Below are positions 1-64,000 of a DNA stretch of 64,000 nt, piece by piece (position 1 is the first letter of the stretch; each line of letters opens with the position of its first letter). Made by a program: the position numbers and the translations under genes. This DNA is from Piper betle (lineage: Eukaryota > Streptophyta > Magnoliopsida > Piperales > Piperaceae): the NCBI GenBank assembly GCA_033002965.1, contig JAURVB010003582.1:1-64000 (forward strand), in the 5' to 3' direction. Under the pieces are notes generated by a model. The model had not been told where the DNA came from. It searched no databases and saw only the letters and a program-made list of their open reading frames with translations.

Positions 1-130
1 TGCATCTCCATCTTGAGACACCGAGGGTAGATCCGGGTCGGCTTAACCGAACCCAGTAGATTAGCGAACGGTTCGGTCGCCGGTGACATTTCCGGGTCGG
101 TTCACGGGTGAGCCGAAACGGGGTGTTACA
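1..130 (+). mobile_element. 3' end of a long LTR (family L), cut by the window edge
   Basis: The sequence matches, with few changes, the last 120-130 bases of the complete solo LTR ending at 49697. It finishes with the same GGGGTGTTACA terminus. Only the right end is inside the window. Confidence 0.8.
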
Positions 131-550
131 GTGTCTGACCATGAGTGACTTTTTGCCTAAGGTTAAATAGGTAGACATAAATAATGCCTTGATAAATGTT
201 TGATCGACCAACACCCACCCTCTAACCATACACGCCAAGGACTTTGCGTCAATTGTGTAAGAAAGTTTAGCTCGAATGCTGATTGATTCCAACGGTGGCG
301 AGCGCTACTTGTGTGCAGCATATGAATGTAGAAAGCTCGCGATATTCACCGATATGATCGTTAGGGGTTAGACGGCATTCTCGAACATGGCCCCGATGGC
401 CCCAGTGGCCCCGGTGGCTTCGGTGGTCCCGAAGGAAACAATGGAGCCGGCAACAATGGCGGATACCAAAATCGTGGCTCACCACGCTCTCCCGCCTCTA
501 ATAATTAGATTTCTCTGTTTAAAATGCCCGCATTTGCACAAGGAGGATAC
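131..550. other. Intergenic stretch with a short Gly/Pro-rich reading frame
   Basis: No recognisable gene. Bases 383-508 (+ strand) can be read as a Gly/Pro/Asn-rich peptide ending at a TAG stop, with repeated GP and GG units (GPDGPSGPGGFGGPEG). There is no ATG in that frame close by and no family is recognised. It may be the tail of a decayed gene or of a retroelement gag. Confidence 0.35.
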
Positions 551-739
551 CGTCTAAGTAGGGGAGGGCATCAGTTGGACAGATGTTAGACAAGTTATTG
601 TTCGTGTCCGTCCAAAATTTTGTAGGACAATATTTGTCTGACCGAGTTAATGTCCGACTTGTCCGTCGGGCCCGAACGACATCCATGGACAGTCCAAAAT
701 TATACCCTAATTACTAACCCTAACCCTACTTACCAACAT

Positions 740-1190
740 AATTCGTCACCGCCGCCCTCCCTCTCCATCCCCCGACCTCCGCCGCCACCGCTGCCGCCCT
801 CCCTCGCCCTCCTCTGCCATCCCCTGACCTCCCCCAACCTCCGCCGCCGCCACCGCTGCCCCCCACACGGCCCACTGTCGCTGCCCTCCTCCGCCCTCCC
901 CGCCCTCCCCCCACCATCCCCCGTCCTCACGGCCTTTTTCGCCACCCTTCGCCGTCCTCCCCCAACCTCCACCGTCGTCCTCCCGCCCTCCCCCATCCTC
1001 CGCCGCCCTCCACCACCCTCCACCACCCTCCTCCGACCTCAGTTGCCCTCCTCCGACCTCCGTCGCCCTCCCCCGCCCTCTGCCGTCCCCCTGCCCTCTC
1101 CTTTCCTCTTGTCACCGCCCTACCCCGCCCTCCGCCATTGCCTCAACTCTGCCGCTGCCTGCCTCCGCCGGACCATCGCTCTTTGCCGCT
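740..1190. repeat. Pyrimidine-rich low-complexity tract (CCTCCGCC-like units)
   Basis: The + strand is almost entirely C/T with short irregular repeats of CCCTCC, CCGCC and CCACC. The opposite strand carries many runs of three or more G, so it could form G-quadruplexes. Long open frames here are a consequence of the composition and do not look like a real protein. The tract lies inside the hAT element. Confidence 0.7.
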
Positions 1191-1471
1191 GTCGATATAA
1201 GATTTTTTGTCTGTTTTGAATCAACACGAGTAATACTTATTATTTTGATGATGCCATGCGTAATACCGATTATTTTATATTTTAGAAATACTTATTAGAT
1301 TAATAATTATTAAGTTAATGATTATTTATAATTAGATATAATGCAAAAAAATTATATTGACGAAATTGTGTAGCATTTGAATTATAAAAAAATGTGCAAT
1401 TGTTTGGTGAAGGAAGCTTGCATCTTGGAGGGAATTGGTATTAAATACAAATTGATATATTTTTTTCAGAG

Positions 1472-2028
1472 ATGGATCATACAAATTCTTTAGTAAATGT
1501 AAATGAGCAAAGTGGAGGTGGAAAAGATAAAAAAAATTGATTGCTAAAGAAAGAGAATCTATAAATGGTTCATTATCAAAAAAGAGGAAAATGACATCGG
1601 AGGTATGGGCTTATTTTAATAAAAAATATGAGAAGAATGAAACATCTAATATTTGTATTTGTGACAAGAAATTTGAGGGAGCAGGAAGTTATGGAACTAT
1701 TTATTTATATAGGCATGTTGAAGGGAAATGCCCTAATTTCAAAATAAAGAGGACAAAAAACATAAGTAGTGATATAGGGCAACAAATTTCCAAGATGAGA
1801 GTGAAAAAAGATGGAGAAAATAAAATAAAAATTAAGAAATTTGATCAAGGAAGGAGTAGATTAGAGTTGGCCGAGGCAATTATCTTACTTGAGTATTCAT
1901 TTTCAATTGTGGAACATGAAGGATTTAGAAGGTGGGTTAGTAACTTGCAACCACAATTTGTGATGGTTTCTAGGAAAACAATTATAAGAGATTGTCTTCG
2001 AATTTATGAAAAGGAGAAAAAAGTATAA
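1472..2028 (+). pseudogene. hAT transposase N-terminus (BED zinc finger), frameshifted and truncated
   Basis: An ATG at 1472, just after a TTTTTTCAG acceptor-like site, opens a frame that stops within about 23 codons at a run of A residues. One frame over, the reading continues to a stop at 2026-2028. That part has a BED-finger-like region (KRKMTSEVWAYF, a degenerate Cys pair, then YRHVEGKCP) followed by a block typical of plant hAT transposases (FDQGRSRLELAEAI, then FSIVEHEGFRRWVSNLQP). The remaining roughly 500 residues, including the catalytic RNase-H fold and the hAT dimerisation domain, are absent. It cannot encode an active transposase. Confidence 0.8.
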
Positions 2029-2264
2029 CTTGCAACCACAATTTTATTGTATATTATGTTTTGTAATTTTCATAAAATTTAATATTAGCATTAAAAATGT
2101 TTTATTTTATTAATATAAAATATTAGACATTCGGTGGGTCGTTCGGTGAGACAAAAAAATATCCATATTTGGTTTATTTTAATTCGGTCAAATTCAGTCG
2201 GACATGTTTTGGATGTGGGTCGGACACGGATATTCGGACGTCCATGCCCACCCCTACGTCTAGG

Positions 2265-2581
2265 TATCTTCCCTCTAATGGTAGACTGGGCACATAGGCG
2301 TGGGATTCATCAGAAATAAAAAATCAATTTGACATAAAATGGGATATAGTTTTACTGGTGGTAAAGTCAGCTACAAATTGTTTTGACACCAAATTTGAGT
2401 GGCTAATAAATTACTCCTGATCGGTCATCCAAAATTTGGTAACTATAAAACCCGTCACCAACTAGTCACCCTTTCTATTGGTGACAATATGTTAGTCGTT
2501 GAATTGACACGAACTTTTCGGTGACTAAATTATTTTGTCACTAAATCATTATTAAAATTTGATGACCTAAAAGAAATGCTA
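2265..2581. other. Non-coding repeat-like DNA left of the foldback element
   Basis: AT-rich sequence with repeated short GTGAC/GTCAC words (for example around 2440-2550). Similar words recur at 2960-3020, on the other side of the 2591-2943 insertion, so both may belong to one older host element. Its ends could not be defined. Confidence 0.35.
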
Positions 2582-2590
2582 TTGGTAAAA

Positions 2591-2943
2591 GAGTCCATCT
2601 ATGGTGCGCTGCATGGTTTTGCAGCGCACCATGCATTGCATTAACGATAGCTGCTGGATCTTGTTCAATCCACCTACCAACCCTGTGATAGACCCGCCTA
2701 CCCGCCCGACGGACCTGCCAGACCCGCCCTCCCGCCAACGACTGCCCTGCCCCTCCCACCCGCGACCGCCCTACCCATCACAGGGTTGGTGGGTAGATTG
2801 AACGAGAGCCGCTGAATTTTGATCCAGTAACTCTCGTTAATGTAGCGCACGGTGTGCCTCAAAACCGTGCAGCGCATGGTGCGCCGCAAACCGTGCAGCG
2901 CATGGTGCGCCGCAAAACCGTGCAGCGCACCACAGCAAATTTC
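2591..2943. mobile_element. Foldback MITE with 9-bp target duplication (Mutator-like)
   Basis: The 353-bp insertion is flanked by identical 9-bp copies of TTGGTAAAA (2582-2590 and 2944-2952), the length typical of Mutator-like elements. The two ends fold onto each other for most of the element: ATGGTGCGCTGCATGG near the left matches the complement of the right end, and the inverted similarity extends through about 2601-2690 against 2780-2870. Near the right end a unit of about 26 bp containing GTGCAGCGCATGGTGCGCCG is tandemly repeated. It has no coding capacity. Confidence 0.8.
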
Positions 2944-3337
2944 TTGGTAAAAAATAGTGTCTAACCGGTGACTACTCTCTCCACCGAGGTGATTAAATTA
3001 ATTTATCACTAAATTGTTACCCACTTAAAAAAAATGTCTATCCTGCTTCAAAAAAGATGGAAAAAATTGATTAAGAATTTGTTAGGGGTGTCGAACCCCA
3101 TCTGCAAACCTTACCTCCGGCTCCATCCTCACCGGCCTCCACCTCATCATCCCAATGACGAGGATTTGAAGGCAGAAGGGAAGCCATAGGCTTTTACTCT
3201 TTCTCCACGCGTCTCCATCTGATTCTGCGGTGACCATACGCGTCTTTACCCCCGGCGGTCGTAGAAATCACTCTTTCAAGCACTCCGTTGAGAGAGGAGA
3301 AAGCAGAGCGGACGGAGTAGAGAGAAAGGAATTGACA

Positions 3338-6300
3338 ATGGGCGGCAATTCGATCAAGGAAGAAGAAGAGGCTCCCTCCAATGAGGACAACTCGGGCGGC
3401 TCAACTGTCCCCAACCCTTTTTCCGAGGGCGAGAGGGTCCTCATCGACCACGTCGTTCAACTCTACGAAGCCAGGGTTCTTCTCCCTTCCCTCCTTTCTC
3501 CCTCTTCCCCTCTCTCTTTTCCCACCTTGAATTTCTTAACTTAAAAAAGGATCATGCTGTTGTTTTGAGGAATACGCGGGAAAATGTACAATTGAAGATC
3601 GGATTTTTTTTTTTTTGAACATAGTAGTGAAAATTTTGCTAGGCTGTGCGAGGGTTTTGGTTCTTATGTTCTGATAGATATGGTGGAGCTAGTATGTGCT
3701 CTGTAGCCCAATGCTACTGGTGGGACTGTTCCGTAAAGAATAGGCGGAGACAAGTGTTGTCAGAGTTGGAATTATTTTGCTTGGTGATAAATGTGCTTAC
3801 TTGGTTGATTTAGATGTTGCCAATTGCGTTGTACATTCTTCATTTTGTATTTTTAAAAATTTTATCGTCAATATAACTTAATATATGCCCGAGTAGAATT
3901 GTCTACTGGGTTTACTAGGTTTATTAGATTGTGATATTTTAAATATCTTGTCAATGGCCCTTATGTCGACTTTTTTGAGTTCGGTTTCTCTCTTTTTGTT
4001 AATAAAAAATGTCCTTCTTCCTGTATATTTTGTGTCTTTTATTGCTTAGGTGGTTTCTTACTTGTTCTAAAGGTTATGAAAATCGAGCTTCGCAGAGATG
4101 AATGGAGACATCTTGTCCATTATCTGGTAGGTTCTCTTCTACCTTGTTTTATGTTGTGTATGCGGGACAGAAAGTATTTACCACTTCTAACCAATGCCTT
4201 CTATCTGGTTTGACAGGGATGGAGCAAATCGTATGTTTCTGATCTCCCTTCTTCTATGGATTGTTTATAAATCATGCCGATTCAGTGTAAATTCTTTGCT
4301 AATTATTTAGCTCGAAGTTGTGGTGTGATCATGCTTCCATTGTTTATGGATTTTGTGTAGCAATTTTAATGTTTATTATTACTGCTAAAACTTGACATCT
4401 GTGGAGGTTTGTAGAGTATGTGATGCTGATAGAAACCCGACATTTGCATCGCTTAATGACTTTTACTTATATAAGGGAGTTCTATGTCACTTCTAGGATT
4501 TAGGCGGTTTATTTTCTGATTTTGTCATATTTTAAATTATAACTTGAAGCTCAATGACTTTAGAGTTAGTCTGTTTATGTTGGCTTGTAAAATTTGGATC
4601 TTGTCAGTATGGAGATAGCTAATGAAAGTTATTTCTTGGTGAACTCTGTGTGTTCCTAAAATTTACTTGTAGGATAGTAATTTTTTTAGCTTTGTCATTC
4701 GTGGATCAATCTCCTTATCTTTCTCATCTCCATACATTCTCCATCAATTCCTTTCTGCTCCGTATTAACATTCTTGCCTCTATTTCCTGAAATGATTAAC
4801 ATTTGAATTTTATAAGCAATCAAAATATGGGGCTCCAACCCTTTTATGGATGATTTGAAATTTGAATGGTATTTGACTTTTTTATCTTCATTTGAATGAG
4901 TTGGTTGTTGTTAGAACAGATTGATTTGTTGCTATATTTTTTGGATCACAAGTTTGAACTTGTGCTGATCCATATGCAATGTATTCGATATAAATATACA
5001 TTAAAGTAACAGGTGTAAATCAGTTTGATTTGATCATTTTTCTTTTCTATATACTTCCTTTTTACTCTATCTCGTTCTACACTATTGAGTTGAATTCTAA
5101 TTTATAAGAATTTCAACAATTCTATTATCTGAAATGCAGTTTTTTCTGTGGTTGTTAAATATGTTTAAATATACTTAATTAGATATAGATTTTTGTTTAT
5201 GATCCAGAAAAATAGCGAAAATGTGATCTAAACCCTCAACCACAAATATCATGTCGATGATGATGGTGTTTTTACTTCTGCTGAAAATATTCATTTGGTT
5301 TCACATATGAATTTCAAAATCTAGTCACGGCCTAGTCTTAAATAATAGAGTTTCTGTTGTAGTTCATGTATCAGGATATCATACAGTCCGCCTGTAGACG
5401 TACCTAATGGGTGTTGCAGCTTCTAATAGTAATCAATTTAAAAAAGAAATATGATAAAATGCCAAATGAAGTTTCATGACTTTTGCTTATTTTATTTCAT
5501 GGAGTTTCTCTTTAGTTAATCTGAAGTTGAAGCTGCTTATTAAGTTCATCAATAAAAGGTCTCATTTGCTGACCGAATTGTTGTAAGAGTGGATTTACGG
5601 GACAGCTTTCTGTTTGCTACTGATCTCATTGTTGTTTTTTTTGTTCTTTTATGATTTGTCGACAGTTGGGATGAATGGGTCACGCTTGAACGAACAATGA
5701 AGCTTACAGAAGAGAATGTTAAGAAGATGAATGAATTGTTAGAAAAATCTCAGATTCTAGAAAAGAATACCAAGGGAGGGCGTGGAACTCTGAATAAGCC
5801 AAAACCCTCTAATGGTTTTTGTAAATTTATATTGAATATTTTGTGTAAATTTTTTTGCTGTTTCATGTGAAGCAGTAATATTTTTCCTATTCAAAATGTG
5901 CAGATAACAAAATTGATAAAGAAGACATAAGGCACTATGGTTAGTATAAATATTCTTTCTTCTTCTTTTCTTTATTTTTTATTTTTGTTTTTTTATTTTT
6001 TCATTTTTTTGTGTGTGTAAACATACTGCTTTTTGTATAATCAATGTCAGCACTACTTGCTGCCAAACTAAACTTGCTTTTTTAAGATGTTGACATAATG
6101 TACTTTGTGGTTAGGAGGAAGAAGCAAGAAGAGAAAGCATGAATCTGGTGCTGAGGTACATTTTGCATTCCCAGGAAATATTTTCTGTTAGATTGCCTTG
6201 GCATTGTTTCTTGACTTGTGCTGATTTTTGTTTGTCGGATAAGATAACAAAATCTCTTTTTGGTTTGAATGAGCAGGATAAAGATGCAGAATATGCAGAG

Positions 6301-8159
6301 AAGCTTGTGAAAATTCAGTTTCCTCCAACTCTTAAGAAACAGCTGGTTGATGATTGGGAATGTGTTACTCAACTTGGTAAGGTATATTCGTTGCTAAATT
6401 CATCTGTTGATCTTTCTCTTTTGTCTGATTTCAGAAGCAACACTGATCAGAGCCTGTAATTGCATTTATTTTTGTAGCTTGTGAGGCTTCCTCGTAATCC
6501 AAATATTGATGACATATTGAAGAGATATCTTGAGTACAGTGTGAAAAAAGATAATACGTAAGCCTTTTCTTGATTTAAAACCATCAATCAAATGTGGCAG
6601 TTTTGTCATCCAACCATATTCTCCTGTAGTCATTAGCCTTGTGATGGGATTGATCTTGGTATGCAGTCATAGTAAATTAAGTGGGAGCTAAATTTTTTGG
6701 AACATTGTTTATTAAACTGTCTAGCATTTAGTTTTTATTGTGTTGAAAATGAATCCATTTATCAAATCCATCGGTTCTTGGCTTCAAGAACGACAGTTTT
6801 TTTGTTATTTTCATCCTAAAATTGCTTTGGATTTTCCTTCTGTTGAAGTGCCAAAAATTTCTCTTCAATGTCTGTACAAATAAGGCCACCAGATATGCTG
6901 CCATCTACATTTACTGAGAAGTTAATAATTTGTATCTAAGTTCTCTGAAAAGAAAACGCTGTCATTTAATTTGAAGGCAAGTTCATTTAAGCTGTCATTT
7001 AATTTGAAGGCAAGTTCATTTAATTTTGGCTTCAAGTGCTGCAGTTTTTTATTATGTTTGCGCTAATGTTCTTTTGGGGGTTCCTTCGGGCAAAGTACCA
7101 ACTTTTGTAAACAAAATATCTCGTGCAGATATCCATACAAATAAGGCCCTGCAATATTCTCTCATTTACTTACTCGGAAAAGTTAAGTTTTTTCTATCTA
7201 TGATTTCTTTAGCTTTGGGTATAAACGAAAATTGTTTCTGTTATTTTACAGAATAGCTGAAGGAGTAGGAGAAATTCTTAAAGGACTTCGTGAATACTTT
7301 GACAAAGCGCTACCAGCAATGCTTTTATATAGAAAGGAGCGCCAGCAATATCAGGAGATAGTAAAGGATAATGTATCTCCTTCAACTGTTTATGGTGCTG
7401 AACACCTACTACGCTTGTTTGGTATGATTGAATCCAACATTTTAATTTTATTTAGTGTTTAAATTTTTTTTCCTTTAGTGAATTTGTTTCATGTAAAGAA
7501 TATATTTATTCATCATTGAACATAGAATCAAAGTACAGATGATATTACTGCCCTTCTATTTTAATGGATGAAAGAAGAGTTGGTTAAATTGTCCTGCTGA
7601 TAACAGGTTTTGTATTTGTTTAACATTTTTTTCTTATTGTTTGCAGTTAAATTGCCTGAGTTGTTGGCGTATGTTAACATGGAGGAGGAGGCTTTGACAC
7701 GATTACAGCTAAGATTACTTGATTTTCTCAGGTAACAGTTTGTTCAGTGAATTCTAGCATATTATGATAATATGTTGTATATTGGGTGATTATTTTTTAG
7801 AAGATGCTGTGGTGATTTGCTTTACCTGTACTTTGGTTTCTTTTCTTTCTTTCTTGCATTTTTCTTTGAAGTACTCTGGTCATTATGCTTTTCACCATAA
7901 ACTTTGTCCATTTGGCTTCAGATTGTAATTGTTCATTTATCATTTTTGTACCTTTCTAATTTATTCATTCATTTAGTGGAAGTGGTCAATGTAATAGCCA
8001 TGTGGCATTGTTATAATGCCCTTTTGATGGAGACTCAAGATGCTTGTTTTATTAAAACAATTTTCTTTTCGTAGGTACCTGCAGAAAAATCAGCCGACTT
8101 TTTTTCTTGCATCATATGATGAATGTCTCAAGGAAAGTGAGGGAGAGCAAAGCAATTGA
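3338..8159 (+). CDS. MRG: MRG-family chromodomain protein (MORF4-related, MRG1/MRG2-like)
   Basis: Eleven exons were joined by hand: 3338-3475, 4073-4126, 4217-4230, 5666-5814, 5904-5939, 6115-6155, 6277-6381, 6478-6557, 7252-7421, 7647-7731 and 8075-8159. They give 957 nt, or 318 aa, close to the usual plant MRG length of about 320 aa. All introns are GT-AG and phases agree at every junction. Residues about 17-80 form the MRG-type chromodomain (FSEGERVL near residue 20, then HYLGWSKSWDEWV). A basic linker with KKRKHESG follows, then the MRG domain from about 145 to 312 (FPPTLKKQLVDDWE, SPSTVYGAEHLLRLF, VNMEEEALTRLQ). Plant MRG proteins read H3K4me3/H3K36me3 and work with histone acetyltransferase complexes in nuclear gene control, including flowering. 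The first in-frame ATG is used. The gene looks intact and is unrelated to the array that follows. Confidence 0.93.
4217..4230 (+). other. MRG: 14-nt microexon of the MRG gene
   Basis: The bases GGATGGAGCAAATC lie between a TTTGACAG acceptor and a GTATGT donor. They encode GWSK plus two bases of a Ser codon and are needed to complete the chromodomain motif GWSKSWDEWV across exons 2-4. Skipping this exon would shift the frame. Confidence 0.85.
6958..7023 (+). repeat. Two tandem 33-bp copies inside an MRG intron
   Basis: The unit beginning GCTGTCATTTAATTTGAAGG occurs twice back to back, at 6958-6990 and 6991-7023. The flanks also resemble each other (around 6775-6925 and 7026-7180), so part of the intron between exons 8 and 9 was duplicated. 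The exons are not affected. Confidence 0.8.
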
Positions 8160-8880
8160 TGTGTACTATCAAAGAAACATGTTCTTAGTCTGGAAAGAAA
8201 AGAGAGATGTTCTTTAGCTGCCAATCTGTGTAGTTTGAGTCTAACTTGAAATTTTTGGAGCCAAGGTGTCCTTTAATTTCAACATTACTATAATGATCTA
8301 GAACAAGCCGCTGGAGGAACTTGCAAATTTTATTTCATGCTGAAAGCGTTTGAAACAAAGTTGATATAAATTTAAATATTTAATATCACAAGTAAAAATG
8401 CATCATGAATGTGTTTGTAATGGGGATTTGTTAGATGTTTCAAGGGGTGGCTTAAAAATGGCCTAGGGCATTCCAACCGTGACGTAACTTCTGAGGTGTT
8501 TGTGAATTATGGTAGTTTTAATTGTTAATAAGTTATTTGACTCGAGTATAATAATGGCGGAAAGTCACTCTACGTTGTTTGCATCAAATACCTAGGTTTG
8601 CAAGGTTGTGTTGTGTGAGCTCAGTTTGTTTATTAGTCACTTTTTTAAAAAACAAAAACGAGATTTGGTGAGCTCTGATTGGTAATGGTGGTTATATTTC
8701 TTGGCACCTCGTTGAGAAAGAATGGGAGTGCAGTAGAGAGAGGATACATCATACAGATAATGGACATACGTTTGGTACGAGGTGGTCTTGTTCTCTGCTT
8801 ATGCGTAAATCGGCCAATTTCTCTTGAAATCGGCCGATTTAAATTGGATCAACGGCAATCCAATTTAAAAACCCTCTGAA
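8160..8880. other. MRG 3' flank and intergenic DNA
   Basis: AT-rich, with no credible reading frame. The first few hundred bases are presumably the 3' untranslated region. A short imperfect palindrome built on AATCGGCC/GGCCGATT lies near 8805-8840. Confidence 0.5.
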
Positions 8881-9229
8881 TCGGCTAGGCTCGAACCGGC
8901 CGATTTTGGTCAGCGGTAGGGAGGCAACGAGGGCGGCGACTAGCGACTAGGGGGGGGGTTAGGTGGCAACGGCGGCGGGGGACAGGGCGGTGAGGGCAAG
9001 CGGCGAGGGAGGGGACTGGGCGAGGGCGACCGGGCGGGGCGGGGCGTGGTGGGACAACTGGGCGATAGGGCTGCAAGGGCGACTTCGGGGCGGTGGGGCG
9101 GGGCAGGAGGCGAGGAGGGGTCAACAGGGTGGGGGGCGAGGTGGGAGACGAGGAGGGGGGGGCGACGGGGCGGCAGTGAGGCGTTGGCGGCTGTGGCGAT
9201 CGGGGAGGGTACAGGGCGGCGGCAGGGGG
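8881..9229. repeat. G-rich low-complexity tract
   Basis: The + strand is dominated by G with runs up to nine long (near 8950) and many GGCG/GGGG units, so it could form G-quadruplexes. It abuts the inverted-repeat structure beginning at 9230. The open frames on both strands are compositional artefacts. Confidence 0.6.
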
Positions 9230-11347
9230 TGTAACACCCCAAATCCAGTCCACGCTCGTGAACCGAACCGGCATGTTATAGGCCCCGGTTAAGTCGGCTA
9301 ACCCGAACCTAAGTCATGCAGATCTAATTCAGCGTCTTAAGATGAAGTTATTATTCGTCATGCATGGATGAATGCACAGAATCCTAACATGATACTACAT
9401 TGATAACATGCAAACTAAATTACATACAATCACAATTACGATCAAAATCGATAAAAATTCTAAAATAAAACGGACAAAATTTCCCCTAAAAGTACAATTA
9501 GGGTCACCCTGTCAAAATACTATACATAAACATATATGCAAATATGTATCTATATATCATGCAACTTCATTCACACAATCTGATATACTCTTTACTCACT
9601 CTAAAGCTTGGGTCTCAACCCACCATGCTCCTACTGCACAATATTCATGTTTCACATTCTGTCATCGTGTCTTAGCATTCAACCATGTCACAATATAATA
9701 TTTATGTCTTAGCATTTCATAGCATTCACAATATAATAGCATCATAAATAAAATATTAACCACTCTATCGACTGACATGTGTGCAAGCGACAACAGTGCT
9801 CCTCCGTCCAAGCTGGCTCCTCCAACCCGTGATTATTACTTATATATAATATAAAAACACGTTAGTAACAAGTGTTACTGGTCCGAAAATAAAATAACTA
9901 TAACAAGCTGGCTATGAGAGCAAACTCTCATATGAAAGAAAACATCATATACTCCACGTGAACACTCTGAAGGGCACTACTGAGGAGCCATTGGGCTGCA
10001 GACTCGGTAACATCCCGAACTTACTGATCTGCTGCTACTGATGCCGCTCTCGACATTTTCTTACTTCATTTTCTGGTCTCAAATCCTAAGCCTTCTCCTT
10101 ACGTCCATATTTCTCCTGGCCTTGAGCACAAAGGCCGAGTACTCTCAGGCAGTCGCCTTTAGTACCCTTTGAACCACAAGTCCGGACATGCGCTGTACTA
10201 AACGGTACCCATAAAACTCAACGTTCTCCGAGTGTGAGAAACTCAAATGTGGAGTTGTCAGGATCCCTCGGGAATGGAACAGTCTGCTGGCACTAATCCA
10301 GAGCCCGCTTTGATTATCACGGCATCCGCTCATGGTACATGCAGTCAGTTACTCCATCTCTCGTCTCACTGAAAACGTGAAAACTATATATATATATATA
10401 GGTTTGGGTAGTGATTTATATAATAGGCCCGAAGGCAACTTGTGGTGGATCTTGTTTTCGAAATCATCCTCGAGGGATCTCATCCTCGAGGGGTTATTAA
10501 TCCGGAAAACTGTTCGGTTAAATGGCCCGAGTTAAGTGGAACCAATAAAACGACACTTAACCCATCCTGTAAATAATAAAATAAACATGCAATAGAAAAG
10601 AGCGTAAAACATAAACGAGTCCTAAATGGGCCTGGTAGAAGCTCTAAGCGTGTCATCACGCCTAGGCGGCGAACTCCTACTCCGTACCCAGACATCAAAA
10701 CTAAATACTAACGCCCGCTAACTAAATGATGCATCGAACTTAATAAATATCAATCAAAAATCAAATAATCATAAGTATGAAAATAATTCTAACTAATCTT
10801 ATTTATACCAATTTTACTGTGTTTTTACATCATACTTGCTTAGCATGCTTATATTTACTTATCTCATTAGATCACTCATCCTCCATGCACTATCAATCAC
10901 ATTATAAATCAACCTTAGCATGTTGTGCTAACAATCATCAAGTCTAAATTATCAATTCGGAGGTAATTATACCTCATGTCATCGGCAATCGGTGACGGCT
11001 AGGGTTTTGTCGCGCATCTCGAAGCTCAAATTCGACTCTCGGCGACATCTGAAGTTGATCAGGTTCGACTGGATGAGCTCTGCGGAAGATCCGGTGAATT
11101 CCATCGAATCCAATTTTCCGGCAAGTTCCGGTGGTTTTCCGGCAGGTTTCAGTGGTTTTTCAACAACTTCATGTGGTTTGTCGGCGACAACTATCGGCGG
11201 CGTCTACTGGCTGCATAAGGGTCATATTGGGTACCATTGGAACCAGCTCGGCGAGCCCGACGCATCTACGAAGTTGACGTGGCCAGCGGAGGTGGCGGCT
11301 CACAGGAAAATGGCTAAAACAGTGGTGGAGGCGATGGGTAGCTAGAT
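9230..11347 (-). mobile_element. Family L long LTR, inverted copy (3' two-thirds)
   Basis: It begins TGTAACACCCC, the reverse complement of the family L right terminus. On the - strand it runs through the same landmarks as the forward LTR next to it: the CGCCTAGGCG block near 10660, the TCGAGGATGAGATCC-type block near 10480, and the GGAGGTAATTATACCTC palindrome near 10962. It corresponds to roughly 12180-14276 of the forward copy. The expected LTR start is missing, and no target duplication was found. Confidence 0.8.
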
Positions 11348-14276
11348 TGTAAAACCCACGATTCGAGTTAGGGTTTTATATTCAGAACCGGTCGGGTCGA
11401 CCGTTATTTTTTCGAGTTGAGTCAGTTTCAGGACACGTGTACCGAGCCGATGCCAGTCGCGTGTATGAGCTATGAGGGTCATGCGTACCCAAGTATATGA
11501 TGATAACGTCATGAACACAGCAGAACAGAATGAGTTATCAGATATATGAGAGTATGCCAGTCATTTTTTTTATTATTTTTATATATAGTGGATCGTAGAA
11601 TTAGTATTAGGCCGTTTACCGCGTTAGGAAGCGTTCGGGCAGTCTGGGTGGGTTGTTAGTCATAGAGCATATCATTATAATATTGTGGTGTTGTTTGATT
11701 TTACGGGATTTTTCCCGATTTTTATGAATTTTTTAGGATTTAATACGACTTAGTTATTATACTTGACTCGAGCCGGAAACGAGTCAAGTAATATTTACGA
11801 CCTTGCCACCACACACCCTGCGCCTTCTTTTCTTCCCCAAACCAAACCCCGACGCTGCCCCTGTGCAACGTCGCCGCCGCCGCTGTCGGCACCGCCCGGC
11901 CGCCGATCGTCGCCGCCCAGCTCCACCACGGCGTCGCCGTGCCACCCCGACCAGCCCCGGCTGCTGCCAGGCCGCCGCGACGGCGGAATCGCCACGCCTA
12001 GCGCCGCGACTGCCTTTGGTTGTGTCGCCGATTCTGCCGCCGGCGACCGTCGCAGCCGTCATCCAGTGGTCGCCTCAGCACCACCGACCACCTAGCGGCC
12101 TTCCCCGACCGGAGCGGAGGCCATCGCCGCCCTGGCCGGCCGGATCTAGCGACCCATCGCCGCCGGCCCTGTTTTAGCCGTTTTTCGGCGAGCCACCACC
12201 TCCGTTGGCCGCATCGACCTCGTAGATGAGTCGGGCTCGCCGAGCCGGTTCCGAGGGTACCCTACATGACCCCTATCCAGCTAGTAGATACCACCGGCAA
12301 TAGTCGCCGGAAAACCACCGGAACTCGCCGGTAAACCGCTAACAAATGCCGGAAAACCGCCGGAAAATCGGAATTTCTGGAATTCGTCGGAATTCACCGG
12401 ATCTTCCGCGAAGCTCACCCGGTGGAGCCCGATCGAGCTTCGGACGCCGAGGAGCGCCGAATTCGAGCTCCGAGACGCGCGATGGAACCCTAACCGTCGC
12501 CGATTGCCGACGACGTGAGGTATAATTACCTCCGATTTGATTATTTAAAGTTGATGATGATTGTTAGCACAGCATGCTAGGATTTATGATGTGATTGATA
12601 GTGAATGGAGGATAAGTGATGAAGTGATAAGTTACATGATGTGATTGATAGTTTATGGAGGTTAAGTGATTTAATGAAGTAAGTAAATTGAGCATGATAA
12701 TTGTGTATGATGTAACTTAGGAAAAATACAATAAAATTGTCATGAATAGGATGAGTTAGAGTTATTTTCATATTTATGGTTATTTGATGATTGATTATTT
12801 TGTGTTTAATTGTGTTGAGTTTGATGCATCATTTAGTTAGCGGGCGTTAGTATTTAGTTTTGATGTGTAGGTACGGAATAGGAGCTCGCCGCCTAGGCGC
12901 GATGACACGCTTGGAGCTTCTACCAGGTCCGTTTAGGATTCGTCTTGATTTAATCTTTTCTATTGTATGTTTGATTTATTGTCTGCAGGACGGGTTAAGT
13001 GGTGTTTTATCGGATCCCACTTAACTCGGGCCATTTAATCGAACATTTTCCGGATTAATAACCCCTCGAGGATGAGATCCCTCGAGGTTGATTTCGAAAA
13101 CAAGATCAACCAAAAGTTGCCTTCGGGCCTATTATGTAACTCCCTACCCAAGCCTATATATATATAGTTTTCGTGTTTCTGTGAGACGAGAGATGGAGAA
13201 ATCGACTGCACGTACCATGCAGAGGATGCCGTGACAGTCAAAGCGGGCTCTGGATTAGTGCCAGCGAACTGTTCCATTCCCGAGGGATCCTGACAACTCC
13301 GCGTTTGAGTTCCTCACACCCGGAGAACGTGGAGGTTTACGGGTACTGTTTAGTACAGCGCATGTCCGGACTTGTGGTTCAAAGGGTACTAAAGGCGACT
13401 GCCTGAGAGTACTCGGCCTTCGTACTCAAGGCCAGGAGAAATATGGAGGTAAGGAGAGGGCTTAGGATAAAGTTTCACGAGAAGTACTGAAAAGAAGTGC
13501 TGAGAGTAGCACAGTACCAGCAGTAGAGCAGTAAGTTCGGGATGCTACCGGGTCTGCAGCCCAGTGGCTCCTCAGTAGTGCCCTTCAGAGTGTTCTTGAG
13601 GAAGTATATGGTTTTCTTTCATATGAGAGTTTGCTCTCATAGCCAGTTTGCTATAGTTATTTTCTTTTCGGACCAGTAACGCTTGTTACTGACGTTTTTC
13701 TTATATATATGTAGGTGATGAGCACGAGATGGATGTGCCGGCCGGGACGGAGGAGCAATAAGGTCTTCTGCACACACATATTGGGTGATTGAATGTTTAA
13801 TGTTTTGTTTATGATGTTGTTTAATAAACATGCTATGATTAAATGTTTGAGGCATGATAATGATACGAAATGAGATGATCACAGTAGCGCAGCAAAAGTA
13901 TGATGGGTTAGGACCCAAGTTCCAGAATGAGCTTATAGTATATCAGATTGTGTGTAATGAAATTGTTGATATATGCTTATATACTTGTATATATTATTTT
14001 GACAGGGTGGACCCTAATCGCACTTTTAGGGGAGACCCTGTTTGTTTTATTTCAGAATTTTGATCGTAACTGTATTGGTGTGTATTTTGAATTGCTTGTC
14101 ATTCATGTAGTACCATGTTAGGATTTTGCGTATTTATTCATTCATGATGGATCGTATCTTCATCTTAAGACGCCGAGATTGGATCCACATGAGTTAGGTT
14201 CGGGTTAGCCGACCTAACCGGGGCCTGTAACATGCCGGTTCGGTTCACGAGCGTGAACCGGATTTAGGGTGTTACA
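11348..14276 (+). mobile_element. Family L long LTR, forward full-length copy
   Basis: Starts TGTAAAACCC and ends GGGTGTTACA, the same TG...CA termini as the 5-bp-TSD solo LTR at 47487-49697. The middle is a GC-rich, Pro/Arg-rich pseudo-coding section (about 11800-12480), then an AT-rich part and the conserved CGCCTAGGCGC block at about 12890. With its inverted partner at 9230-11347 it makes a palindrome-like structure with arms of about 2.1 kb and a spacer of about 0.8 kb. LTRs this long fit Ty3/gypsy elements. The lineage cannot be assigned because no internal region is present. Confidence 0.8.
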
Positions 14277-14948
14277 CTTCTTGTAGTAAAAACAAACAAC
14301 CTCTGACTTGTCTTTCCCTCTGGATCTTCAACCTTTAACTATAGTCAATGCTTCCTCTTGGGATTTTTCTTTCTTGCCTTTCATCATCTTTTCAGCAGAA
14401 AAAGGGCAGTCTTGACATCATCTACAAATATAGTTTTCTTTCCCAAAGTTAAAGTGGTCATTAGATGATCATAAGACTTAGGTAAATAAATAAAAAACAA
14501 GATTGTTTTCTCATCTTCTTCTACCTTCACTTCGAGGTTCAACAATTGTATGAAAAGATTTTCAAAATCACTAATATGTACTAGAAGATCCCTTTCCTCA
14601 ACAAGCTTGGGTTAGTACTGTTGTTTAATAAAATATTTGTTATACAAATTATTTATCGTGTATAATTTTTCCAACTTTGACCACATTTCAAAACTCGTCT
14701 TCTCGCCCATCACATTGTGCATCACCTCATCTACTAAACATTGTCTTACGGTGTTCGCCACTTTGTCTTGAATTTCCATCTAATTGGCTGCCTTCATCCC
14801 CGCAGGTTTTCTGTTAATGCTTTTAACAGTTTTCTGTCAACCAAAATATTTTTTCCCCTTTATAGAGTAAAATTTCCTTTGTCGTTAAATCTTTCAATCT
14901 TAAACTTCAATTTATCCTTCTCCATTATAATGTGGCTCTGATATTAAT
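14277..14948 (-). pseudogene. Copia element internal fragment (gag) with primer-binding site
   Basis: On the - strand, directly next to the LTR at 14949, lies a PBS-like site: ATCAGAGCC (about 14933-14941), matching the plant copia initiator-Met tRNA signature. Decayed gag (UBN2-type) sequence follows, sharing long stretches with the gag at 37880-38299. The fragment is cut at 14277 by the family L LTR, and its frame is broken by stops and indels. Confidence 0.75.
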
Positions 14949-15533
14949 TGTTGGGGTTATGGGTCGTTCAGAATCGGTTGCAACAGAATTAAATATAGAG
15001 AAATATAATAAAATAATGATAAACAAGAATAGATAATAATAAAATAGAAAGACACCAACAATTATTGTGGACAACAAATATCATATAATCCATCGAAACG
15101 AGTAATTGCCATTGTGAAAGAGAACAAAACATTTACAAAGTTTCTTCTTTCCCCTCTCACCCATGAATTAATAAGCCCAATTCAATAGCGTTTGGATTTT
15201 CTGACAATCTGAGAAAGAAACCTTCCTCCCTCACCCAGAAACCCTAGAGAATCCCTTTGTAGCCTTTCTCTAATCACAAATTAAGTTACAATAAAGTGTA
15301 AGACAAAACCCTATATAAATAGGCGAATAAAACATAAAAAATGGGTATGGAACTTGCAACCCCCATCGTGGCCCCGTCACCACGCCTGGGACCGGTGCTC
15401 TGGCGTTCAGTAATTTTTCTATCCAAGTAACCGGTGCTTGGGAGCTTCTCTAAATCCAAGGGCTCGATCGCTTGTTTGGCTACTATTTCCTGTGCCCCTC
15501 TTCTTCCTTCACTCCCGTTGTCCAGATCCAACA
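14949..15533 (-). mobile_element. Copia LTR (family C), 5' LTR of a minus-strand element
   Basis: The 585-bp segment has TGTTGG...CCAACA ends and a primer-binding site immediately to its left, so the element reads right to left. Equivalent LTRs of about 580 bp occur at 27763, 29238, 38485 and, split by insertions, at 31264/35381 and 52357/53219. Confidence 0.85.
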
Positions 15534-15793
15534 AAAAATTGATATTTTCATTCAACAATAAACTAATATTTTACAATATTTTAGAAAGAAATTTATTTTT
15601 AATTTTTATTTGATTTATTAAAATAAGTTGACAAAACCCTTAATTAGCCTTTTCCCTGCTTTCAATGGCACTGCATCAGCAATAAAAAAGGATGATCCAA
15701 AATCTATATAATAAGAAAATGATCAGAAAATGGATGTGCAGTAGAAGACAAATTTGATAAATGAATAAAAGGATAGAAAGATAAGGACAGGAA

Positions 15794-15963
15794 CTGTACA
15801 ATTCCCATGTGCACCATATGAAGACGAAGGTTTGGAATTTCTTACTTTAAAACTAGATGCAAGCTTGCAGATGCGACTTCAAGGTTTATATTTTAACAAA
15901 GAAACAAAGACTTCGAGATTTATTGAGGAAGAAAGCAGTACGGAATTTGGAGAAGGTGGATGA
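15794..15963 (+). pseudogene. Exon-like remnant (EDEGLEF block), unit 1 copy
   Basis: Homologous to 36102-36287 and about 39340-39508, where the reading YEDEGLEFLALKLDAS followed by FFNKETKTCGFIEEE is open. In this copy a 2-base loss near 15810 puts the frame out and creates an early stop. The family was not recognised. It may be a captured exon of an unrelated gene. Confidence 0.45.
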
Positions 15964-17951
15964 CGAGCACATGGTTCATTGACCTGAAATTAGAGATGGT
16001 TCAAGTTGAATCCCAATTTGCTGGTCGGCCTGGTTTGGCTCTTGTCATCATATACGTGACTGCGGCCCCCGGCTCAACTTCCACCCATCCGGCTCATCCT
16101 ATTTTTCCTTTCCATTAAACTTCATTTGGAACCTCAATCCAACCAAAAGGTAGAAACTGGCCAGCAGCTACCCTCGTTACCGCCGCTGTTCCTATTCAGA
16201 GAAATAACTTTTGATTTGTTGTCTTTGTTATTGACGGATGATGAGGGTGTTTTCTTATCTTAATGGGGAAGGAAACAATGTGAATCGATAGGATGGAGTC
16301 ATTAATATCAGTGTCTAATGTTTTAGCTTTTGCAACAAAGCATTGATATGAGATAACAAGCTTCTGAATATAAATATATTATTTCAAATGGAGATGTGCA
16401 CCCACTTTAGGTTCTTATTTTTTGAATGTAAAAACAAGCCCCGCAATGCTGCACTTCTCTCATTATCAGGTGTGCAACATTTTTCACATGGTAGGGTGCC
16501 AACGATGACATAAAATTTACAAAATTGGAGTATTTTACTAGTCTCTTATTGCTATGTTGAAGCACGTATTCAAGGACAAACAAGCGAAGAAATATGAGCA
16601 CAAGATGATCAGGATGAGAAGAATAAATAAAGGCAATCAAGAAATCGGTAGGCGGATAGGAAAAAGAAGGAACCGAGGATGAAGAAATAGAAAAGAATAA
16701 GAGGGTGTAAAGTAAACTGTAGATGTGGTTTGGTTTGAGTTCCAAATAGTTTGGAAAAGAAAAATAGGTTGGGCTAGATGGGTAAAAGTTGAACCAATTG
16801 CCACAACCAGAAATTATTAAATGATGGGTCCGCTTGCTGGAGAAAAAATGAAAGAAAGGAAACGAAAAGAAGAATCGTGTTTGGATTAGAAGAAAACCTT
16901 ATGAGAAAGAAAATAGATTTCCACGGGTAGATCCCTTGGGAGGTGATCTTCAGAAACCTTTTTTTATAAAATATATAAGAAAAAAAAAGTGGGCAGCCCA
17001 ATGTCAATAGACAAATTTTCTTTTCTCTATGTATAACCAAATACACACTACAAGTTTATGAAAAAAAATCTACTTTATATTTTATCTATTTTCTTATCAT
17101 CAATAGACATTTTTGAAGATGAAATCCCTTCTTATAATAAGCTTTCCAAATCAGTTCGACCAGATATTGAGAGTAGTTCAAGATTTAAAGTTACTCCTGA
17201 TATGAGCAAAAGTAGTTCAAAATTGTCTTTTTTATTTATATATATTGAACCGAATCATAAAAAATGAGGTTATAATAATAAACTTGCAGTAATCAGGAAA
17301 GTAAACCCATTTATTCGTTTGTCGTGAAAAATTTTCACAACAAACAAACAAATGGGTTTGCAATAGTAAACTCTGCGAACCCGTCGTTTTTCACCAAAAA
17401 ACGATCGGTTCGGAATCACATCCAAATTTCCAATGCAATACGGATGTCATGTCTGTTCTCTGTTAGCTGTCATGTCTGTTCTCTGTTACTAGTGTGTATG
17501 AGCAATCTCTGTGACAGAAAATCAGTGTTTGCCTCTTGTCCAGTTTGCAATTCCATCGATCCTATCGGACCAAAAGTCAGGTATATTTAATTTCCTTCTT
17601 CTTTAATTTCTTTTTTCCTTCTTTTTATCAATTTGATTTATTTACTTCTACGGAATCAAAGTCGGTATATTCATTTCTTTCTTTTTTGCCCGCTCGTTTT
17701 TTCTTGTTTTTTTTTCGGAAAGGCATTCAGATGAAAAGTATCCACGATTGAAAAGAAATCGACCATAAATTCCTTCTCAATTTTTTCTCCCACCATTTCC
17801 AAAGAAACCACAATTGAAACCAGGTAATACATACGGATCAACCTTTTACCCATGCGAACGTCACTGCTCTCGTCTACCATGGCTGCTCAATCCCAATTAA
17901 GCAGTTAGGAGGATACCACGACTTTGCTCATGTCTTTTTGTTTCTCCAGCC

Positions 17952-17957
17952 CACGTG
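17952..17957 (+). promoter_or_regulatory. G-box (CACGTG) upstream of UGT-1
   Basis: A perfect CACGTG inside CCACGTGTCC, about 280 bp before the second TATA box. bZIP/bHLH factors bind such sites in plants. The aligned places upstream of UGT-2 and UGT-3 do not keep the hexamer. Confidence 0.45.
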
Positions 17958-18032
17958 TCCTGCATGATGGATATACAGACATACAAAACACCACACGGAC
18001 ACCAGCCATAACATATAATAACTACCAACATG

Positions 18033-18039
18033 TATAAAA
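18033..18039 (+). promoter_or_regulatory. First TATA box of UGT-1
   Basis: TATAAAA in the context ATGTATAAAAACTCCATCCC. It aligns with the single TATA box of UGT-2 at 41514. It lies 321 bp before the start codon. Confidence 0.6.
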
Positions 18040-18227
18040 ACTCCATCCCATCCACCATTTTGTTGGCTCTCTACAACGACGGGCACTGTTCATTTCTTCT
18101 GTACACTATTATTATTGCTCAAACACCACACAAACAGAAGTCAACAACGTACAGGAGGCAGCCAGCTAACCCAGAGATCTTGCAATAAAACCATCAGAGA
18201 TGTTGTCTACCAACAGCTACCAACGTG

Positions 18228-18234
18228 TATAAAA
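18228..18234 (+). promoter_or_regulatory. Second TATA box of UGT-1 (duplicated core promoter)
   Basis: TATAAAA in the context GTGTATAAAATCTCCATCCC, repeating the sequence around 18033 at a spacing of 195 bp. It lies 126 bp before the ATG, a normal distance for a plant promoter with a leader of about 95 nt. It is therefore the more likely core promoter. Confidence 0.65.
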
Positions 18235-18353
18235 TCTCCATCCCATGCACCATTTTTCTTGGCTCATTTCTTCTATACTTCATTATTATTATTACTCTTT
18301 ATATCTTACTAGCTACATAGAGAAAGACTTAAGTAAGAGCATCTTACAGTTTG

Positions 18354-19784
18354 ATGGAGGAGAACAAGGAGCAATTAGGAGGAGGATTGGTACATCATGT
18401 ACTACTGGTTTGTTTCCCAGGTCAAGGACATATAAACCCCTTCCTCAGATTGGCAAAGGCCATTGCCTACGAGGGTCTCTTGGTCACCTTCTCATCCAAC
18501 CAAGCCACCGGAAACCTGATGAACAAGGCTTCCGGCAATCCCGCCGGCGACCTCTTGCCCGTCGGCAACGGCCACCTCCGCTTCGAGTTCTTCGACGACG
18601 GTGCCGACCTCGCCGCCGACTGTTTCGACGTCCGCATGCACAAGCTCGAGACAGCCGGGCGAGCCTCCCTGCAGGCGCTGATCAGACGGCAGGACGACGC
18701 CGGCCACCCCGTCTCCTACGTCGTCAACAACCCCTTCCTGCCGTGGGTGGTGGATGTCGCCGTGGGGATGGGCATCAAGTGGTCGCTCCTCTGGGTGCAA
18801 TCCGCCGCCGTCTTGTCCGCCTACTATCACTACTCCCGCTTCCCAGAGCTCTTCCCGGCGACCGACGAGGGGTGGAACGGCTTCGAGTTGACCCTTCCCG
18901 GCCTGCCGCCGCTCAAAACAGAGGACTTGCCCAGCTTCTTGCTCCCCTCCAGCCCCTACAAGAGACTAACCAAGTCGTTGCTTCTACAAATGAAGAAGCT
19001 ACCAACCGCCTCATACGTGCTAATGGACTCCTTCGTGGAGCTCGAGCGCCAAGCCATAGAGGCTACCGCCGCCCTCCTCCGACCAACCCTCCTCCCGGTT
19101 GGCCCGCTAGCCAAGCTCGCCAGGGAAGACCACTACGCCGCCGTCCGCGGCGACATGTGGAAGACGGCGGAGGAATCGGTTGAATGGCTGGACAGCTGCC
19201 CGCCTGCATCCGTCCTCTACATCTCTGTCGGCAGCGCCGTGATCCTCACCCCAGCGCAAGTGGCCGAGATGGCGGCGGGGCTGACCAGCAGCGAAAGGCG
19301 GTTCCTTTGGGTGCTGAAGCCGGCTCTGGGGTCGAAGGAGACTGGGCTGCCGGAGGGGTTCGAGGAGGCGGTCGCCGGCCGCGGGCTGGTGGTGCAGTGG
19401 TGCCGGCAGGAGGCGGTGCTCGCCCACCCGGCGGTGGCCGGGTTCCTGACCCACTGCGGGTGGAACTCGACGGTGGAGGTGATCTCCGCCGGGAAGCCGG
19501 TGGTGGCGTTCCCTTACTGGGGCGATCAGATGACGAACGCCAAGTTTCTGGTGGATGAGTACGGCGTCGGAGTGAGGATGAGGGCAGTGACGGCGGATGA
19601 TGTGCGGCGGTGCATGGCGGAGCTTTTCGACGGCGAGAGAGCAGCGGCGATGAGGGAGAACGCGGAGAGGTTGGCGGCTACGGCCGCAGGTGCCGCTAGC
19701 GGAACTTCCCGCCAGAATTTGGAGGTATTTGTGGACCATTTGTTGTCGGGCTCGGACGGACGTGACTCGGAAAATAGTCAATGA
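18354..19784 (+). CDS. UGT-1: family 1 UDP-glycosyltransferase, group L (UGT84-like acyl glucose ester former)
   Basis: Single exon, 476 aa, normal for a family 1 UGT. The N-terminal motif FPGQGHINPFLRLAKAI holds the expected catalytic His26. The segment VVNNPFLPW (Asn125/Asn126) and LLWVQSAAV are group L traits. The C-terminal half holds the 44-residue PSPG donor box from Trp349 (WCRQEAVLAHP) through THCGWNS to Gln392 (YWGDQ); a final Gln usually means UDP-glucose. Group L enzymes esterify glucose to carboxylic acids such as cinnamates, benzoates and gallate in the cytosol. The acid used here cannot be read from sequence. The first ATG is at 18354. Compared with UGT-2, the PSPG box carries several changes, and the tail ends SENSQ. 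About 96% identical to UGT-3. Confidence 0.92.
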   Translation: MEENKEQLGGGLVHHVLLVCFPGQGHINPFLRLAKAIAYEGLLVTFSSNQATGNLMNKASGNPAGDLLPVGNGHLRFEFFDDGADLAADCFDVRMHKLETAGRASLQALIRRQDDAGHPVSYVVNNPFLPWVVDVAVGMGIKWSLLWVQSAAVLSAYYHYSRFPELFPATDEGWNGFELTLPGLPPLKTEDLPSFLLPSSPYKRLTKSLLLQMKKLPTASYVLMDSFVELERQAIEATAALLRPTLLPVGPLAKLAREDHYAAVRGDMWKTAEESVEWLDSCPPASVLYISVGSAVILTPAQVAEMAAGLTSSERRFLWVLKPALGSKETGLPEGFEEAVAGRGLVVQWCRQEAVLAHPAVAGFLTHCGWNSTVEVISAGKPVVAFPYWGDQMTNAKFLVDEYGVGVRMRAVTADDVRRCMAELFDGERAAAMRENAERLAATAAGAASGTSRQNLEVFVDHLLSGSDGRDSENSQ

Positions 19785-22397
19785 TGGATCGATTTGGCCT
19801 GTATTTAACTAAATATTAATTATATAATATTTGATTAAAATTTTTATTGCATACTTTACCTGAGAAAAAATTATTTATGACATTACATAGAGGTGATGGA
19901 AAATTATCATAAAAAAGAAAAATATCTTTTAATAATGTCGAGCCTGGACTTAATTTTATTTCAAAAAATTATTTCAAAAAATTGACTAATCTAAATTATA
20001 TATATATAATAATAATAATAATCATTATTCGCAATTGGGCTGGCTCGGCCACGACAAATTCAATCATACATCTAGTACTAAATAGTATTTTATTTAAAAT
20101 TTTGCCGGGTTGGCGAGTGGTTATTTAATTTTTAAATTTTGTTTTTAATAATGGGCATTACAAAAATGGTTGATCATAATCCACGTCAGATGCTAGGTAA
20201 TGGTGGTTGAACATTGACTCGCAAAAGCTGGTTGTTTGTTCCAATATTTACCCAATATATATATATACATATCTTTATTTGTTACTGAATAATGATTTAT
20301 ACATAGATCTTAATTTGTACATACGTATATCTAGTGATCCCGTCCAAAGACCCAGAGTGACGCTTTGGTAAAAAGCAAACGGACCAAGTGTGACCGCAGA
20401 TGTATACTCCTCGACTAAACAGGCGACAGAAAAGCCACGCAGCCTCTCGAAAAGTACAAGAATTGTACTAGTTATCTCATACAAATCTAAAAATAATGTT
20501 GAAAAGGAGATTAGTGGTAATTATGAGATGAGACCCGGTAAGTTTTGTAAAGTGCACCATATTATTATTATTTTTTAATTTTTGTTCATGTTTGTTTTAA
20601 TGCTTTTTCACTTCTAAGGTTTTGTATATTAATATGCAAGCTGTTAATTGCCTATAACTGTACTTGCATTTACTTGTGCGGTTGTCATCAATTCTTCCAT
20701 AAAAATGAGGACGAAATTCAATCCTTACGCTGTCAACATTATGGAATATGGATTATGTAACATGGTTTTAGAAAAAAATTATGGAATATGGCCGGTTGTT
20801 CATGTGGCCTATCTTACAGTGACTTGTTTCGAGGGAATTTAGCAATCACACACAAAAAATAATTGCACCTCAAGTTCATCAACCTATTACCTATGGCTGT
20901 CTTTGAGCATTTTTTATGGAATAAAACTTGAGCCATTTTCTGAGTTACATTCATTCACAGAATAATCTTTAATACTTCATTTTCATTGCATATTAAACTT
21001 ATTGATAATATTGATTTTAGAAACTTTATAAAATCTATTTTTATTAATAAAGGAAAATTTAAAAATCACTCAGATGAAAAGTAAGAGATTTAACTAATTA
21101 AAACTCAAGAAAAGGAAAAATAAGTCAAATTATTTTAATTTACTTTCCCATTTAATTGAAGTATATCTTTTAAATTAAAGTCTATTTTAATGATATTTTA
21201 TTATTATAATCTATCTAATTATTCAATAAAATTTTTTTATTAAATTAAAATCTATCTCTAATATTGGTAGTGTACGGTGTGAGATCTTGCCTAGCTAGTG
21301 CCTAAAGGTAGGTCGGTGTTCACGTGTCTCAGTAATTGGTTATAGAGATTAGTTAATATTAGATAGTGTGGATATCAACTCAACTCTAGAAAGATCTAAC
21401 CATCGTGCATTAAGATCACGGTTATTATTATTTTTTTGCACTGGACAAACCTACTCTCATTATCTAACTATTTTCGTAATCTAGTGGTTCATATTAACTT
21501 CAACTACCATAAGAATATCCATATTAGCTGATATTAAGCTTTTCCCTAGCTAGTTACAAAGTCGGCTTTTTTCCCTAGTGGTTGATCATGCTTATGGTTA
21601 AACATGTTAATGTAATGGCTTTTGGATTCATTTATTGCAGCCCTATATATTTCAGTGTTTATACCTTATGAGCCATGGTATGGTATACGTAAAATATGGT
21701 GATGGCGTCTTTTTATATATATGTACACATAGAAATAAGATTGAATGAGTCGGACTCTCGAAAGAAAGCTACTTACTTGTACAAGTGGGGGTATCCTATC
21801 AGTTGGTTAATGAACAATTGTTAGAAAAAACCAATTTGATCTCATAGTTTGTTTGGCTACTCAACAAGAAGCTTAATAAAGGGAAGCAATTTTCGTCATT
21901 CCTTAAAATAGTATTTTGATCATGCGATGAAATATAAGTACAACATGCATATGGAACTTTCTACTTTCAATGATATTTAAGTACATGATTTCTTTTGTAC
22001 ATGTAAGGAGATTATTATGTACAAAAGAGTGACACAGGGAAAACCTCTTTATAGAGAAGTTTTCCCAACAGTGCCCCCTACTGATTTAAAGAATTCTATC
22101 ATATGACTATACAAATCATAGTTAGCAGTTACACTTAAGATGAAATTATGAGATATTATAGTTAGCAATTATTGTAAGCATTAGGCGGTTTACAACTGCA
22201 TTGGTACTTTGTATAAGAACAACCTTAGTGACACTACCGTTGGCATGATGATAGCTAATGTGCCCTAGCTCGTACAAAGCGCTAGATTTTTGAGGAATAG
22301 CGAAAAGGAATATTATCATCGATGCAGCAACGAGTAGCAAATATAGAAATGCAGCCATAATACATAATATCTAGACAAATAATGTGCAGCAACATAC
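19785..22397. repeat. UGT unit 1: duplicated downstream block, no gene seen
   Basis: AT-rich. Colinear with 43109-46366 (unit 2) and, from about 20196 on, nearly identical to 59977-62201 (unit 3). It has microsatellite-like AT runs and many short frames but no recognisable protein. A 70-codon - strand frame at 22146-22358 is perfectly conserved in unit 3 but disrupted in unit 2 and has no known motif. The block separates the + strand UGT from the - strand lipase. Confidence 0.75.
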
Positions 22398-24698
22398 TTT
22401 GAAATAGATGCATCATGTTTTTTAATGATGAAGGATGAGGTTCATATTGGAGATATAAGTCGATGCGTGAAGTGTTGAAGCAACAATTTATTCCTTCGCA
22501 TTACAGCAAATAAAACTACTACAAAAGATGCAGTAATCACTCTTCCTCATTTTAGAGATTCAAGGATCTAATATAGAAACTAGCAATCTAGCTGAAATTG
22601 AGAGCAGTTCTACGGTTTTTATCTGCTGTATTTGATATAAAACAATGTTGAGTACTGCGAGCAAAGCATGGGCTCCCATTCATATGCATGACCAACAAAT
22701 AGACAAAATAGCAGTTATGAGACTAGATAATGCCATAGACTCATAGTCAAACTGAACTGTTGGGTTTGGAACTTGTGGTCACTTTTTTTAATCATTTTAA
22801 GATGTTTTCGCGAACTCAAAATGAAGAACCAATTCTAATTAATAGGTAGAGAGTCAAAAACACAAAACCGTGCTGGAGACCTGTTTTCCAACTTTCGAGA
22901 GCATGCAGCAACATTTATCTGACACTGACCAATAGTCATACACGAAACATACACAGAGGGGAAAATGACCCGTTATGGATGCTAACAAATTGCTACAATC
23001 CACGTCTCCATCACATACAGAATCCATTAATCACTGTACACAAATAAAATCAAATTAACAAAAAATGCTCGGCACATATTTAACAATAGCACAAAAGTAA
23101 AACTTCTTAAGGTGGAAAAAAATCCAACATACCTGTGAAAATTCAACTGGTGAATGCCGATAGCTGAAAGCATCTGGTTCACAAAAGTATCCATTATCTA
23201 TCTTCAACAATAAACACTGTCCAATGCAATACAAGTTGCAAGAAGAAAACATTTCAACCTGGTCAAGATGCATGCTAACTGCTCTTCGCACAATACGGGA
23301 ACTGATATGCCCCAAATAAGAAATGGGGCTAAGAAGGGCAGCAGCTTCAACCATATCAGCTACTTTTTTCTGAGTCAAAGCAGCAAGAGCCATTATAGTT
23401 CCCTAAGATCAATAACAGAAACGAGATAAAAAGTTTAAATCACACTCATTAATCTGCATCCTGAGAGAAAGTGGAAAAAAATTGGAAGTGACAAATTAAG
23501 TCAACCTGTGAATGCCCTACAATGAAAACCTTAGAATCGGTTTTCTCGTACACGTAGCTTATCATGCTTGCAAGGTCAACCAGTGAAAGATCCTGCCAGC
23601 TCCAGTCCCAATAGTCCTGAAACGAAAAACGGTCGGTCATACCTTTTCATGCGGCCGGCCACAATCCATTACGCCCATCACATATTACCATAAAACAAGC
23701 ACAACTGTTTGAGTTAAAGCAAGGTTAAACAGCAATCCACCAATACGACAAAAAAGAGCAGATTGGCATCACAAGCTGCATGAAAAATCCCTGCCTATGC
23801 CAAAGCCAATACATGAGAAACCGTTACCAAAACTAAGCTATTGCCTTATCGAAAGCTAAGATGCTTACCTTTTCTTTTACAGATAATGACTTGTGTCCAT
23901 GGCTCCAATGAGTACCACAAACATTACCAACCCAAACATCAAATCCTTGATCAGCAAGGACAAACCCCCAATGATTCTTCCACTGAATTTTCAAACCAAG
24001 CATCCCCTCCCTGATTACATTTCAAAATTTTAAACGAAATATATAAGTAAAATACTTTCCGTATATATTTGTAAAATTACAAGTAATGGGGATATAAAGA
24101 GATCATTGTTCTCAAATGAATAACAAAACACTTCGGCATTATTGGTTTCATGTACTCCCAAAAATATTCAATCAGCTTGTTCCAGCTAATACATCTGCAG
24201 AATTAATAACTACTTGACCTGCTCTAATCTACAATCTACCAATAAATAAAGCAAAAGGCAATAGTCAATCAACCACAGCAAGAAAAAAAATTCACCGAAA
24301 ACAGCCCATGTTGAAGAAAAACACGGGGACCAGAACTGATTGTAATCCCTCCCCGATTGCCTGATATACGCTGAACGCCTAATAAGTAGCCTCCCTTTGT
24401 CTCCACCTGCACAAACACGAAAAATGAATAAAAATAAAGACTTTTACAACAAAACACCCACAACCACCTCTTCTTTAATCATTTTATAGAAGATTTACGA
24501 ACAAAAAAAATATAATCTAAATACAAACGAAGAATTTCATCACCGTGTGTTCCGTGCGAGGATGGCCGAGAGGCCCGATCAGCTCGGCGCAGAGACCCTC
24601 CTCCGCCTCCACCGGCGTCTGCCTTCCACATGCCAAGAAGAGAAGAAGGGGATGCACAAAAAGAGGAGAAGAAGGAGCCACGCCGGAGCTCCGTCCAT
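22398..24698 (-). pseudogene. Acid lipase / triacylglycerol lipase-like gene (LIP1 family), disabled
   Basis: Exons read by family conservation on the - strand: exon 1 24544-24698 (signal-like MDGAPAWLLLLLF), 2 24296-24406 (VETKGGYLLGVQRI), 3 23869-24010 (GFDVWVGNVCGTHWSHGH), 4 23506-23616 (DYWDWSWQDLSLVDLASMI ending VGHSQ), 5 23259-23402 (GTIMALAALTQ), 6 23133-23173, 7 22970-23033 (CDGDVDC) and 8 22398-22493 (NCCFNTSRIDLYLQYEP). The GHSQ/G nucleophile elbow of the alpha/beta hydrolase is kept across the exon 4/5 border. Defects: the signal peptide and mature part of exon 1 are in different frames; an extra G in a G5 run (about 23966-23970) makes exon 3 142 nt instead of 141; the exon 6/7 join gives a stop; and the last exon, with the catalytic Asp/His part, was not found. 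Intact relatives are secreted or vacuolar lipid hydrolases. Confidence 0.8.
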
Positions 24699-27138
24699 TG
24701 CCGGCGGCGGCGACTGAAGGTGGGAAGGTGGTGATCGCTTGGGAAGGAGAGAAGTAGTGGTTGGTCGCGGTTGGATGATGATGTCTGCATCCAACAGAAC
24801 GCATTTCCTAGGGCAGGTTTAGAATCTAGCTAGAATGCTTCCCTCCCTATAGCTGCATGAAGCTGGCCGACACCCACATAATATCATAGCCAGCTGCCTT
24901 TTCTTCTATACGGAATTCCTTTCCTTCTCACTGCAGCTTATCTAATCTTCAAGCAACCAAGTTTCTATGTCATTGTTCTTCATGATCTTTCTGCGTTACT
25001 GGTACTTGGACTAGATGATTATTGAGAGACTTCATTGAGGAAGCGTTTATTTACTATCTAGCAAGAATTTATTGGGCATGCCAATTGGCTCTGATAGGAA
25101 AAAGTGGACATCGTCGATCCTCTTCAGAATCACTAATCTTTTTGATGCTTTTCATTTCCCGCAGCAAAGGAGATGTTAGTTGTTTGGCACATTAGCTAGC
25201 TTTTTCTTCCATAGCTGACATTATTCAATGCATGTATCAGTAATCTTTCTGTTAGATGTTGAAGGGGCCAGTTGAATAATAGAATTTGCATCTTCTGGGA
25301 TGAGCATGTATTCGATGATCTTGCGTTTGTTGTTTAGTAATTGTACAGCAGTGAAGTTTTAATATCTAGGAAGAATATAACATGTATCTATCATGCATTA
25401 TATGTAATGCCTTCCATTGCAATTAATTTTTTTAGCTAATTGAAATCTAAACTACAACTTGCAGAAATGAAAGCCAAATCTGGCAACCCTAAATTAAACA
25501 TATACCGAATCGTTTTAGAGAATGCTTGGTAGTAACTTTCTCAAAATCTAGCCATTTATTTAGATTACATGGTTATATTTTATGTCGCTTGTAATCTAAA
25601 GCATTACATTAAATGTAGTTGACACAAAAATATTAATTATTATTAATACTAATTTTTAAAATAAATTAATATTAATTTTATTAATTTATATATATGTAAA
25701 GAACCAAACAGACTCATTTATTTATATTTGGATGCTTTCACTCCATCAATATCAAATTCACCACCACTATCCAGCCGTCCTGCTCTCCATCCCTTCTACG
25801 TCTCAAATCATTTTTAGAGACACCATCTTACGAACGTAATACTACACATGCCTATAAGATAGCCACACCTATGCAAGTTCAAAATCTAATTATAAAAAAC
25901 TCTTCACCCCTTCCCAACATCTTTCAAATACCTGACTTTAATATATACTTAATAAAAAAGCCTCCTACTGTCCCTTGGTACTCTACTACACACCCCCTCT
26001 TCTCAAACGCCCGTTAACCTCCCAATATTCTGTTTATCTGTAGATTTTTAAATTGGCAAGTGATTATCTTGCAAACGTGTGCAGAATGGCACCTATAGCA
26101 TGGCGTCCCTCAAAGTGATTCTTCTATCTCTACTCTAACTCTCCCACCTTCAGGCTTCATCCCAACTCTATCTGAGTTTGAGGAAGCTGTCACGTTAATG
26201 GTCTTTGGTGAGCAATCTGATCTACGCTTACTGTTACATGTAACGAGCAAAGAATTGATATATCCTATATTATTGGTGTCAATGACAGTCACACAAACCT
26301 TAAATCATATATCCAATCCCAATAATATGTTTCGTGGGCTTCTATAACTATACTAACTAGGGATGGTATTAGAGGACATGGCATGACTTGAGAGTGCGAG
26401 AATCACGGTTGTTACGTGGAAACAAACAAACCAACAAAAATTGTGACGAACGCATGCGACTGAAGTTACGTGGAAAGTTACCCTATTTAAAATAAAATTG
26501 AACATTGAGTTGGCCTCCCATTTATTTAGTTATTAAAATTGATCCCCTATTTATGACCCTTGCTCGGTCGCCCTCAAGTCCTAACTCCCACGTTGTTCTT
26601 GTCCATTTCCATGGATCATAAAGCATGCATGGTTATCCCACCAGCTTTTTACGTTGAAATCAATGTATATGTATAACAACAGTGGTGCGACTTGTTACTT
26701 CACTTATAATACGCTAATTAAGTTATGGTGCATTTCAAAATATATAACAATATAATAATAAAATAGCTTATGTGAGAAAATTTTTTATAAGCCAAACAAA
26801 ATTTTATTCATAAAATAAATTATCACTTGCAACAAGTGGCTTGCAAAAGGGCTGCTAGAGCATACACTACAAACTGAATCTGGAACCTCGAAAAAACGAT
26901 TCAGGTGTAACACCAACAATAACGTGTTCGTGTATATATTTAGCGGTCATACGTCCGTCTGTACTTCCTGGTCCTCCAATAAATGACAGCCGCTTGGCTG
27001 TCGCTGATCCAACTAGATGTGGAAATTGTCCAGCTTTCTACGAGAGATATCCTGGTCCTCTAATAAATGACAGCCGCTTGGTTGTCGCTGATCCAACTCG
27101 AACAGGGAACTGTCCAGATTGTTTACGAGAGATACACA
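24699..27138. other. Intergenic DNA with no recognisable gene
   Basis: AT-rich. The first part is presumably the old lipase promoter. Apart from an AT-rich palindromic patch near 25625-25690 and the 84-bp tandem repeat listed separately, no coding or repeat structure was recognised. It is not shared with units 2 or 3. Confidence 0.6.
26966..27133 (+). repeat. Two tandem 84-bp repeats with a small inverted core
   Basis: TCCTGGTCCT(C)CAATAAATG starts both units (26966 and 27050). Both contain a short inverted core, TGACAGCCGCTTGGCTGTCG in the first and one base different in the second, and both end with ACGAGAGATA. The copies differ at about ten positions. Confidence 0.8.
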
Positions 27139-27676
27139 TACGGCTATCAAATGAACGATATTAAATGAACGAACAAACTACATTTAATTTGTGTTTAAAC
27201 TTGACTTAAATAATTTAAAATTTGTTCAAATTCAACTTAAACTCAGCTCATTTGTGAGCTTGAAACTGACTCATTATAAAACTAAAAAATAACTCACTTA
27301 AAAAAATGCATGGATTGAACTTATGACCTCTATGGTCTTTAACTTGAATATCTTTCATCTAAACTATCTCACAGCTTTGTTATTATATTGTATATAAGTA
27401 AATATAATTAGTTATAATTAAATTTATTATATATATAGAATATAATAAAAAGATTATATTATCATATTATTTAATCGAGTCGAGTTCGAACTACGTGTCA
27501 ATTTCAAGTTGAGTTCGGTTATAACCAAGTCGAGTCAAATTGAACAATGCCTTGCTCAAACTTGACTTGAAGGATTCGAATTTGAGCTCGAGCATTTAAA
27601 TGTCAAGTTTCGAGTCAAGTTAAATCAAGCCGAACACCAAATGCTCACAAGTTTGTTCACTCAATTAGCAACCTTA
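27139..27676. mobile_element. hAT-type small element (family M) with tRNA-like core, inverted orientation
   Basis: Ends resemble TAGGGNTGCTAAT...ATTAGCANCCCTA in degenerate form (TACGGCTATCAAAT at left, ATTAGCAACCTTA at right). Flanks GATACACA and GATATACC agree at 6 of 8 bases. The interior is rich in GAGCTCGA/CGAGTCGAG words. On the - strand a Pol III A-box (27356-27366) and B-box (27312-27320) are both perfect matches to consensus. Confidence 0.65.
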
Positions 27677-27762
27677 GATATACCATCCTTATTCTCAATT
27701 TATTCAACTCTCCGTGATAGTAAAATCATATTTCGGTTCAATCAGTTTTTTAAAGTAAAAAT

Positions 27763-28342
27763 TGTTAGAGATATTGGCCTCCCGGAATTGGCACAACAGA
27801 AGAAAATATAGAGAAATATGACAAAATAATGATAAATAATAATAAAGAACAATAAAATAGAAATACACCCAGAATTAATGTGGACGACAAGTACTTTACA
27901 ATCCAATAAGAGGAGTAATTATCACTATGAAAGAGATCAAAACACTTATAATTTTTTTCCTTTTCCCTCGCATCCTTAGATCAACAACCCTAATTAAATA
28001 ATTCTTTGATTTTTCAGCTAGACTCTTCTCCCTCGCCAGGGTACTTTAGAAAACCTCTCTCTAGCCTCTCCCTAATAACAAATTAGGTTATGATAAGATT
28101 TAGGATAAAAAACTATATAAATAGATGAAGAAAACATCAAAGACGGGTTTGGAACTTGCAACCCACGTCGTGACCACATCGCCAGTGCCCAAGTGCATAG
28201 AAACTAGGAGCTTGGGCATCCAATTATTTTTTAGTCCAAGCAATTGGCACTTGGGCACTCTGAATCCAAGCGCCCAAGTGCTTGGTTGCATTTTCTTGTT
28301 CCACTCTTCCTTCTTCTTTGCTCCCATCGTCCAGATCCAACA
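27763..28342 (-). mobile_element. Copia LTR (family C), first copy of the tandem duplication
   Basis: The 580-bp LTR with TGTTAG...CCAACA ends is followed on the right by copia internal DNA (28343-28884) that stops at the duplication junction. For a minus-strand element this is the 3' LTR. Confidence 0.85.
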
Positions 28343-28884
28343 ATCTCTACCTACTTGAAATAATATGCTCGTCATGTTCTCAAACCAACATAACAAGCAA
28401 CCTCATACCAAATAACCGGCGTGAACCCTCGCCTCTCTTGGGTGAATCCCCCGCTTCTCCCGAACAACTAGTATGCTTCAATTCCGAGCAACTTGATTTA
28501 GGCTTGGAAAACATGCAATTTGACCCACAATGACAGGCTCTACCTGACTCCTACTTTCCTCTCCTTTGGGAACATGCATATACGCATAAGCCATCTCTAT
28601 CTACATGTGAGTCAGAGTTACCAAACTCTACCTTAACCCTACTCCCTATCAGCTTGTATAAGTTTCCAACATTCTAACCTTTAATCACATTTTTATTGTC
28701 TTTCACAACCTTTAGAACTCCACCCCTTTGCAAAACACCTACAACCTCTTGAGTCTAAAGTACCGAGTGAAATCAAGCTCTCCCTCAGCCCCGGAACATG
28801 TCTCAAAACACTTAGTGTCCTCGCAACTTCATCAAATATTTTGATTTTAATCGTCCCTATCCCAATGGCCTTGCATACAGAGTT
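28343..28884 (-). pseudogene. Copia internal 3' fragment (first duplicate)
   Basis: Matches 29818-30358 closely. It covers the sequence between the 3' LTR and the truncated protease/GAG-pre-integrase region. No complete frame. Confidence 0.75.
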
Positions 28885-29237
28885 ATTTATAATTAAACTT
28901 ATTATATATATAGAATATAATAAAAAGATTATATTATTATATTATTTAATCGAGTCGAGTTCGAGCTACGTGTCAATTTCAAGTTGAGTTCGGTTATAAC
29001 CGATTCGAGTCAAGTTAAACAATGCCTTGCTCAAACTTGACTTGAAGGATTCAAATTTGAGCTCGAGCATTTAAATGTCAAGTTTCGAGTCAAGTTGAGT
29101 CAAACCGAATGCCAAATGCTCACAAGTTGGTTCACTCAATTAGCAGCCTTAGATATACCGTCCTTATTCTCAATTTATTCAACTCTCCGTGATAGTAAAA
29201 TCATATTTCGGTTCAATCATTTTTTTAAAGTAAAAAT

Positions 29238-29817
29238 TGTTAGAGATATTGGCCTCTTGGAATTGGCACAACGGAATAAAATATAGAGAAATATGACAAA
29301 ATAATGATAAATAATAATAAAGAACAATAAAATAGAAATACACCCAGAATTAATGTGGACGACAAGTACTTTACAATCCAATAAGAGGAGTAATTATCAC
29401 TATGAAAGAGATCAAAACACTTATAATTTTTTTCCTTTTCCCTCGCATCCTTAGATCAACAACCCTAATTAAATAATTCTTTGATTTTTCAGCTAGACTC
29501 TTCTCCCTCGCCAGGGTACTTTAGAAAACCTCTCTCTAGCCTCTCCCTAATAACAAATTAGGTTATGATAAGATTTAGGATAAAAAACTATATAAATAGA
29601 TGAAGAAAACATCAAAGACGGGTTTGGAACTTGCCACCCACGTCGTGACCACATCGCCAACGACCAGGTGCATCAAAACTAGGAGCTTGGGCATCCGATT
29701 ATTTTTTAGTCCAAGCAATTGGCACTTGGGCACTCTTAATCCAAGCGCCCAAGTGCTTGGTTGCATTTTCTTGTTCCACTCTTCCTTCTTCTTTGCTCCC
29801 ATTGTCCAAATCCAACA
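29238..29817 (-). mobile_element. Copia LTR (family C), 3' LTR of the 29.2-35.8 kb element
   Basis: 580 bp, TGTTAG...CCAACA, nearly identical to 27763-28342. It is the 3' LTR of a minus-strand element. That element's 5' LTR is split into 31264-31381 and 35381-35838 by a later insertion. Confidence 0.85.
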
Positions 29818-31263
29818 ATCTCTACCTACTTGAAATAATATGCTCGTCATGTTCTCAAACCAACATAACAAGCAACCTCATACCAAATAACCGGCGTGAA
29901 CCCTCGCCTCTCTTGGGTGAATCCCCGCTTCTCTCGAGAAACTAGTATGTTTCAATTCCGAGCAACTCGATTTAGGCTTGGAAAACATGCAATTTGACCC
30001 ACAATGATAGGCTCTACCTGACTCGTGCTTTCCTCTCCTTTGGGAACATGCATATGCGCATAAGCCATCTCTATCTACATGTGAGTCAGAGTTACCAAAC
30101 TCTACCTTAACCATACTCCCTATCAGCTTGTATAAGTTTCCAACATTCTAATCTTTAATCACATTTTTATTGTCTTTCACAACCTTTAGAACTCCACCCG
30201 TTTGCAAAATACCTACAACCTCTTGAGTCTAAAGTACCGAGTGAAATCAAGCTCTCCCTCAGCCCTGGAACATGTCTCAAAACACTTAGTGTCCTCGCAA
30301 CTTCATCAAATATTTTGATTTTAATCGTCCCTATCCCAATGGCCTTGCATACAGAGTTATCTGTCATTGTTATTGTTCCACAATCAGCCTACTTGTATGA
30401 GTCAAATCAGTTTCTATCCGAACACATGTGACATAAGCAACGCAAATCTAGAATCTAATCATCCCCTGAATTCTCTCTTAATGTAGCTGACAAAAAATCA
30501 TCAAAGCTATAAGCTATATCAGCTTGGTCAAATCTTTTATCATTTTTCTCAAAATCTTGTAACCTTTTCTTGTAATTTATTTTGAGATGTCTAGTCTTGT
30601 TGCAGTAATAATAGACAACCTCTAACTTGTCTTTCCCTCTAAATCTTCCACCTTTTACCACATTCAATGCTTCCTCTTGGGATTTTTCTTCCTTTTCCAT
30701 CCTCATCTTTCAGTAGAGAAAAGAATAGTCTTGATAATCTCTACAAATATAGTCATCTTTGTCAAAGTTAAAGTGGTCATCAGATGATCATAAGAATTAG
30801 GTAAATAAATCAAAAGCAAGAATGTGTTCTCATGTTCTTCTACCTTCACTTCGAGGTTTAACAACTACACAAGAACATTTTAAAATTTACTAATATGCAC
30901 CATAAGATCCCCACTTTCAGCAATCTTGAGTCTGTACAATTGTTGTTTAATGAAACACTTGTTATACAAATTATTTGTCATGTATAAAATTTCCAACTTT
31001 GACCATATTCCCGAAGTCGTCTTCTCGCCCATCACTTTGTACATCACCTCATATGCTAAACATTGTCTTATGGTGTTCACCGCCTTTCCATGAATTCCAT
31101 CCAATCAGCAACCTTCATCCCCACAAGTTTTTCTGTTAGTGCTTTCAATAGTCCTCTCTCAACAAAAATATCTTTTATACTTTCTTAACAAAGAGTAAAA
31201 TTTACGTTGCCATTAAACCTTTCAATCTTAAACTTCAACTTATCCTTCTCCATTATAACATGT
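29818..31263 (-). pseudogene. Defective copia polyprotein: gag, degenerate zinc knuckle, pre-integrase stub
   Basis: Read right to left: a gag UBN2-like part (30880-31104; VMGEKTTSGIWSKLE), a nucleocapsid segment (30455-30706; YYYCNKTRHLKINYKKR), then the protease/GAG-pre-integrase border (30167-30367; RESLISLGTLDSRGC). After that it runs directly into non-coding 3' sequence. Integrase, reverse transcriptase and RNase H are absent, so the internal region is only about 1.4 kb. The CCHC knuckle has one of its three Cys left, with Tyr at the other two Cys positions. The primer-binding site next to the 5' LTR is also lost here. The other copies at 37.3-38.5 and 53.6-54.9 kb share the same layout, so this is a non-autonomous family. 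Confidence 0.75.
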
Positions 31264-31381
31264 TGTTGGGGATATGAACCTCCCTAAATCAGTGCAATGG
31301 AATAAAATATGGAGAAATATGACAAAATAATGACAACAACTATAAAGAACAACAAAATAGAAAGATACCAAAAATTACTAT
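31264..31381 (-). mobile_element. Copia 5' LTR, left piece, interrupted
   Basis: Starts TGTTGGGG and matches the first about 118 bp of the LTR at 54858. The remainder resumes at 35381 after the family L insertion. Confidence 0.8.
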
Positions 31382-34300
31382 TGTAAAACTCATGACCGAA
31401 TCATGGTTTTATAATCGAAACTAGTCGGTTCAGCCGTTATTTTTAGTTGAGTGAGTTTTAAAACATGCATGTTGAGCCGAAGCTGACTATGTGCTATGAG
31501 TCATGAGGGTTATGTGTATCTAAGTATATAATAATAACGTTAGAAACACAAGAGCAGAATGAGTTATCAGAATATATAAGAGTTCGCCCAATTTTTTTAT
31601 TTTGTTCAGTGGGCCGTAGAAATTAGATTTAGGTCATTGATTTTATTAGGATGCGATGGTTAGTATTTTTAGTTGGGTTGGTAGTCTTTAGAGCATGTTA
31701 TTTGACGAATATCGAATTTGTTTATTCCCATTTTTATTTTTAACTTGCATTCATGGCGTGTTTGACTTATGTTTATGGAGTGGTTAACTTACCTTAGTAG
31801 CCATTAGGCAACTTTTCTAGAACCCACTTTACACCTTGTTGGTTTAACTTTAGCCGAGTACCCCGAGACTTACTTGTGCTCGCCCCTTTTCCTCTTCTTT
31901 CTCCTCGACGGTTGACCCTGCTATCTTCCCAAACCCCCACTGACCTCCTCCCCCTCTCTCCTGACGACCACCACCACCAACGGCCCCCACTGCTACCGGC
32001 AGCAAAGCCACTCCTGCCTCCCCTTCCCTTCTTCCTCCTCCTCCCACCCTATTCACCGCCGCCGCTTCTTGCCATTTTTGGTCGTCACCTTCGGCACGCC
32101 ACTGTAACAACACGCCCATTCCAAGTTAGGAGCCAAGTGTTACTTTATGAAACTAAGTGTCTCATAAATTAATTTTCTATTAATTTTCAAGATTTTTAAA
32201 TAAACCCATAACATAAAATATAATATAACAAATACTCGGAATAATTTAAGCCCCATGAGCCAAACCAAAATCCCACTACCATGTAAACGATCTAGAAGTA
32301 TAATAACAAATAAGAAATAGTCTAGTCCAATAATAGAGTCCTCTAGTTGTCCCAACTCTACCATCATTCCATGCTCATACCTGCGAAGGCAATTTTACGT
32401 TAGTGATAAAAATACTACGTCATATAATTACAAGAAACAAGTTAATATATTCCACAACATCATTAATTATGCCTTTTAGTGATTATGAGCCTATTCCAAA
32501 CTCTTACTATGTTGGGAGGGTGGTTGCCCATCCAGATGCAATCTCATGTATGCGTACGCACGCTACATAGCTCACGACATGTAGTTACCAATATTTTTCA
32601 TTGAATCACCCTCTCGGTATCACAAATGCACAATGAGCCATCTTGTGCCACTACATCATGTCACCCCTTTCGACATGAGGGCAGATATTTAATCTTTCAA
32701 AAATTTTAAGGGTGCTGCCCCGTTTCGGACTGAGTTAGTGCTTTGAATCCAGTTGCGCTCAGTGCAGGTGGTTGAATGTGGGCTCAGACCGACCAAGACT
32801 TCCAAATAGGAATATATAACATTTCGAGTAATTATACGGACCTAGATTTGTGATGAGGCACCCACAACTATGACACACGATCCTAATATGAATGAAACTT
32901 CTCTAAAGCTTTCACTTTGTAAGCCAAATATGCTCATAAACTATCTAGAGGATGTTTTATTTAACATCAACAAACTTCTCCTTTATATAGAAGAATATGT
33001 GTGGAATTAAAGAAGTAACTATATTAAATTTTATAGAAAAGAACGTAATCACATATAACTATATTAAACACTAACCATTTGTACGATAACGAAAAGTCCA
33101 AAAAAATGACTATTGAGTCAAAATGAATGAGTGCCCAATTACACTCATGACTCCCAATCCAAAAAATTTAATAAATGAAACTTATTTAAAATCATCCATA
33201 AAAACCATTGCACTGGTTTCTAAATGTTATAATTGATAATTTATGATATTTATTCTTAAGAATTAATTTAATTAAATAATATTTATGATTCATTCTAAAA
33301 TTTATATAACCCTAAATAAAATAACTAATTATTTTTTCGGGGTTTTACGGCCGTTGTCACTCTCCCACCGACTTGTCCTCGCTTCCCTTCCCTTTCCCCT
33401 TGCCTTCCTCTACCTACTCACCCTTCCTACCCATTCTTTGGTCACCGCCGGTAATGGCAATTCACCACCGTCGTGGGTCAATTTCTGGCCGGTCACCTCA
33501 GCTAGACCACCTACCTTACCTTGCCCCAGCCCTAGTCCTAGCCCTCTTGCCTTTCTCCTTGCCAGCTGATTTCCAGCCACGACAGCCACCCTTCGCAACC
33601 ATCGGCAACCACAACCGCTGTCGTCGTCACCAACTTCATACCAAATCATTGTGAGATGCTTTTCGCTTCTCAAATTTTAGATTTTTGATTCATTCTGATC
33701 GTTATGCATATCATCCATAATTTTTAAGAATTGTTCATGATTTTGTTGATGTATTAATCTTGTAATTTCATGATAATTATCTGTGATTAATAAATTCCTT
33801 ACGAAATTTAACGATTGATAAGGATTAATGATAATTCGAATTATTTGATTATGAAATTGAATGTGTTATGGATGATGTTGGAAATTGTGGAGTAGGTATT
33901 AATTTTATAATTGTATAAGTTAATTATTTAAGTGATTAGAAAGTTAAGTTAGATCAGGGATTGATATGAGATGATAATAAGTTTAAAACTTTTGATGTAG
34001 TCACATAATTAAAAGTAATGACAGGAAGGTCTTAAACTGTTAATTATTTTATTTAACTCATTTGTTGATTTCCTTATGTTGATGGTAGTATTTATAGTAC
34101 TAATGCTGATATAATAATTTTCATGGATCAATTTCATGCATGCATTATATACTATTATGGGTGTTAGTGTGTAGTCTTGTTATATCGGTATGGAGTAGGA
34201 ACTTGCATGTAGGCGCGAGACCCTGCTTGGAGTTTCTACCAAGTCCGTTTAGAACTCGTCCCTTGTTTATTGCTTCTTCTATTGTGATTTGGTTTATTAT

Positions 34301-35380
34301 TTACATGACGGGTAAATTGATGTTTTTAATCCCACTTAACTCGGGCTATTTAGTTGAATAATTTTTCAGATTAATAACCCTCAAGTCTGATTTTAAAAAC
34401 AAGATCCATGAGATCTCTCAAGTTGCCTTCAGGCCTATAATATTAAATCAATTCTTAGGCCTATGTATAAATTTATCGTGTTTTTGGTAAGGTGAGAGAA
34501 GGTGAAACTGACTTGCACGTAACATGAGACAGTGTATGTGCCAGTCATAGTGGGCTCTAGATTAATGAGATGGTTGTTCTATTCCCGAGGGATCCTAACA
34601 ATTCCATGCTTTGAGTTTGCTTATATTTGAAGAAGCGTAGAGGTTTACAGGTACTACTATGCAGTGCATGTCTAGACGTGTAGTTCAAAGAGTATTAAAG
34701 GCAATTGCCTAAGAGTACTCAGCCTTCGTGCTTAGGGCCAGGTGATATATTGAGGATAGAAGATAGCTTAGGATATACTGGTAGTCCTAAGGGATAGAAA
34801 AAAATATGAGAAAATACCAAGAAAAGCATCAGCAAATTAGTCATCTTAGGATGTTATTTGGTCTGTGGCTTGATGTCCCCAGTAGATGACTTTCAGAGAG
34901 TTCAGTAAAAGTTATACATAGTTTTCTTTAAAATAAGAGTCAATTCTTATTTACCAAGTTGTATAGTTATTTTTAGACTAATAACACTAGTTGCTAACGT
35001 ATTTTTATATATATGTAGGCAAAGAGCAGGACGTTGATATGCCATCCTGGATAAAGGAGCAGTTACGTCTTGTGCACACACATCTGTTTAACTATAGAAT
35101 GTTTTTATATTTTATATCTATGAACATGTTATAACGAGATTGTTGAAATGAAATAAAAATGTGATTGTGTAGTGTGATATGTACCACAAGTGATAGCATG
35201 ATGACATACTGAGTATGGTCAAAATATTTTGATGTAGTATGATTGAAGATGGAAAGATCAGTCAAGACCTAGTTCATTCATGTAAATATTTTTGGGCTAT
35301 ATTCGGGGTTAACCGACTTACTTGAGAGACTCGTAACATTTCGATTCGGTTCGATCGCGAACCGGATTTATGGTGTTACA
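31382..35380 (+). mobile_element. Family L-related long LTR inserted in the copia LTR, itself carrying a nested element
   Basis: Starts TGTAAAACTC and ends TGGTGTTACA. Flanks ACTAT (31377-31381) and ACTGT (35381-35385) agree at 4 of 5 bases, and the undisturbed LTR reads on across the insertion, so this is a 5-bp target duplication. Without the nested 1247-bp element it is about 2.75 kb. It has a GC-rich Pro-rich section (31870-32100 and 33360-33640) and the diverged GGAGTAGGAAC...GCGCGAGACC landmark at about 34190. A second copy sits at the same copia position at 54977. Confidence 0.8.
32103..33349. mobile_element. Nested 1247-bp LTR-like insertion
   Basis: Starts TGTAACAACACGCCC and ends GGGGTTTTACG, a decayed TG...CA pair. 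The other copy of the host LTR (near 55680) runs straight through this position without it. Flanks GCCAC and GCCGT agree at 3 of 5 bases. No coding frame was recognised, and it is probably a solo LTR of another family. Confidence 0.6.
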
Positions 35381-35838
35381 ACTGTGGATGACAAATACCA
35401 CACAATCCACCGATAAGAGAAAGAGATCAAAACATTTACAAAGTTTATCAATTTCCCTCCTACCTTTAAATCAACAAGCTTGATTCATTAACTCCTCAAG
35501 TTTCTAATGATCTGAGAAAGAAAACCCTTCCACCTCACCAAAAACCCTAAAGACTAGAGAATCCCTCTCTAGCCTCTCCCTAATCACAAATAAGGTTACA
35601 ATAAGATGTACGACTAAAAACTATACAACTAGGTAAAGAAACATCAACAACAGATATGAAACCCGTGAGCCGCGTCGCCAATGCCCGGGTGCTCCAAAAT
35701 CGGGGTTTGGGCGTACAGTTATTTTTCTGTCCAAGCAACCCACGTGGCACTCTAAATCCAAGTGCCCAAGCGCTTGCTTGGCTACTTTTCCACGTGCCAC
35801 TCTTCCTCCTCCTTCGCTCCCATGGTCTAGATCCAACA
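35381..35838 (-). mobile_element. Copia 5' LTR, right piece
   Basis: Completes the LTR begun at 31264; together the two pieces make about 576 bp. It ends CCAACA. The DNA that follows is the same UGT upstream block that follows the LTRs ending at 15533 and 39064. Confidence 0.8.
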
Positions 35839-37282
35839 CAAATTTGATCTTTCCATTCAATAATAAACTAATGTTTTACAATATGTTAGAAAGAAATTTA
35901 CCTTTTAATATTTATATGATCTACTAAAATAAGATGACAATAAAACACCCTCTATATGAGTTAATAAGCCTTTTCCCTGTTTTCAATGGCATTGCATCAA
36001 CAATAAAGAAGGATTATCCAAAATCTACATAATAAGAAAATCATCAGATAATGGATGTGCTGTAGAAGACAAATTTGATAAATTAATAAAAGGATAGAAA
36101 GATGAAGAGAAGGAACTGCACAATTCCCATATATGCTCCATATGAAGACGAAGGTTTGGAATTTCTTGCTTTAAAACTAGATGCAAGCTTGCAAACGGGA
36201 CTTCAAGGTTTATTTTTTAACAAAGAAACAAAGACTTGTGGATTTATTGAGGAAGAAAGCAACAAGGAATTTGGAGATGTTGGATGACGAGCATATGGTT
36301 CATTGACCTGAAATTAGAGATGGTTCAAGTTGAATCCCAATTTGCTACTCTGCCTGGTTTGGCTCTTATCATCTTATACATGAATGGGAACCCCGGCTCA
36401 ACTTCCACCAATCCGGCTCAACCTATTTTTCTTTGCCATTTAACTTTATTTGGAACCTCAATCCAACCGAAAGGTAGAAACTGGCTGGCAGCTACCCTCG
36501 TTACCGCCGCCGTTTATTAGGTTCTTATTTTCCGAATGTAAAAACAAGCCCTGCGATGCTGCACTTTTCACATTATCAGGTGTGAACATTTTTCACTTGG
36601 TGGGGTGCCACCGATGACACAAAAATTACAAAATTGCAGTATTTAACTAGTCTTTTATTGCTACGTTTAAGCACGTATTCAAGGACAAACAAACGAAGAA
36701 ATATGAGCACAAGACGATGAGGATGAGAAGAATAAGTAAAGGACATTAAGAAATAGGAAGAAGGAACTGAGGATGAAGAAATGGAAATATTAAAAGAGTC
36801 GTAAATCGTAGATGTGGTTTGGTTTGAGTTCCAAATAGTTTGGAAAAGAAAAATAGGTTGGGCTGGATGGGTAAAAGTTGAACCAACTGCCTCAGCCAGA
36901 TATTATTAAATGATGGGTCCGTTTGCTTCGAGAGAAAATGAAAGAAATAAAACGAAAAGAGGAATCACGTTTGGATTAGAGGAAAACCTTATGAAAAAGA
37001 AAATATATTTCCACCGTGTAGATCCCTTGGGAAGAGATCTTTACAAACCTTTTTCTTACAAAATATATAAGAAAAAAAGTGGGCCTCCCAATGTCAATGG
37101 ATGAATTTTCTTTTCTCAATATATAACCAAATAAACACTAAAAATTTATGAAAAAAATCTCCTTTTTATTTTATCGCTTTTCTTACCATCCAACAGGCCC
37201 TTTTTAAGATGGGATCCCTTCCCATGTATGATAATAAGTTCTCCAAACGATTTCGACTAGAAATTGGGAGAAGTTCAAGACT
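35839..37282 (+). repeat. Ghost UGT unit: upstream block without a UGT
   Basis: Colinear with 39065-40720 and 15534-17180, minus an internal loss at about 36520. It includes the exon-like frame at 36102-36287. It stops at about 37282 in TTCAAGACTC, where copia internal sequence (CGATTCAGGCTTGG) takes over. The expected about 0.9 kb of promoter-proximal DNA, the UGT and the lipase are missing. Confidence 0.8.
36102..36287 (+). other. Open exon-like frame of unknown family
   Basis: A 61-codon open frame containing YEDEGLEFLALKLDAS and FFNKETKTCGFIEEE. The same frame is open in the unit 2 copy (about 39340-39508) and broken in unit 1. The residue composition looks protein-like, acidic with few low-complexity runs, but no family is recognised. 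It may be a captured exon carried passively by the duplications. Confidence 0.4.
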
Positions 37283-38484
37283 CAATTCGATTCAGGCTTG
37301 GAAAATACTTAATCTTACCCATAATGATAGGCTCCACCTACTCTTGCATTCCTCCGAGTCTTCAAACTCTACCTTAACTGTAGTCCCTGTCAGCTTGTAT
37401 AAGTTTTTTAAAATTTGACCTTCAATTACAGTTTATTGTCTTTCACAACCTTTAAAACTCCACCCTTTGTAAAATACGTTTAACCTCTTGAGTTTAAAAT
37501 ATTTAGTGAAATCAAACTCTTTGTCAACCCTAGAACATGTCTCACATCACTCACTGTTTTCACAGTTTCATCAAGCATTTTGGTTTTAACCATCTCTATC
37601 CAAATGTCCTTCCATGTAGAGTTATCTGGGCAATAACCGGACACATGTGATATGAGCAACCCGAATTTAAAATCCAATCATCCCTTCAATTCTCTCTTGA
37701 TGTAGTTGACAGAATATCCTTGCTGCTATAACCTACACCAAGTTGGTAAGATCTTTTATCATTCTTTTCAGAATCTTGCAACCTTTTCTTGAAATTCCTT
37801 TTTGAGATGTATGGTCTTCTTGTAGTAAAAATAAATAACCTCTGACTTGTCTTTCCTCTTAATCTGTACTTTTCTGCAATCAATGCTTTCTCTTGGGATT
37901 TTTTTTCTTGCCCTTCATCATATTTTCAGCAGAAAAAATAATAGTCTTGACATCATCTACAAATATAGTTTTCTTTCTTAAAGTTAAAGTAGTCATCAAA
38001 TGATCATAAGAATTAGGTAAATAAATCAAAAACAAGATTGTTTTCTCATCTTCTTCTACCCTCACTTCGAGGTTTAACAATTGTACAAAAATATTTTTAA
38101 ATTCACTAAAATGCACCATAAGATTCCTTCCCTCGGTAAGCTTGGCTTTGTACAACTGTTGTTTAATAAAACATTTGTTATACAAATTATTTATCATTAT
38201 AACTTTTTCCAACTTTGACCATATTTCAGATGTTGTCTTCTCACCCATCACATTGTGGATCACCTCATCCGCTAAACACTGTCTTGTAACATTCATCATT
38301 CTGTTTTGAGTTTCTATCTAATTAGCCGTCTTCATCCCCGCAGGTTTTTGTTAATGCTTTTAACAGTTTTTATTAACCAAAATATTTTTTTCACTTAATA
38401 GAGTAAAATTTCCTTTGTCATTAAATCTTTTAATCTTAAACTTCAACTTATCCTTCTCCATTATAACCTGGCTCTGATACTAAT
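37283..38484 (-). pseudogene. Defective copia internal region with intact gag core
   Basis: On the - strand from the LTR at 38485: a primer-binding site (GTATCAGAGCC, about 38470-38480); a 139-codon gag frame at 37880-38299 with UBN2 features (QCLADEVIHNVMGEKT, SEIWSKLEKV, LNLEVRVEEDEKTILFLIYL, PNSYDHLMTTLTLRKKT); a degenerate nucleocapsid part (37686-37883); then the truncated protease/pre-integrase border (37480-37677). Integrase and reverse transcriptase are absent. The left end is the recombination junction with the ghost unit, so there is no 3' LTR. UBN2 gag proteins form the virus-like particle of copia elements. Confidence 0.75.
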
Positions 38485-39064
38485 TGTTGGGTTATGGGTC
38501 TTTGAGAATCGGTGTAACAGAATTAAATATGGAGAAATATGATAAAATAATGATAAAAAATAATAGATAATAATAAAATAAAAAGACACAAAAAATTATC
38601 GTCGTACAATCCATCGAAATGAGTAATTACCATTATGAAAGAGAACAAAACATTTACAAAGTTTCTTCTTTTACCTCACCCTTGAATCAATAAGCCTGAT
38701 TCAATAATTTTTAGATTTTCTGACAATAAGAAAAAGAAACCTTTCTCCCTCGCCAAAGAACCCTAAAGAATCCTCTCTATCCACTCACTAATTACAAATT
38801 AAGTTACAATAAAGCGTAGGACAAAAAATTATATAAATAAGTGAAGAAAACATAAAAAACGGGTCTTCAACCCACAACCCCCATCGTGGCTGCGTCGGCC
38901 ACCCCCGGGTGCTCCGATACCTGTGCTATGGCGTCCAGTCATTTTTCTGTCCAAGCAACCTGGTGGTCGGACGAACGCTTCTCAGAATCCAAGCGCCCAA
39001 GCGCTTGCTTGGCTACTATTTCCTGTGCCCCTCCCTCCTTCATTCCCATTGTCCAGATCCAACA
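38485..39064 (-). mobile_element. Copia LTR (family C), 5' LTR left of unit 2
   Basis: 580 bp, TGTTGG...CCAACA, with the primer-binding site to its left. It is followed by the UGT-2 upstream block, exactly as at 15533 and 35838. Confidence 0.85.
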
Positions 39065-41650
39065 AAAAATTGATCTTTTCATTCAACAATAAACTAATAT
39101 TTTACAATATTTTAGGAAGAGTTTATTTTTAATTTTTATTTGATCTACTAAAATAAGTTGACAATAGAACACCCAGTATATGAGTTAATAAGCCTTTTCC
39201 CTGCTTTCAATGGCATTGCATCAGCAATAAAGAAGGATGATCCAAAATCTATATAATAAGAAAATGATAAAAAAATGGATGTGCAGTAGAAGACAAATTT
39301 GATAAATTAATAAAAGGATAGAAAGAAAGGAAAGGAACTGCACAATTCCCATATATGCTCCATATGAAGACGAAGGTTTGGAATTTCTTGCTTTAAAACT
39401 AGATGCAAGCTTGCAAACGGGACTTCAAGGTTTGTTTTTTAACAAAGAAACAAAGACTTGTGGATTTATTGAGGAAGAAAGCAGCAAGGAATTTGCAGAT
39501 GGTGGATGACGAGCACATGGTTCATTGACCTGAAATTAGAGATGGTCCAAGTTGCATCCCAATTTGCTGGTCGGCCCGGTTTGGCTCTTATCATCCCCGG
39601 CTCAACTTCCACACATCCGGCTCAACCGATTTCTCCTTGCCATTAAACTTCGTTTGGAACCTCAATCCAACCGAAAGGTAGAAACTGGCTAGCAGCTACC
39701 CTTGTTACCGCCGCCGTTCCTATTCGGAGAAATCACTTTTGATTTGTTGTCTTTGTTATTGACGGATGATGGGGGTGTTTTCTTATCTTAATGGGGAAAG
39801 GAAACAATGTGAATCGATAGGATGGAGTCATTAATATCAGTGTCTAATATATTAGCTTTTGCAACAAAGCATTGATATGAGATACCAAGCTTCTGAATAT
39901 AAATATATTATTTCAAATGGAGATGTGCACCCACTTTAGGTTCTTATTTTTTGAATGTAAAAACAAGCCCCGCAATGCTGCGTTTTTCTCCCGTTATCAG
40001 GTGTGCAACATTTTTCACATGGTAGGGTGCCACCAATGACATAAAAATTACAAAATTGGAGTCTTTTACTAGACTCTTATTGCTATCTTTAAGCACGTAT
40101 TCAAGGACAAACAAACGAAGAAATATGAGTACAAGATGATCCGGATGAGAAGAATAAATAAAGGACATCAACAAATCGGTAGGCGGATGGGAAAAAGAAG
40201 GAACCGAGGATGAAGAAATAGAAAAGAATCAGAGAGTGTAAAGTAAACAGTAGATGTGGTTTGGTTTGAGGTTCGAAATAGTTTGGAAAAGAAAAATAGG
40301 TTGGGCTGGATGGGTAAATGTCGAACCAATTGCCACAGCCAGAAATTATTAAAGGATGGGTCCATTTGCTTCGAGAGAAAATGAAAGAAATAAAATAAAA
40401 GAGGAATCGTGCTTGGATTAGAAGAAAACTTTATGAAAAAAAATTCCACCGTGTAGAAATACTTTGGGAAAAGATCTTCACAAACCTTTTTTAAAAAAAA
40501 TATATAAGAAAAGAAAAAGCGGGCAGTCCAATGTCAATGGATGAATTTTCTTTTCTCTATATACAACTAAATACACACTAAAAATTTATAAAAAAAGAAT
40601 CTACTTTTTATTTTATAGTTTTTCTTATCATCAATATACCCTTTTTAAGATGGGTTCCTTTCCTATGTATGATAATAAGCTCTCCAAACCAGTTCGACCA
40701 GAAATTGGGAGCAGTTCAAGACTCAAGTTGTTTCTGACATAAGCCAAAATAGTTCAAAATTGTCTTTTTTATTTATATATATTGAGCCGAACCATCGAAA
40801 ATGTGGTTACAATAATAGACTTGCAGTAATCAGGAAAGTAAACCCATTTGTTTGTTTATTTGTCGTGAAAAATTTTCACAACAAAAAACAAATGGGTTTA
40901 CAATACTAAACTCTGCGAACCCGTCGTTTTTCACCAAAATACGATGGGTTCGGAATCACATCCAAATTTCCAATACAATATTCCCATTAGCTGTCATGTC
41001 TCTGTTACTAGTGTGTACGAGCGGTCTCTGTGACAGAAAATCAGTGTTTGCCTCTTGTCCAGTTTGCAATTCCATCGATTCTATCGGACCAAAAGTCAGG
41101 TATATTTAATTTCCTTCTTCTTCAATTTCTTTTTTCCTTCTTTTTATCAATTTGATTTGTTTACTTCTCCGGAATCAAAGTCGGTATATTCGTTTCTTTC
41201 TTTTTTGCCCGCTCGTTTTTTCTTGTTTTTTTTCGGAAAGGCATTCAGATGAAAACTATCCACGATTGAAAAGAAATCGACCATAAATTCCTTCTCAATT
41301 TTTTCTCCCACCATTTCCAAAGAAACCACGATTGAAACCAGGTAATACATACGGATTAACCTTTCACCCATGCGAACGTCACTGCTCTCGTCCACCATGG
41401 CTGCTCAATCCCAATCAAGCCGACCCGTCACATATCGTGCATGATGGATATACAGACATACATAACACCACACAAACACCAGCCAATAACATATAATAAC
41501 TACCAACAACATGTATAAAAACTCCATCCCATCCACGCTCTCAACGACGACGGGCACTGTTCGTTTCTTCTATACTTCATTATAATTATTACTCTTTATA
41601 ACTTACTAGCTACATAGAGAAAGATTTAAGTAAGAGAATCTCATAGTTTG
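39065..41650 (+). repeat. UGT unit 2: duplicated upstream block
   Basis: Colinear with the unit 1 block at 15534-18353. It contains the exon-like frame at about 39340-39508 and a - strand hydrophobic frame region at 39944-40449, broken relative to the 16407-16745 counterpart. The promoter has one TATA box. It is shorter than unit 1 because the core promoter is not duplicated. Confidence 0.85.
41514..41520 (+). promoter_or_regulatory. TATA box of UGT-2
   Basis: TATAAAA in ATGTATAAAAACTCCATCCC, the same context as 18033. It lies 137 bp before the ATG. It is the only such box in this promoter. Confidence 0.65.
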
Positions 41651-43108
41651 ATGGAGGAGAAGAAGAAGCAATTAGGAGGAGGATTGGTACATCATGTACT
41701 ACTGGTTTGTTTCCCAGGTCAAGGGCATATAAACCCCTTCCTCAGATTGGCAAAGGCCATTGCCTCCAAGGGTCTCTTGGTCACCTTCTCATCCAACCAA
41801 ACCACCGGAAACCTGATGAACAAGGCTTCCGGCAATCCCACGGGCGACCTCTTGCCCGTCGGCAGCGGTCACCTACGCTTCGAGTTCTTCGACGACGGCG
41901 CCGACCTCGCCGCCGACAGTTTGGACGTCCTCGTGCACAAGCTCGAGACCGCTGGCCCCGCCGCCCTGGAGGCGTTGATCCGACGGCAGGGCGACGCCGG
42001 CCGCCCCGTCGCCTACGTCGTCAACAACCCCTTCCTGCCGTGGGTGGTGGACGTCGCCGTGGGGATGGGCATCAAGTGGTCGCTCCTCTGGGTGCAATCC
42101 GCCGCCGTCTTGTCGGCCTACTACCACTACTCCCGCTTCCCAGAGCTCTTCCCGGCGACCGACGAGGGGTGGGACGACTTCGAATTGACCCTCCCCGGCC
42201 TGCCGCCGCTCAAAACCGAGGACCTGCCCAGCTTCTTGCTCCCCTCCAACCCCTACAAGTGCCTAACCAAGTTGTTGCTTCTACAAATGGAGAAGCTCCC
42301 CACCGCCTCATACGTGCTAATCGAGTCCTTCGTGGAGCTAGAGCGCCGAGCCATAGAGGCTAACGCCGCCCTCCTCCGACCAACCCTCCTCCCGGTTGGC
42401 CCTCTAGCCAAGCTCGCCAGGGAAGACGACCGCGCCGCCGTCCGCGGCGACATGTGGAAGATAACGGAGGAATCGGTCGAGTGGCTGGATGGCTGCCCGC
42501 CGGCCTCCGTCCTCTACGTCTCCGTCGGCAGCATCGTGATCCTCACCCCGGCGCAGGTGGCCGAGATGGCGGCGGGACTGGCCTGCAGCGAGAGGCGGTT
42601 CCTTTGGGTGCTGAAGCCGGCGCTGGGGTCGAAGGAGACGGGGCTGCCGGATGGGTTCGAGGAGGCGGTGGCCGGCCGCGGGCTGGTGGTGCAGTGGTGC
42701 CGGCAGGAGGAGGTGCTCGCCCACCCGGCTGTGGCCGGGTTCCTGACCCACTGCGGGTGGAACTCGTCGATGGAGGCGATCGCCGCCGGGAAGCCGGTGG
42801 TGGCGTTCCCGCAGTGGGGCGACCAGGTGACGGACGCCAAGTTTCTGGTGGATGAGTACCACGTCGGGGTGAGGATGAGGGCCGTGACGGCCGAGGAGGT
42901 GCGGCGGTGCGCGGCGGAGCTTTTCGACGGCGAGAGTGCAGCGGCGATGAGGGAGAACGCGGCGAGGTTGGCGGCTGCGGCCGCAGATGCCGCCGGCGGG
43001 ACTTCGTACCGGAATATGGAGGTGTTCGTGGACCATTTGTTGTCGCTCTCGGACGGACATGACTCGGAAAGTATGGTCAATGATGGATCGATTTTGGCCT
43101 GTATTTAA
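41651..43108 (+). CDS. UGT-2: family 1 UDP-glycosyltransferase, group L (UGT84-like)
   Basis: Single exon, 485 aa. Catalytic His26 in FPGQGHINP, Asn125/Asn126 in VVNNPFLPW, and the PSPG box from Trp349 (WCRQEEVLAHP) to Gln392 (FPQWGDQ). Its PSPG and following residues (NSSMEAIAAGKP, QWGDQVTDAKFLVD) keep the pattern usual in UGT84 proteins, whereas UGT-1 and UGT-3 deviate. It is therefore likely the copy closest to the ancestral activity of forming glucose esters of small carboxylic acids. About 92% identical to UGT-3. A small indel near 43071 relative to UGT-1 shifts the end, so the protein gains a tail (SMVNDGSILACI) read from what is 3' untranslated sequence in unit 1. The tail is beyond the catalytic fold and probably tolerated. 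Confidence 0.92.
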   Translation: MEEKKKQLGGGLVHHVLLVCFPGQGHINPFLRLAKAIASKGLLVTFSSNQTTGNLMNKASGNPTGDLLPVGSGHLRFEFFDDGADLAADSLDVLVHKLETAGPAALEALIRRQGDAGRPVAYVVNNPFLPWVVDVAVGMGIKWSLLWVQSAAVLSAYYHYSRFPELFPATDEGWDDFELTLPGLPPLKTEDLPSFLLPSNPYKCLTKLLLLQMEKLPTASYVLIESFVELERRAIEANAALLRPTLLPVGPLAKLAREDDRAAVRGDMWKITEESVEWLDGCPPASVLYVSVGSIVILTPAQVAEMAAGLACSERRFLWVLKPALGSKETGLPDGFEEAVAGRGLVVQWCRQEEVLAHPAVAGFLTHCGWNSSMEAIAAGKPVVAFPQWGDQVTDAKFLVDEYHVGVRMRAVTAEEVRRCAAELFDGESAAAMRENAARLAAAAADAAGGTSYRNMEVFVDHLLSLSDGHDSESMVNDGSILACI

Positions 43109-43737
43109 CTAAATATTAATTATATAATATTTGATTAAATATGAATACTTTACCCGAGAAAAAATTATTTATGACAATATTTAGAAGTGATGGAAAATTA
43201 GAGTTAATTATCCAACAAAGAGAATTTTTTAATAATGTGGAGCACTTAATTTTAAGTCAAAAAATTGACTAATCAAAACATTCTATATATATAATTAGTA
43301 ATAAATTGTGGTTCTTTGTAATTAGGTTGGCTCGGCCATCTTAGGGTGGGAGATTTGATCCGATTTAATAGTTAATCATATAATTAGTAGTAAATAATAC
43401 TTTATTTAAAATTTTGTCACCCCTTGCCGTTATTTATTTTTTTAATTTTCGTTTTTAATAATGGGAATTACAACAGTGGTTGATCACAATCCACGATGGT
43501 AGGTGATGCTGGTTGAACATTGACTCATTAAAGCTGATTGTTTGTTACAATATTTACCCAATATATATATAACTTTATTTTGTTACTGAATATCGGTTTA
43601 TACATAGATCTTAATTTGTACATACGTATATCTAGTGAACCCTTTTCAAAGACCTAGAGTGACGCTTTGGTAAAAAAACAAAAGGACCAAGTGACGCTTT
43701 GGTAAAAAAAACAAAAGGACCAAGTGTGACTGCAGAT

Positions 43738-43947
43738 GGGGTTGCTAATTGAGTGAGCCAGTCTCGTGAGCATTTAACGTTCGGCTCGGCTCTGACTCGA
43801 CTCGAAACTCGACATTTAAATGCTCGACTCGAACTCGACTCGAACTTGAATCTTACGAGCCGAGCTTGAGTAAGGTCGTGTTCGACTCGACTCGACTCGG
43901 TTGTAACTCGAACTCGACTCGATAAAATAATATAATAATATAGTCTT

Positions 43948-44001
<54 letters not shown>

Positions 44002-44327
44002 ACAAAGAAGCAAGATAGTTGAGATTGTAAGTATTCACCTTGATGACTTCAAGGTTGTGGGTTCAAACCACATTGGCCTCATTTTTTTTAAGTGAGGTAT
44101 TTTTGACTTTTAATCGAGCTGATTTCGAGCTAACGAATGAGCTGGATTGAAACGAGCTCACAAAAATTAAACAGTTTAAGTATATTCGAGTTCGAGTCGA
44201 GCTCGAACACATAAAAGATATTCGAGTCGAACTCGAACATGTATGTCCGAAAGCTCGTTCGAACGAGTTTCGAACTGTTCGAGACGAGTTCGAACATATA
44301 TTGAGTTTGCCTCGCTCACTCAATTAG
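43738..44327. mobile_element. hAT-type small element (family M) with tRNA-like core
   Basis: Unit 1 shows the near-empty site (GCAGATG then CCTCGACTAAAC around 20396-20417). The ends read GGGGTTGCTAATTGAGTGAG and CTCACTCAATTAG, an inverted pair. The last about 8 bases of the right end and the target duplication are lost. The interior is full of ACTCGAACTCGACTCGA-type words, has a long TA microsatellite (about 43957-43996), and carries an A-box-like TAGTTGAGATT (about 44015) with a perfect B-box GTTCAAACC (about 44062). Confidence 0.75.
43957..43996. repeat. (TA)n microsatellite
   Basis: About 40 bp of uninterrupted alternating TA inside the family M element. Such runs vary readily in length. 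Confidence 0.9.
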
Positions 44328-45177
44328 TCCTCGACTAAACAAGAAAAGTTATCTCAAGAAAAGTTATCTCATACAAATCTAAGAATAATGTTGAAAATGA
44401 GATTAGTTGTAATTATGGGATGATACCTGGTAAGTTTTGTAAAGTGCACCATATTATTATTATTTTTTAATTTTTGTTCATGTTTGTTTTAATGCTTTTT
44501 CACGTCTAAGGCTTTGTATATTAATATGCAAGCTGTTAATTGCCTATAACAGTACTTGCATTTACTTGTGCGGTTGTCATCAATTCTTCCATAAAAATGA
44601 GGACGATATTCAATTCTTACGCTGTCAAATTATGGAATATGGATTATGTAACATGGTTTTAGAAAAAAAATTATGGAATATGGCCTGTTGTTCATGTGGC
44701 CTATTTTACAGTGACTTGTTTCGAGGGAATTTAGCAATCACACACAAAAAATAATTGCACCTCAAGTTGATCAACCTATTACCTATGGCTGTCTTTGAGC
44801 ATTTTTTATGGAATGAAACTTGAGCCATTTTCTGAGTTACATTCATTCACATAATAATCTTTAGTACTTTATTTTCTTTGCATACTAAACTTATTGATAA
44901 TATTGATTTTAGAAACTTTATAAAATCTATTTTTATTAATATATTTTTTTAAAACACTCAAATGAAAAGCCGGAGATTTAACTAATTAAAACTTAGGAAA
45001 AGGAAAAATAAGTCAAATTACTATAATTTACTTTCCCATTTAATTGAAATCTATTTTTTAAATTAAAGTCTATCTCTAAGATATTTTATTATCATAGCCT
45101 ATCTAACTATTCAATAAAAGTTTTCTATTAAATTAGAATCTATTTCTAATATTGGTAGTATGGTGTGAGATCTTGCG

Positions 45178-45810
45178 ATTCATTTATTGCAACCCCATAT
45201 ATTTCAGTGTTTATACCTTATGATCCATGGTATGGTATACGTAAAATATGGTGATGGCGTCTTTTTATATATATGTACACATAGAAATAAGATTGAATGA
45301 GTCGGAGTCTCGAAGAAAGCTACTTACTTGTACAAGTGGGGGTATCCTATCAGTTGGTTAATGAACAATTGTTAGAAAGATCAAACCATCCTGCATTAAG
45401 ATCACGGTTATTATTATTTTTTTGCACTAGACAAACCTACTCTCATTATCTAACTAATTTCATAATCTAGTGGTTCATATCAACTTCGACTACCATAAGA
45501 ATATCCATATTAGCTGATATTAAGTTTTTCACTAGCTAGTTTACAAAGTCGGCTTTTTTCCCTAGTTGGCTGATTATGCTTATGGTTTAACATGTTAATG
45601 TAATGGCTTTTGTATTCATTTATTGCAACCCATATATTTCAGTGTTTATGCCTTATGAGCCATAGTATGGTATACGTAAAATATGGTGATGGCGTCTTTT
45701 TATATATATGTACACATAGAAATCAGATTGAAAGAGTCCGACTCTCGAAAGAAAGCTACTTGTACAAGTGGGGGTATCCTATCAGTTGGTTAATGAACAA
45801 TTGATAGAAA
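45178..45810 (+). repeat. Local duplication of an about 200-bp downstream segment
   Basis: The segment from TTCATTTATTGCAACC to GTTGGTTAATGAACAATTG occurs at about 45178-45380 and again at about 45611-45810. Units 1 and 3 have one copy each (about 21628-21820 and 61435-61627). Confidence 0.8.
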
Positions 45811-46366
45811 AAACCAACTTGATCTCATAGTTTGTTTGGCTGCTCAACAAGAAGCTTAATAAAGGGAAGCAATTTTCGTCATTCCTTAAAATAGTATTTT
45901 GATCATGCGATGAAATATAAGTACAACATGCATATGGAACTTACTTTCAATGAAATATAAGCACATGATTTCTTTTGTACATATAAGGAGATTATTATGT
46001 ACAAAATAGTGACACAGGGTTGCCCAAAAACCTCTTTATAGAGAAGTTTTCCCAACAGTGCCCTCTACTGATTTAAAGAATTCTATCATATGACTATACA
46101 AATCATAGTTAGCAGTTATACTTAAGATGAAATCATGAGATATTATAGTTAGCAATTATTGTAAGCATTAGGCGGTTTACAACTGCATTGGTACTTTGTA
46201 TCAGAACAAATTGCTAGCTCGTATAAAGAGCTAGATTTTTGAGGAATAGCGAAAAGGAATATTATCATCAATGCAGCAACAAGTAGCAAGTATAGAAATG
46301 CAACCATAATACATAATATCTAGACAAATAATGTGCAGGAACATGCTTTGAAATAGATGCATCAAG

Positions 46367-46437
46367 TTTTTTAATGATGAAGGATGAGGCTCATATTGGA
46401 GATAGAAGTCGATGCGTGAACTGTTGAAGCAACAATT
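46367..46437 (-). pseudogene. Lipase exon 8 remnant, unit 2, cut by a solo LTR
   Basis: On the - strand it reads NCCFNSSRIDFYLQYEPHPS and continues LKNLMHLFQ, the counterpart of 22398-22493. The first bases of the exon are on the far side of the LTR that begins at 46438. Confidence 0.75.
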
Positions 46438-47266
46438 TGTTGGGAATCCCTCATCATACGATGGATGGATGTGAGAAGACATACAACTACATGGTAAATC
46501 GTAAAAACACAGAGTTACTCTAAGGGGTACGAAGAATTTGAGAAGAATTATATTTAGTGTTTGACTCTTCATATCTACGAGGTTGAGTGTATCTTAAGTT
46601 TGAGTCTTTTACTATATATATGCAGTTGTATTGTGTGTGAAATAAAATTGAAGAGAATACAACTAAAGAGGTGTATTATTTAGGTTTCACTCTAAAGTTT
46701 TACAGTGAGGCTCTCCCTCTCTCTCTTAGCGGAAGGAAAGCCTCTCCTCACAAGATATGGGCCTTTCCAATTAGATTGTCTCTTCTAATTAGAGTTTGAG
46801 AGTGTTCCGAATTGGATGGGATAAGTTTGAGAGTGTTCCCAATTGGATGTGTATCCCAGTTGGCGATTATTCCTAATTAGAGTGTGCTCCTGTTAGTATG
46901 CTCCAGTTAGATGAGTGTTCCTAATTAGATGTACGTGTTTCAGTTAGAGGTTGAATGTGTACCAGCTTTGTGTTCCAATTAGAGGTTGAGTGTTCCCAAT
47001 TGGATATGTATTCTAAATTAAATGTGTATCTCAGTTGGAGATTATTTTTAATTAGAGTGTGTTCCAATTAGAGGTTGAATGTGTAACTCGGCTTTGTCTG
47101 ATATGCATGCCCATTATTTGATTATTGTGGATAGTTTGTGGTTTCCCTTTTATTTTGAAGGTTCTATGTTAAATTTGTATGTCATTTATTTTTTAACCTT
47201 TATTGGTTGGCTTTATCACACACTCAACATTATGTTTGGTTATTTTGTTTGTTAAGAACCGTAACA
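46438..47266. mobile_element. 829-bp solo LTR in lipase exon 8
   Basis: TGTTGGGAATCCC...CCGTAACA, flanked by CAATT (46433-46437) and CAATA (47267-47271). The unit 1 sequence CAATTTATTCCTTCGC (22484-22499) is the empty site, and unit 2 continues with the matching CAATATATACCTGCAC. The interior has a CT-rich patch (about 46707-46727) and irregular repeats of CCCAATTGGATG/CCAGTTGG. Confidence 0.85.
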
Positions 47267-47486
47267 CAATATATACCTGCACATTACACCAAATAAAACT
47301 ATCCTGCAAATTTAAAGAAATACCAACCAGAGATAAGGCCATCCATAATTACGCCATCCATAATTAAATAAAAATAGAATGAGAAGTTAGAACCACTGTT
47401 ATACTCTTGCATCATTGAACAACAACCAATTGATAATTACTAAAACAAGTTCAACTGTGAAACTGGAAACATACCCGGACAAAACT
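47267..47486. other. Lipase intron remnant between two solo LTRs
   Basis: About 220 bp. Its beginning matches unit 1 just after the empty site (ACACCAAATAAAACT). Its later part is missing from unit 1, where AAATAAAACT is joined directly to ACTACAAAAGATGCAG. Confidence 0.6.
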
Positions 47487-49697
47487 TGTAAAACCCGTGA
47501 CTCGAGTCAGAGTTTTACGTTACCGAACCAGTTGGTTCAATCGTTGGTTCGAGTCGAGTCAGTTTCATTAAACTGCGTGCTGAGTCGAGGCCAGCCGTGA
47601 GTTATGAGCGACGAGAGTCAGGTGTACCTGAATATATGATGATAACGTCAAGAAGATGGTGAGAAATGAGTTATTAGAATATATGAAAGTATGCAGTATT
47701 TTTTTATATATGTTTGATCGTAGAAATAGTTTTAGGCCGAATAACGCATTAGGACGCGTTGGATTATATTCGGGCGGGTTATTAGTTGTAGAGTATGTCA
47801 TTTGGATGTTATTGTGTTTGTTTTATTTTATGGGATTTTTCATATTTTTCTAGATTTTTTTAGGATTTATTACAAACTAGTTATTATTTTGACTCGAGTA
47901 GGAATCGAGTCAATACTTTTACGAGTTTGCCACTAGGGGTGTTTTCTCCTTTCCCCGACACTTCCCCCTCCCAAAACCCTCGCCGCCCACTGTGGTTGTC
48001 GTTGCCGCCACTGCCGATGCCGCACTGCCGCCGTGCTGTCGCTGTGTCGCCACGACCCACCCCGGCTACCGTCTAGCCACCACGACGCCTGAATCGCCCC
48101 ACAAGTCGCGATGCCCCCCTTGTTGATTCACCGCCGCCGCCATGACCCGGACGACCACCCCCTTGACCTCCCCGACATTTCCCCCTTACCTAATGCCGCC
48201 GTCGAAGCCAGCTGTGGGCCTGATCGAAACGACCGACTGCACTAACCGAACTCGACTCCGCCGCCAGCGGTCATCGCCGCCGCGGCTGTCCTTGCTGCCA
48301 CCACCATTGGGATGAGCTCACCGAGCCGGTGCTAACCCTTACCCCCGATTGCCCCACCAGGACAATCGCCGGAGCTTGCCGGAAGTTGCCAAAAACTGGA
48401 TTCACCCAAATTTGTTGGAAATCACCTGATCTTCCGCCAAATCCCTCTGATCGAACCCTATCGAACTTCAGATGCCATAGGGTACCGAATTCGAGCCACG
48501 AATTCTACGAGGTATAATGTATTTAACTTAATTATTTAAAAGTATTGATTATTAGAATTGCATGATAGGATTGGTGAATTGCGTGTTATAATTATGTATA
48601 TAAATGTAGAATTGATTAAGGATAAAATATGAAATTTGTTTGATTGAGTGGTGTTAAAAATGGAGGCCAAAAAACTAATTAGGGTAAGTAGGTAATGATC
48701 ATGATCTAATGCAAACTAGCCTAAGTAGACTTGCTGCGTGATGGATGTATGACTGCATCATGAGCGGGCGTTAGTATTTAGTTTTGATGTGTAGGTACGG
48801 AGTAGGAACTCACCGCCTAGGCGCGAGGACCCGATTGGAGCTTCTGGGAGGTTCGTTTAGGACTCGTTCTATGTTTTTACGCTATTCTATTGTGTATTTG
48901 ATTTATCATGTGCAGGGAGTTAAGTGGCGTTTTATTGGATCCCACTTAACTCGGACCATTTAGCCAACAGCTCTTTTTTAGATTAATAACCCTCGAGGAT
49001 GAGATCCCTCGAGTTTGTTTTCGAACTTCAGATGCAGGGGCCTATTGTATAAGTCCCAACCCAGGCCTATATATGTATAGTTTTCGCGTTTTCGGTGAGA
49101 AATGCGAGGGATTAAAGCTGTCAGGACTGTAGAGGAGTAGCACGGAACCGCGCACACATGTACCTGCCACGTGTAATGTATAATGATGGTGTGTTAATGC
49201 TATGTGAATGATAATTTTGATGTATTTGTTTGGATGAATTGCTTGTTATAAAATGAACGGATAAATGTGAATGAGTAGGGAGCCTTGGAGTTCAGACTTG
49301 GCTCAGGTGAAACAAATGAGATAATGATTGAATGCCATGGTAGATTGTTACGTTTTATCATATTTTGATAAAATATTTATATACCCTTGTCGTGAACAAG
49401 TTGGCCCTTATTGCACTTTTAGGAGAGATTTTGTACGTTTTTCTGTAAAAATTAATGAACTATTATTTAAATTTCTTGCTTGTTGAATGGTTTGTTTTGC
49501 TTGCACGTCATGGCATGCATGTAGGATCGCGTTAGAACCCAATTGTTCTCATTCATGCATTTCATGTTTGCATCTTCATTTTAAGATACCGAGGGTAGAT
49601 CCGGGTTGGCTTAACCGAACCCAATAGATTAGTGAACGGTTCGGTCGCCGGTGACATTTTAGATCAGTTCACGGGTGAGCCGAAACGGGGTGTTACA
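47487..49697 (+). mobile_element. Complete family L solo LTR with perfect 5-bp target duplication
   Basis: 2211 bp, TGTAAAACCCG...GGGGTGTTACA, flanked on both sides by AAACT (47482-47486 and 49698-49702). It holds a GC-rich pseudo-coding section (47940-48500), a CGCCTAGGCGCGAGGACC landmark (about 48811) and palindromic CTCGAGGATGAGATCCCTCGAG (about 48991). No internal retrotransposon region and no second LTR are present. This copy defines the ends used for the other family L copies. Confidence 0.9.
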
Positions 49698-50136
49698 AAA
49701 CTTGCTGACATATGTTCATCAAGGAGTTCCATTTCACCAGGTTTACAACCACTACAAAAGATGCAGTAATCACTCTTCCTCATTTAAGAGATTCAAGGAT
49801 CAAATATAGAAAGTAGCTTAAATTGTGAGCAGTTCTGCTCTATTTGATATGTAACATTGTTGACTACTGCGAGCAAATCGTGGGCTCCCATTCATATGCA
49901 TGACCAACATATAGAGCACAATAGCAATTATGTTACTAGATAATGTCACAGACTGATAGTCAATCTGAACTGTAGGGTGTGGAACTTGTGGTCACTTTTT
50001 TTATCATTTTAAGATCTTTTCATGAACCCAAAATGAACAACCAATTCTAATTAAAAGCTGGAAAGTCAAAAAACACAAAACTGTGCGGGAGACCTGTTTT
50101 CCAACTTTCAGCATGCAGCAACGGTTATCTGGCACT

Positions 50137-50868
50137 TACGGACGGCTACTAATTGAACGAGCCAGCTCGTAAATATTTAGCGTTCGGCTCGACTCGACTC
50201 GACTTGAAAATTAATTCAAAATTGACTCAAAATTAATTCAAAAATTGACTCGTACTCGATTCAATAAAATAATATAACAATATATATATAATATCACTTG
50301 TCTACTCAAAATATATATAAAATCATGAATAAATATTATTATTAACTACGTACTAAATGGTCGTGGTGGGGATATTTTATTTTTTATTTTTTATTTTTTT
50401 ATTAAATTTGGGTCATTCTTATAATCGAACGATCCAGATTAAAATTTGGAAAATAAATATTATTTGACTATGCTAAAGTAGTCCATATATATATATATAA
50501 TAATAATAAGTGTAATTATAACTAATTATATATATTTATATACAATATAATAATAAAGTAGTGGGATAGCTTAGATGGTAAGTCTTTAAATTGAAGATTC
50601 AAAGGTTGTGGGTTTAATCCATGCCGCTCAAAATTTTTAAATGAGATTCTTTTAACTTTTAATCGAGCCGTTTCGAGTTTACAAATGAGGTGATTTCGAG
50701 TTCGTCAAAACTAAACTGTGTGAGTATATTTGACTCGAATAGAATACGAATATTGTAAAAATATTGAATGGGTTCAAATATGTTGTTGAAATTTTATTTG
50801 ATTTAAAGTTGAATTCGAACAACAATTGAAATTGTTAGAGGTCAGGTGTGTACAATTAAACTCAATAT
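50137..50868. mobile_element. hAT-type small element (family M), decayed, with tRNA-like core
   Basis: Begins GGCTACTAATTGAACGAGCC and then the TTTAGCGTTCGGCTCGACTC block shared with 43738. Unit 1 lacks it (TCTGACACTGACCAATAGTC near 22918). A perfect A-box TAGCTTAGATG is at 50567-50577 and a B-box with one mismatch, GTTTAATCC, at 50612-50620. The right end is worn, so the border is approximate. Confidence 0.6.
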
Positions 50869-50999
50869 GACTGACTAATTGTCATAACGAAACATACGGA
50901 GAAAAAGAACGGTTATGGATGCTATCGAAATTGTTACAATCACGTGTCCACATACATAATCATTAATGACTGTATACGAATAAAAACAAAATATACTCT

Positions 51000-51640
51000 G
51001 CAAGGTCCAACGAGGGAATCAGGTTTTCTCGTACATAACTTATCATGCCTGAAGGGTCAACCAGTAAAGGATCCTGCCAGCTCCAGTCCCAATAGTACTG
51101 AAATGAAAAATGGACGGTCAGATCTTTTAATGCGGCCGGCCACAATCCATTACGCCCATCACATATTACCATAAAACAAGCATCTGTATGGTGAAGAAAG
51201 GTTAAACAACAATCCACCAATGCGACAAAAGAGCAGACTGGCATCACAAGCTGCATGAAAAATCCCTGCCTATGCCAAAGCCAATACATGAACAAAAACA
51301 AAAATACTCTGCACAGCTCAACCAGGAATCGGTTTCTGGTGCACGGAGCTTATCATGCTTGCAGGCTCAACCAGTGAAAGATCCTGCCCGTTCCAGTCCC
51401 AATAGTCCTGAATGAAAATGGACGGTCATACCTTTCATGCGGCTCGGCCACAATCCAATTACGCCCATCACATATTACCATAAAACAAGCACAACTGTAT
51501 GTAATTGAAGAAAGGTTAAACAACAATCCACCAATGCGACAAAAATGAGCAGACTGGCATCACAAGCTGCATGAAAAATCCCTGCCTATGCCAAAGCCGA
51601 TACATAAGAAACGCATTACCATAACTAAGCTATTGCCTTA
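51000..51640. repeat. Tandem duplication of lipase exon 4 with part of the upstream intron
   Basis: Two copies of the stretch from the exon 4 core (ATCCTGCC...CCAGTCCCAATAGT) to GCCTATGCCAAAGCC lie side by side, at about 51000-51295 and 51300-51605. The junction is near 51295. Unit 1 has one copy (about 23530-23815). Confidence 0.75.
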
Positions 51641-52356
51641 TCAAAAGCTAAGATGCTTACCTTTTCTTTTACAGTACCACGAACGTGCCAACCCAAACAT
51701 CAAATCATTGATCACAAGGACAAACCCCCAATGATTCTTCCACTGAATTTTCAAACCAATCATCCCCTCCTGATTGATTTCAAAATTTTACACGACATGC
51801 ATAAGGAAAATACTTCCCGTATATATTTTGTAAAATTACAAGTAATGTGAATATAAAGAGATCATTGTTCTCAAATGTATAACAAAAAACTTCCGCATTA
51901 TTGGTTTCATGTTCTCCAAAAAATAGTCAATCAGCTTGTTCCGGCTAATACATCTGCAAATTAATAATACTTGACCTGCTCTAATCTACAATCGACCAGT
52001 AAATAAAGCAAAAGGCAATAGCCAATCAACCACAGCAAGAAAAAAATTCCCCGTAAACAGCCCGTGTTAAAGAAGAACAGCGGGACCAGAACTGATTATG
52101 ATCCCTCCCCAACCGCCTGATATACGCTGAGCACCTAATAAGTAGCCATCCTTCGTCCCCACCTGCACAAACACAAAAAATGAAAAAAATGAAGACTTCC
52201 ACAAAAAATCAAGACTTTTACAACAAAACACCAACAACCACCTCTTCTTTAATCATTTTATAGAAGATTTACGAACAAATAATAATAATAATCTCAATAC
52301 AAACGAAGAATTTCTTCACCGTGTGTTCCATGCAAGGATAGCCAAGAGGCCCGATA

Positions 52357-52409
52357 GAAATACACTTAGAATTAATGTGGATGACAAATACTTTACAATC
52401 CAATAAGAG
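52357..52409 (-). mobile_element. Copia LTR, short left piece
   Basis: Matches the middle of the family C LTR (from AGAAATACAC to AATCCAATAAGAG). It continues at 53219 after the family M insertion. Its left edge is a recombination junction with lipase exon 1. Confidence 0.75.
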
Positions 52410-53210
52410 TAGGGCTGCTAATTAAGCAAGCTAACTCATGAACATTTAATGTTCAGCTCGATTCGACATTTAAATGCTTGAACTCGAATTTTATGAGTCG
52501 AGTTTAAACAAGGCAGTGTTTGACTCGACTCAACTCAGTTATAACTCAAAAACGACCCGTAGCTCGACTAGAACTCGACTCGATAAAATAATATAATAAT
52601 ATATATAATATCACTTGCCTACTCAAAATAAATATAAAATCATAAATAAATGTTATTATTAACTGCGTACTAAATGATGGTTGTGGTGGGGGTATTTTAT
52701 TTTTATTTTTATTATTTTATCAAATTTGGGTCATCTTTATAATTGAACGATCCAGATTAAAGTTTAAGAAAGAAATATTATTTGATTATATATATATATA
52801 TATATATATACTAATAAGTTTAATTGTAACTAGTTATATATATTTATATATAATATAACAACAAGCAAGTGGGGTAACTTAAATGGTAAGTCTTCAAATT
52901 CAAGACTTGGATGTTGTGGGTTCAATCCACTCTAAGTACAGTTTTAAATAGGATTTTTTTTACTTTTAATTGAGCCGATTTCAAGCTCACGAACGAGCTG
53001 ATTTCGAGCTCGTTAAGACTAAACATCGAGTCAAACACAAACACTAAACATCGAGTCAAACACAAACACTATAAAAATGTTTGAGTCGATTTCGAACATA
53101 TATGTTGAAAAATTGTTCGATCATGAGCCGAGTACGAATAAACTTTGAAGTATTCGAGTCGAGTTTGAACACAAATTGAACTATGCTCGCTAGCTCGTTT
53201 AGCACCCCTA
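52410..53210. mobile_element. hAT-type small element (family M), best-preserved copy
   Basis: 801 bp, with TAGGGCTGCTAATTAAGC at the left and the complement of TAGGGGTGCTAAACGAGC at the right. The 8-bp target duplication is AATAAGAG (52402-52409) and AATAAAAG (53211-53218), 7 of 8 matching, and the copia LTR reads on across it. A B-box GTTCAATCC (52920-52928) is perfect. The A-box-like TAACTTAAATG (about 52875) has one mismatch. No transposase. Confidence 0.85.
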
Positions 53211-53218
53211 AATAAAAG

Positions 53219-53645
53219 GAGTAGTTATCACTACAAAAGAGATCAAAACACTTATAAAATTTTTCCTTCCCTCGCATCCTTAGATCAACAAACTTGATTA
53301 AATAATTCTTTCATTTTTTGGATAAACTCTTCTCCCTCACCAAGGAACCTTAGAAAATCTCTCTCTAGGCTTTCCCTAGTAACAAATTAGGTTACGATAA
53401 GATTTAGGACAAAAAACTATATAAATAAATGAAGAAAACATCAAAAATGGGTTTGGAACTTACGACCCGCATCGTGGCCATGTCGCCAACTCTTGGCGCA
53501 TCGAAACCTGGCATTTGGGCATCTGATTATTTTTTTGTCCAAGCAACCAGCGCTTGGGCACTTTGGATCCAAGCGCCCAAGTGCTTGGTTACTTTTTCTT
53601 GTTCTACTCTTCCTTCTTCTTTGCTCCCATCGTCCAAATCCAACA
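53219..53645 (-). mobile_element. Copia LTR, right piece (3' LTR of the 53-55 kb element)
   Basis: Continues the LTR begun at 52357 and ends CCAACA. Copia internal sequence follows on the right. Confidence 0.8.
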
Positions 53646-54857
53646 ATCTCTACCTTGAGATAATATGCTCGCCATATTCTCGAACCAACATAACAGGCAA
53701 TCTCATATCAAATAACAAGCATGAACCCTTGCCTCTCTTGGGTGAATCTCCCACTTCTCCCGAGCAACTAGTATGCTATAATTTCAAGCAACTCGATTCA
53801 GGCTTGGAAACACTCAATTTGACCCACAATGATAGGCTCCACCTGCTCCTGCTTTCCCTCCTTTGGGAACATGCATAGACGCATAAGCCATCTTTATCTA
53901 AATGTGAGTCCGAGTCTCCAAACTCTACCTTAACCATACTCTCTATCAGCTTGTATAAGTTTCCAACATTCTAACCTTTAATCACATTTTTATTATCTTT
54001 CACAACCTTTAGAACTCCCTTTGCAAAATACATGCAACCTCTTGAGTCTAAAGTACCTAGTGAAATCAAGCTCTCCCTCAACCTTAGAACATGTCTCAAA
54101 AGACTTAGTGCCCTCGCAACTTCATCAAATATTTTGATTTTAATCCTCCCTATCCCAATGGCCTTGCATACAGAGTTATCTGTCATTATTATAGTTCCAC
54201 AATCTGCTTGTATGAGTCAAATCAGTTTCTATCCGAACACATGTGATCTAAGCAACCCACTAGAATCCAATCATCCCCTGAATTCTCTCTTAATGTAGCT
54301 GACAGAAGATCCTCAATGCTTGGTCAAATCCTTTATCATTTTTCTCAAAATCTTGCAACCTTTTCTTGTAATTCATTTTGAGATGTCTAGTCCTGTTGCA
54401 GTAATAATAGACAACCTCTGTTTTCTCATGTTCTTCTACCTTCACTTCAAGGTTTAACAACTGGCAAAAGATTTTCAAATTTACTAATATGCACCATAAG
54501 ATCCCCTCTTTCAGCAATCTTGAGTCTGTACAATTGTTGTTTAATAAAATACTTGTTATGCAAATTATTTATCATGTATAACTTTTCCAACTTTGTGGTC
54601 TTCTCGCCCATCACTTTGTACGTCACCTCATCTGCTAAACAATGTCTAAAGGTGTTCACCACCTTGCCATGAATTTTCATCCAATTGGCAACCTTCATCC
54701 CCACAAGTTTTGCTATTAGTGCTTTCCAACAGTCCTCTCTCAACCAAAATATCTTTTATCCTTTCTTAACAAAGAGTAAAATTTCATTTGCAATTAAACC
54801 TTTCAATCTTAAACTTCAACTTATCCTTCTCCATTACAACATGACTCTGATATTAAT
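53646..54857 (-). pseudogene. Defective copia internal region, third copy
   Basis: Same layout as 29818-31263: gag piece (54447-54743; VMGEKTTKLEKL), degenerate knuckle region (54290-54517; VVYYYCNRTRHLKMNY) and pre-integrase stub (53971-54186; RESLISLGTLDSRGC, then YFAKGVLKVV). Integrase and reverse transcriptase are absent. The sequence TGACTCTGATATTAAT at about 54842 is the worn primer-binding site. Several further indels have removed parts of gag. Confidence 0.75.
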
Positions 54858-54976
54858 TGTTGGGGATATGAGCCTCCCTAAATCTGTGCAATGAAGTAAA
54901 ATATGGAGAAATATGACAAAATAGTGACAAACAGTTATAAAGAACAATAAAATAGAATGACACCAAAAATTACCAT
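54858..54976 (-). mobile_element. Copia 5' LTR, left piece, third copy
   Basis: Starts TGTTGGGG. Like the LTR at 31264, it is cut after about 119 bp by the same family L-related LTR at the same position (TTACCAT then TGTAAAACTC). Confidence 0.8.
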
Positions 54977-56676
54977 TGTAAAACTCATGACCTAAGTCAT
55001 GGTTTTATAATCGGAACTCGGTTGGTTTGGATGTTATTTTTAGTCGAGTCAATTTTATAAAATGCGTGCTGAACCAAGGCCGACCATGTGCTATGAGTCA
55101 TAAAGGTTATATGTATCTAAGTATATAATGATAACATTAGTAACACAGGAGAATAATGAGTTATCAGGGTATATAAGATACGTCCAAGTTTTTTATTTTG
55201 TTTAGTGGACCGTAGAAATTATATTTAAGCCGTTGATTTTATTAGGACGTTATGGCTAGGATGTTTTTAGAGCATATTATTCGACAGATATCGAATTTTT
55301 TTATTCCCATTTCTATTTTTAACTTGTGTTCATGGGACTTTGCGTTTATGGCATGGTTGACTCGCCTTAGTAGCCCTTAGACAACTTTTTTAGAACCCAC
55401 TTTACATCTTATTGATTTGACTTCAGCCGAGTGGGAAAAAAACACCCCGAGACTTACGCATGCTTGCCCCCTTTCCTTTGTTTTCTCCCGAACGGCCGAC
55501 CCTGCTATCTTCTCAAACCCCCACTGACCTCCTCCCCCTCTCTCCTAACGAACACCACCACCAACGACCCCGCTACTACCGGCAGTGACGCCACCCCTGC
55601 CTCTCCTTCCCTTCTTCCTCCTCCCACCCTATTCACTACAGCTGCTCCTTGCCATTTTTGGTCACCGCTATCGACACGCCACTGTTTGGCCAGTCAATCT
55701 CCCACCGACCTGTCCTCCCCTACCCTTCCCTTTCCCCTTGCCTTCCTCTACGTACCCACCATTCATACCCATCCTTTGGTCGCCCCAGCTAGACCACCTA
55801 CCGTACCTGGCCCTAGCCCTAGACCTAACCCTCTTGCCTTTCTCCTTACTAGCCGATTTCCAGCCACAGAGGCCACACTCCTCAAACATCGGTAGTTGGG
55901 ACCGCTGCCGTCGTCGCCAACTTCACACCAAATCATTGTGAGATGTTTTTCGTTTCTTAAATTTTAGATTTTTAATTCAGTCTGATCGTTATGCATATTA
56001 CCCATAATTTTTAAGAATTGTTCATGATTTTGTTGATGTATTAATCTTGTAATTTCATGATAATTGTCGATGATTAATAAATTCCTTATGAAATTTAACG
56101 ATTGATAGGGATTACTAATAATTCGAATTATTTGATTATGAAATTGAATGTGTTATAGATGACGTTGGAAATTGTGGAGTAGGTATTAATTTTATAATTG
56201 TATAAGTTAATTGTTTAAGTGATTAGAAAGCTAAGTTAGAACTATGATGGATATGAGTTGATAATATGTTTAAAATTTTTGATGTACTCACATAGTTAAA
56301 AGTAATGATAGGAAGGTCTTAAATTGTTAATTTTTTTATTTAACTCATTTGTTGATTTCCTTTTGTTGATGGTAGTATTTATAGTATTAATACTAATATA
56401 ATAATTTTCATAGATCATTTTATACATGCATTATATAGTATTATGGGTGTTAGTGTGTACTCTGATTATATCGGTACGGAGTAGGAACTCGTCATGTATG
56501 CGCGAGACCCTGCTTGGAGCTTTTTACTATATTTGTTTAGGACTCGCCCTTATTTATCGCTTTATTTATTATGATTTAATTTATTGTTTGCATGATAGGT
56601 TAAATGATGTTTTATCAAATCTTACTTAACTCAGGTTATTTAGTCGAATAAATTTTTAGATTAATAACCCTTGAGT
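54977..56676 (+). mobile_element. Family L-related LTR, second copy of the shared insertion, truncated
   Basis: Colinear with 31382-34385 but without the nested 1247-bp element. It stops at about 56676 in TTAATAACCCTTGAGTCT, where UGT upstream sequence (GTTACTAGTGTGTATG) takes over. The GC-rich section is at 55440-55900. Confidence 0.8.
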
Positions 56677-57968
56677 CTTTGTTACTAGTGTGTATGTGCA
56701 CCCTGGTGGCAGAAAATCAGTGTTTGCCTCTTGCCTATATTCCAATTCCATTGATCCTATCGGACGAAAGTCTGATATATTTAATTTCTTTTTCTTTCTT
56801 ATTTTATCAATTTGATTTGTTTACTTTTCTGGATGCAAAGTCGGTATATTCATATCTTTCTTGTTTACCCTTTTTTTTTCAGAAAGACGCACCCAACATT
56901 GGCATTCAGATGAAAACTAACCCCGATTGAAAAGAAATCGACCATAAATTCTTTCTCAATTTTTTTCCCCACCATTTCCGAAGCAAAAATCTCGAGAAGA
57001 TTTTGGGAAGTGAACGTATTGGACTTAGCAAATACGTTCCGAAACCACTCATCTCACAGTAGCATCGTTTGCTTTTTAAAAGAATACGGTAGCATATTTT
57101 TGATCTCTAAATTCAGTAATTGTTTCACATTGCCAAAAAAATTGTTCTCCGCTAGCTGTCCAACTTGTGCAGGAGAAGTAAAAAGGTAAACGTCCGTCCA
57201 ACCACATACCTCCAACAACAGAAGGACCACAAAAATCAATGCTTTAGAAAATAAGAGTTGGATCAATGGCAGCCATGAACAATCAAACACAAAGATACAA
57301 ACGAAGGTCTTCTAGAAAGAGTTGTTCCTCTGCCTATCCTTAATAAAAGCTAGAACCATAGCAGGAAAGAGATGAACGCAGCGATGCGCACAAGAAAAAA
57401 TTACAAAATAAGAAAAAAGTAAAAAAATATAAGGAGAAAAATAGGTTTTTCCCCAAGAGCATTCTCAAAATCATGTTATCTACTCACGTTACGATATAAG
57501 TTTGGGAATCGGTTATGATTTTAAAAAATTGACTTAAGTAATTATATAAAGATTTGGGTAGAAAATGATGATGGATAATGTATGTAAAGCATTTTTTTTC
57601 TGATGCGTGCCCATGCTATGTGTGGACGTTCCCAATAACCCCCGGTAATACTTATGGATTAACCTTTACGCCCATGCCAACGTCACTGCTCTCGTCGATT
57701 GTCTATTCAAAACTTGGCTGCTCAGTCCCAATCAAGCCGACGCGCCGACTTTGCTCGTGTCTTTTTATATCTCCAGCCCACACATCGTGCATGATGGATA
57801 TACAGACGTACCAAACACCACACAAACACAAGCCAATTACGTGCGGGAGGCAGCCAGCTAACCCAGACATCTTGCAAGTAAATTCTTCTATACTTCATTA
57901 TTATTATTACTCTTTATAACTTACTAGCTACATAGAGAAAGACTTAAGTAAGAGCATCTCACAGTTTG
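56677..57968 (+). repeat. UGT unit 3: partial upstream block with an unrelated insert
   Basis: 56677-56985 matches the DNA around 17480-17790 and 41000-41310. About 56986-57637 is foreign to the other units. From about 57638 the match resumes at the GGTAATAC...ATTAACC segment. The segment corresponding to 18184-18266 in unit 1, which holds the TATA box, is deleted. Confidence 0.8.
56986..57637. other. Unit 3-specific insert upstream of UGT-3
   Basis: About 650 bp absent from the same place in units 1 and 2. A - strand frame at 57054-57290 (78 codons) contains a hydrophobic stretch (LIQLLFSKALIFVVLLLLEV) but no recognised family. The rest has no gene-like content. Its origin is unknown. Confidence 0.5.
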
Positions 57969-59375
57969 ATGGAGGAGAAGAAGAAGCAATTAGGAGGAGG
58001 ATTGGTACATCATGTACTACTGGTTTGTTTCCCAGGTCAAGGACATATAAACCCCTTCCTCAGATTGGCAAAGGCCATTGCCTCCGAGGGTCTCTTGGTC
58101 ACCTTCTCATCCAACCAAGCCACCGGAAACCTGATGAACAAGGCTTCCGGCAATCCCACCGGCGACCTCTTGCCCGTCGGCAACGGCCACCTCCGCTTCG
58201 AGTTCTTCGACGACGGTGCCGACCTCGCCGCCGACAGTTTGGACGTCCTCATGCACAAGCTCGAGACCGCCGGGCCCGCCGCCCTGCAGGCGCTGATCCG
58301 ACGGCAGGGCGACGCCGGCCACCCCGTCGCCTACGTCGTCAACAACCCCTTCCTGCCGTGGGTGGTGGACGTCGCCGTGGGGATGGGCATCAAGTGGTCG
58401 CTCCTCTGGGTGCAATCCGCCGCCGTCTTGTCCGCCTACTATCACTACTCCCGCTTCCCAGAGCTCTTCCCGGCGACCGACGAGGGGTGGAACGGCTTCG
58501 AGTTGACCCTCCCCGGCCTGCCGCCGCTCAAAACAGAGGACTTGCCCAGCTTCTTGCTCCCCTCCAACCCCTACAAGTGCCTAACCAAGTCGTTGCTTCT
58601 ACAAATGGAGAAGCTACCAACCGCCTCATACGTGCTAATGGACTCCTTCGTGGAGCTCGAGCGCCAAGCCATAGAGGCTACCGCCGCCCTCCTCCGACCA
58701 ACCCTCCTCCCGGTTGGCCCGCTAGCCAAGCTCGCCAGGGAAGACCACCACGCCGCCGTCCGCGGCGACATGTGGAAGACGGCGGAGGAATCGGTCGAGT
58801 GGCTGGACAGCTGCCCGCCGGCATCCGTCCTCTACATCTCCGTCGGCAGCGCCGTGATCCTCACCCCAGCGCAAGTGGCCGAGATGGCGGCGGGGCTGAC
58901 CAGCAGCGAAAGGCGGTTCCTTTGGGTGCTGAAGCCGGCTCTGGGGTCGAAGGAGACTGGGCTGCCGGATGGGTTCGAGGAGGCGGTCGCCGGCCGCGGG
59001 CTGGTGGTGCAGTGGTGCCGGCAGGAGGCGGTGCTCGCCCACCCGGCGGTGGCCGGGTTCCTGACCCACTGCGGGTGGAACTCGACGGTGGAGGTGATCG
59101 CCGCCGGGAAGCCGGTGGTGGCGTTCCCTTACTGGGGCGATCAGATGACGAACGCCAAGTTTCTGGTGGATGAGTACGGCGTCGGAGTGAGGATGAGGGC
59201 CGTGACGGCGGATGATGTGCGGCGGTGCATGGCGGAGCTTTTCGACGGCGAGAGAGCAGCGGCGATGAGGGAGAACGCGGCGAGGTTGGCGGCTACGGCC
59301 GCAGGTGCCGCCGGCGGGACTTCCCGCCGGAATTTGGAGGTGTTTGTGGACCATTTGTTGTCGGGCTCGGAATAA
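57969..59375 (+). CDS. UGT-3: family 1 UDP-glycosyltransferase, group L (UGT84-like)
   Basis: Single exon, 468 aa. Catalytic His26 in FPGQGHINP, Asn125/Asn126 in VVNNPFLPW, and the PSPG box from Trp349 (WCRQEAVLAHP) to Gln392 (YWGDQ). About 96% identical to UGT-1 by hand count, sharing its altered donor-box residues (NSTVEV, YWGDQMTNAKF). The last about eight codons of the other copies are missing: the sequence leaves the common path after CTCGGA and stops at once (SGSE then TAA at 59373-59375). The fold is complete up to FVDHLLSG, so the enzyme could be active. The promoter lacks the TATA boxes of its sisters, so expression is the main doubt. The likely reaction is glucose-ester formation on a small carboxylic acid; the actual acceptor is unknown. 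Confidence 0.9.
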   Translation: MEEKKKQLGGGLVHHVLLVCFPGQGHINPFLRLAKAIASEGLLVTFSSNQATGNLMNKASGNPTGDLLPVGNGHLRFEFFDDGADLAADSLDVLMHKLETAGPAALQALIRRQGDAGHPVAYVVNNPFLPWVVDVAVGMGIKWSLLWVQSAAVLSAYYHYSRFPELFPATDEGWNGFELTLPGLPPLKTEDLPSFLLPSNPYKCLTKSLLLQMEKLPTASYVLMDSFVELERQAIEATAALLRPTLLPVGPLAKLAREDHHAAVRGDMWKTAEESVEWLDSCPPASVLYISVGSAVILTPAQVAEMAAGLTSSERRFLWVLKPALGSKETGLPDGFEEAVAGRGLVVQWCRQEAVLAHPAVAGFLTHCGWNSTVEVIAAGKPVVAFPYWGDQMTNAKFLVDEYGVGVRMRAVTADDVRRCMAELFDGERAAAMRENAARLAATAAGAAGGTSRRNLEVFVDHLLSGSE

Positions 59376-59976
59376 GCGTTAATAAGCATGTTGTCAGTGA
59401 TTTGGTCGTTAGTAAGCAGGATTTGTAGTAAGTATTAATAAGTATTATAAAATTATTTAATTTAAAAATTAATTTAAAACATAAGACTTTTTCATTAAGT
59501 TATATACAAGTCACTAATCATTTATGACATATACATAGAGGTGATATATAATATATGATATTTAGCTTAAAAAATAAAATTATCTCGTTAACTTATGTAC
59601 GAGTCACTAGTCACCTCTATATATATTATATATCATACAAGACAAATTCAACAATGCTATCTGAATCATTTACCCTTCACTATATGATAAATTCAACAAT
59701 TTTAATTTGGGCTAGTTTATTTGAATCATCTCCTTATTACATAGTAACATTTCAATAAACTTCAATTTGGATTGACCCAATGTAGTACTAAGCCAACTAG
59801 GCTCTGATACTGTTGTTGGTCTAATGGGCTTCTGAACGGGATTTTAATAAGTGTTATGAGCTTTTTAATTCAAAACTAGTTTAATAAATAAAATTTGTCT
59901 ATTAACTTATATATAAGTCATTAATCACCTCTATATATGGTGAGATAAACACAATAATTATAAAGTGACTGATTGT
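59372..59976. other. Unit 3-specific sequence replacing the UGT 3' end
   Basis: About 600 bp with no match in units 1 and 2, which keep a shared 3' region here. At 59801-59810 it contains GCTCTGATAC followed by TGTTGTTGG, the inverted form of a copia primer-binding site next to an LTR start. It is probably a piece of another copia element. Repeated GTATTAATAAG/GTTATATAAGTCACTAATCA words suggest further small repeats. Confidence 0.5.
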
Positions 59977-62201
59977 AGGTAACGGTGGTTGAACATTGAC
60001 TCGCAAAAGCTGGTTGTTTGTTCTTATATTTACCCTAATATATATATATATATATCTTTATTTTGTTACTGAATATTGATTTATACATAGATCTTAATTT
60101 GTACATACGAATATCTTGTGAACCCTTTCAAAGACCTAGAGTGACGCTTTGGTAAAAAGCAAAAGGACCAAGTGGGACTGCAGATGTATACTCCTGGACT
60201 AAACAGGCGAAAGAAAAGCCACGCAGCCCCTCGAAAAGTACAAGAATTGTATTAGTTATCTCATACAAATCTAAAAATAATGTTGAAAATGAGATTAGTG
60301 GTAATTATGAGATGAGACCCGGTAAGTTTTGTAAAGTGCACCATATTATTATTATTTTTTAATTTTTGTTCATGTTTGTTTTAATGCTTTTTCACGTCTA
60401 AGGTTTTGTATATTAATATGCAAGCTGTTAATTTGACTATAACTGTACTTGCATTTACTTGTGCGGTTGTCATCAATTCTCCCATAAAAATGAGGACGAA
60501 ATTCAATCCTTACGCTGTCAACATTATGGAATATGGATTTTGTAACATGGTTTTAGAAAAAAATTATGGAATATGGCCGGTTGTTCATGTGGCCTATTTC
60601 TACAGTGACTTGTTTCGAGGCAATTTATGGAAAATTGGAGGTAGGAATCAGCAATTACACACAAAAATAATTGCACCTCGAGCTCGTTAAACCTATTACC
60701 TATGGCCGTCTTTGAGCATTTTTTATGGAATGAAACTTGAGCCATTTTCTGAGTTACATTCATTCACATGAATAATCTTTACTACTTCATTTTCATTGCA
60801 TACTACACTTATTGATAATATTGATTTTAGAAACTTTATAAAATCCATTTTTATTAATAAAGGAAAATTTAAAAATCACTCAGATGAAAAGTAAGAGATT
60901 TAACTAATTAAAACTCAAGAAAAGGAAAAATAAGTCAAATTATTTTAATTTACTTTCCCATTTAATTGAAGTATATCTTTTAAATTAAAGTCTATTTTAA
61001 TGATATTTTATTATTATAATCTATCTAATTATTCAATAAAATTTTTTTATTAAATTAAAATCTATCTCTAATATTGGTAGTGTACGGTGTGAGATCTTGC
61101 CTAGCTAGTGCCTAAAGGTAGGTCGGTGTTCACGTGTCTCAGTAATTGGTTATAGAGATTAGTTAATATTAGATAGTGTGGATATCAACTCAACTCTAGA
61201 AAGATCTAACCATGGCATTAAGATCACGGTTATTATTATTTTTTTGCACTGGACAAACCTACTCTCATTATCTAACTATTTTCGTAATCTAGTGGTTCAT
61301 ATTAACTTCGACTACCATAAGAATATCCATATTAGCTGATATTAAGCTTTTCCCTAGCTAGTTACAAAGTCAGCTTTTTTCCCTAGTGGTTGATCATGCT
61401 TATGGTTAAACATGTTAATGTAATGGCTTTTGGATTCATTTATTGCAGCCCTATATATTTCAGTGTTTATACCTTATGAGCCATGGTATGGTATACGTAA
61501 AATATGGTGATGGCGTCTTTTTATATATATGTACACATAGAAATAAGATTGAATGAGTCGGACTCTCGAAAGAAAGCTACTTACTTGTACAAGTGGGGGT
61601 ATCCTATCAGTTGGTTAATGAACAATTGTTAGAAAAAACCAATTTGATCTCATAGTTTGTTTGGCTACTCAACAAGAAGCTTAATAAAGGGAAGCAATTT
61701 TCGTCATTCCTTAAAATAGTATTTTGATCATGCGATGAAATATAAGTACAACATGCATATGGAACTTTCTACTTTCAATGATATTTAAGTACATGATTTC
61801 TTTTGTACATGTAAGGAGATTATTATGTACAAAAGAGTGACACAGGGAAAACCTCTTTATAGAGAAGTTTTCCCAACAGTGCCCCCTACTGATTTAAAGA
61901 ATTCTATCATATGACTATACAAATCATAGTTAGCAGTTACACTTAAGATGAAATTATGAGATATTATAGTTAGCAATTATTGTAAGCATTAGGCGGTTTA
62001 CAACTGCATTGGTACTTTGTATAAGAACAACCTTAGTGACACTACCGTTGGCATGATGATAGCTAATGTGCCCTAGCTCGTACAAAGCGCTAGATTTTTG
62101 AGGAATAGCGAAAAGGAATATTATCATCGATGCAGCAACGAGTAGCAAATATAGAAATGCAGCCATAATACATAATATCTAGACAAATAATGTGCAGCAA
62201 C
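59977..62201. repeat. UGT unit 3: duplicated downstream block
   Basis: Colinear with 20196-22397 and nearly identical to it, especially from about 60830 on. It lacks the family M insertion present in unit 2. No gene seen. Confidence 0.8.
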
Positions 62202-62296
62202 ATACTTTGAAATAGATGCATCATGTTTTTTAATGATGAAGGATGAGGTTCATATTGGAGATATAAGTCGATGCGTGAACTGTTGAAGCAACAATT
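62202..62296 (-). pseudogene. Lipase exon 8 remnant, unit 3, cut by a solo LTR
   Basis: On the - strand it reads NCCFNSSRIDLYLQYEPHPS then LKNMMHLFQ. It is interrupted at 62297 by the same LTR, at the same base, as in unit 2. The remainder of the lipase is not in the window. Confidence 0.75.
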
Positions 62297-62679
62297 TGTT
62301 GGGAATCCCTCATCATACGATGGATAGGTATGAGAAGACATACAATTATATGGTGAATCATAAAAACACATAGTTAATCTAAGAGGTACAAAGAATTTGA
62401 GAAGAATTATATTTAGTGTTTGACGCTTCGTATCTACGAGGTTGAGTTTATTTTGAGTATGAGTTTTTTACTTATATATATGTAGTTGTATTGTGTGTGA
62501 AATAAAATTGAAGAGAATACAACTAAAGAGTGTATTATTTAGGTTTCACTCTAAAGTTTTACAGTGAGGCTCTCCCTCTCTCTCTTAGAGGAAGAGAGAC
62601 CCTCCCCTCACAAGATATGGGCCTTTCCAATTAGATTGTCTCTTCTAGTTAGAGTTTGAGAGTGTTCCCAATTGGATGT
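62297..62679. mobile_element. Left part of the TGTTGGGAAT solo LTR, fused to a family L LTR
   Basis: Colinear with the first about 420 bp of 46438-47266. It ends in CCCAATTGGATGTT, where it is fused to the interior of a family L LTR that reads GGATGTTATTGTGTTTG in unit 2 (about 47812). Confidence 0.8.
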
Positions 62680-64000
62680 TGGTGTGTTTGTTTTATTTTA
62701 TGGGATTTTTCTATATTTTTCTAGATTTTTTTTAGGATTTATTACGAACTAATTATTATTTTGACTCGAGTAGGAATCTGAGTCAATGCTTATTTACGAG
62801 TTTGCCACTAGGGCCCGACACATCCCCCTCCTAAAACCCTCGCCACCCACTGTGTGGTTGTCGCTGCCGCCGCTGCTGACACCGCACTGCCGCAGATCAA
62901 CACCACCCTGCCCCGTCGTGCCGTCGCTGTGCCGCCACAACCCACCCGACCACCGTCTCGCCACCACGACGCCGGCAATCGCCCCAGCCAAGCCGCGATG
63001 CCCCCTTTGTTCGATTTGCCACTGTCTGGGCCGCACTGCCGCCGCCGTGACCCGGACAACCACCCCCTTTACCTCCCCGACATTTCCCCCTTACCTAACG
63101 CCGCTGTCGAAGCCGGCTGCGGGCCTGATCAAAACAGCCGACTGCACACTAACCGAACTCGACTCCGCCGCCGGCGGTCGTCGCCTCGTTGTGGCTGTCC
63201 TTGCTGCCACCACCATTGGGACGAGCTCTGCGACCAGTTACAACCCTTACCCCCGATTGCCCCGCCGGTACAATCGCCGAGCTTCTTAGGAAGTCGCTGA
63301 AAAGCCGTTCACCCAAATTCGTCGGAAATCACCTGATCTTCTGCCAAATCCCTCCGATCGAACCCTATCGAACTTCAGACGTCATAGGGTACCGAATTCA
63401 AGCCACGAATTCCACGAGGTATAATGTATTTTAACTTAATTATTTAAAAGTATTGATTATTAGAATTGCATGATAGGATTGGTGAATTGCATTGATAGGA
63501 TTGGTGAGATTTGGGTGTTATAATTATGTATATAAATGTAGAATTGATTAAGGATAAAATATAAAATTTGTTTGATTGAGTGGTGTTAAAAATGGAGGCT
63601 AAAAAACAAATTAGGATAACTAGGTAATGATCATGATCTAATGCAAACTAGCCTAAGTAGACTCGAGGTAGAATTTGACATAGGTTGATGTGTGTTGATT
63701 GATGCGTGATGGATTGGGATGCATGATATATGATGTATGACTGCATCATGAACAGGCGTTAGTATTTAGTTTTGATGTGTAGGTACGGAGTAGGAGCTCG
63801 CCGCCTAGGCGCGAGGACCTGATTGGAACTTTTGCCGAGGTCCGTTTATGACTCGTTCTCTGTTTTTACGCTACTCTTTTGTGTATTTGATTTATCATGT
63901 GCAGGATGAGTTAAGTGGCGTTTTATCGGATCCCACTTAACTCGGGCCATTTAGCCAACAGTTCTTTTTTGGATTAATAACCCTCGAGGATGAGATCCCT
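62680..64000 (+). mobile_element. Family L LTR, 5'-truncated, running off the window
   Basis: Matches about 47815-49010 of the complete solo LTR: the GC-rich pseudo-coding section (62820-63410), the CGCCTAGGCGCGAGGACC landmark (about 63803) and the CTCGAGGATGAGATCCCT block at the window end. The Pro/Arg-rich open frames on both strands are compositional. Confidence 0.8.

Follow-up and report, generated by a model that had tools for sequence, protein, structure and literature searches.

A non-autonomous hAT family in Piper betle with a core derived from a tRNA-Phe(GAA) gene

Results

Four hAT-type elements and their insertion sites

The window analysed here, a stretch of 64,000 nucleotides from the Piper betle contig JAURVB010003582.1, contains four hAT-type elements, c1 to c4, which had been described in an earlier reading of the sequence alone. 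Alignment established that these copies are real, related along their length and had been placed correctly within a few bases. For a UGT84-like protein, the best database hit stands at 60%, and the best hits with a named source are angiosperm proteins at about 50-54%.

27139..27676, reverse strand: c1, hAT-type element, 538 bp, inverted; recognised by alignment with c2-c4; ends TAAGGTTGCTAATT / TGATAGCCGTA
27131-27138 and 27677-27684: flanks of c1, GATACACA / GATATACC, duplication 6/8
28883..29151, reverse strand: truncated duplicate of c1 with no core, 94% match at a constant offset of 1475
43737..44327, forward strand: c2, young subfamily, right end deleted
50141..50868, forward strand: c3, older subfamily, about 728 bp; 5' end GACGGCTACTAATTG
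50133-50140 and 50869-50876: flanks of c3, CACTTACG / GACTGACT, duplication 5/8
52410..53210, forward strand: c4, older subfamily, 801 bp, complete; TAGGGCTGCTAATT...TTTAGCACCCCTA
52402-52409 and 53211-53218: duplication of c4, AATAAGAG / AATAAAAG, 7/8
27905..27912: empty target site of c4, AATAAGAG, in a paralogous block; a second one at 29380

The 8-bp target duplications announced by the sequence-only reading are thus found for c4, c1 and c3, and two of these copies also have empty sites. For c4, the empty site in a duplicated block proves the insertion of 801 bp with its 8-bp duplication; that of c3, likewise paralogous, is CACTGACC at 22923-22930. The target duplication of c2 is unreadable because its right end is lost, and paralogous blocks without c2 are located around 20390-20470 and 60174-60254. 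The piece at 28883-29151 is a fifth, truncated copy, which arose by a 1475-bp tandem duplication with a breakpoint inside c1, and it is therefore ruled out as a separate insertion. No stop-to-stop frame of at least 120 aa is present in the four window copies.

A tRNA-like core in the window copies

Each of the four copies contains a tRNA-like segment in its middle part.

27301..27373, reverse strand: c1 core, tRNA-Phe-derived; A box 27356-27366, B box 27312-27320, T-run at the end
44009..44081, forward strand: c2 core, tRNA-Phe-derived; A box 44016-44026 (1 mismatch), B box 44061-44069, followed by a T8 run
50560..50632, forward strand: c3 core, tRNA-Phe-derived; A box 50567-50577, B box 50612-50620 (1 mismatch)
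52868..52940, forward strand: c4 core, tRNA-Phe-derived; A box 52875-52885 (1 mismatch), B box 52920-52928

The box matches had been read correctly, with a perfect A box in c1 and c3 and a perfect B box in c1, c2 and c4; both are perfect in c1 only, and the inter-box distance in the window copies is 34-35 nt. Taken alone, the boxes carry little weight. When each copy was shuffled 300 times, pairs with no more than one mismatch appeared in 25 (c1), 79 (c2), 29 (c3) and 49 (c4) of the shuffles, too often for the box consensus alone to be accepted as proof of the core. In this comparison, which the earlier reading had proposed, a perfect pair, as in c1, was reached in 2/300 shuffles of that copy.

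General tRNA models score the window cores poorly. The Rfam tRNA model gave 15.9 bits for the c3 core and 19.1 bits for the c4 core, both below the gathering score of 29; over the whole window at E 10 it returned no match, the c1 and c2 cores being missed, and ARAGORN reported no tRNA across the window. Against a set of 21 tRNAs, the c3 core is the best match of the window, and the scores of c1 and c2 (104) fall within the window background. We consider the core to be real because it is found elsewhere in the genome in copies selected by their ends and because it matches a tRNA gene well beyond the boxes.

The family across the genome

The end sequence is matched 3,189 times (1602 + 1587) in the 527 Mb genome, against 0 + 0 matches for the reversed control pattern; the pattern searches of viral_contigs gave 0 matches each. 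Young copies carry the short terminal inverted repeat TAGGGNTGCTAATTGAGCGAGC at both ends. The end-selected sample, drawn with young-subfamily ends, comprised 70 loci from the first listed places (40/70 hand-picked from the list), corresponding to 48 distinct two-ended elements, 8 repeats of one element and 14 loci that are one-ended by the pattern used. Among the 48 two-ended elements, the 8-bp duplication matches at 8/8 positions in 30 and at 7/8 in 7. These duplications and the short terminal inverted repeats place the family among the non-autonomous hAT elements.

At least 90% of the core is present in 36 of the two-ended elements, 30-90% in 12 and under 30% in none, so that 48/48 retain at least part of it; the sequence-only reading had named absence from most copies as the result that would count against it. 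Homology spans the core in nine of the 14 one-ended loci and stops short of it in five. In 26/48 young elements both boxes are intact and a T4 run lies within 35 nt; in 25 of these 26, the inter-box distance is 32-34 nt. Solitary cores were looked for and rejected: 29/30 core-selected loci extend into the arms, and L020 is a 119-bp piece of the element middle without arms. The genome-wide copies, their 8-bp duplications and the named parent tRNA support the earlier view that these small hAT-type elements form a family whose core derives from a tRNA.

tRNA-Phe(GAA) as the parent of the core

The earlier reading had called for the parent tRNA to be identified, and sequence comparison shows that the core descends from a tRNA-Phe(GAA) gene. 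The older-core consensus matches tRNA-Phe at 49/73 positions without gaps, the maximum in 20,000 shuffles being 35; outside the boxes the match is 30/50 against at most 24 in shuffles, and 16/24 differences are transitions. Among 21 tRNAs, Phe was the best fit for 32/33 cores. Phage T5 and E. coli tRNAs made no isotype prominent (a T5 Ser 15, Phe 8, of 33) and were dropped as an uninformative yardstick. The Rfam tRNA model matched none of 20 older loci and gave the L016 core 11.5 bits; with ARAGORN, the older consensus and the L016 core were both called tRNA-Phe(gaa) at a relaxed threshold and neither at the normal one. Of 26 older cores, 19 have a T4 run beginning at positions 74-76 and one has it at position 81; in the remaining six, none is found by position 90. 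A CAA lies at most 10 bp upstream of the core in 16/26 older and 43/47 young copies.

The tRNA-Phe sequence itself occurs in the genome as 6 exact copies and 34 weaker scored matches at 83-93%, 20 of which were fetched for a flank test. All of them (20/20) have sequence of this hAT family beside the tRNA unit, and 16/20 have arms on both sides, including L111 and L112, whose arms become visible once the stretches are lengthened to L126 and L125. In L109, L115 and L116 the flanking segments are accompanied by 20-38 nt of arm, and the 701-bp stretch of L140 shows the flanking segments only. Identity to tRNA-Phe positions 4-73 has a median of 0.88 in long or intermediate copies (n=8) and drops to 0.68 in 32 older and 0.63 in 47 young copies; in short copies the tRNA body is not intact.

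Long relatives and the flanks of the tRNA unit

In relatives about 1.3 kb long, other DNA lies on both sides of the tRNA, about 280 bp before it and 157 bp after it, and an internal end sequence comes next. In L125, L126 and L134, the 5' arm leads into the segment of about 280 bp, and the tRNA, the 157-bp segment, an internal 5' end and the 3' arm follow in that order; target duplications are 6/8, 6/8 (by eye) and 7/8, respectively. Such an arrangement would be expected had neighbouring elements fused around a host tRNA gene. In L124/L128, an exact tRNA body has CAA upstream, but inspection by eye shows no T4 run in the 60 bases that follow. One of the six exact tRNA-Phe genes sits in a 3'-truncated long copy, and the flanks of the other five match long elements only briefly (27-88 nt). 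Part of the two segments beside the tRNA could itself be old element sequence. In searches with these segments, no donor locus having the flanks without element arms was found among the best 40 of 63 and the best 40 of 146 candidates, so that capture, as opposed to insertion, is an inference.

Discussion

We consider it highly probable that a non-autonomous hAT family captured a host tRNA-Phe(GAA) gene, was shortened and then multiplied, with the core as a passenger. The four copies belong to this family, whose transposase would be supplied in trans. It can be proposed that an early member took in a stretch of host DNA containing the complete gene, most likely when two adjoining copies were mobilised as one, in a fusion similar to that of Pack-TYPE elements. 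Later internal deletions would have removed the host flanks and the internal end, leaving the tRNA body, the A box, the B box and the T-run, and one short derivative would then have been amplified to well over a thousand copies. The transposase source would be hAT copies ending TAGGG[T/C]TGCTAATTGAG with 8-bp duplications. The genome holds 1242 candidates for the hAT dimerisation domain, of which 150 were scored; the two hAT transposase copies inspected as possible autonomous partners lacked the family ends.

The resemblance to SINEs raises the question of whether a tRNA-Phe-derived SINE inserted in a hAT element and was then carried along. Almost all plant SINEs derive from tRNAs and have A and B boxes (PMC10741241), the core resembles a SINE head in having both boxes in a tRNA-related sequence, and L140 shows flanking segments without arms within its stretch. 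However, a SINE should also have a tRNA-unrelated body, an A- or T-rich tail and its own duplications, without inverted repeats, and none of these was seen around the core, which lies mid-element while the 8-bp duplications flank the arms. The B box is only about 40 bp away from the 3' arm of the hAT element, a distance that would scarcely accommodate a body or tail; what comes after the tRNA in long copies is the common 157-bp segment with an internal hAT end, rather than a tail and duplication, and sequence of this hAT family adjoins every one of the 20 fetched tRNA-Phe-like repeats. The earlier suggestion of an old SINE captured by a MITE is thus unsupported, and we regard this origin as very improbable. 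Chance resemblance in AT-rich DNA would account for the frequency of one-mismatch box pairs in single-copy shuffles, the poor scores with general tRNA models and the background-level scores of c1 and c2, but not for the ungapped match outside the boxes to the genome's own tRNA-Phe, nor for the graded intermediates at 83-93% and the exact copy in a truncated long element. In our view these intermediates already refute it, and its likelihood is close to nil.

Capture of a tRNA gene leaves the role of the core to be weighed. It could be a working Pol III promoter under selection in source copies, and the element would then benefit from the transcript, from open chromatin or from being insulated against silencing. 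The number of young elements with intact boxes, T4 run and inter-box spacing would fit such a benefit, as would the retention of at least part of the core in every end-selected element. The three box changes between the older and young consensus fall, by our own reading, at degenerate positions. Several differently joined short forms retain the tRNA and have lost its flanks, which could hint at selection, although these forms were chosen for having the tRNA. Against this, the substitution rates of the A box (rank 133/562 windows) and the B box (446/562) are unremarkable, and deletions of at least 4 nt affect the core region of 14/48 young copies, with breakpoints that all differ. The cloverleaf fold, which the sequence-only reading had suggested examining, is not borne out by pairing (62.6% versus 62.2% in shuffles), and covariation is little or none, its score being matched in 45/500 shuffles. 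Substitution rates over 562 windows and 500 shuffles therefore give no clear sign of selection on the boxes or the cloverleaf. A Pol III unit benefiting the element, as had been suggested, has no support so far, and we judge it improbable. The core decays about as fast as the DNA around it, and we regard it as most likely a passenger. A further, rather unlikely reading is that the family, having captured a whole tRNA-Phe gene, has spread Pol III units across the genome, perhaps once including a working tRNA-Phe gene. The retained boxes and terminator would then turn copies into sites bound by Pol III, to the advantage of the element through access to the transposase or escape from silencing, or with an effect on the chromatin and tRNA pool of the host.

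The capture of a tRNA gene by a cut-and-paste element would mean that tRNA genes and Pol III promoters can multiply without retroposition. The gradation between an intact gene and its fossil can be followed within one genome, and the family lends itself to testing whether the fate of DNA transposons depends on Pol III promoters. It bears on counts of plant tRNA genes and tRNA-like small RNAs. To our knowledge, MITE finders do not screen for A and B boxes, and such elements may be overlooked both by them and by the filter of a published SINE finder.

With tRNA-derived plant SINEs (PMC10741241, PMC8825457), the family shares tRNA-related A and B boxes at SINE-like spacing, but it differs in its inverted terminal repeats and 8-bp duplications and in showing no body or tail. 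The published filter of AnnoSINE drops candidates with terminal inverted repeats (PMC8825457), and such elements would therefore be missed. Plant non-autonomous hAT elements and hAT MITEs (nDart1, dTok, nDaiZ; PMC12595863) are likewise short, with terminal inverted repeats, 8-bp duplications and high copy number; the present family differs from them by a Pol III-type core derived from a tRNA gene, carried at least partly in all 48 sampled two-ended copies. No tRNA-bearing hAT MITE appeared among the open-access papers listed in literature searches. A further likeness concerns Pack-TYPE elements, here Pack-hAT (PMC8903248), which are non-autonomous with apparent captured host DNA inside; the host gene to which the internal segment is homologous is here the tRNA-Phe gene. 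Acquisition by Pack-TYPE elements is described as a fusion of neighbouring insertions (PMC8903248); such a fusion would leave an end sequence inside the element, which is what the long copies show. The word tRNA is absent from the main text of that article, and the present family differs in that the captured unit would be a tRNA gene, not protein-coding DNA, and in its great abundance. It appears that a cut-and-paste element has multiplied a host RNA gene, along with that gene's promoter, across the genome.

The family in the window and across the genome

The four elements named in the sequence-only reading (c1-c4) are real and align to one another, and their refined boundaries are given here with the other features of the window.

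Features of the window
27139-27676, minus strand: element c1
43737-44327, plus strand: element c2
50141-50868, plus strand: element c3
52410-53210, plus strand: element c4
28883-29151: truncated c1-like piece, repeating c1 at a constant 1475-bp offset
18333-19784, 41630-43108 and 57948-59375, plus strand: long open frame encoding a UGT84-like glucosyltransferase, present as three duplicates
9229-14277: large inverted repeat, centre near 11.75 kb, many arms 71-94% complementary
37880-38317, minus strand: open frame, by eye

The 8-bp target duplications that had been claimed are legible in the flanks of c1 (GATACACA and GATATACC), c3 and c4, and that of c2 is gone together with its right end. 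The window contains duplicated blocks, which are a source of empty sites for comparison. At the empty site of c4, both paralogous blocks (27905-27912 and 29380) have the sequence ...ACAATCC AATAAGAG GAGTAATTATC..., and the filled site reads AATAAGAG, the 801-bp element, then AATAAAAG; for c3, the empty site at 22923-22930 is CACTGACC and the element is flanked by CACTTACG and GACTGACT. The truncated c1-like piece is ruled out as a separate insertion, its constant offset from c1 pointing to a tandem duplication, the breakpoint of which (27408 / 28883) lies inside c1. Immediately left of c1, at 26966-27134, an 85-bp unit occurs in two tandem copies that are 87% alike. As for the remaining features, relatives of the second UGT84-like frame carry PF00201, and those with names are gallate, limonoid or cinnamate glucosyltransferases (~50-54%); the inverted repeat is possibly a foldback element or an inverted duplication, and the minus-strand frame, judged by eye, may be a copia-type gag (UBN2-like).

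Genome-wide searches covered the plant assembly holding the window (527 Mb, 11,211 contigs). Allowing one mismatch at most, the end pattern TAGGGNTGCTAATTGAGCGAGC has 1602 forward and 1587 reverse matches, against 0 for the same pattern read backwards. We sampled 70 loci, 30 as supplied by this search and 40 hand-picked from its list, which is in contig order, so that the sample is not random. They comprise 48 distinct two-ended elements of ~500-800 bp, 8 repeats seen from the other end and 14 loci one-ended by the pattern used. The duplication is 8/8 in 30 of the two-ended elements, 7/8 in 7, 6/8 in 4 and fewer in 7; their median pairwise divergence is 7%. The mid-element core is at least partly present in all 48 (at least 90% in 36, 30-90% in 12, absent in none), and among the one-ended loci homology runs across the core in 9 and ends before it in 5. 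Among 30 core-selected loci, 29 continue into hAT arms, the element sequence on either side of the core, and the one lacking arms is a 119-bp fragment of the element middle (L020). One element remnant (L006) holds two tRNA-derived cores.

A core derived from tRNA-Phe(GAA)

The A-box and B-box matches described for c1-c4 are correct. In dinucleotide shuffles (300 per copy, 20-50 nt box spacing allowed), a perfect pair as in c1 arises in 2/300, and pairs with at most one mismatch are common (c1 25/300, c2 79/300, c3 29/300, c4 49/300). The Rfam tRNA model found no match in the whole window at its threshold or at E 10; on short isolated stretches it gave 15.9 bits for c3 and 19.1 for c4, both below the gathering score of 29, and no match for c1 and c2. 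In a sliding scan against a reference set of 21 tRNAs, c3 scored 153, the top of 3196 windows (runner-up 122), and c1 and c2 scored 104, within background, a value matched by only 1/1000 shuffles of each copy. Judged from the window alone, the tRNA origin of the core is suggestive only.

The parent was identified from 33 cores (30 loci, c3 among them, with c1, c2 and c4), for 32 of which tRNA-Phe(GAA) is the best fit in this set of 21. The older-core consensus matches plant tRNA-Phe at 49/73 positions without gaps (20,000 shuffles: mean 18.6, maximum 35) and at 30/50 outside both boxes (shuffle maximum 24); 16 of the 24 differences are transitions, and the anticodon GAA is retained. ARAGORN calls this consensus only at a relaxed threshold, as tRNA-Phe(gaa), and no isotype stood out against 24 phage T5 tRNAs and E. 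coli tRNA-Phe. This tRNA-Phe sequence has six exact matches in the genome, and beyond these 34 scored places match it at 83-93% (98 candidates at first look). Sequence of this hAT family adjoins the tRNA unit at all 20 of the 34 places fetched: arms lie on both sides in 16 (L111 and L112 via the longer stretches L126 and L125), L109, L115 and L116 have the ~280-bp/157-bp segments described below with 20-38 nt of arm, and L140 has these segments without arm. Two more of the 34, L130 and L134, were reached via the flanking-segment search. Six contigs (L103-L108), five labelled Thermoplasmata or Thermoplasmatota and one Flavobacteriales, contain 41 nt in exact agreement with the eukaryote-type tRNA-Phe pattern, which may reflect contamination or true similarity.

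Long copies and a probable uptake of the tRNA gene

Three long copies, L125 (1289 bp, duplication CCCATTGC/CCCAACGC, 6/8), L126 (6/8, judged by eye) and L134 (1273 bp, CTACTCCT/CTGCTCCT, 7/8), share one order: 5' arm, a segment of other DNA (~280 bp), the tRNA-Phe-like unit, a second such segment (157 bp, with a T6 run), an internal 5' end (TAAGGTTGCTAATTGAG in L125) and 3' arm. We take this layout to be the older structure of the element. The ~280-bp segment matches at 40/40 scored places (best 40 of 63 candidates) and the 157-bp segment at 45 or more (best 40 of 146 candidates scored); among the matches listed, 22 of the 40 have a 157-bp place within 800 bp. Of the loci selected by means of the ~280-bp segment, all eight continue into the tRNA unit and the 157-bp segment, each at least partial, and the internal end was seen in five. 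An aligned shortening series runs from the long copies through L127, which lacks the ~280-bp segment, and L113 to the older short copies and the young consensus. The junction AAGGTAGTGGGATAGC is common to L113 and the short elements, and because of it core positions 1-3 (AGT) are unlike tRNA. L113 and L114 still match 86-89% of tRNA-Phe positions 4-73, over which median identity is 0.88 in eight long or intermediate copies, 0.875 in two, 0.68 in 32 older and 0.63 in 47 young ones. The unit also occurs in several more short forms with different junctions.

Neighbouring elements moved as one can acquire DNA (PMC8903248), and an internal end in the long copies is what such movement would be expected to leave. 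We infer that a tRNA-Phe gene was probably taken up when neighbouring elements were mobilised as one unit. No donor locus carrying the gene with the captured flanks was found among the best 40 of 63 and best 40 of 146 segment matches or in the flanks of the exact genes.

One of these exact genes lies inside an element:

C3140:24621-24693 (L124 / L128): exact tRNA-Phe(GAA) gene, housed in a long copy that has diverged and is truncated at its 3' side

Upstream are the 5' arm and the ~280-bp segment (80-86% identity to those of ten long copies), downstream only the start of the 157-bp segment, and no 3' end appears in the 2.7 kb read. At the decay pace of the ~280-bp segment ~4-7 changes would be expected in the tRNA; none is observed (Poisson 0.0009 with half of the divergence on its branch, 0.015 with 30%). 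Selection, gene conversion or nearness to the source would each suffice to explain this. Unlike the long copies, the gene has no T6 run, and by eye no T4 run follows in the next 60 bases; we therefore make no claim of function. In each of the other five exact genes a T4 run occurs within ~20 bases, and their flanks match long elements over 27-88 nt only. In L121 a partial second tRNA-Phe 3' part lies ~60-90 bases downstream of the gene.

Promoter parts and selection

Plant tRNA genes are marked by CAA, A and B boxes and poly(T), according to PMC11700998. Of 48 young elements, 40 have an intact A box, 31 an intact B box and 26 both, and each of these 26 also has a T4 run within 35 nt. An upstream CAA no more than 10 bp away is present in 43/47 young and 16/26 older cores; in 19 of the 26 older cores a T4 run begins at positions 74-76, and in one at 81. 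The parts of a promoter are thus present, with no evidence that they are retained for use: substitution rates are 0.020 in the A box (rank 133 of 562 windows) and 0.068 in the B box (rank 446), and deletions of at least 4 nt affect the core region in 14/48 young elements, with breakpoints all different. These rates mostly reflect post-insertion decay, which leaves room for selection on a few source copies. Cloverleaf pairing in 27 older cores is weaker when slid 1-3 columns (35-52%), as expected of a structure inherited from tRNA, and in register it stays at shuffle level (62.6% of cells vs 62.2%) with little or no covariation (score reached by 45/500 shuffles).

Comparison with known systems

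The family shares short terminal repeats and 8-bp duplications with hAT elements, of which these are described as features in PMC10741241. The genome holds 1242 candidate hAT dimerisation domains, 150 of them scored; two hAT copies inspected as a matching transposase source both have different ends. Many transposase-domain copies score equally and have 506-aa open frames (676 aa in several), suggesting that autonomous hAT elements may have been active recently. A SINE origin of the core, raised in the sequence-only reading, is disfavoured: the A and B boxes are shared with SINEs, but their other features were not seen in this family. The words tRNA, polymerase III and Pol III do not occur in the main text, as far as consulted, of a 2025 plant MITE review (PMC12595863), and no tRNA-bearing hAT MITE is among the matches listed in the open-access literature, which is not proof of novelty. 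The nearest known system to this family is that of the Pack-TYPE elements.
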